From Cyclina sinensis (taxonomy: Eukaryota; Mollusca; Bivalvia; Venerida; Veneridae), in assembly GCA_012932295.1 (NCBI GenBank), contig JAAONU010000061.1, forward strand, positions 124,001 through 188,000: a stretch of 64,000 bases of DNA, in the 5' to 3' direction. Shown here piece by piece: positions 1-64,000 of the stretch. A program made the position numbers and the translations under genes. The notes under the pieces were generated by a model. The model saw only the letters and a program-made list of their open reading frames with translations, was not told the origin of the DNA and made no database searches. Each line of letters opens with the position of its first letter. Positions within the stretch are counted from its first letter, which is position 1.

Positions 1-358
1 ACGATTTCTGTCAAATTTGCTTTAAAATGGCCAAGTGGTTTTGGAGGAGATGTCATTTGAAGCTAAATATTGACGAAAATCTATTTTTAGCTCTGGTGGC
101 CATTTTGTTTAATGGAACGGAACCATTTTAGCAATTTTAATAGAGGGCTATATAAGGAACATTTCTGAGAAATTTGGTGGAAAATTACCTTGCCGTTTTG
201 GATATGTCGTTTGATTTTTTTCTATATTTAGCTTTTGCAGCCTTTATGTGCAATGGAGCGGAACGGTTTGAGCAATTTTAGAAAAGGGCAATATAAGAAT
301 TTTTTCTGTAAAGTTTGGTTAAAAATAGCACAATAGCTCACCCTCAGGGGAGCTAAAA
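1..358 (+). repeat. 3' end of modular hairpin repeat (family A)
   Basis: About two diverged modules of roughly 160 bp, each with the theme of a lost 'GGAGGAGATGT' stretch, 'AGCTCTGGTGGCC' and 'ATGGAACGGAACC'. They end in the hairpin AGCTCACCCTCAGGGGAGCT followed by AAAAA. This tail matches the 3' ends seen at 23720-23748, 28835-28868 and 45575-45608. The head lies outside the window. Confidence 0.6.
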
Positions 359-1946
359 AAGCTGAAAATATTTTCTCATTTGATGACTCGAAATTTTAAG
401 AATTAAATGAATAATAGCTTTCAACCAGACATGTGTTGTACTGAAATAGACCCAAGACACAAGGATTTTTCATCAGGAGTTTAAAAATCTAGCAGCGCAC
501 TGAACTTGCATGTTTTCCTTGTAATCGATAAGTCGCGTTCTTGGCATCAAATAAAGAAGGAAAATTTGGATAGTTTATTGTTTGTTTTACATATATCGCA
601 TCCAATGACTTTTTGTAATCATAAAGGCCCTTTTTTTCTTCTAAATGATTCTACAAGTTCGAAAAAGTTTTTTTCTCTTTTCTTTTCTTTTTTTTACGGG
701 GGAGGGGGGTAAATTTATAAAGGAGTAACATAAACTTTATATTTTGCGCGCTATGTTCGTATAGTTTGCCCATTTGACGAAACTGTTTGAGATATCGTTT
801 TACTTTGGCTATATAAACGAGGTTAAATTATCATAACTGATGTAAATAAAGATGTTGAATTTTAAATTTTTTACTTTGCTTAGCTTTTCAATATTTTACA
901 CACACACTTTCACCGTCAACAAAAAGTCTATACATGAATGTTAACATTCCTTGATTGCACTCGCTTCTTCCCTGTTACACCACAGCAGACACCAATCACA
1001 CAAAAAGTATTGATTTAAAAAATCCTCTTATCCGAGTTTCTGTTGAGATAGTACCATGCAGCAGACGATTTGTATTGATTTAGAAATTCCTCCATTTGAC
1101 ATTAAACAATACAAAAGTATAGCTCATCTTAATATGTACATGAATAATTTGGGAACTCTGAAAGATTTGAATTTCGAGAATTGGCATAAAATTCAAATGT
1201 CATTCTGAAAACTTAAAACAATTCATATGAATAATATGATAAATATTTTAGGTACTGAAAGCTGAATTTTTTGTGTCTGATTGTGTAAGAAAGATAAAAA
1301 TCGCCGAAAAGAGGAGTGAGTAGTTTGGCATGGCAAATTTCGGGCTAAACTCCAGTTATGTTCAATGTTTTTCGCATAGTGCAAACGATATCCAGTCTTA
1401 GTATTTCAAGTTTGGTAATTGATAGAATAGATACGTACAGCACGGTGATCCGTTAAAATGGGATAAATCTAAATAAAAATGTAGAAAATAGAACCACTCT
1501 TACCGTGTACCGGATACGGATTGCTGTTCAAACCAGGTAAATTTATTTATAGCTACAAACAGAAACCACGTGGATTTTATAATTAGAATCTCATTTTCTC
1601 GTTCTAGATAGGAAAAAACAAAACAGAATCTTAATGTTTGCTGGGCAGTTCTCTCTCCGGAGAGGGGTTTGTTAAATTTCATTTCATGTTCTGTGTGATT
1701 ACTAGGTGCAAGCGGACTAAAACGTGAACTTTGACAGGTTAAAGGACTACTTGAACCGGTAACAATACACTACCTGTTTCGGATACACGTAAAAAGTCAA
1801 TAGTGAACGGTTTATCGGAAAGATTAAAACAAACATGTCAAGGTGGATTTTAATAAGTGGTTAAAAATTTGTTTGTCTCTGTTAGGTTTTTATTAGAGTT
1901 CTGATACTTGTGCCAAAAAAAAAACTTAATGTTGTCGTAGTACACA
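359..1946. other. Upstream region of the TMEM179-like gene
   Basis: No coding region, RNA gene or repeat array is supported here. It is A+T-rich with short poly-T and poly-G runs near 670-710. It should hold the promoter and 5' UTR of the + strand gene that starts at 1947, but no clear TATA box or initiator could be assigned. An in-frame TAG at 1938-1940 sits just before the start codon. Confidence 0.4.
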
Positions 1947-2248
1947 ATGCACGTGCCGTGGAGAACAATACAAGCTGTCATCAACTTATGCACGATTGTT
2001 ACGTGTTTCTGTACTTTTCTGCCGCTTGGATATGTGTCTAGTTATTTTTCATGGAACTGTGTTCTATTTGCGGATATTCAAGTACTCAGTGTGAATAGCA
2101 CGGCAATCTATGTTGACAAGGAACGTACAGTCTGGGGTGCCACATCAACTTGTTCTTTTACAACATACTCCCCCGTCTTGGCAGGAATACATGCGTTCAT
2201 TTGGTGCTGGTATTTTCTTTTAATGAAAGAACAGCTTAAATCAGAGCA
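1947..2248 (+). CDS. TMEM179-like: TMEM179-like, coding exon 1
   Basis: Encodes residues 1-100 plus two bases of residue 101: TM1, the first extracellular loop with its conserved cysteines, and TM2. It ends at GAGCA followed by the consensus donor GTAAGTAA. Confidence 0.8.
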
Positions 2249-5200
2249 GTAAGTAAACAATTTTCTCTTAGATCTTTATAATTAAGCAAACATAAACACA
2301 TGTAAAATGAATAATTCCTCTATTCAAAATCTCTGAAAAGTCAGCTATATAAAGAACTAAAGTGCATAAGTTCCCCTAATAAGACTATTTCGTTATTATA
2401 AGACATCTACTGTACAGTTGTTGTGTGACTAAAGCCAGAAACATATAGATATATCTGCGAACACATGTGTCAGTTATTCTATTATCATTAGTGTAAATCT
2501 GTTTACCTGGATATATTTTTCATAAATCAATTGTGTATTAGTGTGTTACTAATATCTGTTTATTGTTGCCTGATCTATCTTTTTGTATAATGTTTATAGA
2601 ATACATACAAGACGTGGCTATGAATTTATGTGAAAGACTTTTATTGTTTAAACCTTATAAATTTCCTTGTTATGTACATACAAACAGAATATTGATCAAT
2701 GCATTATATATATCATGACAATTGTTTAAAAGTGTGGTTAGTGAAGCATTTAAACATACCGTTATAAAGCATTTATTTAATAGTTACACAGTAGGCGAAC
2801 ACGTTAAAAATATGTCTTAATTGAAATAAAACAGTTGGCTGGAATGTTTGCACTTGTGTTAACACTAAGGTCAAAAATTTTACTGCTAGCTTTATCACAC
2901 TTTCTGAACGTGGCATCTTTAATTAGTAAACGGGTATACATATTTATTCATTTAATGTCAGACATTTGAAAAGGTGGTTAAACCCGATACGCGATTTAAA
3001 ACTTATTAGCATAGACTGACGGAATTTAACACCTCAAATGTCTTTTCCCATTTTTAAAAAAATCGAAATTATTCAAAACTTTGAAATATCCCTATTCATA
3101 AGTAAAGTAATATTAGCCTTCAGCTTCAGATTTGCACCTGGCCGCCCATTACTTTGGCACGTAAAAATACTGCCCGTGTAACACATATCTTAAGAAAATA
3201 TATCTGAAAGTTTATTTACATTATATTCGGATACTATCGCACTATAATATGTTTTTATACGAATGTCACTTTGGGTTAATCAATACTTGATGAATGCGAC
3301 CTTCGACACGCTTTGAAGTCCGATGATAATACACGACCTAAATTATGGACAAGGTCAATTAACATTTTATACATGACCTCGTAACAAGTAATGTCCTTAT
3401 TTTTAACCCTCTCGCAGAAAGAGTCAAAGACATAGATAAACTGACATATTTTATATACATGTATGTTCAAGTTGCTCTGATACAGGAATCCTAAAGCTTA
3501 TTAGTAATTATAAAAGGAGTAACGTTAAAGAAATCATTTCTGTCAGTGCAAAACGAAGAGAAAATCATACATCTAACATGTTTCGAACTTGGACCTTCTG
3601 CATTAGTTCATAAGGAATTGACGCTGCTTTTCAAGAACTTTTACCGTAAGGTCAGGTAGTGCAGAAAAAGTATATCTTCTGTTGGCGTTTAGGAAAGTTC
3701 AGATGAACTCGGTTACAAAAATACTAACCTTGGGCAGTTTAACACGCTCTTTAAAAGTGGCAGGGCAAATTTTAAACACGCTTACAAACTGTGAGGTTAA
3801 AAGACGAGTAGCCCTCATGAAATTGCAAATTGAGAGCGCATGTGAACAGCACACTAGTGAAATTTAGCGAACGATCATCAAGAGTAATCATGGGTGGGGT
3901 TCAGTATTACCAAAGTTTCACTTGACCCGTTCCTGCTGTTAAGAATCACGATTGGGCCGTAAGAACGTGCAAACAGGGAAAACCAACAACTTTGCATAAC
4001 GTTCATATGTACAAGTCAGGTTTAAAAACTATATCTTTAGGCAATACAATTTTTCATGACAATGACCTTTACTCCAATACAGTGTGAATTTAACTATCGT
4101 CTGCGTTATCATAAACAAGGGGGACGAAGAAAAAAAACATGCAGCTACCTTGTTACAAAACGTAGTAAGATTTAAATTGAATTTTCAGGTGGTTTTATTG
4201 CATACTATGTATCAAGTGTTAAAGCTTGCAAACTTCACAAATAATGCTTATATCATTATTTTATGATATATTTAGATTAACTGTTTCTTCTTCCTTGGCA
4301 AACAGTCTGTAGGTCAGTTGATATAAGACTAGACTCAAACATAAAACTTCTATTGAACAAGTATTTCTACTAAATTGTAGCAAATACTTCGACTTTCTTG
4401 TAACTTCATTCCATCTTCGCATTTTTTCAGTTCATTTTGTTAAAGCTTAGACACAAAATCGTTACATAAACATGATTGAAAGAGTTCCCCTGCTTGTGAC
4501 AAATTCCAAAGCATTCTTGTAAGGTATTTCACTTTATATAAGAATACATAATAAATACGTATGATAATTAATACATGGTCATAACCAGAAGCTTTGACCT
4601 TGACAGTCAAATTTCCAAAATTTCAGCTTTAGCTCAGCCAACTACTTAGTTGAAATTAACGCTTGAGACCACTCCGTTCGTGCATGACCATAAGCCCGCT
4701 ATTTCGTGCGCTAAGGTTTGATATAAAACTTTCGCTAGATAAATTTTCATGTTTAAAATTGATTACACATACATACTAATTTTACAGCAAAGAATTCCCT
4801 CTCCTTATGACGTCATTCCTGCTGCACAGTGTTTTGTGCATTGAGATTTTTGTGGCTAGCGGCATGATCAGTGCAGGGATAGATATTTGGTGCCGAAATC
4901 TGGTCGCCGCGTTACAGAAAAATCAGCTGAAGTAAGTAAATGTAGAAGGACCTTTGAGCAGAAATCTGTTCATGTAGAGTAGAACGCCAAACTCCCGATC
5001 CACAGGTCATGGGTTTGAATCCCGCCGATGACTTTTAACATTCCATTTTACACAGGTACTGGTTTGAACCCAGGAAACAGTCGTCGGGCGGGATTAGTCT
5101 AATTTGTGGAATTTGTGAAGCGATATATATAAGTTTAAACCAAATATACATGTACAAGTGCTTCAGGACGAGGCAACAAATTATGTTTAAGGTGATGTCA

Positions 5201-8200
5201 TTTAGAGAAAAGATCGTTTCGCAGCATACAACTGTTATCCCTGTTAAGAAGGAGCTTCGGTTTTGCACGTCATTTAACCCTTTTACCCAAATGGTTTCAA
5301 AGAAGGTTGAAGACCTTGTGTTCCTGTCCAGCAACCCGCTCTCATTTTTACTAGAAAGCTCCTGATATGGGACAGAATTAAACCGTTTAGCACATGTATC
5401 TCCTAGATGCAATGGTTTGGTTAACTGTCCGCCGACAAACTTGGGTAAAAATCGGATACATACTATTAGTTCACCCATACGAAAACAGTTAAATAATTAT
5501 ACCTTGAAATGAGAAAAACGGTGTACATGTACATCTCTGATCTCAGTTGAAAGCTGAGGAGGAGCGGTGATCGAGAGGTTAGAGCGTGGGACTCCCGATC
5601 CGGAGGTTGCTGGTTCGAATCCCACCAGAGGTGAGAGTCTCCAGTGACATTCCACAGTCCTCACTTTCTGCGCAAGTACTGGTATGAATCTAGGAAGCAG
5701 CTGCAAGAACTTGCCTGTTTTGTGTAGTCAGTATTGACTGATGGCAGTATAAGCAATAACTTGAAGTATTTGCTTTGAAATGCAGTTTAGTTGTTATCAA
5801 TTGCGTGATAGTTCCAACAGTTCATTAGTGTACAGAGATAAACAGTTATAAACAATTATGTATGTAATTACATGTAATTGCAATTCATAGAGATAACAGT
5901 CTGATGCGTGTTTTTGCGATAAAAGAGAAAATATATCAAAGCGACATTAGTCATTAAACATGACAGATAGAATCATGCTATACATGTCGTGATCAAGAGG
6001 GTATAAACTTTGATAAATTTGATAAATAGATAACAGCTCTTGTACATGTATCAGTTAAAAGGGTGACAAGGTTACTGTAGAGTAACAGAGCACTGGGCAA
6101 CATTGAGTGCAACAACTTAAAGGCTGCTCTGTGTTTCTTCTGGTGTCCCACACCCTGTTATGAGTTTGTGTTTTTGTACACTTCTTCAAGGTCACTGAGT
6201 GCTTCGAAATTATAAAAGAAATAATGCACCATACACACTGAAGTGAGTCGTCTATCACAGTAGACCAGCTTTTAACATTATTTGGGGGACAAACATTAAT
6301 CAAGCGTCAGTAAGCCTATCAAACTACTATACTGGTACCTCTGTTAGCGCTTTGCCAGGTCTGGTGCTGTTTGGATTAAGAGAAACCTAAACTTCAAACA
6401 GCGGAAAAGTTCTTAGTCATGCAAAACACGTTCCGAAAAAGCGCCTGAAACAAGGAAATAATTTCCTGGAAAGGAGAACAATGTTAGGATGTGAAATAGT
6501 GAGTCCTTTATAAAAGAAGAGGATTTGGAATTTTGGAATTCGCATGGTACAACAATGCATGTCAATATTGATTTGTGTGTGAGATATAAAACAATCTGCG
6601 TGCATGTGCCAGATAACTGTTGTTAATGTGTGCTATTGCATGTCTTCCGAGAAAATAGCTGTTCATGGAATGTACAGAAATGCACCAGTCAGGAAATTAT
6701 ACATGAAGTTGACCTTGAATGAAAGAAAACAGCCTAAAGATTGACGTGCCAGATAGAAAACAAAGCACGAATGTTACGAGCTTTTGATTCAATATTGCAC
6801 GAAAATCAACATGTCATGATGTAAACAATGTTAATATAATTTCGATAAATTGTCTACAGAAACTTGTGTACATGAGAGAAATCAACTCATGAAAGTTTTG
6901 TACTTGAAATAATATTGTTCACGTAAATTGCCGTATCCTAATGAAAACAGCCCATGGACGTTCATAGTTCTGAGATAAATTGCGAAAACTGATATAACAT
7001 TAGAAAAACAGCCCACAAAACTTGTGAGCTTAATATGTTAATTGTGCATAAAAGTTGACGTATCACTCGCGAAGAAACAAGTCGCGAAAGTTTCTACTTG
7101 GATTTTCTCTGTAGAAAACTAACAGGAAATTGTTTAATAGAAGCATGTCGATTTCCCTAATGATGGCAAACGTCAGTATTTTCGTGGCCTGTAAAATCAC
7201 AAACACACAACTATTATTACTTTCTCGAATTGTTTGAGAGAAAAACAACTCTGACAAGTAGAAGCAATGATGAATTCCTATGTAAATTGGCATAGGAGAG
7301 AATAATACTTTACTACTTTCGCGAGTTGTTTGAGAGAAAAACAACTTTAGCAAGTAGAAGCAATGATGAATTCCTATAAATTGACATGAGAGAGAATAAT
7401 ACTGTTATTACTTTCGCGAGTTGTTTGAGAGAAAAGCAACTCGAACAAGTAGAAGCAATGATGAATTCCTATAAAGTGACATGAGAGAGAATAATACTGT
7501 TACATGTATTACATTCGCGAGTTGTTTGAGAGAAAAGCAACCTGAGCAAGTTGAAGCAATGATGAATTCCTATTAATTGACATAGGAGAAAATAAAATGT
7601 CGCAGATATTTGCGTAAGATAAAGCACAACATAATACGCGGATCCGCAGACTGAAGTGACAATGTTTGTAAATCATCATGATGACACGTCTGAAAAAAAA
7701 TAAAACTCTTATATATTAATGAGCTATGATAGAGCAAACGTAAATTTGAGTGGACTAGAAAAAAAACTGCGAAGTCCTCGAAAAAAGCCTATGGTAAAAG
7801 ATTTCCTGAATAAAACAGCTCACGTTTAGAGATGTCTTTGAGAGACACATGACTCCAAATAAGATATATCTCGGGTAAAACGACTCACACTGTAAAAGGA
7901 TATTCCTGAGTGAAACAGCTCATGGTAAGAGATGTCCTCGAGTGAAAGGCTCATATTAAGAGACGTCTTTGAGTGAAACAACTCATGTTAAGAGATGCCC
8001 TCGAGTGACACAATACATGTTTACAGATGAGTCCTCGAGTGAAACAACTCATGTTAAGAGATGTTCTCGAGTGAAACAACTCATGTTAGGAGATGTTCTC
8101 GATTCAAACAGCTCATGTGAGCAGATGTTCTCTAGTCAAAGAACTCATGTTAAGAAATGTTCTCAAGTTAAAGAACTCGCGTTAAGTGATGCTCTCGAGT

Positions 8201-11123
8201 GAAACAAATCGCGTTAAAAGATGTCCTCGAGTAAAACAACCTGCGTTAAGAGATGTCCTCGAGTGAAACAACTCCATAAAAAAGATGTCCTCGAGTGAAA
8301 CAATTCACGTAAAATGTTGCCCTCAAGTGAAATGACTTGAGTTAAGAAATGTTCTCAAATGAAATCATGTTATGAAATGTTCTCAAGTGAAAGAACTCGC
8401 GTTAAGTGATGCTCTCGAGTGAAACAACTCGCGTTAAAAGATGTCCTCGAGTGAAACAACCTGCGTTAAGAGATGTCCTCGAGTGAAACAACTCCATAAA
8501 AAATATGTCCTCGAGTGAAACAATTCACGTAAAATGTTGCCCTCAAGTGAAATGACTTGAGTTAGGAAATGTTCTCAAATGAAATCTAGTGAAACAGCTC
8601 GCGTAAAAAAATATGTTATCGAGTTTAACAACTCGCATAAAAAGATGTTCTCGAGTGAAACGACTCGAGTTAAGAGATGCCCACGACCGTGAAAAAGCCC
8701 GAGTTAAGAGATTCCTACGAGTGAAACAGCTCGAGTTAAGAGATGTCCTCGAGTTAAACAACACGCGTTAAGAGATGCCCATGAGTGAAACAGCTCATAT
8801 TAAGAGATGTCCTAGGGTAAAACAACTAACACTGTAAAGAGATTTCCTCGAGAGAAACTGTACATCTTTATGACCATTTGCAATTATCAATAGACAAACA
8901 CTTACATTGGATGAAACTAGCAACATCATCGATTGAAGTAACTCACGCTACGAGATGTCATAGAGCGGAAAAGAATGTGAAGAGGCAACTCCGGTTTAAA
9001 TCGACAAGTTTATGACGCTCTGCAGTTAGTAAATAGACAGACTCTTACTTTGCATGAAACTACAAACACAAACATGACCATGCATAATTTTGCACATGGC
9101 ATCGCTCATGGCCTACCATAATGATGTGTCCATTAGACAACAAGGATAAAATAAGGCAGACTTCAGTACATGTAGTAAGCTACCCCAAACAAGTTTCACT
9201 TTATAACTGATAAATTTTTGCCACGGTGCAGAGAAGTTATTGTTGCAGTGCTTTCATGCACTGGAGCATAGAACTATCGTTTGTAAAGGCAGTGATGTAT
9301 GTTGCAACGAAACTAAAACTGCTTTCTTCTGATTTATACATTGATATAGGTACACACACAAATCTTAGCAAAGATTATAGGTACCAATTTTGTTATCTGA
9401 TTAAACATCGTGGTCCGCAAACTAGATAAATGGGTAACTGACCCCAAAGACCTTGGCAATAATTTACATGACCATAAATCATTATACCTTTGCACTGGTT
9501 TTAAACAAGATAACATTTACAGTTTATAGTTTATGAGCGTACAAGAGAGAATACTATAAATATTCGTTGGTCAAATACAACAAAGCTTTCTGGCCGAAAA
9601 AGTGCTTTGTAATAATTGAACAGAGGCACTTCAGTGAAGGGGTGTAATGTCACTGACCTGGCTTGCTTGATGAATCTCGGAGTTATATAGAATACTGGAA
9701 TGGTTTAAGTTTTCGCGATTTGACCGCGCTTGACCCTAACATTTTTTTAACATATTATTTACGCATGCAATTGTAACGGGGTAAACGTTCTTCCGTTTTA
9801 GAAACCTGTGTTTGTGTAAGTGTCGAACTTCTAATAACGCCCTTCAGCAGTATTTTATGAAAGCGGACAGTTAATCTCTCACCATTGACCTTGGTTAGCA
9901 CCATTGATAAACCCTACCTCTTGTAAAATCACAGGATGGATGAATATGCTCGAACCTATGGCTAATACAGTTGTTTGTTTTGAGGTCGGCTGTATTTACC
10001 CTTCGATCTCGAGATCCTGACCTTAATTACAACTTGGAAGTTGCTGAAATAATTTCTACTATTATTTGTATGATGTGGAAAGTGCGTTCATAAATGCGTT
10101 TCTTTTTGCTTAAAGTGAAGGCGTTTGAAGTGGAACTTTAATAATACTGGTGAATTTTGTACTTTTGTTCATTAGCACCATTATTAGCACCATTACTAGC
10201 ATTGTCTGTTTCATTCTGTTTTGCAGACTGACCTGTTCAGACACACAGAAGTTGGATTGGCCAAATATTTACTCAGACAACAAGAAACATCCTATCTACT
10301 CATTCCTAGTAACAGCTAAGGTAGTATACATCTCATATGTAAAAAAAATCAAGAGGTTGCTGGTTGGAATGATGTACGGCCGAAGCGAATGCAAAACTTA
10401 CTCAATAGCCAATCATAGCGTACCTTGTGGCAGTTCTTTTGGCAAAATATGTAGGATAAATCTTAGGAAATTTAAAACATTTAAATTCATCATTTGGCTT
10501 TAGATCATGCACAAACGCCAACCGCTGCTTTCATACCAAAGTACATTGCAATGCTAAATAGCAAGATTTTTCAAAACTACTGCAGTCAGCATAAGGTTTG
10601 ATAATTCTATAAGTAATTTATTCTCAAGTAGTATATAGTTCTTGTTCAAGTTTACAATGTCATCTTGATTATTGTCCATCAAGCACGAAACATATTCAAT
10701 AACAACTAAAAGATGATACAAACTTTATTGCAGACGCTATGTCAGATAGAAAATACATGCTCTAAATATTATGTTAAGTCATTGATGGAATGGATTCCAT
10801 TGAGAGCGCTGCAGTAATTGCGCCTATCATGATATTAAGGATAAAAACATCCAAATGAAACTACGTATTTTTTTCAGATTTCTTGTTGGTTACAAACATT
10901 GACTATATTGTGCCAAACGTTAGTGTGCGGATACAAGTTATATGTGTGGATCCTTGGGCTCACTGGCGATAATTTGAACTTACGGAATTGTGGACGTTCA
11001 GACTCTGACGAAAGGTGTTGTTCTAATGGTGGCTATACTCGTGATGATGCTGACAACGATGCCGATTCTGTGTATTCGTTAGAAACTGGAACATACCATC
11101 GTCTTTCTGATGATTTTTCTTGA
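1947..11123 (+). CDS. TMEM179-like: TMEM179-like four-pass membrane protein (four coding exons)
   Basis: Coding exons are 1947-2248, 4788-4931, 10227-10320 and 10878-11123. All introns are GT-AG, phases are 2, 2 and 0, and the joined frame is 261 residues with no stop. Four hydrophobic segments are visible: about residues 10-30, 74-94, 105-132 and 175-205. Residues near 37 read CVLFADIQ and those near 69 read CSFTTYSP. This layout matches the TMEM179/TMEM179B family, where a CLLF motif and a Cys-Arg-Phe-Ser motif lie in the first extracellular loop and a WC pair follows TM3 (here DIWCRN). The family's biochemical role is not established. The acidic, Ser/Asp-rich tail (about residues 210-261) is longer than in vertebrate TMEM179, which has about 233 residues. 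An in-frame TAG nine bases before the ATG fixes the start. The family call comes from remembered motifs, not a search. Confidence 0.8.
2249..4787. other. Intron 1 of the TMEM179-like gene
   Basis: A 2.5 kb A+T-rich intron, starting GTAAGT and ending TTTTACAG. No repeat array, RNA gene or other coding exon could be supported. Several open frames of about 60 codons occur but show no recognisable motif. Confidence 0.6.
4788..4931 (+). CDS. TMEM179-like: TMEM179-like, coding exon 2
   Basis: 144 nt with acceptor TTTTACAG and donor GTAAGTAA. It encodes TM3 and the following DIWCRN motif. The upstream junction completes a His codon (CA|C) and the downstream one a Lys codon (AA|A). Confidence 0.8.
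4975..5110 (+). repeat. Degenerate tRNA-derived SINE
   Basis: Contains CTCCCGATCCACAGG, then the B-box-like GGGTTTGAATCCC, then a body with TACTGGTTTGAACCCAGGAA. The same order occurs in the better copy at 5569-5720, so it is a worn copy of that SINE in intron 2. The A-box side is lost. Confidence 0.55.
5569..5720 (+). repeat. tRNA-derived SINE
   Basis: The head is tRNA-like: an A-box-like TGATCGAGAGGTTAGAGCG, an anticodon-arm-like GGGACTCCCGATCC and a B box GGTTCGAATCCC. A non-tRNA body with GCGCAAGTACTGGTATGAATC follows. It lies in intron 2 of the TMEM179-like gene. It is a SINE and not a tRNA gene because the acceptor stem does not pair and the body continues. Confidence 0.65.
7060..7600. 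repeat. Tandem repeat, about 100-bp unit, 4-5 copies
   Basis: Units share TTCGCGAGTTGTTTGAGAGA, then CAAGTAGAAGCAATGATGAA, TTCCTAT and a GAGAGAATAATACT stretch. Copies start near 7210, 7315, 7410 and 7510. The array lies in intron 2 of the TMEM179-like gene. Confidence 0.75.
7840..8870. repeat. 32-bp minisatellite, about 30 copies
   Basis: The unit is close to ATGTYCTCGAGTGAAACAAC followed by TCRYGTTAAGAG. Most units carry a CTCGAG hexamer. Homogeneity is highest in the middle. A block of several units at 8157-8330 recurs at 8377-8560 with a 220-bp offset. It lies in intron 2 of the TMEM179-like gene. Confidence 0.85.
8871..10226. other. End of intron 2 of the TMEM179-like gene
   Basis: No array, RNA gene or exon is supported. 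The intron ends CATTCTGTTTTGCAG, a good acceptor with a pyrimidine tract. Intron 2 spans 4932-10226 in total. Confidence 0.55.
10227..10320 (+). CDS. TMEM179-like: TMEM179-like, coding exon 3
   Basis: 94 nt between TTTTGCAG and the donor GTAGTA, which is weaker than the others. It encodes a polar extracellular loop and the start of TM4 (YSFLVTAK). The open frame continues past the donor, but only splicing here joins the second half of TM4. Confidence 0.75.
10878..11123 (+). CDS. TMEM179-like: TMEM179-like, terminal coding exon
   Basis: Acceptor TATTTTTTTCAG, phase 0. It encodes the rest of TM4 (CWLQTLTILCQTLVCGY) and a long acidic tail rich in Asp and Ser, ending at TGA 11121-11123. No clear AATAAA signal was found before the repeat that begins near 11456. 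Confidence 0.75.
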   Translation: MSCWLQTLTILCQTLVCGYKLYVWILGLTGDNLNLRNCGRSDSDERCCSNGGYTRDDADNDADSVYSLETGTYHRLSDDFS

Positions 11124-11455
11124 TATTTTGTTTAATTGTTATGCTATTTGAGTATTCTTAAGTTTGAATATTCTGTTTCTGAATATTCTGTTGTATGAAT
11201 AATCGGAAATCCGAAACTTTCCAGAGACGGCCGGGTAGCAACGGACAGTATGGTTCCCTACATTAAATGCATAAAACGCTACCTCATTCATCGCAATAAT
11301 CAGAAGACTGGAACCAGTATCAATGTGCCTTACAGCTCAAATCTGGGAAAAGGCAAAGATCAAAAAGAACCTGATTTCAGGTGTTAACGTAGATTTGTTT
11401 TCCAGTATTATTTATTTCTTGTAAAGTGCAAATATTTTTGAAAATATTTCTTCAT

Positions 11456-13059
11456 TTTTAACTCACCTGAGCACGCAGTGCTCATGTGAGCGTTTAGGAT
11501 CAGGCAATGTCCGGCGGCGGCGTCCGTCGTCCACAATTAATTCAAAGGACATCTCCTCTGCAACCACAGGCCAAATCTGATAAATCTTGCCAGGAATGTT
11601 CCTTGCATGAAGCTCTATGAAAGTTGTTCAAATGGTTATGGTCCATTGCAGATCTGGGCCACAGGAGCTAACATAGATTTAAAAAGTTAATATTTTAAAA
11701 ATCTTTTTCTCGTAAAATATGAGCTGAGATATTTGGTATGTAGCATTGTCTAGTGAACCTCTACCAAGTTTGTTCAAATCATCGTCCCAGAGTCAAAATT
11801 GACCCCGCCTCAGGGACCACATTATTTTACATAGGCTTATATATGGAAAAACTTCAAAAATCTTCTTGTCTGAAACCACAAGGCATAGGGCTAAGATATT
11901 TGGTATGTAGCATTGTCTAGTCGACTTAAACCAAATTTGTTCAAATCATGGCGCCAGTGTCAAAAATGACCTTGTCACATGGGCCCCATGAATTTAAATT
12001 GGCTTATATGGGGAATATTAAAAAAGATTTCTTGTCTGAAACCACAAGGCCAAGGTCTTAGATATTTTGCTTGGAGCTTTATCTAGAGGTCTTCTTCCAA
12101 GATTGTTCAAATTATGCTATTGGGGTCAATAGTGACCGTTCTTGTCAGTAATCACAAGGCCTAGTGTCAAGATGTTTGATGTGTAACCTTGCCTAGTAGA
12201 CCTCTCCCAAACTTTTAGTAAGTTTGTTGAAATTCTAGTTCCTGGGGTCAAAATTGGCTCAGCTCCTGGGGTCACCAAGGATAAAGATAGACTTTTTGAC
12301 CTTTCAACATAGAGTCTTTAGTTATTGACCTATATCCTAGATATTTGGTATATAGGCACGTTGCAATAACGTCTGCCATTTTCTGTGCTCATGGTCAAGG
12401 TCACTAATGCTAAAAATAGATTTTTCTACTTTTTGTTATGGATTCTTCATTAATTGACTGATATCTTTGATATCGTACCATGCATGGCCCGCAACTGCTG
12501 GGTGGGGTATGCGGTTACTGAGGGTCAAGGTAAAGCTCACAGAGATTAAAAACATGTCTCTACCTTACGTCATAGTGTTATGCCCGTAACTGATTCATTT
12601 TCAACTTAACTTTCAGAAAACATTTATAAACAATAGATCTCCTTTCTTTTCGTGAACCGACCTGATCCTATGTGTTTCAGAGGTATGGGGGCCAAAATAG
12701 GCTTATTTTGCCATGTTTACATGGTTTCACAGCTTTGATAATCTTACAAACTATTTGCTTGAATCTTCATTTATTGACACATATCTTAGATACCGGTATT
12801 TGGTATGTATGCATCATAAGCATCTGCCCTTGGGTTCGATTTTAGGACACTAGGGTCAAGGTCACCAATGTTAAAAAAATAAAATCCCCCCCCCCACAAC
12901 CCAGGGGTCACCTGGTTTTATATGGACTGACATAGGTAAAACTTAAAAGATCTTCTTTTCAGAAACCACAAGGCCTGGATTTTAGGTCTTGGTATGTGAA
13001 GAAAGTAGTTGCAGTTGTTTTCAGATGAGCAATAAAAGGGCCGTCATGGCCCACTTGTA
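11456..13059 (-). repeat. Modular hairpin repeat, family A, full length
   Basis: Read on the - strand it starts near 13058 with ACAAGTGGGCCATGACGGCCC. It runs through several modules of about 180 bp carrying 'GGCCTTGTGGTTTCAGA', and ends near 11456 with a tail hairpin containing GCTCACATGAGC and CTCAGGTGAG, followed by TTAAAAA. Modules contain 'GGGGTCAATTTTGACC' and 'AAATATCTTAG'-like words. Same family as 21530-23926 but in the opposite orientation. Confidence 0.75.
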
Positions 13060-14130
13060 TGTGATATATAATTTAGACATATGTATCTCATTACGATAAA
13101 ATTGTGGGAAGTGTTATGCTTGTAGAAAAGAAATTAATAGATGTATATTGAGACACGTTCCCCAAATATGTGTCTGCCTTATTCCTGGAGAACGCTCCAG
13201 TGTTATCTTACATCAGAAATAGGAATTGATTATTTGACATTGTAAGAACTTTAGGATAGATTTTGAGGAAGAGTAAGATGTCAATAACGGCAAGTAGACG
13301 ACAGTAGTAGACGCCACTAACTAGTGTTTCTTTTCATGTTGTCACTCGTACAATTAGTAAGTTGATCTCACACTAAAATGTTGCATAGGGGAGCAAATAT
13401 GAAAGAATGTAGAGTATTGGATCATTGCCTTGTGCTAGTGCGCTAGACTAACAGCTGCAGGTCCAATACTCCCCTCTTCTCTAACTGTACGAATTGTTAA
13501 ACCAACGTCCATTTCTCCCTGGTGTTCGACTCTTGCTGTCGTAAAAACCTTAAGCTCTAAAGGAAACTGGTCTATTACTTCAAATGAAAGCAACTAGAAA
13601 ATGTCGGGAAAGATACATTTGTTGATTGTGGGAATTTCACTGGTGAATTAGGCACGCTGGTCTTGTGTTTGCACACTGTTCTTGTTCGATAATTAGAATA
13701 CAGTAATAGTGCACTGTATTTATTGCACTTACCTTTAATTAATAACAGGTCACTGCATTGTATAGTCATCCATAATCACTTCAATGTTTTATTGATTACT
13801 GTAGCCCTTCATGTCCGTAATTAGCATAAATTGTTAAAAAAGAAAACAAACGAAGCCTTTCACATGACTCTAAAACGCCAAAAAAAAGGAGAAAAATTGT
13901 CTCGTAACTTTTTCTTGCGCAGTTTACGTTTACAAGTTGGTGTTCAGAACTATATTTCATATTGTCAAAGTTAAAGCAAAAGTTGTCGACAAATTGTTAC
14001 TGACTTTTATTTTTTTCATAATTATTTCAAAAAAATAACTGAGTATTGAACTGAAACAACGATGAACTATTTCACTGGTTTGAAAATGAAAAAAAAAGAT
14101 CATGTTTGATAATAATCAACATTTTCTTAA
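13060..14130. other. Intergenic, nothing assigned
   Basis: A+T-rich sequence with no supported gene, RNA or clear array. Confidence 0.4.
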
Positions 14131-14760
14131 GATAAGATCCCTTAATATTTATAAAATGAGCAGTAATTTTAACTTCAGTCAAAAATTCATTCATGTTCCC
14201 TTGTCTCATTACTGTAAGAATGTGCAAAACACAACTCAAAAACTACCAAAAGTAATTTAGTTGATATTTAACAGAAATGACAGAGCACATTTAGCTAATG
14301 CGCAATATGCAGGGACCATAACTATGTCTTGTCCAAAGAGGAAGTGCAGTGTGCAATAAGTATAACTCTGTTTTGCTTTTTTAATGATCACCCATTACTA
14401 TGTTCTGTTTGCTTAATTCTTGTTATAGCTCCAAAAGTTATTAAGGGATTTCATTCAAATTGGATTCAATGATGGAGTGCCTCAAGGCGGGAATGTAGTA
14501 ACTAAGAACCATAACTCTACCTTGCCTTGCCTTTATAATTTTGTCCCTTGGTAATGTAAGTAGTAGAATGTCAAAACAAAGCTCAAAAAAGAAAGGATTA
14601 AGTTGATATTTCACACAATGACAATAACCATTGACCTGATATGCAATATGCAAGAACCATAACTCTGTTTTGTCCCAGTTTGTAATTACCTCCCTTTGTT
14701 GTTTTGTTTATGCTTGTCCGCAAGATTACTTTAAAACTGTGGAAGGGATTCTGCTTATTC
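14131..14760. repeat. Degenerate module array
   Basis: Three diverged modules of about 190 bp share GCAATATGCA, 'ACCATAACTCTG' and 'AGTTGATATTT'. No terminal hairpin could be found, so this is a worn remnant of the modular repeat class. Confidence 0.5.
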
Positions 14761-15990
14761 CGGCCTTCCTCGGCTGGACGATATTAGGATAGAAAGTTTC
14801 TATGAAAACAGCGAAAAACAACGAAGCTCACTTTGATTACATCCGGGAGAATATGTTTCCCCAGTTTTGACCGGATAAACCCTATCCACAGATATTTTCT
14901 TCCCCTGACGATAACTGCCTTCAAAAGTTGTTCATGCGTGAAGGTGTACTGCGGCAAAGCGGCTGGAAATACAGGGCTATGTTTTTTTTTTTTTTACTCT
15001 GGTGGCCCGAAAAATGTCTCCGTTGACCCTGAGAAAAATTGGTCTCCCTGACCGGTCTCCACTGGTCCTATTGCGTAACATGCAGTAATATTGCGGATAT
15101 GACATTACAATAATATCGAAGGAGGTAATTGGTGATGTTTGGGTGAGCTATGAAACTCTTCAATAGTGCAAATTTGCGCACCGGATATGTAGGTCTTGTT
15201 ATATTCTGGGATGCAGAGGGGAGAGTCTGTCTGACATCGCAAGTTTTTCGATTTAATTTAGAACTAATGTAACTTTTATGAAACTTGTTTTAGCTACCGA
15301 TTTCTATGGATCAAATGCGCGTTGGAATAGAAAGGTGAATAAAAGTTAGGAACAACAAAGAAAATTATTTTCGCTATTTCCCCAGTATCTCACAGCTACA
15401 TGTGTTGCTAAAGTGCTGTGTCAAATTTTTATTTATCTCCCCTTAATTCTGTAATTGGGAATAATGACACATTTATGACCACTGTCTGTAAATCTGTCCA
15501 TATATGAGCCGCAAAACGGATTGTATCCATTAAGGGTTAAAATTTCAAAAGGGCCTGGTGAATCCATTTCCTTATAAGTTGGGAGGGGACTTGTATGGTA
15601 GTAATTGTCAAAAATAAATACAGATTCTGATAGTACTCACCAAGACAAACAAAACGATTATTACATGACCAGATCGGAGACAAAAATATTTTGATAAAAA
15701 ACACACACAACGGGTATACCCTTTTACAGCATCAAGGGTAGATAAATTACAATTTGACACGGCACTTAAGCAACACCTTCATATCTGGTGCGCAACTTTT
15801 CATTATAAAAGTGTTCTTTTTTTAACAAAGAAACGCTGGTAAAATATCTTGTACTATAAACGCTCCCCAGTTTTGACAAAGTAGTGATGTAACATATATA
15901 TGTTTATCATTTCTTGCTCTATCCCTACCGCATATCCAGTGTAACCAAGATCACTTGATTTGAGTCAATGCATTTTTGCATACATGAAAT
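14761..15990. other. Intergenic, nothing assigned
   Basis: No gene or strong repeat supported. Contains a poly-T run near 14985 and a short GGGTATACCCTTTT at about 15711-15724. That motif recurs at the centre of the palindrome at 17790-19050. Confidence 0.35.
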
Positions 15991-15994
15991 TGCA

Positions 15995-16575
15995 ATTAAA
16001 GGGTAAAGTCTTCAACACTTTCCTTGTCTGAACTGATTAAGTTCAAAGCTGCTCTTAAATCCGCATTAAAGCATCGTATAGTTAAGCATCCAGGTATGAT
16101 TATTTTCCCCGCTTTAGGGATCACAGATAAAACTGCTTGTCATAACGAGATAGTCAAAAACTTTGTTTTTCAGCTCTAACATTGTGATGTTTCTTTATTT
16201 TATTCCGACATAATAGTTAGGTAAGTCCCAATGGACACCCATTTTCTGAGAAAAAAGGATTATCTTTGGAAAAAAAAACTCGTCTAAAATAAGTAATATT
16301 TGCAGCATTGTTTGGTTGTAATCTTCCCTCTTACTTCATATTTAAAAGTAATGAAGTTATGACACCATGTACCGTAGAGGAAAGAGTGTCAGGCATTTTG
16401 TTTACAAACCCCTTCGACCTTCTCGCCATTTATGTGAAACGTCTGGCATCATCAGTTCGCAGACTAGGCTGACGGTTGTATAATCCTTCCGTGCTACGAT
16501 GCTCTTGGTTTATTTCGGTTAAACAGTTCCAGTATCCCATTATTTTCTACGTCATGTTTTTAGAAGATATGGGCA
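15995..16575 (+). repeat. Direct duplication, copy 1
   Basis: About 580 bp that recurs at 19053-19645 in the same orientation. It begins around GGTAAAGTCTTC and ends near TTATTTTCTACGTCATG. The open frame it carries is not recognisable. Copies differ by scattered substitutions and by an insertion of about 30 bp in copy 2. Confidence 0.8.
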
Positions 16576-17084
16576 ATTTACTCTCAACATAGTCAAGGTA
16601 ATTTCTACAACTTATATATCCAATTTATATCGCCAGTTTAAATTATATCGGTGACCATCATGACTGTGAACTTTTCAGAAAATTAAAGTTGCACCGATGT
16701 GTACCCTTGGAAAAACTAGCATTACTGGTCTTTTTTCTAAAATTCATTAAGAGAAAAGTGAACTCTCATTGAATAAAGTTGAATATTGTTAAAATCTTTT
16801 GTGTCTAGCTGAGTCATAAATTAAACTTACAACAACATTGTATTTATGCATTTACACATCTCATAAAAGTGAAAGCAGTGTTTGTTTTCTTCTAATTTAT
16901 AAGATTTCGATGCATTCACTGTGCTTCCAGAACTTACCTTCACTGTCATGTATCTTTGTACTTGTAAACAGAACGTTTCAACTTTCATTTGGAATCTTTT
17001 CCAGAATTTTACGACAATTTAATCACTTTTCTACCCATTTAAATATGCTTGCAAAATAAGAATTTTATCAGACGAGCGATATGG

Positions 17085-17500
17085 CTTGGTCCGAGAGTTA
17101 TCTTGTTTTGAACCTAGTTTTTTTAAAGGGAAGTTACTTCTACAAAATCAAAGTAAAATGTAGAATTGCAGTGGCCTTTCCTTATTATTCGCTAAGGTAC
17201 AATATTTCGACGGACGGACATACTTTAATATAGGTTTATTTGTTTAAAGGGCAATTATTTCTACAATATGATGTATAATACAAAATTATATATTTATAAA
17301 TGAAGTCAAAATGAGCACTTGAAAACCGCTATGTTTTATTCAGCAAGGCTTATTTTTCTTGAAGTATGACAAATTAGACTGGATATCCTGAACAGACGGA
17401 CGAACATATTTTCATATCATTTATTTTGTTTATTTTCCAAAGCCTTTCTAGACAATATGATGTATAATATATAGTTATACCTAATGGAGTCAAAATAAAC
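17085..17500. repeat. Two diverged modules
   Basis: Two modules of about 200 bp share 'CTACAATATGATGTATAATA' and GACGGACGGACA- or GACGGACGAACAT-like stretches. No terminal hairpin was found. Confidence 0.4.
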
Positions 17501-17789
17501 ATTGGAAAATAATAAAAATGCGTGATTGTTTACTCTGACAATGTTTCTCATAAAAATGCCGAAAATGCAGATTATTAGGTTACTTTGAACTCGCTTTTCT
17601 CTTCTAATTATTCAAATTTTGCAATTATCTTTTCTTTGTTATCATTTACTGTCTTTCCTTTAAAGATCTGTGTATGCACGTTTGTGTCTGTACGTACGTG
17701 ATTGTCTGTACGTCTGTCCGACAAAGGAACATTCTAAGGTATAAAAAATATACTTTTTTTCGTTTTAATGCCTGCAGAAAGAAAAATAC

Positions 17790-19050
17790 AATTATTTCAC
17801 ATGATTTTTTTGCTCTTTCTTGTACCATGGATATTCGATAGAGCTGAAACAGGAAGTGTCATCTGATTTTCGTCCGTCTGTTCCCTCCGAAATGATTGCA
17901 CTTATACCACTGTCTGTAAAGAAAAAAAAAGTGTTTTATATCATTTTCCAAGTGTTATTATTTTATATCAAAGACAGATAGCATCAAGGTCAATACATAT
18001 TATGTTAGATATGAGACTTGGCTTTCAGAAAATGATAACTTTTAGAGGTCAAAGGTCTCATGGTCCCAAGGGGAGACAACCAAAGAGGGTCTCTGACACT
18101 GAATATAGCCTATTTTAGACATTTTTGACATGAAATTAAATTAACAAATGACTTCCAATTTCAAAGCTAAATGTATATTCTTAAATAGGGTATAACAGTT
18201 TATCATCATGCCAAATATGGATTGAATCGGAGATAAAAAAAAATTCTCCAAAAATGACCAACTCTGAAATTATAAAAAAAATTTATAAAAAATCAACCGT
18301 TCAAGTTATTCCAATTTTGACTTCAGATCCGTTGAAAACATACTTATAGACATCATATATGTAAGTTTCAAGAAAATCTGAGACAAAAAATTTTTTTGTT
18401 AAAAAAAACTAAAAGGGTATACCCTTTTGGTTTTTTTTGACAAAATTTTTTTTTGTCTCGGATTTTCTTGAAACTTATATATATGATGTCTAAAAGTATG
18501 TTTTCAACGGATCTGAAGCCGAAATTGGAATAACTTGAACGGTTGATTTTTTATAATTTTTTTTTATAATTTCAGGGTTGGCCATTTTTGAAGAATTTTT
18601 TTTTATCTCCGATCCATTCCATATTTGGCATGGTAATAAACTGTTATAACCTATTTGAGAATATGCATTTAGTTTTGAAATTGGAAGTCATTTGTTAATT
18701 TCATTTCATGTCAAATATGTCTAAAATAGGCTATATTCAGTGTCAGAGACCCTCTTTGGTTGTCTCCCCTTGGGACCATGTGACCTTTGATCTCTAAAAG
18801 TTATCATTTTCTGAAAGCCAAGTCTTATATCTAACATAATATGTATTAACATTGATGCTATCTGTCTTAGATATAAAATAATAACACTTGGAAAATGATA
18901 TAAAACACGGTTTTATTTCTCTTGACAGGCAGTGGTATAAGTGCAATCATTTCGGAGGGAACAGACGGACGAAAATCAGATGAAACTTCCTGTTTTAGCT
19001 CTATCGAATATACGTGGTACAAGAAAGAGCAAAAACTTTTCTGAAATAAT
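17790..19050. repeat. Large palindrome with 0.63-kb arms
   Basis: The left arm (about 17790-18419) is the reverse complement of the right arm (about 18420-19050). The arms meet at the perfect palindrome AAAAGGGTATACCCTTTT, with essentially no spacer. The outer parts, with TTGCTCTTTCTTGTACCA and CGTCCGTCTGTTCCCTCCGA, match with few changes. It could be a foldback-type mobile element or a recent inverted duplication. Confidence 0.85.
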
Positions 19051-19052
19051 AC

Positions 19053-19645
19053 TAAAAGGTAAAGTTTTCATCAATTTTCTTGTCTGAACTGATAAAGTTT
19101 AGAGCTGCTCTTAAATCCGCAGTAAAGCATCGTATAGTTAAGCATCCAGGTATTATTATTTTCCCCGCTTTATGGATCATATGTCTTGATAAAAAGATTA
19201 AAAGAAAGCTTGAAAAACTGCTTGTCATAATGAGATAGTCAAAAACTTTGTTTTTCAGCTTTAACATTGTGATCTATCTTCATTTTATCCCGACATATTA
19301 GTTAGGTAAGTCCCAATGGACACCCATTTTCTGAGAAAAAAGGATTATCTTTGGAAAAAAAACTCGTCTAAAATAAGTAAGATTGCAGCATTGTTTAGTT
19401 GTAATCTTCCTTCTTACTTCATATTTAAAAGTAATGAAGTTATGACACCATGTACCTTAGAGGAAAGAGTGTCAGGCATTTTGTTTACAAACCCCTTCGA
19501 CCTTCTCGCCATTTATGTGAAACGTCTTGCATCATCAGTTCGCAGACTAGGCTGACGGTTGTATTATCCATCCGTGCTACGATGCTCTTGGTTTATTTCG
19601 GTTAAACAGTTCCAGTATCCCATTATTTTCTACGTCATGATTTTA
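19053..19645 (+). repeat. Direct duplication, copy 2
   Basis: Second copy of the 15995-16575 segment, starting directly at the right edge of the palindrome. It shares the block with GCTGCTCTTAAATCCGC and the block ending TTATTTTCTACGTCATG. Confidence 0.8.
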
Positions 19646-19679
19646 CAAGATAAGTCACAGTCCTACTACGTGGTTCAAC

Positions 19680-20245
19680 CAGTGTTAATCATTCTGGGAC
19701 CTAAGTTGTCTGGATGGAATATAAATGTCTAGCATGTTTCGTATATAAGTAGTTGCCTGTCCGTGAAGCGCCTTAAACACATAATATAAGGAGTTTGTAC
19801 TCGACTCTGATGTGCACAGGAGGCCAATGTAGTTCCTTATGTGGCAGTTACGCGGTGTCCTGGTAATAACACGAGCAGCCGTTATTTTGAACATTTTGGA
19901 GCTTGTTGAGAACGTACTTAGGAGATCCATATAGCAATGAATTACAGTAATCTAGTCTTGATGTCACTAACGAGTTTATCAAGGTTCTGGTTGAATCAAC
20001 AGTCAGGTATTTCCGAATTTGAGCTATTAATTTGTCGAAATTGCATTAAGCATGAACGAGAAACTGAGTTCACATGCTGTTCCATGTCTAAATGAGGGTC
20101 CAGTACGGCACCAAGGTTTCTAACTATTGTTGATGGTTTTATTACAGAATCACCTACTCATACAGTAAGATCTTCAACATCACTTCATTTTGATACAGAG
20201 ACAATCACCTCGACCACTGCTCCTCCTCCTAATTATTTTTACATC
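19680..20245 (-). pseudogene. LINE reverse-transcriptase C-terminal remnant
   Basis: On the - strand the translation gives, in order, VRNLGAVLDPHLDMEQHV, RLDYCNSLLYGSPKYVL, AARVITRTPRNCHI, LYYVFKALHGQ and PSRQLRSQND. This is the standard order for the C-terminal part of non-LTR retrotransposon reverse transcriptases of the jockey/CR1/L2 type. Several frame changes separate these blocks, and a TGA interrupts the part near 20140, so it is dead. The 5' part of the element, the catalytic core and the 3' UTR are not visible. The exact clade cannot be given without a search. Confidence 0.85.
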
Positions 20246-20613
20246 TTACAAAAATAAGCCAGTAAAATACCCAGCATTATGCCGTATATAATCCATTAAT
20301 CCAGGGTATGACCCTTTAAAGGAATAAATAAACAACTACACAGCTTTGTAAATTTAATATTCTTATGAGTTTATACAATGTATATAATTATGTAAATGCA
20401 CTTTACAAATGAAGTCCACAAACTTTTTCCATCCATAATGAATGAGATATCATGATTTATGACAGTTCATTTCTACAGCCTTTCCAACATCGACTTGAAG
20501 CTACTTTATCACTGCTATTGTCACAAATTTCATTCAAAAATGTATTGTGTAGAGTCATTCCATAAATTAGTTTAAGAACTGAAATGTTCTATACAATCTA
20601 ATAAACATTCTTA
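20246..20613. other. Intergenic, nothing assigned
   Basis: A+T-rich; no gene, RNA or array supported. Confidence 0.35.
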
Positions 20614-21520
20614 TTAATCCCCTTCAGCAAAGCGGGGAGGGGATTATTGGTATGGCCTCCGTCTGTCCGTCCGTCCGTAACACTTTCGTATCTGCTCCAT
20701 AACTTTTAAACTGCTGAAATTTTTTTGAAATAACTTGGCACAAGTGATCATCATTATGAGACGATGTGCAGAGCGTAATTTTTGGGTTGCTACCCCAAGG
20801 TCAAGGTCACACTTAAAGGTCAAGTATTAAAAAAAGTTTACATTTTGTGTCCACTCCATAACTTATAAACTGCTGAAAATTTTTTGAAATAACTTGGCAC
20901 AAGTGATTACTATTATGAAACGATGTGCAGAGCACAATAATTGGGTTGCTACCCCCAAGGTCAAGGTCACACTTAAGGTAAAGTGTTAAAAGTCTACATT
21001 TCGTGTCCACTCCTTAACTTTTAAACCGCTGAAAAATTTTTGAAATAACAAGTGATCATCATTACGAGACGATGTGCAGAACGCGATAATTGGGTTGCTA
21101 CCAACAAGGTCAAGGTCACAGTTGAAAGTCAAATATCCACATTTCACGTCTGCTCTATAACTTACTAACTTGGCTTACAAAAAGTTTTTAAATTTTTTTT
21201 CTTTTAATTACTTTGCACAAATGATCACCACTATGACACGATGTGCAGAACCCAACATCCAGGTTGCTACCCCTAAGGTCAAGGTTAAATGTTTTCCATA
21301 ACTTTTTGACTTTATGGAAGATTTTAAATAACTTGGCACAAATAATTACTATCATGAGACTATGTGCTTCTAATATGCATGGCACAACGTCAAGGTCATG
21401 GTTGGTTAAAGATCAAGAAGTACACTTTCATGTCCACTGCGGAAGGGGATTTTGCTGTCCTTCAGACTGCCTTGTTAATGTCCAGCATTACAATTGCCTG
21501 GCAAAGAAACGTTACCACTA
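20614..21520 (+). repeat. Modular hairpin repeat, family B
   Basis: Starts with the hairpin-like TTAATCCCCTTCAGCAAAGC continuing to GGGGATTA, then a TCCGTCCGTCCG stretch. Five diverged modules of about 170 bp follow, each with ACTTGGCACAAGTGAT, GACGATGTGCAGA, 'GGTTGCTACCCC' and AAGGTCAAGGTCAC. The last part carries GCGGAAGGGGATTTTGCTGT. The same family lies inverted at 43725-45728. Confidence 0.75.
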
Positions 21521-21529
21521 ATATTTTTA

Positions 21530-23926
21530 AACAAGAGGGCCATGATGGTCCTTTTATTGCTCACCTGAAAACAACTGCAACTACTTTCTTCACATACCAA
21601 GTATCTAAAATCCAGACCTTGCGGTTTCTGACAAGAAGATTTTTTAAGTTTTACCTATGTCAGTCCATATAAAACCAAGTGGTCCCTGGGTTAGGGCCAA
21701 TTTTGAATTTTAGCATTGGTAACCTTGACCCTAGTGACCTAAAATCCAACCCAAGGGCAAATGCTTATGATACATACAAACCAAATATCTAAGACATATT
21801 TCAATAAATGAAGATTCATGTGTTTTGCAAGATTATCAAAGCTGTGAAACCATGCAGACATAGCAAAATTAGTCTATTCTGGCCCCAATATCTCTGAAAC
21901 ACATGATGGGATCAGGTCGGTTCAGGAAAAGAAAGGAGATCTATTTTTTATAAATGTTTTGTGAAAGTTTGGTTGAAATTGAATCAGTTGCGAGCATAAC
22001 ACTATGACATAAGGTACAGAAATGTCTTTTAAACGTCTGTGACCTTTACCTTGACCCCAATAACCTCAAACCCCACCAAGTGGTTGTGGTCCATGCATGG
22101 TGTGATATCTAAGCAAAGATATCAGTCAATTAATGAAGAATCCATAACAAAAAGTAGAAATATAAGCCTATGTAAAATCATGTGGCCCCTCGGGCAGGGT
22201 CAATTTTGACCATAGGGCCATGATTTGGAACAACTTGGTGGAGGTCCACTACACAATACTACAAACGAAATATCTTAGCTATAGGTCTTGTGGTTTCAAA
22301 AAAGATAATTTTAGAAGTTTTCTTTATATAAGCCTATGTAAAATTTTGTGGCCCCTGGTGCGGGGTCAATTTTGACCTTGGCGCCATGACTTGAACAAAC
22401 TTGGTAGAGAACTACTTGACAATGCTACAAAATTACCAAATATCTTAGATCTAGGCCTTGTGGTTTCAGAAGATAAAATTTTAGAAGTTTTCCTTATATA
22501 AGCCTATGTAAAATGACATGTGGCCCCTTGGGTGGGGTCAATTTTGAACCTGGGGCCATGATTTGAACTTGGTAGAGAACCACTAGACAATGCTACATAC
22601 CAAATATCTCAGCTCTAGGCCTTGCAGTTTCAGAGGAGAAGAATTTTAAAATTTTCACTTTTTAAATCTATTTTTAGCTCCTGTGGCCCAGGTCTGCAAT
22701 GGACCAAAACTATTTAAACAAGGGGACCATTGGCCCCAAAGTGCTCACCTGAGGACAGACTGTTATTTGTGTGGAAGCTGTCATTATTTCTTGTAAATCT
22801 AAGCTCTAGCCTTTAAAGCTTCAAAGGATAATTTTCATATAAGTTTTTACTATATGCAAATAATGAATATCTATGACCCCCAGGCAGGCCCAATTTTTAC
22901 CCCGGATATAATTTGTACAAACTTGGAACAGGTTCACTAGACAATATTTCATGCCAAATAATTAAGCTTAAGGCTTTCAGAGGAGAAGATTTTTTAAGTT
23001 TTTACTATATACAAATATGGAAAACCTATGACCCCCTGGGACAGGGCCAATTTTGGCACTAAGGGCATAATTTGAACAGCTTTCGTAGAAGACCTATAGA
23101 TGATGTCATATACCAAATATCAAAGCTCTAGCCTTTGTCATTTCAGAGGAGAAGATTTTTTAAGTTTTTACTATATACATATAAGGAAAACCTAACCCCC
23201 GGGGGCGGGGCCAATTTTGGCACTAGGGGCATAATCTGAACAACCTTGGTAGAGGACCTATAGATGATGTCATATACCAAATATCAAAGCTCTGGCCTTT
23301 GTCATTTCAGAGGAAAAGATTTTTTAAGTTTTTACTATATACATATAAGGAAAACCTATGATCCCCTGGGGCGGGGCCAATTTTGGCACTAGGGACATAA
23401 TTTGAACAACTTTGGTAGAGGACCTATAGATGATGTCAAATACCAAATATCAAAGCTCTTGGCCTTGTACTTTCTGACAAGAAGATTTTTTTTTAATTTG
23501 CATTTTTGAAACTTCTTTTTTGGCCTTGTGACCTACTTATGCAACAGACCAGAACCATTTGAACAAATTTGAAAGGGGACTACCCAAGGATCATTCCTGT
23601 GTAGTTTGGTTAAATGTGCATCATTGGTTTCAGAGGAGATGTTGTTTTTATGAAATTGTTGACGACGGATGACGCACGACGACGGACACCGGACACAGGG
23701 GGATCACAAAAGCTCACCATGAGCACATTGTGCTCAGGTGAGCTAAAAACTTTGATAGAGCTTCATGCAAGGAACAAGTTTTATCAAATTTGGCCAGCTG
23801 GTTTCAGAGGAGATGTCCTTTGAAGTAGTTGTGGACGACGGCAAACAGTCAACAGATGCTGAGGGATGACAGACAATCACTGATCCTAAAAGGTCACATG
23901 AGCACTGTGTGCTCAGGTGAACTAAA
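21530..23926 (+). repeat. Modular hairpin repeat, family A, outer copy
   Basis: The head AACAAGAGGGCCATGATGG starts at 21530. Modules of about 180 bp with 'GTGGCCCC' and 'GGGTCAATTTTGAC' follow. The tail near 23890-23926 reads CACATGAGCACTGTGTGCTC, then AGGTGAACTAAAA. It is split by another family A copy at 22717-23748. Confidence 0.75.
22717..23748 (+). repeat. Modular hairpin repeat, family A, nested copy
   Basis: The head AACAAGGGGACCATTGGCCCC starts at 22717. Four modules carry 'GACCCCC', 'GGGGCCAATTTTGGCACTA' and 'AGATGATGTCATATACC'. The tail is AGCTCACCATGAGCACATTG, then TGCTCAGGTGAGCT plus AAAA. It sits inside the outer copy: host words 'CAATGGACCAAAACTATTT' and 'CTTTGATAGAGCTTCATGCA' lie on either side, and these are adjacent in the uninterrupted relative near 11610-11660. 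Confidence 0.8.
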
Positions 23927-24068
23927 ATACTTATCAGAAATTTCTTCGGAGGAGATGATGTACTTTTTTGCAAGATACAACTCAATTTAATTAGAGAAAA
24001 CTCTATGTATGCAATATGCTGTCTCAATGGTGTTAAATTTATGTAAGATAAAAGCCAGGTCCCTAATA

Positions 24069-24146
24069 CTATAACAGTCCCTGTCTCTTCATAACTTCAT
24101 ATGTCTTTCTGTTTACCACATTACCCAAGGAATCTTCAAACTCCTC
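24069..24146 (-). pseudogene. SF3A3: SF3A3 pseudogene, last exon
   Basis: Acceptor TTTGTTCCAG, then EEFEDSLGNVVNRKTYEV and MKRQGLL and a TAG at 24069-24071. This exon alone is intact and matches the conserved SF3A3 C-terminus closely. The family normally has Asp-Leu where Val-Met stands here (YEVMKRQ versus YEDLKRQ). Confidence 0.85.
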
Positions 24147-24152
24147 CTGGAA

Positions 24153-24265
24153 CAAATTATATTTGAAACAAAGTGAGAACAAATTATATTTGACACAAAG
24201 TGATAACAAATTATATTTGACACAAAGTGAGAACAAATTATATTTGACACAAAGTGAGAACAAAT
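24153..24265. repeat. 27-bp tandem repeat, four copies, beside a splice acceptor
   Basis: The unit ACAAATTATATTTGACACAA plus AGTGAGA is repeated four times with few changes. It starts within ten bases of the acceptor of the last SF3A3 exon, and the first unit contains that exon's polypyrimidine tract. Confidence 0.9.
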
Positions 24266-24689
24266 TTTCTCACTAACTAGACAGAAAAATCTGATAATGT
24301 TACTAAATATACCAACATTTATATTGATCATATAAATCGGCAAACTCTTATTAGTGTCTTGCTTACAACCAGCTATGTTCCCAAGCTTACATTTAAAATA
24401 CTTATCCATTCAAAAATACAAAGATGGGGAACAAGGTATAGTACACGTACAAAGACAATACATCGTGAGAGTTAGAGGCAATAGAGAAAATGGGAACAGA
24501 ACACAGCCCACAAACACCATAGTCGGACAGCAAGCAGTATACAAGTAATCGCTAAAACAAGAACCACCACAAGCGGGGGTCACGCTCAACTTTTCTATTT
24601 CCAAAGGCAAACACATCAGAGGAAGCACATTGTGGTGAAGGGATTTCAAATGAAACATCATTTGGAAATACAATCATACATAAAATTAT

Positions 24690-27600
24690 GGCCAATTTAG
24701 CAACATTCAGGAATTTGACCTTAAAGGTCAAGGTCAAGTTCAGTTTAACCTTCTCTGGAGGTATTGTCTAAAAGGTAGTTATGTCCAAGCATGAAGACAC
24801 TACATCCATTAACAACAAAGATATAGCCAAGTTAAGTAATGTCAAGGTCATTTAAAGGTCAAGGTAATGCTTGAATTGTATAACACGTTTCTTTTATTCT
24901 CAGTGTTGTTTTGCCCCTGTATAGATCAAGTCCGTCCATAAATAACAAAAGTTTGGCTATTTTAGCAAAATGCAATAATTTGAACTTGACCGTAAAGGTC
25001 TTTTTAAGGTTAAGGTCATACTTGAATAATTTAACATGTAGGTTTTGTCATGAGAATTGTTTTGTCCAAGTAATAATAAAAAAAGAACTAAAAATGACGT
25101 TATGGTCAATATTAGCAAAATTCAATAATTTGACCTTGATAATCAGGGTCATTTGAAGGTCAAGGTCACAGCTGAAGGATTCAATGTATCAGTTTTGTCA
25201 TAAGTGTTGTTTTGTCCCAATCAAATCAAACCATAAATAACAAAAATTTGGCTATTTTAAGCAAAATTCAATAACTTGACCTTAAATGTCAAGGTCATCT
25301 AAAGGTCAAGGTCATACTTATAATAAATTAAAATGTTGGTTTGTTGTTTTATCAAAGTATAAATCAAATCTATAAATAAACAACAGTTATGACAATTTAA
25401 GCAAAATACAATAATGGGACCTTGACTGTCAAGGTCATTTTTAGGGTAAAGGTCACACCTGAATTATTCAACATGTAAGTTTTGTCAAAAGTGTTGTTTT
25501 GTTTAAGTATGAATCAAGTCTAACCATAAATTACACAGTTATGACCAATCTTAGCAAAATACAATAATTTGATCTTGCTAGTCAAGGTCATTTTTAGGTC
25601 AAGGTCTAACTTGAATCAAAATGTCGGATTTGTCAAAAGTATTGTTTTGTCCAAGTATAAATCAAATCCATCAATAAATGACAAAGTAATGACAATTTAA
25701 GCAAATTTCAAACATTTGACATTGACAGTCAAGGTTATTTTTAGGTCATGGTCACATTTGAGTTAAACAACATGTTGGTTTTGTCACAAGTGTTGTTTTG
25801 TCCAAGTATGAATCAATTCCAACAATAAATGACAAAGTTATGGCCAATTGTAGCAAACTTCAATAATTTGACCTTGAAGGTTAAGGTCATTTTAATGTAA
25901 AGTTGATACATGAAAGAATCAAAATGTCAGATTTGTCATAAGTGTTGTTTTGTCCAAGTATGAATCAATTCCATAAGTAAATGAGAAAGGTATGACAATT
26001 TAAACAAAATTCTATCATCTGACCTTGACGGTCTAGGTCATTTTTAGGCTATGGTAATACCTGAGTTATTCAATATGTCAGTTTTGTCATAATTGTTGAT
26101 TTGTCCAAGTATGAATCAAAACCAACCAAAAACAACAAAGTTATGACAATTTAAGCAAACTTTAATTATTTGACCTAGACCTTCATGGTAATTTTAAGGT
26201 TAAGGTCAAATTTGAATAATTTATCTTGTCGGCTTTGCAGTAAGTGTTGTTTTGTCCAAGTCTGATTCAAATCCAACTATAAATAACAAAATTATGGCCA
26301 GTTTTAACAAAATTCAATGATTTGACCTTGACTGTAAAGGTCATTGAAAGGTCAAGGTCAAAATTGAAATAATCATAATGTCGGATTTGTCATAAGTGTT
26401 GTTTAGTCCAAATATGAATCAAATCTATAAATAATTGAGAAAGTTATGACAATTTAAGCAAAATTCAATCATCTGACCTTGACAGTCAAGGTCATTTTAA
26501 GGTCATGGTCACATCTGAGTTATTCAACATGTCGGTTTTTTCATAAGTGTTGTTTTGTCCAAGTCTGATTCAAATCCAACCATAAATTACATAATTATGG
26601 CCAGTTTTAACAAAATTCAATGATTTGACCTTGACTGTCAAGGTCATTTAAAGGTCAAGGTCAAAATTGAAATAATCATAATGTCGGATTTGTCATAAAT
26701 GTTGTTTAGTCCAAGTATGAATAAAATCTATAAATAAATGAGAAAGTTATGACAATTTAAGCAAAATTCAATCATCTGACCTTGACGGTCAAGGTCATTT
26801 TAAGGTCATGGTCATATCTGAGTTATTCAACATGTCGGTTTTTTCGTAAGTGTTGTTTTGTCCAAGTCTGATTCAAATCCAACCATAAATTACATAATTA
26901 TGGCCAGTTTTAACAAAATTCAATGATTTGACCTTGACTGTAAAGGTCATTGAAAGGTCAAGGTCAAAATTGAAATAATCATAATGTCGGATTTGTCATA
27001 AGTGTTGTTTAGTCCAAATATGAATCAAATCTATAAATAATTGAGAAAGTTATGACAATTTAAGCAAAATTCAATCATCTGACCTTGACAGTCAAGGTCA
27101 TTTTAAGGTCATGGTCACATCTGAGTTATTCAACATGTCGGTTTTTTCATAAGTGTTGTTTTGTCCAAGTCTGATTCAAATCCAACCATAAATTACATAA
27201 TTATGGCCAGTTTTAACAAAATTCAATGATTTGACCTGCAATATGAAGGTGACGGTCATTTATGGGTCAAGGTCAAGTTGAGTCTAGTTCACTTGAAGAT
27301 CTTGTCCAAAGGGTTGTTGTGTCTAAGTATGAAGACAATCCACCAATTGATAATTAAGTTATGGCAAATTTTAGCAAAATTCAATAATTTGACCTTGAAG
27401 GTGAAGCCTGAAGGTCATTTATGAGTCAAAGTCAAGTTTAGTCCAGTCTGCTTGAAGATCTTGTCCAAAGGGTTGTTGTGTCCAAGCATGAAGAAATTCC
27501 ACCTATTAATAATAAAGTTATGGCCAATTTTAGCAAAATTAAATATTTTGACCATGAAGGTGAAGGTCATTTATAAGTCAAGGTCAAGTTTAGTCTGGTC

Positions 27601-27925
27601 TGCTTGAAATTCTTGTCCAAAGGGTTGTTGTGTCCAAGAATGAAGAGAATCCACCTACTAATAATAAAGTTATAGCCAATTTTAGCAAAATTCAATATTT
27701 TGACCTTGAATATGAAGGTCATTTAAGAGTCAAGGTCAAGTTTAGTCTGGTCATCTTGAAGGTCTTGTCCAAAGGGTTGTTGTGTCCAAGTATGAAGATA
27801 ATCCATCACAGAATAAAAAAATTATGATCAATGTTAAAGTTTTCGGACAGAAAGGGCAACAGCAACAACACCATGACTATATCAATAACTCGATTTTTTT
27901 TTCAAAAAAAGTCGAGCTAATAAAT
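24690..27925. repeat. 150-bp module array (family C) ending in a hairpin
   Basis: About 20 modules of roughly 150 bp. Each carries TTTGACCTTGACNGTCAAGG, 'GGTCAAGGTCA', 'TTTTGTCATAAGTGTTGTTT' and 'GTCCAAGTATGAATCAAATC'. Between about 26220 and 27240 the modules form a higher-order pattern of about 303 and 606 bp. The end near 27890-27919 is a hairpin (ACTCGATTTTTTT paired with AAAAAAAGTCGAGCT) followed by AATAA. It fills much of the last intron of the SF3A3 pseudogene. Confidence 0.85.
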
Positions 27926-28203
27926 TACATGTAAGCAAATCTTTAGGCCTGTAGATGAGAAACATATGACTTCTTGACCTTGACCTTGGCCACAGGGACC
28001 TGAATTTTGGATGTGACACTCCACCTCAAAATGGTGAACATTTATGCCAAGTTATATTAAAATAAATCAATGCATGTAGAAGTTTTGCTCTGGACAAGCG
28101 GTTTTTTCTGACTTCTAATTGTGACCTTGACCTTTGACTTAGAGACCTGGTTCATGTGCGAGACACTACCCCCATGATGCTGAACACTGGTACCAAGTAT
28201 CAT

Positions 28204-28868
28204 AACAAGAGGGCCATGATGGCCCTAGATCGCTCATCTGAATACTTTTTCTTTGGGTTCGCTGTTGAGCAAACATCAGAACATTTTTAAGATTCTCCCT
28301 ATATAAATCTATATGAATTCAAGTGACCCCCACTGTAGAGCCAATTTTCACTCAAGGGGCATAATTTGAACAAACTTTGTAAATGACCTCTTGCTGATGC
28401 TCCATTAAAAATATCTAAGTTCTATGCTTTGTGGTTTCAGACAAGACGTTTTTTTAAAGTTTTCCCGATATAAGCCTATGTAAAATCAATTGACTCCCGG
28501 GGAAGGGCCAAATTTGACCCCAGGGGCATTATTTGAACAAACTTGATATAGGTCCACTAAACAATGCTACATACCAAATCTTAAGGCTCAGGGCCTTGTG
28601 GCTTCAGGCTTCAGACAAGAAGATTTTCAAAAAATTTTCCTTTCTGTTGCCACAGCAACCAGATTTCTTGATGGAATTCAATTCTTTGAACAACTTTGGT
28701 AGAGCTTCATGCAAGGAATATCCCAGGCATGTTTTGTCAATGTCGACTTAGTGGTTTAGGAGGAGAAGTTGTTCAAGTCAAATTGTTGATGACGCATGCC
28801 AACGGATGCCAGACAATCAATGATCCCAATAGCTCACCTTTGAGCACTTTAGCTCAGGTGAGATAAAA
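28204..28868 (+). repeat. Modular hairpin repeat, family A, short copy
   Basis: The head AACAAGAGGGCCATGATGGC starts at 28204. Two to three modules with 'TTGTGGTTTCAGACAAGA' follow. The tail is AGCTCACCTTTGAGCACTTT, then AGCTCAGGTGAGATAAAA. Head and tail are both present, so this is a compact complete example. Confidence 0.8.
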
Positions 28869-29206
28869 ATCCATCCATACACGTTGAAGATATGCTCTGG
28901 ACAAACAGGTGTATAAAAAGCATCATTCTAAATGTTTCAGAAGTAGCATAAGGTTGGTTACCTTAACATAATATATTACTTAAAGTAATTTATATATTCT
29001 GTTTAACCACAAATTTGAGAACCTGTGTAGCTTTCTGCTTTGTTCTGAATACAAGCTAAGTGCAATTGCATTTACAAGCAAATTTGACCAGTTTACACAG
29101 CCATCTCTCTGAAGCTCACATTTGTTTTCAATCACTTTTAAGACACTTTGGTAAGCTTTGAAGCAAACCTATCATTTGGTTAATAGTCACTTACAGGTAC
29201 ACTTAG

Positions 29207-29262
29207 CTCTGTATCTGGTTTCCATCTTTCTGTTTCCTTTGAAGCTTTGATTTTCTGCCATA
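29207..29262 (-). pseudogene. SF3A3: SF3A3 pseudogene exon with lost splice donor
   Basis: Acceptor TTCTACATAG, then (L)WQKIKASKETERWKPDTE. The expected donor directly after GAG reads CTAAGTG instead of GTAAGTG. Twelve bases further on there is a usable GTAAGTGAC, which would add four codons in frame. Confidence 0.85.
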
Positions 29263-29530
29263 CTATGTAGAAAAAATAAAACCCCAGTAAATATATAACA
29301 TCATACCATGCCTAATCATATCATATCATATCATATCATCAGTTTTCTTTGAAGCTTTGATTTTCTGCCATACTATGTAGACAGAATAAAACCCCAGTAA
29401 ATATATAAAATCATACCATGTCTAATCATATCATATCATCTGTTTCCTTTGAAGCTTTGATTTTCTGCCATACTAAGTAGAAAGACTAAAACCCCAGTAA
29501 ATATTTAATATCATACCATGTCTAATCATA
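29230..29530. repeat. Triplicated exon-border segment, about 105-bp unit
   Basis: Three copies of a block with CTTTGAAGCTTTGATTTTCT, GCCATACTATGTAG and ATAAAACCCCAGTAAATAT start near 29231, 29340 and 29441. The block contains the acceptor and first 40 bases of the SF3A3 exon at 29207-29262. Only the first (lowest-coordinate) copy keeps the rest of the exon. Confidence 0.85.
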
Positions 29531-29640
29531 TCATATCATGTCATATCTAATCATATCAAGTTCTGTCTAATCATATCATGTCGTATCTAATCATATCATG
29601 TTCTGTCTAATCATATCATGTCATTTCATATAATAACACA
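29305..29640. repeat. ATCAT/ATC-type microsatellite stretches
   Basis: Runs of ATCATATCAT and variants such as TCATGTCGTATCTAA separate and follow the triplicated exon-border blocks. Confidence 0.8.
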
Positions 29641-29884
29641 TCAAAATATACAGAAAGAAACATTTTACTTCTGAAAACCCAAGGTATATTTTTCTATTAT
29701 ATAATTCTATTAAGTGTACTTGTAGTCCACTTTTCAATGCATTGAAACATTATATTATTTAGAAGAACTATTAGATTTAATCTAACAATGTGCATACTGC
29801 TTAAATATCATAATTTAACATTTCACCTGTGGTAATAATAAATCTAAAATTCTAAAACACAACTTTCAAGTTACTAGAAGAAAA

Positions 29885-30365
29885 TACTTACATGCTAGAG
29901 CATCTTCTATAGATGTGACAATACTTACATGCTAGAGAATCTTCTATAGATGTGACAATACTTACATGCTAGAGCATCTTCTATAGATGTGACAATACTT
30001 ACATGCTAGAGCATCTTCTATAGATGTGACAATACTTACATGCTAGAGAATCTTCTATAGATGTGACAATACTTACATGCTAGAGCATCTTCTATAGATG
30101 TGACAATACTTACATGCTAGAGCATCTTCTATAGATGTGACAATACTTACATGCTAGAGCATCTTCTATAGATGTGACAATACTTACATGCTAGAGAATC
30201 TTCTATAGATGTGACAATACTTACATGCTAGAGCATCTTCTATAGATGTGACAATACTTACATGCTAGAGCATCTTCTACAGATGTGACAATACTTACAT
30301 GCTAGAGCATCTTCTATAGATGTGACAATACTTACATGCTAGAGCATCTTCTATAGATGTGACAT
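29885..30365. repeat. 37-bp minisatellite made from a splice donor, about 13 copies
   Basis: The unit on the + strand is ATACTTACATGCTAGAGCAT plus CTTCTATAGATGTGACA, almost identical in every copy. On the - strand each unit is the last 29 bases of the SF3A3 exon at 30336-30426, followed by its donor GTAAGTAT. The unit adjoining that exon is the original. Confidence 0.93.
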
Positions 30366-30426
30366 CTGCAAAATGAGCTGTGTTTGGTATACCCAGACAT
30401 CTCATTCCTTGGGCGTGCATCCATCC
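30336..30426 (-). pseudogene. SF3A3: SF3A3 pseudogene exon
   Basis: Acceptor CTGTTTTACAG, 91 nt, donor GTAAGTAT. It encodes [19 protein letters not shown] and [11 protein letters not shown]. Conserved residues at the start are changed (the family has EWRHAHG where this has GWMHAQG), in line with relaxed constraint. Confidence 0.85.
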
Positions 30427-31613
30427 CTGTAAAACAGATGGAATTACATTTGAAAAAGATCAAATCTGAAAGGTTGTCCTACTAAACCAGAACCCAAAAA
30501 CTGTTGATGTGCAGAGAAATTGTGCTATCAAATAAATCAACAACATAAAGGTGTACTGCAAAAAAGATTATTGTTTGGTTCATCTTGTACTTTCTGCTTT
30601 GAGAAAAAGATGCATGACAACAAAAAAATAAAATATTTATTTATTAATAAAGGTAATTAGATTCATTGCTGACTGGAGGAATTGCCATTTCCACTAAATG
30701 AATTTGAAAACAGTATCTCACATAACCTTTCAAGGAGAAAGAGAAATGTCTCAGAGTGAAGAAGCTGACCCTTTGATTAAGAATCTATTTCTTAGCATTT
30801 CAAATTCTACAAAATGCAAATATTGATTAGCCTATCAGTAAAGAACAACAAAATTCAACCAGTCATACTGTACAGAAAGTCTTGTTAATAGCGGCAGATA
30901 CAAATTTGAATAATTTTTCCAACTAGTTTTGATTGTTTTCTAGAATTCAGAAATTATGTATTTATCTTCTTCAAAATACTCCACGGATTCAATAGGTTAC
31001 TATTTCAGTACAATTCAATAGTTCATTCTAAGAGTAATGAAAAATAACTTTATTGAAAAATCCTCATGTCTGTGATGTAATCAAGAGAGCTAAGATGACC
31101 CTGCTCTCGCTCTCCTCAGAATTACTGTTCTAAAGGACAAAAAGGTCAAGGTCATGGAAAGCAGTGGAAGAAAACTCAAGTGCTAACATTACATTCCCTT
31201 ATACTGCTACATAATTTAGTACTAGAGTTTCACAAAGATTGGGACAAAAAAGTGACATCTTGAATATTCGCAAGGTTTTCCACTGTTCTGAACATGTGAT
31301 CAGTATTTGACCCCACATGACCCTGACTAAAAATAATCCTAGAAATCATCAAGATTCTGAACAAATTTAATGTAGAACAGTGCAAAAATGTGACCTTAGT
31401 TTATTACTGATCTGAGCTGTTGAGTTAGTGTTTGATCGCACATGATCCACTACCTCCAAAGTCAACAACTTTCAGGAAGATTTTCTTTAATTAAGCCCAA
31501 ATCTTAACTGTGGCCTGTGGCATGATAACTAATAGGTTGAAAACACAGAACAGATGACAGAAAACATACAATGGCTTATCACAAAAGCTCAAAGTGAGCT
31601 GAAACTGACTTAC
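30427..31613. other. Intron of the SF3A3 pseudogene
   Basis: A+T-rich, with a GAGCTAAGATGACCC module-like fragment around 31087-31600. No other exon or RNA was found. Confidence 0.5.
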
Positions 31614-31720
31614 AGCAAAATGTCTCTGGAATGCCTTTGGTCCTTTCTAGACAACATTACAGCATATCTCAAGCTGATAACTGATGTTTAAACCACAAAG
31701 CTTATCCAATATGGGATTGG
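31614..31720 (-). pseudogene. SF3A3: SF3A3 pseudogene zinc-finger exon, frameshifted and stopped
   Basis: Acceptor GTTTATTTCAG, then PIPYW, a frame change, KLCGLNISYQLEICCN, then TAG, then KGPKAFQRHFA and donor GTAAGTC. In SF3A3 this region holds the C2H2-type finger. Here the first Cys position is Leu, the Gly after the second Cys is Cys, and the Tyr codon before K/RGPKAF is a stop. Confidence 0.88.
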
Positions 31721-31868
31721 CTGAAATAAACAAATCATACAATATGTTTTTTGTTTTTGTTAAGCAAGATGAATCAACATTCTGTACTACACTGAATAAT
31801 TATGTTCAGTTAACATACAAAACAAGGAGTTGTTAACTAAAACTTATCATGATGACATTAGCAAACAA

Positions 31869-33824
31869 AACTAGAGCTATCACTAAATGTGATTAATACC
31901 CCAACAAGACTGCTTTGGAACTGAGGAAGTTATTAGTAACAGAATACTTTGTAAAAGAATTGAAATAGAGTTATGGTTGAGGGCAATTAAAGGTAGTTGT
32001 TGTTCTTGTACATTGCATTTCCTGTCATTGTGCTTGACCATTGTATGAAGTTGCACTAAATTCCAACGAGTAGTTTTCAAGTAATGCTCCAGACAAGGAA
32101 AACCAACAAAGGGCAATTACTGTGCAAATAGAGAAGATGGAGTAATGCCTCTTGTACAATGCACTTCCTGTCATTGTGCTTGATCACTGTATGAAGTTGC
32201 AGTGAATTCCATCCATAAGTTTTCAAGTTATTCTCTGGACAAGGAAAACCAACAAACGGCAATAACTCTGCAAGTAGTGAAGACGGAGTTATGATTCTTG
32301 AACACTGCACTTCCTCTTATTGTGCTTGACCATTCTTTGAAGTTGCATTGAATTCCAACCAGTAGCTCCAGACAAGGAAAACCAACAAAGAGCAATAACT
32401 CTGCAAATAGTAAAGATGGATTGTGATTCTTGAACAATGCACTTTCTCTCATTGTGCTTGACCATTGTTTGAAGTTGCACTGAATTCCAACCAGTAGTTT
32501 TCAAGTTATGCTCCAGACAACGAAAACCAATAAAGGGCAATAACTCTGCAAATAATGAAGATGGCATACCTGCCATAATTTTTCTGGCCATTTCCAGAAT
32601 TTTGATATCGAATTTCCGGGATTTGAGCCGATTTTCCGGGACATTCATATACTTTCAATGCCTTTCCATTGGCAGTACACAAAATTGGACGGGATTCCGT
32701 TTTTGGCGGGAAAAGCCGTGTACGTGTTTCAAATACACATCAGTACCATCAGTTTCATACCTTTTATTTTAGTTGCAAGAGCATAGTAATTATGTAGCAG
32801 TAAACATAATATAATAACTGTGTACCATTGAATAATTAACATCATAAACTTGAATTCAAGTTGAATCACGGGTGTTTGATCACAGCGTCGTCTATGCTTC
32901 GTATTACAAGTATCGGCGCAACTTGATCGAACATTACAATATTAATCACAAATACCTTTTAAACTTACCTTTTCTTTGTCGGACCGATATGTGAAAAACT
33001 CAGTTTAATTTTAAGCAGCATCTCTATCTAAGACAGCAAACAAACCACAAACAAGTTAATTATTTAAAAATCATAGTCTTTGTCAGCAAGGTCAACTTGC
33101 GTTTGCATTAAATTTAATTTTAAGTAGCATCTTTATTAACACCAATTACCGCGGCGACAGTCTTTGAAAGGGGCAGATATCTTACAAATTAATTAATGCA
33201 CCACAGGTCAATAAATCGATAGCCGAAAATTTGACTGGTCTGATCAAAGGTATGCACCTCTTTCATGTTTTCCGGGACATCGGGTGTCTTTCCGGGACGG
33301 GCCCTCAATTTCCAGGACAATCCCGGACGATCCGGGACGTATGGCAGGTATGGAAGATGAAGTTATGATTCTTGAATACTGCACTTCCTCTCATTGTGCT
33401 TGACCATTGTATGAAGTTGCACTGAATTCCAACCAGTTGTTTCCAAGTTATGCTCCAGACAAGGAAAATCAATAAAGGGCAATAACTCTGCAAATAGTAA
33501 AGACAGAGTTATGATTCTTGAACAATGCACTTCCTCTCATTGGGCTTGATCACTGTATGAAGTTGCAATGAATTTCAACCAGTAGTTTTCAAATTATGCT
33601 CTGGACAAGGAAATCCAATAAAGGGCAATAACTCTGCAAATAGTGAAGATGGAGTTATGATTCTTATACACGGCACTTTCTTTCATTGTGCTTGACCATT
33701 GTTTTAAGTTGCACTGAATTCCATCCAGTAGTTTTCAAGTTATGCTCCGGACAGACAGACCACCCACCCAACCAACCCCGGGTGACTCCTATATACCCCC
33801 CAAACTTCGTTTTGGGGGTATAAT
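31869..33824 (+). repeat. Modular hairpin repeat, family D
   Basis: Starts AACTAGAGCTATCACTAAAT, then GTGATTAATACCCC. Modules of about 150 bp with 'AATTCCAACCAGTAGTTTTC', 'GGGCAATAACTCTGCAAATA' and 'GTGCTTGACCATTG' follow. It ends in the hairpin ACCCCCCAAACTTCGTTTTG plus GGGGTATAAT. It is split by a small transposon at 32565-33352. It lies in an intron of the SF3A3 pseudogene. Confidence 0.8.
32565..33352. mobile_element. Non-autonomous DNA transposon, hAT-like, with TIRs and 8-bp target duplication
   Basis: 788 bp bounded by perfect 13-bp terminal inverted repeats, CATACCTGCCATA at 32565-32577 and TATGGCAGGTATG at 33340-33352. Flanks are GAAGATGG (32557-32564) and GAAGATGA (33353-33360), an 8-bp duplication with one change. 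The sister modules nearby read GAAGATGGAGTTATG without interruption, giving the empty site. The interior has no coding capacity and carries TTCCGGGACAT-like words near both ends. An 8-bp duplication suggests the hAT superfamily; the family is not otherwise identified. Confidence 0.85.
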
Positions 33825-34018
33825 GAAATCAACCAAATTTACATTAAACATCTTTTTGCCACTCAAGAGAGGGTCATATTCATATCAGGTATCAAACCAA
33901 TATCTGTATGACAACATTAGTTAACAATTCAAAGCCACTATTTTTACAAATACTTAACAATTATTTCAGCTGCATACAAAATGTCTATCTAGATATGGTC
34001 TTCCTTATTCATATTTAC

Positions 34019-34256
34019 CTTCCCATCCCAGCAGATTGGGAGATTTTTCGGGTTATATGGGACATCATCATCATTTTCATCACTGTCAGCATTCATGTCT
34101 TCTGCATCTGACTCCACCCTCTCCTCTCCTGTACTTGCTTGTTTACATATCATGTTCTCATGTATGGCTGCACATACACTGTTCACTGAGAATTTCAGCA
34201 AATCTGTACACTTGTGATTCAAGAGCAGCTATTTCTTTCTGCTTTTCACCCTCTCT
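34019..34256 (-). pseudogene. SF3A3: SF3A3 pseudogene, first visible exon, frameshifted
   Basis: Acceptor TTTTTCATTACAG, then REGEKQKEIAALESQVY, RFAEILSEQ, a frame change, then HENMICKQASTGEER, an acidic stretch and PYNPKNLPICWDGK before the donor GTAAAT. In intact SF3A3 these pieces are read in one frame. Arg-to-Cys and Arg-to-Ser changes fit mutation of former CpG codons. Confidence 0.88.
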
Positions 34257-34461
34257 CTGTAATGAAAAACATATGCTTATTTCAACATTTCACTGTTCTA
34301 CACATTACATTACAAATATGTTCTTAATGCGAAGGTTTCACAATACCTGTCTGAGGGTCATGACATATGAAAACTCCAGGCTTTACATATTCTTTAAGGG
34401 GGAGGAAATCTGTTTTACTGCATAGATGTGTAACTGGTGTTAACTGGTAACAAAGGGAAAA

Positions 34462-36093
34462 AATGGGCCTGGGTGGCTCACCTGACTTTTTACTACAGAG
34501 TGCAAAAAAAGCCCATTATGCACATCTACACTTACTGGTGAACATGTATACCAGGTTTCATATCAACAGCCCTGTATAAATGTGAAAGTAGTTCATGCCA
34601 CAAGATTTCTTCTACAAACCGATCAAGCAACTGACTGTAAGATGACTCATGTATACCCCAGCAACAAAGTTTGGTGGGGTTCTCATAAGCTTTTCAAAGT
34701 TGTCCAATAAAGACACAAGGGAAAAATAAGCCAAATTAACCCTGGCAGCCATGTTTCTTTACAGATCACAATAAATTTTACAATTTATATACAGGGTCAC
34801 CTAAGCAACATATATGCCAAATTATTTTCAAATTGGACTTGCAGTGTCTAAGTAGAAGATTTTTTAAGATTTCCATAAAACATGACAAAAAAGGAAAAAT
34901 AATCCCCTACCCTTGGCAGCTATGTTATTATGGATTGAAATCTATTTTAAAATTTACTAGTATATAGAAGTTCATACAAGGAACACTTCTGCCAAATTAT
35001 TTTCAAGTCAGGCCAGGAGTTTCTGAGAAAAAGAACTTTGAAGTTTTTCCTAACAGTTCCATGGTAACAAAAATTCTGCATGGAATTTCATTTCTTATAT
35101 GATTTTGAAATCGAACCATCTAAGGATCATTCCTGTGAAGTCTTAATGTAACTGGCCTATTGGCTTTAGAGAAGAAGATTTATGAAATCTTTTCCTATAT
35201 GGCCAATACGAACCTCTGAGATTTTTGTACAGGTCCACTAGATGATGCTACAAACCAAACATCTAAACTCTAGGCCCTGTGAATTCTGACTTGAAGATTT
35301 TTAAAGATTTCCTAAAAGCTCTGTGCAAAATGAAGTAACCCCTAGGGTGGTGCCAATTCTTACCCCAGAGCCATGATTTATATGATTTTGCTAGATGCCC
35401 ACTAGATGATACTACATATTAATATCTAAGCTCAAGGCCCTGTGGTTTCAGACAAGAAAACTTTTAAGATTTCCTACAAAAGTCTTTGCAAAATGAAGTA
35501 AACCTTGGGTGGGGTCAGTTCTATCCACAGAGTCATGATTTAAATGATATTGGTTGAGGTCCACTAGATGATACTACAAACCAAATATCTAAGCTCTAGG
35601 CCCTATGGTTTCAGACTGGAATTCAAGATTTTCTTATAAAGGTCTATGTAAAATCAAATAACCCCTTAGGTGGGGCGAATTCTGACCACAGAGCTATGAT
35701 TTATTTGATTTTGGTAGTGGTCCACTAGATGATAAAAGTCTAGGAAAAAATGAAGTGACCCACTGAGTGGGATGAATTCTGTTCCAAGAGCCATAAATTA
35801 AATAATCCACTTCATGATTCTGCAAAGCAAATATATATGCTCTAGGTTGTGTGGTTTCAGACAAGAAAATCTTTAAAATCTTTCCTTTCAGTTGCCATTG
35901 CAAGCAGAGTTCTGCATGGAATTCCATTTTTTATATGATTTTGAAAGCAGACTAGACAAAGATCATTCCAGTGAAGTTTTGTTGCAACTGACCCAGTGGT
36001 AAAGTAGAAGATGTTGTATGAAGTAAATTGTGGACAATAGACAGAGTGACAAAAGAGCATACTAAAAGCTAAACCTTTGGTAAGGTGAGCTAA
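34462..36093 (+). repeat. Modular hairpin repeat, family A, diverged
   Basis: The head is worn (GGGCCTGGGTGGCTCACCTG at 34465). Six or more modules of about 170 bp carry 'GGCCCTGTGGTTTCAGAC', 'CCACTAGATGATACTACA' and 'AAATGAAGTAACCCC'. The tail is AACCTTTGGTAAGGTGAGCT plus AAAA. Confidence 0.7.
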
Positions 36094-36206
36094 AAATGCA
36101 CAGCAACAAATCTGACTCAAACCTCTGACATTCAGCTTATCATACAGACCCTATCAAGGCTGTCCCAGTACAGCAACTGCCAATCATGTACAAGAGCAAG
36201 TTACAC

Positions 36207-36638
36207 ATGGTTAATCCCTCCCGCTGGGAAGAAGTTACCTGGAGGTTGTACTTTCAAAAACTAAATTTAATAATGCGCGTATGCAGTTTGAGGAAAATCC
36301 CTGTAAATAATAGGCAAGGTACAGTGATTTTTCTTGCACACTGCACTTCCTACCAATGTCCTATGTCAGTGTATTAAGTTCGAAGAAATTCCCTCAAGTT
36401 CTTTTGGAGTTATGCTTCGGAAAATGTTTTTAAATAAATCTGATAAAGGGGGATAACTAAAAAAAGAGGCAAGGTAGAGTTATTGTTCTTAAACATTGTA
36501 CTTCCTCCCAATGTGCTCTGTCAGTGTCAAGTTTTAAGAAAATCACTTTTGGTGTTATGCTCCGGACAAAATTTGGACAGACGCAAGGACTGAGACCATT
36601 TCTAATATCCCCTTTGCCTTTGGGTGGGGGATAAATAA
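36207..36638 (+). repeat. Modular hairpin repeat, family E, short copy
   Basis: Starts near GTTAATCCCTCCCGCTGGGA. Two modules with 'CACTTCCTACCAATGTCCTA' and 'GGAGTTATGCTTCGG' follow, and the end is ATCCCCTTTGCCTTTGGGTG plus GGGGATAAAT. Confidence 0.65.
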
Positions 36639-36753
36639 GCCAATCAAAACTTGTTTATTCTGATGTAACTAAACCCATGTGTCAATTTATTACAGTTGTT
36701 TACAGCATTCTCTTTGCTATCTTTCATCAGGTGACTCATCATATCAATTATAG

Positions 36754-37028
36754 ATGCTGATGAAATGCCTGTAGGCCTTGTGCTTGTTTGCAATGTCAAT
36801 TTTGAAGAGTTGGATGGTTTCGTGATGAAGCAGATGGATGTGCAGATGGAGGAATTAAACCTGGTCTCAGGGTTTAGCTTCTTCGTCCAGCCAGAGCTTG
36901 AACATACAGTGCAGTTTTTAAATGATAATGATAACGAATACTACCTGCATGTTCCTGATCTGTCCAAAGAGCTTTGTTTTACCAAGGCCTTGTTACGAAG
37001 CCATTTATTTACTCTTTTGTTTTTGTAG
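36754..37028 (+). CDS. Unrecognised exon-like open frame
   Basis: After an acceptor-like ATATCAATTATAG near 36752 the frame reads DADEMPVGLVLVCNVNFEE, then LDGFVMKQMDVQMEELNL and FNEYYLHV-like acidic sequence, to a stop at 37026-37028. Composition looks coding (Glu, Asp, Val, Met; few rare residues), but no family was recognised and no convincing donor was found. It lies in a 1.3-kb island between two family E repeats. It could be an exon of a gene fragment or chance. Confidence 0.3.
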
Positions 37029-37363
37029 CAGTTGTATTACATCATTTGACCCAGTTGCGAACAAAGGACGGTAGTAAATTAAGTCTTATCGTTGTGCTCA
37101 GAGCGCTCAGATGTGTTTTTGTTGCTCTGGGATGTGATTTATTTTACATATTTTGTTTATTCAGTTGATATATATCATTAATAAATTATTACTGAAGTAC
37201 ATTTATTTTTTCATTTTTTATTGCTGCAGTTTATGTTTTTTATGTTTTATTTCTTTCTTCTGTATTCTTTGTGAATACTTCCTTCTTTGTCATGCCTAAG
37301 CAGCACAGGAACAGGTAAAGGTGCCCCATCTGTGACATCTTTGTACAGTGGTTTACATCGCAC

Positions 37364-37627
37364 ATGTACTTGCACATCAATGTGCTCTGCACCAGATATA
37401 CCAGCCAGCTTTGGGCGAATTTTGTCCAGCTGCAAGGGGCCACTGATTACAGGGGGCATTTGTATAGAGTTTGCCCAGTAGACACCTGTTCTAGCATGAT
37501 TTCAGACGTGCCCTTGCACATAAGTAACGTACATAACCGGTCAAGGGAAGAGGACAAGCAGTTAAGGCAGAATGCCAAAGCAGTCAAGTCTTTACCATGG
37601 ATTGTACTCTCCGATCCAAAATTATGA
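37364..37627 (+). pseudogene. C2H2-type zinc-finger fragment
   Basis: The frame contains CPVDTCSSMISDVPL followed by H-x4-H, a C-x4-C-x9-H-x4-H pattern, then NRSREEDKQLRQNAKAV. Single fingers of this kind followed by a basic, 'WS/RS-EE' stretch occur in large uncharacterised mollusc proteins. The next block, in another frame (37572-37865, with SSSSDESARRVATSAV), overlaps it, so a frame change or a short intron (acceptor-like TTTCCTCATCTTCAG before 37647) must be assumed. Function unknown; probably a fragment. Confidence 0.4.
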
Positions 37628-37639
37628 GTTTGTTTCCTC

Positions 37640-37866
37640 ATCTTCAGATGAGTCTGCTCGAAGAGTAGCGACCAGCGCTGTTCAGTCTTCTGAGCTCACA
37701 CCTCCTGCATCTGAGGCATCTGAACAGATGTTGTTGTTGCTGCCTCAGCATCCACTGCCCAAGGCTGTTCCCTTTGAACATCCTAGGCTTAGTACCATGA
37801 ACCTTTGCAATGTGGCATCAGACTACTGCAACTATCTGCAGACACACGGGTGGTTCTGTCTCTAGA
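37640..37866 (+). CDS. Unrecognised open frame following the finger fragment
   Basis: Reads Ser-rich SSSSDESARRVATSAV, then PPASEASEQMLLLLP and a tail with DYCNYLQTHGWFCL before TAG. It lies directly after the C2H2-like fragment but in a different frame. Not recognised. A low-complexity linker is possible; so is chance. Confidence 0.25.
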
Positions 37867-37980
37867 GTGCGTTCTAAGGAATACGCCAAATGTATTCAGC
37901 GAATGTTGTTGTACTTGGAATGCACAGATTCTTCTGGCGACTGTCACTTCAAGCTGTTGAGCATTATGTTGCTTATTGTA

Positions 37981-38652
37981 ACAAGGTAGAGTTATTGTTC
38001 TTACACACTGCACTACCAACCAATGTGCTCTGTCAGTGTATAAAGTTTGAATAAAATCCCTCAAGTAGTTTTGGAGTTATGCTCCAGACAAAATTTATCA
38101 AGTAAATCTGATAAAGGAGAATAACTCTAAAAATAGGCAAGGTAGAGTTATTGGACTTGCACACTGCACAACCTACCAACGTGCTCTGTCAGTGTATGAA
38201 GTTTCTATAAAATCCCTCAAGTAGTGTTAGAGTTATGCTCTGGACAAAATTTATCAAGTAAATCTGATAAAGCGGAATGACTCTAAAAATAGGCAAGGTA
38301 GAGTTATTGGACTTGACACTGCACTACCTACCATTGTTCTCTGTCAGTGTATGAAGTTTGAATAAAATACCTCTAGCAGTTTTGGAGTTATGCTCCGGAC
38401 AAAATTTATCAAGTAAATCTGATAAAGCGGAATAACTCTAAAAAAAGGCAAGGTAGAGTTATTGCACTTGCACACTGCACTACCTACCAATGTGCTCTGT
38501 CAGTGTATGAAGTTTGAATAAAACCCCTCAAGTAGTTTTGGAGTTATCCTCCGGACAAAATTTATTCAGACGGACGGACGCACGGATGCACAGACGGACA
38601 AAGGGCATTTCTAATATCTCCTTCGCCTTTGGCAGGGGGAAAAAAAAAAAAA
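37981..38652 (+). repeat. Modular hairpin repeat, family E, four modules
   Basis: Four modules of about 158 bp with AGGTAGAGTTATTG, 'GTGCTCTGTCAGTGTATGAA' and 'CTCAAGTAGTTTTGGAGTTA'. A GACGGACGGACGCACGGATG stretch and the end ATCTCCTTCGCCTTTGGCAG plus GGGGA and poly-A follow. Confidence 0.75.
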
Positions 38653-38789
38653 TTACTGAAGCTTAAGAACTTCACTTTATAGCAATTTCCCAAAACATAC
38701 AATTTCTGTGTACAGAACTGATAAATGTTCACGTTTGTCAAAATAATTAGAAATATTTGGAACAATAGTTCGAAACTAGAGTTGTGTCC

Positions 38790-39430
38790 ATAGGACACAG
38801 ATACCCCAAAATTCCGCTGTATTATCACAAAAAATCCCCCAGGGTAGAGTCAATTTTCACCTAAGGATAATGATTTGCATAAACTTAGTAGAGGACCTCT
38901 AGCTGATGTTATAATTATGCAAAGTATCGAATTTCTAAGCCTTGTGGTTACAGAAAAGAAGATTTTTTAAGGCTTCCCTTTATAAGCCCATGTAAAATCA
39001 AGTGACCTCGGGGCTGGGCCACTAATGACCATACGGGCTTAATTTGAAAAATCTTGGTACAGGATCCCTAGCTGATGTTCAAAGCAAAAATCTAAGCCCT
39101 TGGCTTTGTAGTATCAGACAAAAAAATTTTTTAAGGTTTTTCTTATATCAATCCATGTTAAATTAAGTGACCTTCCTGGGGTACAGCTAATTTTGACCCA
39201 AGGGGCATAATTTGAACAAACTTGGTAGAAGACCTCTAGATGATGTTTCATGTAAAATGTCTAAGTTCTAGTCCTTGCGGTTTTAGACCAGAAGATTTTA
39301 TAAGGTTTTCCCTATATAAGCCTATGTAAAATAAATTGAACCCAGGGGTAGGGCAAATTTTGACCCTGGGACATATTTTTAACAAACCTGGAGAGGACCT
39401 CAGTTGTGCTCAATGGAAAATATTTAACCT
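38790..39430 (+). repeat. Family A module array without clear ends
   Basis: Three to four modules of about 170 bp with 'GGGGCATAATTTGAACAAAC', 'TTGGTAGAGGACCTCTAG' and AAGCCCTTGGCTTTG-like words. Neither head nor tail hairpin is recognisable. Confidence 0.6.
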
Positions 39431-39499
39431 CTACAACTTAGTCCCGTTAGTCACAGGGTAGATACTTTAGTTATAATGTTTAATTTTGATGCCAGTTTA

Positions 39500-39600
39500 C
39501 CAGTTGGCGCTGTGGCTAAGTGGTCTAGATCGTCGCTCTATATTTTACTGACCGAAAGGTCGTGGGTTCGAATCCTGGTAAGTCAAAACTTTTTTTTTTT
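39500..39600 (+). repeat. tRNA-like SINE head
   Basis: An A-box-like TGTGGCTAAGTGGTCTAGA, a B box GGGTTCGAATCCT, and TTACCAG pairing with CTGGTAA as an acceptor-like stem, then poly-T. The stem spacing and extra bases after the first stem do not fit a normal tRNA, so a SINE or tRNA pseudogene is preferred. Confidence 0.5.
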
Positions 39601-40436
39601 CAGTTTTCATGGTGTATAGAAACTTAATATTATGTTTTTCCGTAGTATATTAAATTCTCTTAAATTTTAAAGAAAAAAAAATTTTCAGTAAAATTCTGTG
39701 AGTCAGTCGCTTTAAGCTTCATAAAATCGCATTTTTATTATTTCAACACAGAACAAAAGACAATGAAATAGTACAAAGCAAGATTGAATGAAGTGTTATG
39801 CAAGTTCAAAGGCCAACAATCAATGTTAGAATTACGGCAAATTCCAATGTCATTAAGCAAGATGGAATCAAGCATAATTTAAGTTCCAATGTCACCGAGC
39901 AAGATGGAGTAAGCATTAATTCTGTTCCATACCAAACACTGTTGTATAATTCGCTGACACCTTTCAGAACCTGCAGGTGAATATTATAGTGGCCTTGTTA
40001 ACATCACATATCCAATCATTGGACTAACACAAAATTCACTGTTTATGTAGATATGGTATATAGGCCTATGTTTATTTCATTAAATATCCTGCTAGTAGTG
40101 ACTTCAGCTTACTAAAATACTTAGAATTAACAGAGAAGCAATTTTGAACAATAACACTAAAATAATGAACAATTTTAAGTAAAAACAAGTTCTGAGTTAT
40201 TTCATACGGTTTAAGGTACAAGGCTATGTTCAAAATAATACAAAATCATAAATTTACCAAGTAATAATACAATTTTTCAAAAAGCATAGCTAACTTAGAC
40301 ATGACATTTGTCTAAGACAGTAATCTCAAAGTTTAGTATCTGATTAGATGATCATCAATAAGAATGATTGACAGCTGGCTACTTGTAAATTCAAGCAAAT
40401 AGCATTCATAAAGCATCTCATTACAAGCATGACAGA

Positions 40437-40508
40437 CAAGACAAGACAAGACAAGAGAGACAGACAGACAGACAGACACACACACACACACACACGCACA
40501 CACACATA
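40437..40508. repeat. Compound microsatellite
   Basis: ACAAG repeats, then GACA repeats, then a CA run with one CGCA interruption. Confidence 0.9.
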
Positions 40509-40664
40509 CTTGTAAGCACTGCCAATAGAGGACACTTGTCATTCCACATCCAACAGAGGACTTTTTTATTTGTGGGTTTTTTATCTTCATATTAACAGAT
40601 TAACATCATATATATGTCTTTAATCTGAAAGTAACATTTTTAGTTAAAATTTCATTCAGATATT

Positions 40665-41500
40665 TTTTTGTCAAATGACCTCCAAGTAAGGACATTTCAC
40701 ACTGCTGTGTAGCACATCCAACTGGGGACAATTCGAATTACACCTCCAAGTAAGGACATTGACACACTTGCGCACAGAAAAGCCAAATGGGGACAATTTG
40801 AAATGCACATCCAAGTAAAGACATTATCACACTTGTGCACATCACATTCAAATGGAGTCAATTTGAATTACACCTCCAACTAAGGGCATTGACACACTTA
40901 TGCGCAGCACATCCAAATGCAGACGATACTTATTGCACCTCCAACTAATTATAATGACACACTAAAATGACCCCCAAGTAAGAACATTTCACATTGGTGT
41001 TCAGCACATCCAAATAGGGACAATTCAAATTACACCTCAAATTAAGGAAATTGAATCACTTGTGCACAACACATCCAAATGCAGACAATTTGAATTGCAC
41101 AACCAAGTTAGGACATAAGTGTATAACAATCATCACAACTACCATCATCATAGGTCAGGTCCCAGACGGGCAGAACTGGGAGCACTTGCCACCCCCACCT
41201 TGCCCCCCAAAATACACATTTTTTGGGCTAAATTCAGGCTCCATATTAACAGATTGACATCATTTATATGTGTATCAACCTAAAAATGATAATCTTTTAA
41301 ATGTATGTCATATATTTTTTGTCAAATGATTTTCAAATAAGGACATTTCGAACTGATGTCAGCACATCCAAATGCCGACAGTCTGAATTGCTTCCCTAAG
41401 TAAAGACATTGACACACTGGTGCAACACAGCCAAATGAGGACAATTCAAATTGCACATCCAAGTAAGGACATAAGTGTAATCCTTAAACATTATCACAAC
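40665..41500. repeat. 65-bp tandem repeat, about 12 diverged copies
   Basis: The unit reads roughly CACCTCCAAGTAAGGACATT, GACACACTTGTGCACAGCAC, ATCCAAATGGGGACAATT and TGAAT. It is split near 41130-41340 by sequence with CATCACAACTACCATCATCA. The related word CACCTCCAATAGAGGACACA occurs in the 1.78-kb tandem repeat at 55930, 59125 and 60900. Confidence 0.75.
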
Positions 41501-41699
41501 CATCATCACAGTTCCGGTTTTAGAGGGGGGGAATGGCATAGGGAGCACGTTCCCTTGGCCCAGAAAAGCACATTTCAGGCTAAATTTAAGTTCCGTCCCT
41601 ATTGTCTACCATGTGTTCACTGCCTTCATTATCCTGAAGCAGTGCCTGCATCATCATCTACATCACCATCAATGACATAATCATCAATATATATAGTGA

Positions 41700-42055
41700 T
41701 CATGATGGGGTGAATTTCAATATCAACAAGGCTGTCTGAAGGACAGCTAAATCCCTTTCTGTGGATTCGGACATGAATGTGTACTTCTTGACCTTTAACC
41801 AACCATGACCTTGATGTTCTGCCATGCATATCATAAGCACATAGTCTCATGAATTATTTGAAAATCTTCCATAAGGTAAAAAAGTTATGGAGAACATTTA
41901 ACCTTGACCTTGTGGGTAGCAACCTGGATGTTGGGTTCTGTACATTGTGTTATACTGGTGATCACTTGTGCAAAGTAATTAAAAAACTTTTCATAAGCCA
42001 AGTTAGTAAGATATAGAGCAGACATGAAATGTCGATATTTGACCGTTTATTCCAA
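41700..42055 (-). repeat. Family B fragment
   Basis: Inverted relative to 20614-21520: carries GGACAGCTAAATCCCTTTCT, 'TTCTTGACCTTTAACCAACC' and 'TGACCTTGTGGGTAGCAACC'. The terminal hairpin is missing. Confidence 0.65.
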
Positions 42056-42289
42056 TCCATAATTCCATTGCTGTGAACTTGTTTTAAAAAAAAAAAATTG
42101 TTGTTGGTGTTGTTTTTTTGTTGGTACCAGTTTCCAAGATGACTAACTTCCCCTAAAAAGATTAGTCCTTTAGATAGGGGGAAAGTGCAAAATGTCCCAT
42201 TCCAGAAACACTCCTGGTTCTTTTTCATGCCTGATGTATAGTTCAATACATGGAACCCTGGTTTTAAACTGTTAGTAAGGTTAAATATT

Positions 42290-42440
42290 TCCTGGGAAGA
42301 ACCAATACTTAGCCTCTAGAGCGGTGGAAAATGCTGGATAACCTTTCTGAAATTGCCAGTGCCACAACCAAGATTCGATCTGGGAACCTCCTGATTGGTA
42401 GTCAAGGGTTTTACTCACTAAACCACCACTACACCACTGT
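42290..42440 (-). repeat. tRNA-derived SINE
   Basis: On the - strand: TGGTGTAGTGGTGGTTTAGT (A-box side), then CAGGAGGTTCCCAGATCGAA (B-box side), then a body ending near TTCTTCCCAGGAAAT. A degenerate SINE rather than a tRNA. Confidence 0.6.
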
Positions 42441-42699
42441 TGGTTCCTGCATGCAACATTCAAGCAAGGAGTTACTTGAGTGTGTGACCATCAGTAGATT
42501 GACGGACAGTTCTGTTCTGTGGGATTTTTTGTTCTTTTCAGAGAAAATCATGGGTAAAAAGAATCAGTACTCAAACCCAAGTGATTATTAAACCCATGAC
42601 CTAAAGGAATACTGACAAATACATGATAAGAACACCACCCCTGGAAATTTAGTATACAAACATCAACACAGTACGTCTTGGAATAACTCGTGTCGTTTC

Positions 42700-43530
42700 C
42701 AGTACAATCACAAATGTCAACCTTTGACCTCAAAGTGTTACCTTGACCTTTGAGGAAGGGGTCTGGGTGTTTTGCATAATATATCGTCTTATTATGGTAA
42801 AAATTTGTGCCAAGTTATTTCAGAATCCCTTGATGAATGGCTAAGTTATGGACCGGACACGAAGTAGCCGCATGAACAGATGGACGTCCTAAATTTTTTA
42901 ATACTCAGGTAGTTACCCAGTATTGTTCTCCCCATTTCTTTCAGCCACATAACAGATTTTAGCCACATAAAAACCTTACTGAATGAGTAGCATCAAGGAA
43001 ATTTACTATTACCAATTGTTCCCATAGCACACTTAAATATCTATTTGTGTGTATGGACAGAGAGCCAGAGCCCATTCCTATATCACCCTTTTTTTTCTTC
43101 AAAAAGGTGGGGGACAATAAAATGAAATGACTCCTGTGTATCAACAGAAAAACATTTGTGCAGTTTTTATCACTGAAAAGAAGTACATTAAGGGAGATAG
43201 TCTGAAAATTATTTAAGACAGAGTTATGGTTCTCTAGCAGTGCACTTCCTCTCTGTTATCTATTAATATTTAAAGTTTCACTTGAATCTGTCTAATACTT
43301 GCAGAGTAATTCTCTGTAAAAGGAAAATTCAGACCATGTTAACCTTTGACCTCTAAGTGTGACCTTGGTGGTAGGGGTCAGGGTGTTGCACATGACATGT
43401 TGTCTTATGGTGAATATTTGTGCAAACTTATTTCAAAATCCTTCTATGAATGGAAAAGTTGCGGACAAGACATAAAACAGACCAAAGTCAGACCAAAACT
43501 TTTGAGAGTTAGGAACCATATAAGCATGTA
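42700..43530. repeat. Degenerate modular repeats
   Basis: Modules with 'CCTTTGACCTC', 'TGCAAACTTATTTC' and 'GTTATGGACCGGACA'. A hairpin-like ACCCTTTTTTTTCTTC and AAAAAGGTGGGGGACAATAA at 43085-43115 marks one end. Two partial elements seem to abut. Confidence 0.5.
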
Positions 43531-44062
43531 GTTTTCATATTTACTGAGCAATTTAAATGAAAATAAATCCAAGGAACACCAAAGATAAAAAAGTCATATA
43601 TTGTTTGAAATATTTTTATCAAATACCTTTTATTTTGTTCAGATAAAAAAAACTATCCATATGCAAATCTGCATTTTCAAAATCAATCTGTTTATCTCAA
43701 TCTGAATCAAATGCAGATCAAACATAAATGCCAACAAAGCAGCCTGAAGGACAGCTAAATCCCTTTCCGCAGCAGACATGAATGTGCACTTCTTGACCTT
43801 TAACCAACCATGAGCTTGATGTTGTGCAATGCACATGGCCTCATTGTGGCGATTATTTGTACAAAGTAATTAAAAAAACTTTATGTAAGCCAAGTAAGTA
43901 AGTTATAGAGAAGACATGAAATGTGGATATTTGCACTTTAACTGTGACCTTGACCTTTTGGTTAGCACCCCAAATAACTGCGCTCTGCACATTGTCTCAT
44001 AATGATGATCACTTGTGCCAAGTTATTTCAAAAAATTTCAGCATATAAAAGTATGTAGCAGA

Positions 44063-44348
44063 TTGTTTGTTTTGGGGTTTAACGCCGATTTCAACATTTG
44101 TTATATCTCGGCGGTCAGTCCACTTAACCGGTTTTCCTGGATAACTATCCAGTAATTGCCAATTTCTCCGCAAGTGACTGACTACTGTTCCCACATGATC
44201 TACTCTGAATCAGCGGTGAGAGACAAATGAACATAAGACACAATGTCTGAGAACAATTGTCACGGAGAAATTTTGCCCTGCCCAGGGGTCGAACCAATGA
44301 CCGATGGATTACTAATCCAGTGCTCTACCTATTGAGCTAAGCGGGCGG
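44063..44348 (-). mobile_element. tRNA-derived SINE with 5-bp target duplication
   Basis: Flanked by GCAGA at 44058-44062 and 44349-44353. On the - strand it starts with the tRNA-like CCGCTTAGCTCAATAGGTAG, then AGCACTGGATTAGTAATCC and the B box GGTTCGACCCC. A body follows, and a tail ends GGCGTTAAACCCCAAAACAA plus ACAA. The tail and body resemble the widespread invertebrate MetaSINE class; that name is from memory. Confidence 0.85.
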
Positions 44349-44470
44349 GCAGACGCGAAATGTAGACTTTTTATCACTTGAGCTTTAAGTGTGACCTTGA
44401 CCTTGTGGGAAGCAACCCAATAATTGCACTCTGCACATCGTCTCATTGATCACTTGTGCCAAGTTATTTC

Positions 44471-45608
44471 AACAAGAGGGTCCATGGGACCCTGGGTTGC
44501 TCACCTGCCAACAACTGCTCAATGGTTGCAAGAGTCAGTGGATGCAAATACAATTGCCAATTGACTCAAAGGGTGCAGGCAATTATTAAGATCTTAGAGT
44601 AACTCAAGTATTGTACAAGTCTGATTAAATTCAAATAAAAAATGAAGCTGCTATTGTGCAGACAAGGTCTAAATAGTTAATTTTGGCACTTTCAGGGGCC
44701 ATAACTCTGAAACCAATAATGCAATATGGCAATTTGATGAAAGGAACTAAGATCTTATGGTAATGAAAGTGAAGATCAGACCAAAATTAAGACCACTAGA
44801 GTGCAGAAAAGCTTTTATCATAACTTGACCTTGTGACCTAAATTTCAAAGTCACATGACCCAGTTTCAAACTTGACCTAGATATCATCGAGAAAAACATT
44901 CTGACAAAGCTTGAAGAAGATCGGAGCAAAATTAAGACTACTACAGTGCGGACAAGCTTTTTCTATAATGTGACCTAGTTTTTAAGGTCACATAACCCAG
45001 TTTCGAACCTGACCTGATATCACTGAGATACACATTCTGACCAAGCTTGAAGAAGATGGGACCAAAATTAAGACTGCTAGAGTGCGGACAAGCTTTTCAT
45101 AAAATTCGAACTAGTTACCTTGTTTTCAAGGTCACATGACCCAGTTACGAACTTGACCTAGATATCATTGAGATGAACAATCTGACCAAGTTTGAAGAAG
45201 ATCGGACCAAAATTAAGACCGCTAGAGTGCGGACAAGCTTTTTCTATAATTTAACCTGTACCTAGTTTTTTAGGTCAAATGACCCAGTTTCGAACTTGAT
45301 CTAGATATCATTGAGATTAACATTTTGACCAAGTTTTATGAAGATCGGAACAAAATTAAGACCGCTAGAGTGCGGACAAGCTTTTTCTATAATTTGACCT
45401 AGTGACCGAGTTTTAAGGGTGAGATGACCCAGTTATGAACTTGACCTAGATATATTGAGATAAACATTCTGACCAAGTTTAAACAAGATTGCACCAAAAT
45501 TAAGACTGCTAGAGCGCGGACAACAATTGTGAACGGGCGGAGAGACAGACGACGGACGAAAGGCAATCACAAAAGCTCACCCTGTCACTATGTGACAGGT
45601 GAGCTAAA
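44471..45608 (+). repeat. Modular hairpin repeat, family A, precisely bounded copy
   Basis: The head is AACAAGAGGGTCCATGGGAC plus CCTGGGTTGCTCACC. Modules of about 130 bp with 'AAGACTGCTAGAGTGCGGAC' and 'GAACTTGACCTAGATATCA' follow, then an AGAGACAGACGACGGACGAA stretch. The tail is AGCTCACCCTGTCACTATGT plus GACAGGTGAGCTAAAAA. It is inserted into a family B element, whose intact sequence TTATTTCAAAAAATTTC is seen at 44009-44041. Confidence 0.85.
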
Positions 45609-45728
45609 AAATTTCCAGCGGTTTAAAAGTTATGGAGCAGACATGAAAGTGTTACTGACTGACAGACGGATGAACAGACTGAGGCCATTCCCATAATCCC
45701 TTCCCCGCTGTGTGGAAGGGGATTAACA

Positions 45729-46222
45729 AACTACATGTGCTTTGACCCTTAAGTCAAGGCCTTCCCCAGCCCATTTTACTCTTGTCAAAATTTATTGATA
45801 AATACACCTTGCCAGAACTGTCATAGAAGAATACAGGACCTTGAGTGACTGAGTAGTGACTAATGCAAAGTTATTAAAAATGAATTTGTAATCTGCACCT
45901 ATGATGCCCAGTATGTACCTTATATGGCAATGTTAAACTATTAAATTTCAGGTTAAACACACAATTTCCAACCAAAAGATCAAATGCAAGCTGCAGTTAA
46001 AACTTGATCACTAATTTTCTATTTCTGCTTTTCACAGCCATACAACATATAAGTGCACACAGTTAAACCACATAAAATTCACACAGTCACATATCAGCAA
46101 ATTTATGTCTTTAGTAACGGTGGATAATCTGCCTGTAGAAATTTATACTGTTTATAAACTGAAGTTGGGAATTACATCTTTAACCATCAGAAAATTCATC
46201 CTGGTGTCAGCACATCACATTA
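45729..46222. other. Region 3' of the Myb-like exon, nothing else assigned
   Basis: A+T-rich; would hold the 3' UTR of the exon at 46223-46437 if that is transcribed. No array or RNA supported. Confidence 0.35.
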
Positions 46223-46437
46223 CTGTTTCCTCTTCAGAGCCAGTTGACTGGATCTAAAAAATCTTTTAACCGTAGTCCATGATCGATTTTTAAGGATAGG
46301 ATTTTTAGCAATAAAAGTCTCACACTCCAATTTGCCAGGAAGAACATTGTGCACAAAACAGCTTTTAAGTCCACTGAAGACAACTTCCTGTTCCTGCTTT
46401 GTCCATGGTTTTCTGATTACACCCTTTCTTCCTTTAC
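46220..46437 (-). CDS. Terminal exon with Myb/SANT-like domain
   Basis: After the acceptor TTGCACTTCCAG the exon encodes KGRKGVIRKPWTKQEQEVV, then VLPGKLECETFIAKNP, LKNRSWTTVKRFF and a basic tail LALKRKQ before the stop. The order [KR]PWT-EE...LPGK-EC...NRSW..[VI]K.F is seen at the C-terminus of many large uncharacterised proteins of molluscs, fish and cnidarians, some with C2H2-like fingers. A DNA-binding role is inferred. The upstream intron phase is 1. No upstream exon was found between here and 50 kb, so this may be the last exon of a longer gene or an orphaned fragment. Confidence 0.6.
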
Positions 46438-46739
46438 CTGGAAGTGCAAGCATGAAAAATTAGATAATTACAGGGAAAATCCTATGACATAGATATACAG
46501 TCTTTGAAAATTGTGTCACAAATATGATAAAGTGCTTTTCTTATATTTACAAATTTTGATAAATAAGTTCTTGTTATGCCAACATTGTACACATAACATT
46601 CTTGTCTCTAGCAGCAAGACATTGGCATACAGCCAAACCTGTGCAAACAACAACCTGTGAATAAAGACCCACCTGTGAATAAAGACCAATTTTATTTGTC
46701 TCACATTGTTTTAAAAAAACAATTTTACCTCTGAACAAA

Positions 46740-48740
46740 GACCATCTGTCTCTAGAGATAACTTTTCACCTTCAACTCAAACCAAGGTTATCATTTTTAC
46801 CTCAAACAGAAGCCAGTGATAATTTTTTCACATCTAACTGAAACCAGTGTTATCATTATTACCTAAAACAGAAGCAAGTAACATTTTGACCTCCAACTGA
46901 AGCCAGCTATAGATTTTACCCCTCTTACTGAAGCCAGTGATAATATTCTCAACTTTAAAATAAACCAATAACAAGAACTGTCACTGTAAGATGACAATGC
47001 AAAGTGGTGCTTTGACCTTTGATCTGAGAACCAGTCATTCAGGGGTCAAGGTCAAAAAAATATAGGTCAGTAGGAAGGTCTTATCCAAAGAGGGTTGTGA
47101 CCAAGTATGAAGTAAATCCACTCAGTAATAAGGAAGTTATGGCCAATGTTAAAGTTTTTTGACAATTGTATATCTAAGGTGAAGGTCATTCATAGGTCAT
47201 GGTCTAATAAATACAGGACAGTGGGATGCTCTTGTCCAAAGTGGTTCTGTGTCTAAGTATGAAGTATATCCAATCACTTATTTTGAAATTATGGCCAAAT
47301 AATAGTTTTTGGACCATTGGATATTCAGGGGTCAAGGTCAAATAATTACAGGTCAGTGGGGAGGTCTTGTCCAAATGGTTGTGGAGTCCAAGTATGAAGG
47401 AAATCCACTTACTAATAAGGAAGTTATGGCCAATGTTAAAGTTTTGGGATAATTGGATCTTGAAGTAAAAGTCATTCAGGGGTCAAGGTCAAACAAAAAA
47501 AGGTCAGTGGGAAGACCTTGGCCAAGGGGGTGATGAGTCCAAGTATGTAGTAAATCCACTTACAAATAAGGAAGTTATGGCCAATGTTTAAGTTTTTGGA
47601 CAATTTGATCTTAAAGATGAAGATCAATCAAGGGCCAAGGTCAAACAATTATAGGTCAGCGTAAAGGCCTTGTCCAAAGGGGTGTTGTGTCCAAGTATGA
47701 ATTAAATCCACTTACGAATAAGAAAGTTATTGCCAATGTTAAAGTTTTCGGACGAACTGACGGACAGAAAGTTTAAAAACTATATGCCTCCCTTTGGGGG
47801 CATAAAAACAATTTCACCTCTAAATGAATGCCAGTAGTAACAGTCTCACCTCCAACTTAAGCCACTGATAAAACTTATACTTCCAAGTAAAGCCAGTGGT
47901 AAGATTTTCACCTCTAATACAAACAAGTGATAACATTTTCATCAATACTGAAGCCAGTGGTAACATTTTCATCTCCAGCTGAAGCCAGTGATTAAATTAA
48001 CACCTCCAACTGAAGCCAGTGGTAACATTTTTACCTCTAACAGAAGCCAGTGATAACAATTTTACCACCCAGAGAAGTCAGTGATAACAATTTTACAACC
48101 CACAGAAGTCAGTGGTAACATTTTTACCTCAAACTGAAGCCAGTGGTAACATTTTTACCTCTAACAGAAACCAGTGATAACAATTATAACACCCATCAAA
48201 GTCAGTGATAACATTTTTACCTCCAACAGAAGCCAGTGATTAAATTAACACCTCCAACAGAAGCCAGTGATTAAATTAACACCTCCAACAGAAGCCAGTG
48301 ATTAAATTAACACCTCCAACAGAAGCCAGTGATTAAATTAACACCTCCAACAGAAGCCAGTGATTAAATTAACACCTCCAACTGAAGCCAGTGGTAACAT
48401 TTTTACCTTTAACAGAAGCCAGTGATTAAATTAACACCTCCAACTGAAGCCAGTGGTAACATTTTTACCTTTAACAGAAACCAGTGATTAAATTAACACC
48501 TCCAACTGAAGCCAGTGGTAACATTTTTACCTCTAACAGAAACCAGTGATAACATTTTTCCCACCAACAGAAACTAGTGATAACATTTTTATCTCCAAAA
48601 GAAGCTGATGGTAATATTTTTAGCTCAAACTGTAACCAGATGTAACATTTTCACCTCTAAATGAAAAGCAGGAGTAACTTTTCACCTCTTACTGAAGCCA
48701 GTGATAACACTTTTACCTCCAACAGAAGCCAGTGATAACA
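46740..48740. repeat. 31-bp minisatellite, split by a modular element
   Basis: The unit reads CACCTCCAACAGAAGCCAGT plus GATTAAATTAA, with a variant using GTAACATTTTT. About 8 diverged units lie at 46740-46965 and about 30 at 47810-48740. The run at 48225-48375 is nearly perfect. A family F element at 46970-47806 interrupts it. Confidence 0.85.
46970..47806 (+). repeat. Modular hairpin repeat, family F, inside the 31-bp minisatellite
   Basis: The head AACAAGAACTGTCACTGTAA plus GATGACAATGC forms a short hairpin. Five modules of about 150 bp carry 'GGAAGTTATGGCCAATGTTA' and 'CTTGTCCAAAG'. After GACGAACTGACGGACAGAAA the end is ATGCCTCCCTTTGGGGGCAT plus AAAAAC. Confidence 0.8.
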
Positions 48741-48744
48741 GTTT

Positions 48745-50186
48745 TCAAAGTCTTAAAAGGGGAATAACTAATAAAAATGCTTAACAGAGTTATGGGCCTT
48801 GATGGAATGACACAGTCTACGGCCAAGTTTGAACCAAATATCTGCAGCAGAAAGGGAAGAAATAGTGAAAATGAGAAGCTTGCCCTAAAACTTTAACCCA
48901 ATAGCACACCGCAAGTACAATAGACCTCCTTATTCTTTGAATAGTCGACAAAAAAATGTTGTAAATATTTATGTACTATGAGGAATCACATTAGCGAAGA
49001 TGAAGAAAGAGACACACAAGTAATTAAATGTTGCTGATATTAAAATAAGCAGGTAAAATTTAAAAAACGTTACACATGAAAGTTAACTACAGATTAAAGT
49101 ATAGAAACCCCAGGTGTGTCAGGTCCCGTAAAAAACATAACCCTTCCTTTACTATCATCTACACATTAAGGTTGTTCATCCCTGGAAGTTTAAGCAAAAT
49201 CTGCCATCCGGTTTATGAGGAGTTGCGTTCACAAATTTATTTCACTTTGTGGTATATAGTGTAAAAATCAACAAAGGGCCATAATTCCGTTAAATTTAGT
49301 CGCAGCAAAAATTCCTTCCTTTACTATCATCTACACATTAAGGTTGTTCATTCCTGAAAGTTTAGGCAAAATCTGCCATCCGGTTTATGAGGAGTTGTGT
49401 TCACAAATTTATTTGGCTATATGGTATATAGTGAAAAAATCAACAAAGGGCCATAATTCCTTTAAATCTGGTCGAAGTATAAATTCCTTCCTTTACTATT
49501 ATCTACACATTAAGGTTGTCCCTGAAAGTTTAAGCAAAATCTGCCATCCGGTTTAAGAGGAGTTGCGTTCACAAATTTATTTCACTTTATGGTATATAGT
49601 GAAAAAAATCAACAAAGGGCCATAATTCTGTTAAATTTGATCGCACCAAAAATTCCTTCCTTTAATAACATCGACACATTAAGGTTGTTCATTCCTGAAA
49701 GTTTAAGCAAAATCTGCCATCCGGTTTATGAGGAGTTGCGTTCACAAATTTATTTGGCTTTATGGTATATAGTGAAAAAAATCAACAAAGGGCCATAATT
49801 CCGTTAAATTTGGTCGAAGCAAAAATTCCTTCCTTTACTATCATCTACAGATTAAGGTTGTTCATCCCTGAAAGTTTAAGCAAAATCTGCCATCTGGTTT
49901 AAGAGGAGTTGCGTTCACAAAATTTCAGGACGTATGTACAGACGTACAATCAACAAAGGGCCATATTTCCGTTAAATTTGGTCGAAGCAAAAATTCCTTC
50001 CTTTTCTATCATCAACACATTAAGGTTGTTCAACCCTGAAAGTTTAAGCAAAATCTACCATCCGGTTTAAGAGGAGTTGCGTTCACAAAATTTCGGGATG
50101 TACCTACAGACGTACGGTCGTATTATCGTACGGACTGACGGACAAGTGCAACGCTATATGCTCCCCCTTTGTGGGGGCATAAAAAC
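48745..50186 (+). repeat. Modular hairpin repeat, family F-like, six 172-bp modules
   Basis: Modules carry ATTCCTTCCTTTACTATCAT, 'CTGAAAGTTTAAGCAAAATC' and 'AAAGGGCCATAATTCCGTTA', starting near 49141, 49314, 49488, 49655, 49828 and 49999. After CGGACTGACGGACAAGTGCA the end is ATGCTCCCCCTTTGTGGGGG plus CATAAAAAC. Confidence 0.8.
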
Positions 50187-50672
50187 AAATTAGGTAATGG
50201 AATATTAATTGATCCCATTCTATTGATCATATAGAGAAATATTGAGTTACGAATTTTTCCCATGAAAAAAATTGAGAATTGTTATATTTTGTACGAGTTG
50301 TGAAATTTACGACAAAACGAATAAAATTGTATTAATCAATATTGCTTGTTTATTTTCTCAAGACAAACATAAAATCATAAAATAAGTCAGAATTATGACA
50401 ATAATGAAACTAAACAGTTTTTGTTATCGTACTGAACATCAAACTGGCAAATAAATTTTACCAACCTAAAAGTGTTTAAAAGCAAACTTTTTTCAAAGCA
50501 AAGTCACTATTTTACAATGTTGATTTTTCCTCATTTTTATGCTGCCAGAACACCCTGAACTTAAAAAATTTTTTAAGTCAAATATCAGTCATTTCCGCAA
50601 CACCTAAATGTAATTCAAAAATCTTGATTCGATTGTTAATGTCGTCAGAATTGTTCACACCAAAGAGATAGT
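50187..50672. other. Region 3' of the transposase-like pseudogene
   Basis: A+T-rich. Expected to hold the 3' end of the element, but no inverted terminal repeat could be paired with the region upstream of 53013. Confidence 0.35.
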
Positions 50673-53013
50673 TCACACTACATGTGGAAGGTTATCATAA
50701 AACCCATGAAAGTCACGAAGGATAACCGACTTGAGTTGCATTAAATGCATGTATTTGGTTTTCTTTATTGGTATACTATTTTTGTATAACTTTTTCGGTA
50801 CGTTCAATGCTGATACAACTTGGCCACTGCTTGCTCTAGGCCTTGGAAGGTCCTGAAACACGTCACTATACCTGAGCTTAAACTCAATTGTTCCATTTGT
50901 GTTGTACTGAAGAACCCGTATATCAGTCACAGTAGCTTCTCCCGTTCCACTACCCGGTCTTATCGACGCATAATAATTCAGACCCTTGTAGTCATTGAAA
51001 AACTTATGGTCCACATATTTCACTTCGTATTTGGGATCTGTTGTTTTAGCAAGTAGAACTTTGTCCACATACATTTGAGGCACATAGATTGGCTGCTTAC
51101 GCAGTTTTCGTTCTATAACGGAGTGCACACTATCGCACTCCATTTGAGTGTACCCCCGTTCTAAATATTTCTGATAAACTGTAATGTTGTTTTTAACCGC
51201 CCACAGAAAAAGTGCGTTTGCCATACTATTTCTATTCTGGTATGTGCAGCCACACTGTAAATGATAACAGTTTTTACATTCGACTTGTCTGGAATAGCGT
51301 CTAAGTAATCAATAACGCATGAGGCAAAAACATTTGCATTTAAATCACCCTCACCCTCATCCCAAAAATAATTGTTTGCTCTATTTGTTGCAAGATCAAA
51401 TAATGTGAAATTATGACATGACAGTTTCATTTCATAATAGATTACACTAGCCTCCAGATGCCGACAAATGAGCAGACTTTGAAGATCCATAGTTATAACC
51501 TTTACACTTTTATCTTGTAAAGCTAGGCTTTTATCTACACTTTTACTTTCTCTCGCCTCATTTTTCCTTTCAATATGAATGTTATAGTCATCAATATCAA
51601 TATTCCCTACATTATGTTCTACACATTTGTCTCATTGGTCTTTCTTTGGTTTGAATAAGTTAATATTTTCAAAAAGTTCTAAAAATCCAGATTTATTGAA
51701 CAGAATTTTCCCTTCACTTTGTGCTACACGAACATATTCTCGGTGTAGTTGACTCTTATTATCGAATGTACACTCAAGATACAGTTTCTTTGATTTCGAT
51801 CTACAATAGTGAGACTCTACCTTGGGCAATTTTGGTCAGATACTCCCTTGCTGCGTTTTCTCGTTCCTTGTTTAATCTTATACGTTCAGAATATGATAAT
51901 CTATGCTCTTCCATTACTATAGTACTTTCATCTTCAATCTGCTCTTGCTGTCTATTTTCACTTTCATTTGGTGTGCTATGTTTACAGTCGTTTTTCTTAT
52001 TTGGTACCTTTTCCATTGAAGCATTGTTACTTTCACTATTTTCATTATTTAAGCAATTATAGATGGTTCTATTATTCATGCCAAGTGTGGCACTAAACAT
52101 GTTTTGGCAGACTTCCACTCTTTCAGATCCTCTCCTAAGAAAATATTTGCAGCTGTAAGTGCGCCGACTCTCTATACCCGGACCTTTAGTCCTTTGCTTA
52201 ACTTCAACTCTGTCAACAAAACTTTTCAAATATTTGTCCTCTATCTTTATCTGTAAATAAATCACAATGCGTGTTTTTACTCTTCTGACACTATTTGCCA
52301 CAGTTAGCGGGACACAGATATTTGCCTGCATGTTCCATACAGTACATTTTAATCCCTTGTTCATTCTTCTTTACACCTGTGTACTTTTCTCCTTTCATTG
52401 TTTTGTGTTTCTGTATTTCCTTCATTTTACCGTTTTTACGTTTTCTTTTCAGCTGATTGTTTGGCTCCTTATTTTGAACAACTTCTTCATGGTCTATCTC
52501 TTGAGATACATTGTTGTTTTCATCAGTTCCTGAACTATGGTTCTTGTTCGGGTATTTCCAATTAGGATCTCGTAGTTCATCGTCATAATCAACCGTTATA
52601 TCAGAATCACTTAGATTTTCATGTTCAGGCCAGACTACTTGGTTAAGAGCACTACTTGGTAAATCCTTTGTGAATAAATTTGGTATGTTTTGTACTAAAG
52701 CTACTGATTCGACGTTTTCCTGTGACGTAGATGGCTGAGGAACATGTTCAAAATTTTCACATGATAGTTTTGTTGCTGTGTATTCACTTGTACTTAGTTT
52801 TGTTCCATTTATTATGCCATTTTCAATAGTAAAAATTAATGCACTTTTTGTTTCAGAATTTTCACATGATAGATTTGTTGTTGTGTTCTCACTTGCTTCG
52901 TTTATTTTGCCATCTTTAATCATAAATCCTCTTTTTGTTTCAGAATTTGATTGAAACTTATCTTCATTCGCTTTTAGCGATATTTGTACTAAAAGTTTTC
53001 CCTGAGAAAACAT
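50673..53013 (-). pseudogene. Transposase-like protein gene, multiply disrupted
   Basis: A single-exon reading of about 750 residues on the - strand. Order: an acidic N-terminal region (52293-53013), CPANCGK, a region ending MNNRTIYNCL, then LPKVESHYCR, LFKPKKDQ, ITMDLQSLL, FWDEGEGDLNANVFASC, the GCTYQNRN block and RGYTQMECDSVHSVIERKL, then SIRPGSG and FHGFYDNLPH at the C-terminus. This is the layout of a family common in arthropods and molluscs with a YSDGC...NRN...GHTQMECDSVHS signature, thought to be transposase-derived; I cannot name the superfamily. Lesions: TAG at 52291-52293; a deletion with frame change near 52230-52250; an extra A near 51830; TGA for Cys at 51632-51634; and one base lost near 51253 in the codon for the YSDGC Asp. 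Confidence 0.85.
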
Positions 53014-53099
53014 TTTCCTTATTATTTTCTAATATAATATATGTGCACACTCAGATTTTTATATTGCTTACAGAGCCTGCAAAACCAAATTTCATATTC

Positions 53100-53742
53100 C
53101 ATACTCTCTTAAGACAGTGCAAAGTAGTTCAATTGATCATTTAAGATACAGAAACAGTGTTCCACTGACAATTTAATACCACATACATCTAGAATGTGTA
53201 ACTGTTTCTATGAGGAGCACACCCTAACAACTGTACTTGGTTCAAAGTTATTAAAAGAAAGGTACAAACTCTCTAAAAGAGATAATGATCTGACTGCTTC
53301 TAAGTCTTCATCAACTAAATTCACACATTCAGATTGATTCAGCTCTTTCAAATTACTGAAGCAACTTACGAAACACAGAGAAGATAATCTGTATCCTGTA
53401 AGGTCAAGTGATAGTAAGTCAGCCTGTCTCAATTTTGTACTGAATTGGAAGTCCAAAACATCTGATGATGCATGAATAATTGAGTTTGGAATATGGAACT
53501 TTTTTATTCCAACTGAATGATTTAATATGTCAATGAGGTTGTCCTTCTGCAGTTCCAGTTGAAAACTGAATTCAAAATTCTTCCACAGCCAAGATGTTTC
53601 ACTGATCAATATATAAAGTTTTTTGTTCACTTAAGACACGCTTTGAACATGTTGAATAAGTTCCTCTAATGAAATGAAACTGAGAATATTTATGATCACT
53701 AAATCTGGTAAATCAGACAAGCTGCTTGATACCTCCATTAAC
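53100..53742 (-). pseudogene. F-box/leucine-rich-repeat protein gene, exon 2, with in-frame stops
   Basis: After the acceptor TTTCTTTCTATAG the frame reads MEVSSSLSDLPDLVIINIL and SFISLEEL...VS, a typical F-box start, then the LW pair of the F-box (TSWLWKNFEF). Leucine-rich repeats follow: LLSLDLTGYRLSSLCF, LKELNQSECVNL and LLESLYLSFNNF. Such proteins are usually substrate receptors of SCF ubiquitin ligases. Three stops interrupt one continuous frame: TAA at 53631-53633 where a Cys or Arg is normal, TAG at 53208-53210 where Leu is expected (KQLHILDVCGIKLS follows in frame), and TAA at 53109-53111. So it is a recent pseudogene, or the stops are sequence errors. It lies about 90 bp from the start of the transposase-like pseudogene. 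Confidence 0.75.
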
Positions 53743-53744
53743 CT

Positions 53745-54465
53745 ATAGAAAGAAAAAAGTAAGAAAAGTTACATTAATGCAGCTTGAAAGTGTCTTAAAA
53801 CTTTTTAAATTAAAAGTTGTGCTTCAAAATTATGTAAAGGTATCATATCCCACCAATTTTATTCATGATGGTGTCTTGATTTTAAAATTAATAAAACTAC
53901 TTCATACTTTCTCTGATGCCCTAATATATCCAAAACTAATTGAAAATTGTAAAATGTTCTTTGATTGCATTTAACCATTATTATGCTTTAAGTCACATCA
54001 TTCAAAATTTGTAAAATAATGTCGCACCTGCTATTTTAAGACCAAACTTGTATGACTCAGTGCTGTCCATATATTACACAGGCCACACCATTAATAGTGG
54101 TCAGAGAACCGACAGGAATGTTCATATTCAACAGCTTGTAACCTTTTGTACATGGAAAAGTGTAACAACATCTTCACAAACAGACCTGAAAATGTATTAA
54201 ATTTTTCATTTTACAACTTTCATTTGATGTTCATGCTAAAGAACCTTTAACATGTCTTTGTGTTTTTCTTTACTTTATAAAACAAAATGGCAGCTTGGTA
54301 TTACTGTTTAAAAGTTAAGATACATACACAAAATGCTCTTATAACATTCAGTTAGAGTGTGCGGAAATGGCAAAACTCATCCAAAAATTTAGATCATCAG
54401 AAATTTATTGTGCGAAAATGGCGAATTAAAACTGAGATAACTAGAAATGGGTTTTTGATTGAACA
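53745..54465. other. Intron of the F-box/LRR gene, first part
   Basis: A+T-rich, no array or exon supported. The intron runs from 55470 down to 53743 on the - strand and also holds the repeat at 54466-55214. Confidence 0.4.
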
Positions 54466-55214
54466 AACACATATGTCTCCCCCCCAGCCAGTTGCTGCAG
54501 GTAGTATTGAGTCAGAGGATTGTAAAATTTGACATTTAACCTCCAAGTGTGACCTTGACCTTAAGACACCACACCCGCAGAGTGGGTTCTGCACGTCACC
54601 TTGATGAGGTGAACATCTGACCCAAGTTTCATTAAAATCCTTCAAGGGCTTTTGAAGATACAGAGCGGACAAGATTTTGTGGCATTTGACATTTTACCTC
54701 CAAGTGTGACCTTGACCGTGAGACACCACACCCACAAAGTGGGTTCTGCACGTCACCTTGATGAGGTGAACATCTGACCCAAGTTTCATAAAAATCCTTC
54801 AAGGGCTTTTGAAGATACAGAGCGGACACGATTTTGTGGCATTTGACATTTAACCTCCAAGTGTGACCTTGACCTTGAGACACCACACCCGCAAAGTGGG
54901 TTCTGCACGTCGCCTTGATGAGGTGATCATCTGACCCAAGTTTCGTAAAAATCCTTCAAGGGCTTTGGAAGATACAGAGCGGACACAATTTTGTGGCATT
55001 TGACATTTAACCTCCAAGTGTGACCTTGACCTTGAGACACCACCACTGCAAAGTGTGTTCTGCACGTCGCCTTGATGAGGTGAACATCTGACCCATGTTT
55101 CATTAAAATCCTTCAAGGGCTTTGGAAGATACAGAGCGGACACGATTTTGTGACGGACAGACAGACGGACGGACGGACAACCGGGGGAAAAACAATATGT
55201 CTCCCCCATTTTTG
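54466..55214 (+). repeat. Modular hairpin repeat, family G, with terminal inverted repeats
   Basis: Begins ACATATGTCTCCCCCCC. Four modules of about 158 bp carry 'CCTCCAAGTGTGACCTTGAC', 'GGGTTCTGCACGTC' and 'GGTGAACATCTGACCCAAGT'. The end is a GACGGACAGACAGACGGACG stretch and the hairpin ATGTCTCCCCCATTTTTGGG plus GGGAGACATAATAA. The start and the reverse complement of the end match over about 14 bases. Confidence 0.85.
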
Positions 55215-55470
55215 GGGGGAGACATAATAATGCTTTCCATAACAGTTGTTTAGAACAAGAAACCACTAAATAGAAAATAAAAACTTGCAGACTCGGAAAA
55301 TATGGAGGATTGGCAATTTGTTGATCCTTTCTTTGATAGTAGGATTGATCATTCACGATAAAAAGGCGTTAAAATGTTAGATACCAGTAATTAACATCAT
55401 CAATATAAACATGAACATTCTGAACATTCTTGTTAAATGATTAAATATCTAAAAACAGAATAAAACTTAC

Positions 55471-55640
55471 ATTTTTTAATTAAACTCCAAAGTCTGTCCT
55501 TCATCGAATTGTTTACAGTCAAGCTTGGAAATTTTCGAACAAATTCTTTCCACCCAATGATTGTTCGACCAAGGCACGAGTATTGACACCCAATTGGATA
55601 GGAACTTAGAATATTTTGCGGGAAAGGCGGGCCAGCTATG
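55471..55640 (-). other. Putative first exon of the F-box/LRR gene
   Basis: On the - strand a CpG-richer stretch runs to TTTAATTAAAAAAT and the strong donor GTAAGTTTTATT at 55470. Joined to the acceptor at 53743 it creates an ATG across the junction (AT|G), in frame with the F-box and two codons before the second Met at 53738. The 5' edge is not defined. Confidence 0.5.
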
Positions 55641-55664
55641 GTAATGCGAAAATAACTAAAAACG

Positions 55665-55678
55665 TTTTCGCGCCAAAA
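55665..55678. promoter_or_regulatory. E2F-like site in the putative F-box gene promoter
   Basis: TTTTCGCGCCAAAA matches the E2F consensus TTTSSCGC on both strands. It lies just upstream of the putative first exon, in the only CpG-rich patch of this region. Confidence 0.5.
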
Positions 55679-55704
55679 CCGAGCTTGGCCATTTTCGCGG
55701 GTAA

Positions 55705-55748
55705 AGGACGATATGCCCCCTCATCTTTGATTGGGGGCATATATACAA
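55705..55748. repeat. Solo terminal hairpin of a modular repeat
   Basis: GATATGCCCCCTCATCTTTG plus ATTGGGGGCATATATAC forms the 3'-end hairpin typical of families D/F, but no modules precede it on either side. Confidence 0.6.
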
Positions 55749-56010
55749 TAAATTATCTTGGCTGACACATTTAGATGGATGAAAAGACTTAAACTAAATT
55801 TCAATCCAATACATTCAATATATTTCACACTTTGATATACAAGCATTAAAGAAAATGAAAACTTAAATAGGGTGTCCTGTGACACTGACACAAAGGCAAG
55901 TACAATACCAGTAATTGTTCTTATTCATCCAATAGTAGATTAAAAGTCACCTCCAATAGAGAACACACTTGTCATAAATGCCATCAAATGAGGACACACA
56001 AGTAATCAAA

Positions 56011-57416
56011 CTAGAACAATCACTAAAGGTGATTAATACCCCACATGGGTGCTTGATTCAGGAACTGGAAAGCTTAGAATCAATGGCATAATAGTTTAAA
56101 CGAACAGTGACCATGACCCAACTGGCAAAATTTTCAATCCAAAGCATCGTCTTCACAGAAGCTACCTTTACAGAAAAATTTCATCACAATATCTCATTCC
56201 TAAAACAGGTTATTGAGCAGAAATCATTTATTTTTTGTAACAGTGACCTAGACCTTGGCCCCACCAGCCTCTATATCAAACATGACCTGTATCCTGTGAT
56301 GTTACACCTGTGTAACGTAAATGTTTAAATCTGTCAAGATTTCATGAGTTATCACCTGGAAACCATTTTATAACTATTTTATTCTTTTTAATAACAGTGA
56401 CCTTGACCTTGGCCCCTATAGCCCCAATATCAAGCTTGACAATATGTTATGATGTTACATCTTTGTACCAAAAATTGTTTAAATCTGTCAAACCATTAAT
56501 GAGTTATCAGTGACCTTGACCCCACAAGTCCCAATATCGAACTTGACCTGTATATTATAATGTTACACCTGTGTATCAAAAATTGTTTAAATCTGCTTAG
56601 CCTTTCAAGAGTTATTGTCCGGAAACCATTTTTCTAATTTCAATCACAGTGACCTTGACCTTGGCCCCACAAGCCCCAATATCGAACTTGACCTGTATCT
56701 TATGATGTTACAACAATTTTCAAATCTGTCAAGCCTTTCATGAGTTATTGTCCCAAAACTGTTTTTCAATTTTCAGTCACAGAAACATTGACCTTGGCCC
56801 CACCAGCCCCAATATCAACCCTGACCTGTGTCTTATGATGTTACAACTTTGTACCAAAAATTGTTTAAATCAGTCAAGCCTTTCATGAGTTATCATCAGG
56901 AAACTGTTTTTCTTATTTCAGTCACAGTGACCTTGAACTTCGCCCCACAAGCCCCATTACTAAACTTGACCTGTATCATATGATATAACATCTGTTTACC
57001 AAAAATTGTTTAAATCTGTAGAGCCTTTCATGGGTTATCATCAGGAAAAAACGTTTCTTATTTCAGTCACAGTGACCTTGACCTTGGCCCCACCAGCCCC
57101 AGTATCGAATTTGACCTGTATCTTATGATGTTACACCTGTGTACCAAAAATTGTTTAAATCTGTCAAGCCTTTCATGAGTTATTGTCCGGAAACCGTTTT
57201 TCTAATTTCAATCACAGTGACCTTGACCTTGGCCCAAGAAGCCCCAATATCGAACTTGACCTGTATCTTATGATGTTAAACCTGTGTACTAAAACATTGT
57301 TTAAATCTGTCCAGCCTTTCATGAGTTATTGTCCGGAAACCATGATGGACAGACCGACCGACCAACTGCCAACCTTGCTCCTGTATACCCCCTGAAACTT
57401 TGTTTGTGGGGTGTAA
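56011..57416 (+). repeat. Modular hairpin repeat, family D-like, inserted in the 1.78-kb repeat
   Basis: Starts CTAGAACAATCACTAAAGGT plus GATTAATACCCC. About eight modules of 150 bp carry 'GTGACCTTGACCTTGGCCCC', 'CAAGCCCCAATATCGAACTT' and 'AATTGTTTAAATCTGTCAAG'. After GACAGACCGACCGACC the end is TACCCCCTGAAACTTTGTTT plus GTGGGGTGTAA. The uninterrupted sequence CAAGTAATCAAATTAAACC is present in the two sister units near 59180 and 60955. Confidence 0.9.
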
Positions 57417-57733
57417 TTAAGCCTTGGTCTCTTCATCCAGATCACTTTAGTTGGTATTGGATTTAGTATAATTTTAAAGATTTAATTTTGCCTGAAAAAA
57501 GCTTTCAGTTTCTAACTGCTAATGTGAGCTTGCTGTTTAAAATGTATTAGGAAACTTCTGACAAACACACTCAACTCCAATTGAGGACACACAAAATGAG
57601 GACATACACAACCACACACTAGACTGCCAACTGAGAACAGTTCTTGTCTTATGATCTATAGTTTTAGATTGCAGTAGGCAGAAATGGAGCAACAGCACAA
57701 TGATAAGAATCCTGTGACAATTGCAAAATTTAC

Positions 57734-57849
57734 CTGCATCCTGTCAGCTCCAGACAATGCACTGTTGGAGCCTGTATCATAATGCTGAGGCATCTCCTCA
57801 GATTCCTGCTCTGATTGTTGTAGGGCTGAAGGCTTTTTTCTGTAACATT
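57734..57849 (-). CDS. Duplicated exon, copy 1 (unknown gene)
   Basis: Acceptor CACTTTGTTCCAG, 116 nt, donor GTAAAT. In the frame shared with the other copies it reads CYRKKPSALQQSEQESEEMP, then QHYDTGSNSALSGADRMQ. The upstream intron phase is 1 and the downstream phase 0, so the exon cannot be added twice without shifting the frame. The family is not recognised; it looks like a linker region. Other exons of the gene were not found. Confidence 0.5.
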
Positions 57850-59510
57850 CTGGAACAAAGTGAAGACATCTTTCAAAAGTTCTTCCTTTCAAATAAAATA
57901 AAAGTTTCATAGTGTTTTGTTTGCATCATATCCATACAACTTGGCAACATAGCATTTTGAGCTAAGTTCAGTAAATTTTCCTAGGTCCAGTAAAAAATTC
58001 CATTAATGCTAAGACTGAAAAGCAGAACACTGAATTTTTTTTGCATATCCAAAATCAGTCTTGATGGGTAATGATCCAAGCTGTATCAGGGGTTTCACTA
58101 GCTTATTACAAAGCAGAAGGAACTTTGCTAAAATGTTCAGTTTTGATTGAAAAGTATGATCTCCTTTGGTAAACTGTTGTGGCCACTTTCAAAATTTTTG
58201 GAACCTTATAATCAATATGGTCACAAATGACCAAAGAGGTGATAGAAAAAAGGAAACCTATCCAAGGTTAAAGTTTAATTATAAGAAGTGCCAGACTCAA
58301 CTCACAAATTTCTGATGATAGCACTGCTTTACTCTGTTAGTGCCAGGCTAACGTGAGGCACACAAGACTAAGACTGTGAAACAGGCAGACCTGCAGAAGA
58401 TAAGCACAGCATTATTTTAAATAGAATTTTGTTTAATGTATGGATTTTTTGACAAATTGAAATTTTTCTGGGTGAAACTGCATAGAAAAAATTAATTTGC
58501 TTAGAAATTTTGCAAAAAAAGGTAAGTAAAGTAATGGATACAGTGTATTAGGAATCATCCAAAAGTTGTTTAACTTTTAAGAATATTTCTTTGATAAGTC
58601 CTGACATGTGAACAAAATATTCATCGCTTATTACATAATGCTACAAGTATGCAAAAATTTCAAGCATTAACAACGTCTAAAAATATCGCTTTCAAAAATG
58701 GTGCTCTGGCGCAACACATTTCACACCATTGGTTGCAATGTGACCAACATTGCAAGCATTACATTCGAGTTATAAAGGCAATAATTATGTGCTGCTTAAT
58801 TTTAAATATACGTTTCTATATCAAAATATGTATTAGTTGTTAAACTTGTATAGAGCAATGATCAGTATTATAAATTTTAACTTTTCAATGCTAAACCTGC
58901 CATATTTTGACTTTATCAACAAACGGACACTAAATAGCACTTTCTTCAACAACGGCACTATTGAACATCCATTTTCTGTCTTCATAGCTAAGTGTCTTCT
59001 GTAGTGTCAATTGCTGTGGAAAATTATGTTTTCAACTTTTCAAAAAATATCCAGATTACAGAATTATCACTTTCAGTTGTATGTACAAATTTATTGTTCT
59101 TATACTTCCAACAGTTGGCTAAAAGTCACCTCCAATAGAGGACACACTTGACAAAAATGCCACCAAATGAGGACACACAAGTAATCAAATTAAACCTTGG
59201 TCTCTTGACTCAGGTCACTTCAGTTGGTATTGGATTTAGTATAATTTTAAAGATTTAATTTTGCCTGAAAAAAGCTCTAAGTTTTTCACTGCTAATGTGA
59301 GTTTGCTGTTTAAAATGTATTAGGAAACTTTTGACAAACACACTCAACTCCAATTGAGGACACACAAAATGAGGACATTCACAACCACACACTAGACTGC
59401 CAACTGAGAACAGTTCTTGTCTTATGATCTATAGTTTTAGTCAGATTGCAGTAGGCAGAAATGGAGCAACAGCACAATGATAAGAATCCTGTGACAATTG
59501 CAAAATTTAC

Positions 59511-59626
59511 CTGCATCCTGTCAGCTCCAGACAATGCACTGTTGGAGCCTGTATCATAATGCTGAGGCATCTCCTCAGATTCCTGCTCTGATTGTTGTAG
59601 GGCTGAAGGCTTTTTTCTGTAACATT
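59511..59626 (-). CDS. Duplicated exon, copy 2 (unknown gene)
   Basis: Identical in structure to the exon at 57734-57849, in the second unit of the 1.78-kb tandem repeat. Same phases and the same encoded sequence. Only one base in the nearby acceptor region was seen to differ. Confidence 0.5.
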
Positions 59627-61285
59627 CTGGAACAAAGTGAAAACATCTTTCAAAAGTTCTTCCTTTCAAATAAAATAAAAGTTTCATAGTGTCTTGTTTG
59701 CATCATATCCATACAACTTGGTAACATAGCATTTTGAGCTAAGTTCAGTAAATTTTCCTAGGTCCAGTAAAAAATTCCATTAATGCTAAGACTGAAAAGC
59801 AGAACACTGAATTTTTATTTGCATATCCAAAATCAGTCTTGATGGGTAATGATCCAAGCTGTATCAGGGGTTTCACTGGCTTATTACAAAGCAGAAGGAA
59901 CTTTGCTAAAATGTTCAGTTTTGACTGAAAAGAATGATCTCCTTTGGTAAACTGTTGTGGCCACTTTCAAAATTTTTGGAACCTTATAATCAATATGGTC
60001 ACAAATGACCAAAGAGGTGATAGAAAAAAGGAAACCTATCCAAGGTTAAAGTTTAATTATAAGAAGTGCCAGACTCAACTCACAAATTTCTGATGATAGC
60101 ACTGCTTTACTCTGTTAGTGCCAGGCTAACGTGAGGCACACAAGACTGAGACTGTGAAATGGGCAGACCTGCAGAAGATAAGCACAGCATTATTTTAAAT
60201 AGAATTTTGTTTAATGTATGGATTTTTTGACAAATTGAAATTTTTCTGGGTGAAACTGCATAGAAAAAATTAATTTGCTTAGAAATTTTGCAAAAAAAGG
60301 TAAGTAAAGTAATGGATACAGTGTATTAGGAATCATCCAAAAGTTGTTTAACTTTTAAGAATATTTCTTTGATAAGTCCTGACATGTGAACAAAATATTC
60401 ATCGCTTATTACATAATGCTACAAGTATGCAAAATTTCAAGCATTAACAACGTCTAAAAATATCGCTTTCAAAAAATGGTGCTCTGGCGCAACACATTTC
60501 ACAACATTGGTTGCAATGTGACCAACATTGCAAGCATTACATTCGAGTTATAAAGGCAATATGTGCTTCTTGATTTTAAATATATGTTTCTATTTCAAAA
60601 TATGTTTTAGTTGTTATACTTGTATAGAGCAATGATCAGTATTATAAATTTTAACTTTTCAATGCTAAACCTGCCATATTTTGACTTTATCAACAAACGG
60701 ACACTAAATAGCACTTTCTTCAACAACGGCAATATTGAACATCCATCTTCTGTCTTCATAGCTAAGTGTCTTCTGTTGTGTCAATTGCTGTGGAAAATTA
60801 TGTTTTCAACTTATCAAAAAATATTCAGATTACAGAATTATCACTTTCAGTTGTATGTACAAATTTATTGTTCTTATACTTCCAACAGTTGGCTAAAAGT
60901 CACCTCCAATAGAGGACACACTTGACAAAAATGCCACCAAATGAGGACACACAAGTAATCAAATTAAACCTTGGTCTCTTGACTCAGGTCACTTCAGTTG
61001 GTATTGGATTTAGTATAATTTTAAAGATTTAATTTTGCCTGAAAAAAGCTCTAAGTTTTTCACTGCTAATGTGAGTTTGCTGTTTAAAATGTATTAGGAA
61101 ACTTTTGACAAACACACTCAACTCCAATTGAGGACACACAAAATGAGGACATTACACAACCACACACTAGACTGCCAACTGAGAACAGTTCTTGTCTTAT
61201 GATCTATAGTTTTAGTCAGATTGCAGTAGGCAGAAATGGAGCAACAGCACAATGATAAGAATCCTGTGACAATTGCAAAATTTAC

Positions 61286-61389
61286 CTGCATCCTGTCAGC
61301 TCCAGACAATGCACTGTTGGAGCCTGTATCATAATGCTGAGGCATCTCCTCAGATTTCTGCTCTGATAGTGGTGGGGCTGCAGGCAAGA
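61286..61389 (-). CDS. Duplicated exon, probable original copy (unknown gene)
   Basis: Acceptor CATTGTATTTTCAG, 104 nt, donor GTAAAT. It reads LPAAPPLSEQKSEEMP, then QHYDTGSNSALSGADRMQ. The first third differs from copies 1 and 2 because the tandem repeat ends inside this exon. It is first in transcription order on the - strand, which suggests it is the ancestral exon. Phases equal those of the other copies. Confidence 0.5.
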
Positions 61390-61400
61390 CTGAAAATACA

Positions 61401-61647
61401 ATGACAAATATGTAGTAATGATAATGGAATGACAAATATATTAATTGCAAATTGTTCTGCATAATTTAGATGATGAGTGTTGAATAAACAGAAATGCTAG
61501 ATGCAATGCTTATAGAAAGAACCAAAGGAAATGAATCCAGAAGTTTTGAACAAAAAAACTTTTAAATAAACATAACAATATTAATTCATTCCATCTGACA
61601 CAATCCCTTTTGCCTACATATTAACAACACATCAGAATAGAATAAAA
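61401..61647. other. Intron-like sequence upstream of the exon at 61286
   Basis: A+T-rich, no feature supported beyond the polypyrimidine tract at 61390-61405 on the - strand. Confidence 0.3.
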
Positions 61648-63165
61648 ACAAGAGGGCCATGATGGCCCTAGATCGCTGCAAGTTTTGCTGTAAAGCAGTA
61701 TTTCATATTTCAATGAAAAATATGTAAGTAATGTAATATAAATATGTCAAATATCAGTCAATAAATAAAGGCTCTATGACAGAAAGTAAAAATATCTATC
61801 ATAAGCTATGGTGACCTTGACCTTAACCCAGTGAACTCAAACCCTACCCATGGGTAGAGGTTCATGCAAGGATCCTATATACTGAATATCAAAGATATTG
61901 GTCTTCAAATGAAGGCTCTAAAAAGTACAGTAGATCTCGATAAACTTTCTTTAACCTTGGTGACCTTAAACCTATTCAAATTATTTGTAAAAGCTTGATA
62001 AAGCTTGCTTCATGCCAAATTTTAAAAATCTAGGACTTGCTGTTTCAGATATGAAGATTTTTTAAAGTTTTTCTTCTACACTGCTATTTAAAACTTGTGA
62101 CCCCCTCGGGAGGGGGCAAACAGTTACCCAAGGAAAATTTTTCTAACATACTTGGAAGACGTCCTCCAGACATTGCTGCATACCAAATCGTAAGGCTCAT
62201 GGTCTTGTAGTTTCATACAAGAAGATTATTCAAAGTTACCCTATATAAACCTATGTAAAAATCAGTTGACCCCCAGGCGGGACCAAATTTGACCCCAGAG
62301 GTATAATTTCAACAAACTTGGTTGAGGTCTACTAGATTTTGCTACATACCAAATCTTAAGGATCAGGGCCTTGCGGTTTCAGACAAGAAGATTTTCAAAG
62401 TTTTCTATATGTAAAATCAATCGACCCCTAGGGCGGGGCCAAATTTGACCCAAGGGGCATAATTTGAACAACCTTTGTAGAGGTTCACAAGTCAATGCTA
62501 CATTCCAAATCTTAAATCTCTGGGCCTTGTGGTTTCAGGCAAGAAGATTTTTAAAGTTTTACTATATAAGCCTCTGTAAAATCAATTGACCCCCGGGTAG
62601 GGGTCAAATTTGACCCCAGAGGCATAATTTGAACAAACTTTGGTAAAGGTCCATACGACAATGCTACATTCCAAATCTTAAGGCAAAGGGCTTTGTGGTT
62701 TCATACAAGAACATTTTTATAGTTTCACTATATAAGACTAAGTAAAATCCATTGACCCCCTTCAGGGTGGAGCCAAATTTAACCCCAGGTATATGATTTT
62801 AACAATCTTGGTTGAGGTCCGTAAGACAATGATAAATACCAAATCTTAAGGCTCTGGTCCTTGTGGTTTTAGACAAGAAGATTTTCAAAGTATTCCTAAT
62901 GTAAAATCCATTGACCCCCGGGGCGGGGCCAAATTTAAACCCAGGGGCATAATTTGAAAAAACTTGATAGAGATCCACTAGACAATGCTATATAACAAAT
63001 TTTAAGGCTCAGGGCCTTGTGGTTTCAGACAAGAAGATTTTCAAAGTTTTTTCTTTCAGTTGCCATAGCAAGCAGAGGTCTTGTTGGAATTGAATTCTTT
63101 GAACAACTTTTGTAGAGCGTCATGCAAGGAATATCCCAGGCATGTTTCATCAATGTTGGCTCAAG
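61648..63165 (+). repeat. Modular hairpin repeat, family A, tail missing
   Basis: The head AACAAGAGGGCCATGATGGC starts at 61648. Six modules of about 160-180 bp carry 'GGCCTTGTGGTTTCAGACAA', 'GACCCCCGGG' and 'GGGGCATAATTTGAACAAAC'. The family's 'CATGCAAGGAATATCCCAGG' block is reached, but the terminal hairpin is absent and the sequence passes straight into the next array. Confidence 0.75.
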
Positions 63166-63945
63166 GAAATGATTACTGCTCTATCTGCATACTGCAAAAC
63201 TCATCAAGGGCCATAACTATGTTGAAGGGTCTGACAAGAATACAATGATAATATGCGCATCTCATATTGGTACTGATTGTTTCCACAAAGTTTTCTTAAA
63301 ATCCAGCCAGCAGTTGCAGAGAAATAGCACGGCAATGATTATTGCTCTATATATGCATACTACACAACTAATCAAGAGCCATAACTCTGTCATGAAAGGT
63401 ATGACCAGATCACAGCCATGATATGAACATTTCCTCTTGGTATTGATGGTTCCTATAAAATTTCATTGAATTCCAGCCAGTAGTTGCAGAGAAATAGTGC
63501 GGAAACAATTATTGCTCTATATGCATAATGAAAAACTAATCAAGGGCCATAACTCTGTCTTGATGGGTCTGACTAGAACAAGGTGATGATATGCACATCT
63601 CCTATTGGTACTGATTGTGTCCAAAAAGTTTTCCTGAAATGCATCCAGCAGCTACACAGAAATTGCACAGAAATGATTGTTGCTCTATGTATGCATACTA
63701 CACAACTAATCAAGAGCCATAACTCTGTCTGGAAGAGTCTGACCAGTACAAAGTGATGATATGCACATCTCCTATTGATATTGATTTTTCCAAAAAGTTT
63801 TCCTGAAATGCATCCAGCAGCTACACAGAAATAGCACGGAAATGATTATTGCTCTATACATGTATGCAAAGTGCACAACTAATCAAGTGCCATAACTCTG
63901 TCATGAAGGGTCTGACCAGAACAAAGTGATGATATGCACTTTATA
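63166..63945 (+). repeat. 160-bp module array, five copies
   Basis: Modules share AATCAAGGGCCATAACTCTG, 'GATGATATGCACATCTCCTA', 'CAGCAGCTACACAGAAATAG' and 'ATGATTATTGCTCTATATAT'. No terminal hairpin before the window ends. The last 55 bases, with TTTTACTCCTCAGAGTAAAA, contain a short perfect palindrome. Confidence 0.75.
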
Positions 63946-64000
63946 TGAATGAACACTGGACGCGGTGGTCATTTTACTCCTCAGAGTAAAATCAGTAAAG

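Follow-up and report, generated by a model that had tools for sequence, protein, structure and literature searches.

Module-bearing repeats of Cyclina sinensis as probable non-autonomous Helentrons with one shared 3' terminal rule

The tandem-module repeats in a 64,000-nucleotide stretch of the Cyclina sinensis genome (the window; assembly GCA_012932295.1, contig JAAONU010000061.1, positions 124,001 to 188,000) are, with a probability of roughly 0.93, non-autonomous Helentrons (HINEs), non-coding rolling-circle elements of the Helitron2 group that form several families under one shared 3' terminal rule. Elements of this kind are already known from oysters, and those described here are in themselves ordinary. 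At the 5' end a hairpin follows TT, and the 5' inverted repeat forms the first arm of that hairpin; at the 3' end the matching repeat comes first, then a short hairpin, and CTWGTT closes the element. This direction reverses that of the initial annotation, whose tail is the 5' end and whose head is the 3' terminus. Its proposal that these repeats form a single class of rolling-circle-type, non-autonomous elements, whose ends follow one plan while the modules between them vary, is supported: in the elements examined, the ends of different families are related by plan, and at three paralogous target sites the insertion edges fall on the element boundaries. The central tandem modules of about 65 to 180 bp that it described were confirmed, as were strong end hairpins and GACGGAC-rich stretches in the window elements.

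As set out in the consulted parts of three papers, the HINE/Helentron plan runs subTIR, IR, GTCY microsatellite, tandem array, subTIR, and palindrome, with a TT target and no TSD (PMC7492417; PMC3627910; PMC4067079). The window elements carry the microsatellite and central tandem repeats and, close to the 3' end, a short palindrome, although three of the nine 3' ends that were folded did no better than shuffles. Inverted repeats, 5'-terminal and 3'-subterminal, reach at least 7 nt in 9 of 14 elements (11 from the window, 3 from elsewhere), and insertion into TT or T-rich sequence without target duplication was seen at three paralogous sites, the only ones examined. No RepHel coding sequence was found in the copies: none of the genome matches listed lies on their contig (C93), the longest stop-to-stop frames overlapping them are 121 and 172 aa, and a Pfam scan of six window frames gave no family at 1e-3. 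A canonical Helitron1 (5'-TC, CTRR-3', between A and T) was rejected, the ends here being TT|A... and CTWGTT|N. A literature search on these end letters gave nothing relevant.

Both ends were located in 11 window elements. Family B (AATCCCCTTC ends) includes 20616..21476 (plus strand; ATIR of 10 nt, GAAGGGGATT), made up of a 5' hairpin from 20616 to about 20646, a GTCC microsatellite, 159-bp modules, and a 3' terminus ending in GACTGCCTTGTT, and also 41725..45724 (minus; ATIR, 6 nt), which holds two tRNA-like sequences and a nested family A copy at 44471..45605 (minus; ATIR, 9 nt). The paralogous target site of that copy lies in a module of 20616..21476. Further family A elements are the outer element 21530..23922 (minus; 3' terminus at 21530, 5' hairpin ending at about 23922, ATIR of 8 to 9 nt); the copy nested within it, 22717..23744 (minus; ATIR, 11 nt; paralogous target site in 11455..12300); the short, decayed 28204..28864 (minus; exact ATIR of only 4 nt); a 3' terminus with modules at 61647..63165 (minus), which runs into another 170-bp array and whose 5' end was not found; and, in the opposite orientation and outside the interval 20614..63165, 11455..12300 (plus; 5' hairpin at 11462-11490). 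Family D (ATACCCCC ends) is found at 31869..33821 (minus; 146-bp modules; ATIR, 7 nt), broken by another element at 32568-33353, and a D-type element at 56009..57414 (minus; 145-bp modules; ATIR, 8 nt). Family F lies at 46970..47803 (minus; 151-bp modules; two hairpins, of which that at the 3' end is weak; ATIR of only 5 nt) and family H at 54439..55225 (minus; 157-bp modules, 94% matches; ATIR of 12 to 13 nt; 3' hairpin not found). The element at 24556..27918 (minus) has 152-bp GTCAAGGTCA modules, a 5' hairpin AGCTCGACTT..AATCGAG, a degenerate 3' hairpin, and an ATIR of only 6 nt. The elements 20616..21476, 24556..27918, and 41725..45724 follow the plan and had been overlooked in the initial annotation.

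Four further minus-strand features are partial. A HINE with A-type modules at 34737..36090 has a 5' end near 36090 (GTGAGCTAAAA), the 3' end not being located; a D-related array of 156-bp modules at 37982..38640 combines a GACGGACGGAC stretch with an end hairpin that differs, and no 3' end was found for it. At 38774..39430, a D-type 3' terminus (ATACCCC ATIR, GTGTCC hairpin, CTCTAGTT) stands with family A modules (5' end not found), and at 49130..50180 a HINE-like array of 168- to 173-bp modules has the 5' hairpin ATGCCCCC (3' end not found).

That the inverted repeat of the head is an arm of the tail hairpin had also been overlooked. The letters vary jointly at both ends (AGCTCACC/GGTGAGC, ATACCCC/GGGGTAT, AATCCCCTTC/GAAGGGGATT, and ATGTCTCCCCCC/GGGGGGAGACAT) while CTWGTT stays constant. 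The match between an element's own ends averaged 8.0 nt, against 4.26 nt between families, where at least 7 nt was reached in 7 of 144 comparisons; the boundaries of 21530 and of two elements elsewhere (L023 and L020) were a few bases off, which lowered some scores (L020 scored 6, not 10). Own-end matching was poor in the window at 28204 (4 nt), 46970 (5 nt), and 24556 and 41725 (6 nt each). In a search version, a shared arm of at least 8 nt was found at 9 of 22 heads (that of 46970 being spurious) versus 12 of 300 random positions. A permissive ATIR scan, passed by 733 of 4000 random positions, was discarded, and a tighter one still returned chance matches, with at least 7 nt shared at 83 of 3000 random positions and 10 of 107 motif sites passing. 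The claim of a common end plan across families was borne out by the 11 window elements with both ends located.

Heads beginning AACWAGAR followed directly by a hairpin, as initially described, were recovered at eight window sites: 21530 (imperfect hairpin), 28204, 44471, and 61647 (family A), 31869, 56009, and 38774 (D type), and 46970 (family F). On its own, AACWAGAR shows no enrichment in the window (21 matches versus a shuffle mean of 17.4; 21 reached in 23 of 100 shuffles). With a perfect hairpin (stem of at least 5, within 3 nt of the motif) as criterion, AACWAGAG was followed by one at 19 of 42 sites in the 277 kb examined, which is beyond chance, and at 12 of 34 (5 in the window, 7 in other loci) once the 8 sites used to fetch loci were removed. 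The related motifs AACWAGAA and AACAAGG gave 3/65 and 1/63, and five altered or reversed motifs gave 2/39, 1/26, 0/90, 0/84, and 1/82. Ten folded 5' hairpins had z scores of -6.5 to -1.4 against shuffles, and nine folded heads ranged from -3.1 to +1.8, with three positive values; the heads of 21530, 20616, and 54439 folded no better than shuffles and those of 44471 and 46970 less than 1 sd better.

Three nested copies with paralogous target sites show entry just 3' of TT without target duplication. The site of 44471..45605 reads AAA, then 6 to 7 T, |GAAATAAC; that of 22717..23744 reads GTTGTT|CAAAT, with a mutated left flank; and that of L023:1128-2242, read by eye from the surrounding repeat units, is AAATTATT|GAATT. 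In 10 of the 11 window elements the 5' end follows TT (21530 was bounded one base off), a count that is not independent, since boundaries were set after the T-run. Across the 903-Mb genome, a 23-base family A head had 11,753 exact matches (reversed control, 0), the D-head pattern 885 (reversed control, 0), and the family B head 19 exact copies (control, 0).

Ordinary dispersed satellite arrays, moving with other repeats or extrachromosomal circles and with end hairpins as array edges, could account for most modules being 140 to 180 bp, the usual satellite size, and for related modules with different ends. We consider them very improbable, because insertion edges at the three paralogous sites fall exactly at TT| and CTWGTT|, the inverted repeats that pair the two ends are family-specific, and identical 3' ends are dispersed at more than 11,000 places. 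A MITE-like cut-and-paste origin, that of TIR transposons with internal arrays, would also give inverted repeats at both ends; bivalve elements of this sort once went by that name, and Pearl was originally described as a MITE (PMC7492417). This is very improbable as well, since the repeats here are asymmetric, lying at the tip of the 5' end but about 20 to 35 nt inward of the 3' end, and the three sites show no target duplication.

Contrary to the statement that modules differ completely between families, identity relates them across families: the A module behind the D-type head at 38774 (69 to 79%), the D module and that of 37982..38640 (65 to 69%), and the F module and that of 24556..27918 (70%). 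What is observed is modules shared between end types; the elements may have captured and amplified them.

A profile search of the genome gave 104 RepHel (Helitron_like_N) matches, with none on the window's contig among those listed. A 2052-aa frame (1978 aa scanned) has Rep and PIF1 helicase together, and a 2634-aa open frame on contig C102 combines Helitron_like_N with a C-terminal Exo_endo_phos domain in its last 282 aa (E value, 1.1e-5; 25.7 bits; cut-off, 24.5). A Helentron-type Rep-Helicase with fused endonuclease is thus present in this genome. An autonomous partner with these ends was not found at the two RepHel loci examined of 104: neither 16 kb around one RepHel copy nor, on either strand, the 5 kb that start in the C-terminal part of the RepHel-EN frame had a hairpin-CTWGTT end. 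A different 9-bp hairpin lies about 500 bp past the RepHel-EN frame.

The HINEs described here resemble Cg_HINE of Crassostrea gigas as presented in part of Vojvoda Zeljko et al. 2020 (PMC7492417), which has a 5' subTIR and IR hairpin, a GTCY microsatellite, a 3' subTIR followed by a palindrome, central repeats of 138 to 181 bp, a TT target without TSD, and families with related ends and unrelated repeats; there too the autonomous partner is unrelated. The likeness, between different genomes, is one of plan. Oyster HINEs with monomers of this length were published in 2020 (PMC7492417), so the plan itself is not novel. In the parts consulted, that account describes how the arrays lie with respect to the ends and notes insertion both ways, but gives no strand agreement among neighbours. 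DINE-1/Helentron-HINE pairs of flies and mites (Thomas et al. 2014, PMC4067079, in part) likewise have subTIRs, a 3' palindrome, a T-rich target, no TSD, and central repeats, and their partner is a Rep-Hel-endonuclease, the protein type present here; unlike at the two loci examined here, near-identical partners are described there. From the parts available, Helitron2 (Bao and Jurka 2013, PMC3627910) and Fusarium FoHeli (PMC5148889) share asymmetric terminal inverted repeats, hairpins at both termini, and a 5' hairpin formed by the 5' repeat, whereas their terminal letters and target differ (TTTT|T/C; TNAT|A).

On the model of Helitron work, a Rep-Helicase-endonuclease of autonomous elements would nick the 5' junction TT|A, and one strand would be peeled off and replicated. 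At the 3' end, which has the second inverted repeat, short hairpin, and terminal CTWGTT, the hairpin and CTWGTT could serve as the stop and cut signal; the single-stranded 5' repeat would pair with its own hairpin partner or with the 3' repeat. At the three places with paralogous sites, entry is directly 3' of TT without target duplication. Arrays of units of about 65 to 180 bp travel along, related units standing behind different ends, and template slippage, concatemer formation, or exchange during rolling-circle replication might explain such sharing. In two families, within the stretches listed, neighbouring copies tend to have the same orientation, an excess that fades at 1 to 2 Mb.

The one unexpected trait of these elements is that orientation is locally coherent: in the window, 14 of 16 elements agree. 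The 16 exclude a 91-bp A match at 77-167 and an isolated tail-like site at 55733, both on the plus strand, as well as GAC-only signals such as those at 17209, 17395, and 18964 on the plus strand and at 17878 on the minus strand. Genome statistics used the first 100 listed of 11,753 (A), 885 (D), and 826 (SINE) matches, covering C1:0-10.2 Mb (A), C1 and 26 Mb of C2 (D), and C1 and 22 Mb of C2 (SINE); in these stretches families A and D had a same-strand excess. The 19 exact copies of family B were too few for such statistics, as were the SINE copies within the sampled loci for a control there. Adjacent family A pairs were same-strand in 65 of 99 cases (reached in 20 of 20,000 permutations); thinned to 20, 50, and 100 kb, their values were reached in 3423, 6946, and 1550 of 20,000, and the CUSUM range by 16, 272, and 23 of 20,000. 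The C1 block limits (5.65 and 9.5 Mb) were picked after the data had been seen. Among seven random 10-kb pieces with at least two library matches, four were uniform (L013, L020, L023, and L032) and three mixed (L014, L029, and L028, the last through two tiny matches).

The odds slightly favour coherence as a by-product of local events (nesting in a single-stranded intermediate, duplication, or intron selection) or of a general repeat effect, and not of replication direction. It peaks below 20 kb (37 of 41 family A pairs, 6 of 6 D pairs), and nested pairs are co-oriented (22717 in 21530, 44471 in 41725, and the L023 insertions). SINEs were same-strand in 13 of 21 pairs at 20 to 200 kb and 14 of 23 at 200 to 500 kb, not significant and about the level of family A. 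Adjacent pairs below 500 kb agreed in 35/52 for D (30/46 thinned to 20 kb, 23/39 to 50 kb) and 22/38 for SINEs (22/36 and 19/30), with no clear difference. Against this, family A at one copy per 100 kb keeps its C1 blocks (the CUSUM range reached in 23 of 20,000 permutations), and D copies matched the prevailing A orientation within 300 kb at 7 of 8 places, SINEs at 2 of 9 (within 100 kb, 6 of 8 versus 4 of 9). With so small a SINE control, a general effect on all repeats may still apply.

More doubtfully, the insertion strand preference of HINEs might be constant up to about 1 Mb and common to unrelated families, if the single-stranded element joins exposed TT on one strand of replication forks, the lagging-strand template, as IS200/IS605 does in bacteria. 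Those elements also transpose as single strands, with orientation tracking host replication direction (PMC5371812); unlike the HINEs here they are bacterial and excise, and for the HINEs the replication link would hold by analogy. GC skew outside HINE matches was negative in plus- and positive in minus-oriented stretches in 9 of 12 (stretches with more than 300 bp of HINE matches), for which unmasked modules may be the cause. TT is about 6% commoner on the favoured strand (window 21 to 64 kb, outside HINE matches), a difference too small to account for the orientation.

The elements extend the oyster finding of Helentron-borne tandem repeats to another genome, in large numbers. The 3' rule (hairpin and CTWGTT) is constant while the inverted repeats of both ends change together, which makes end recognition testable. 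Should the coherence prove genome-wide and controls lack it, rolling-circle insertion in eukaryotes would be linked to replication forks, and fork direction could be read from sequence alone; if the fork reading is true, thousands of copies would record, as a fossil map, the direction of germline forks in an animal.

The elements that densely fill positions 20,614-63,165 were identified, with a probability of about 0.93, as HINEs, non-autonomous Helentrons (rolling-circle elements of the Helitron2 group). On the + strand, they start with AACWAGAR or AACAAGG and a short hairpin, continue as tandem units of ~65-180 bp, and finish with a GAC-rich stretch, a stronger hairpin, and an A-rich flank. 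They match the HINE anatomy described in the available text of three publications (subTIR with IR, GTCY microsatellite, satellite-like array, and 3' subTIR plus palindrome), which also gives insertion at a TT target without target duplication (PMC7492417; PMC4067079; PMC3627910). Of the AACWAGAR-plus-hairpin head described in the initial annotation, the combination held, with an adjoining hairpin at 19/42 AACWAGAG sites (12/34 after removing eight sites used to fetch loci) versus 0-5% at five altered control motifs; the bare 8-mer was at shuffle level in the window (21 versus 17.4). Family letters beyond A, D, and F were assigned anew here and imply no correspondence to the B, C, E, and G of that annotation.

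The shared end plan proposed there was recovered at both ends, with its direction reversed: the true reading is on the opposite strand, with the head as the 3' end and the GAC-rich tail as the 5' end. Read this way, elements with two recognizable ends start with a hairpin directly after TT, whose first arm reappears inverted just before the far-end hairpin, which closes with CTWGTT. The arm was family specific (AGCTCACC, ATACCCCC, AATCCCCTTC, ATGTCTCCCCCC, AGCTCGAC, and ATGCCCCC). The mean longest exact match between an element's own ends was 8.0 nt (n = 14 elements) versus 4.26 nt for 144 between-family pairings, and matches of at least 7 nt occurred in 9/14 versus 7/144; in a search-based version, at least 8 nt was shared at 9/22 heads (one spurious) versus 12/300 random places. 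Four window copies (24556, 28204, 41725, and 46970, named by start coordinate) had low own-end scores. Ten folded 5' hairpins had z scores of −6.5 to −1.4 against shuffles and nine folded 3' hairpins −3.1 to +1.8, those of 21530, 20616, and 54439 (3/9) folding no better than shuffles.

Boundaries coincided with insertion edges at the three paralogous sites tested, as the initial annotation had implied, with insertion directly after TT and without duplication at 3/3; the inserted elements' own 3' ends were also TT at all three. The family-A copy at 44471-45605 sits within a family-B module found uninterrupted at 20616-21476 (joined site AAA, 6-7 T, then, past the junction, GAAATAAC). The copy at 22717-23744 sits within a family-A element, and a relative of that element at 11455-12300 lacks the interruption; at this site, the left flank carries mutations, and six of the relative's bases could not be placed exactly. 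A family-D copy elsewhere in the genome (L023) sits within a tandem array that otherwise consists of intact units (read by eye).

Modules had been thought to differ completely between families, which did not hold. By window self-comparison, the modules behind a D-type 3' terminus at 38774 are of family A (69-79% identity), those of an array ending in a different hairpin (37982-38640) are akin to D modules (65-69%), and the element at 24556-27918 has modules related to those of family F (70%); modules and ends are therefore partly exchangeable. For oyster HINEs, the available text of PMC7492417 describes shared ends with unrelated repeats and also concerted change (groups 1-3).

Among 104 Helitron_like_N matches in the genome, seven on seven contigs had identical scores and 2,052-aa open frames (C5:11968131, C7:574195, C8:3652030, C11:34858071, C12:43008901, C14:25692664, and C15:36206661), which may represent an autonomous Helitron family active until recently. 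In one of these frames, the 1,978 aa scanned contained Rep and PIF1 helicase domains. A 2,634-aa frame on contig C102 terminates in an Exo_endo_phos domain (E value, 1.1e-5), a Helentron signature, and Helentron-type machinery is present in the genome as judged from predicted domains. A hairpin-CTWGTT end was found neither in 16 kb around the C5 copy nor in a 5-kb stretch that starts in the C-terminal part of the C102 frame; for oyster HINEs, the available text of PMC7492417 likewise gives no related autonomous partner.

Genome searches returned 11,753 matches to the 23-base family-A 3' end (6,105 forward, 5,648 reverse), 885 to the D pattern, 19 to the B 23-mer, and 10 to a variant A pattern, with 0 for reversed-pattern controls every time. 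Within the window, a D HINE is interrupted by a different element (32568-33353; inverted ends GGCATACCTGCC...GGCAGGTATGG), single copy in the sequence sampled (window and fetched loci). Two tRNA-like matches (42360-42432 and 44274-44346; Rfam) and a tRNA-derived SINE-like repeat (39500-39640; 826 exact genome copies of its 20-base core) were also present. Thirteen copies of a 37-bp unit (29883-30364; 98% matches) apparently form a young minisatellite; further 27- to 32-bp arrays lie at 24150, 7904, and 47807. Minus-strand frames of 140-245 aa (50676-53630), without a Pfam family at 1e-3, are perhaps a decayed transposon protein.

Strand orientation tended to be coherent between neighboring HINE copies in two families, A and D. 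By end signature, 14/16 window elements point one way (21530, 22717, 24556, 28204, 31869, the tail at 36090, 38774, 41725, 44471, 46970, the tail at 50180, 54439, 56009, and 61647); the opposite two, 11455 and 20616, are both at the left. Seven random 10-kb pieces with at least two matches were uniform (four) or mixed (three). Among the matches listed, same-strand pairs at <20 kb, 20-200 kb, 200-500 kb, 0.5-1 Mb, and 1-2 Mb were 37/41, 130/206, 190/330, 239/421, and 316/614 for family A (C1:0-10.2 Mb); 6/6, 27/37, 45/70, 47/80, and 66/144 for D (C1 and C2:0-26.4 Mb); and 0/2, 13/21, 14/23, 21/43, and 50/103 for the tRNA-like SINE. For these matches, values in the four bins below 1 Mb were reached by 0, 0, 4, and 2 of 1,000 permutations (A), 8, 2, 11, and 45 (D), and at least 185 (SINE). 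Also among the matches listed, D copies had the orientation of most A copies lying within 300 kb at 7/8 places, and the SINE agreed with A (within 300 kb) at 2/9 and with D at 19/37. Family-A matches listed on C1 formed blocks, with limits drawn post hoc, of 13 plus and 36 minus (0-5.65 Mb) and 35 plus and 8 minus (5.65-9.5 Mb), persisting after 100-kb thinning (6 plus and 18 minus, and 14 plus and 1 minus; CUSUM range reached by 23/20,000 permutations). At short range, this coherence is probably genuine; at 0.1-1 Mb, it is suggestive.

Among the matches listed, however, adjacent D pairs within 500 kb (35/52; 23/39 thinned to 50 kb) were, once thinned, not more concordant than adjacent SINE pairs (22/38; 19/30). 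A general effect on repeats is one rival cause, and the SINE sample is too small to exclude it. Selection in introns is another; family-A 5' ends at 23735, 45596, and 36083 read CAG/GTGAGC or AAG/GTGAGC on the + strand, which resembles the splice-donor consensus and, in introns, could bring orientation-dependent selection. Nested insertion into single-stranded intermediates and local duplication are the remaining rivals. Literature listings on Helitron orientation bias with lagging strand, and on fork direction versus transposable element orientation, contained no paper on this subject for Helentrons. The most interesting candidate cause of the coherent orientation would be replication-fork targeting, as described for IS200/IS605 in the available text of PMC5371812.
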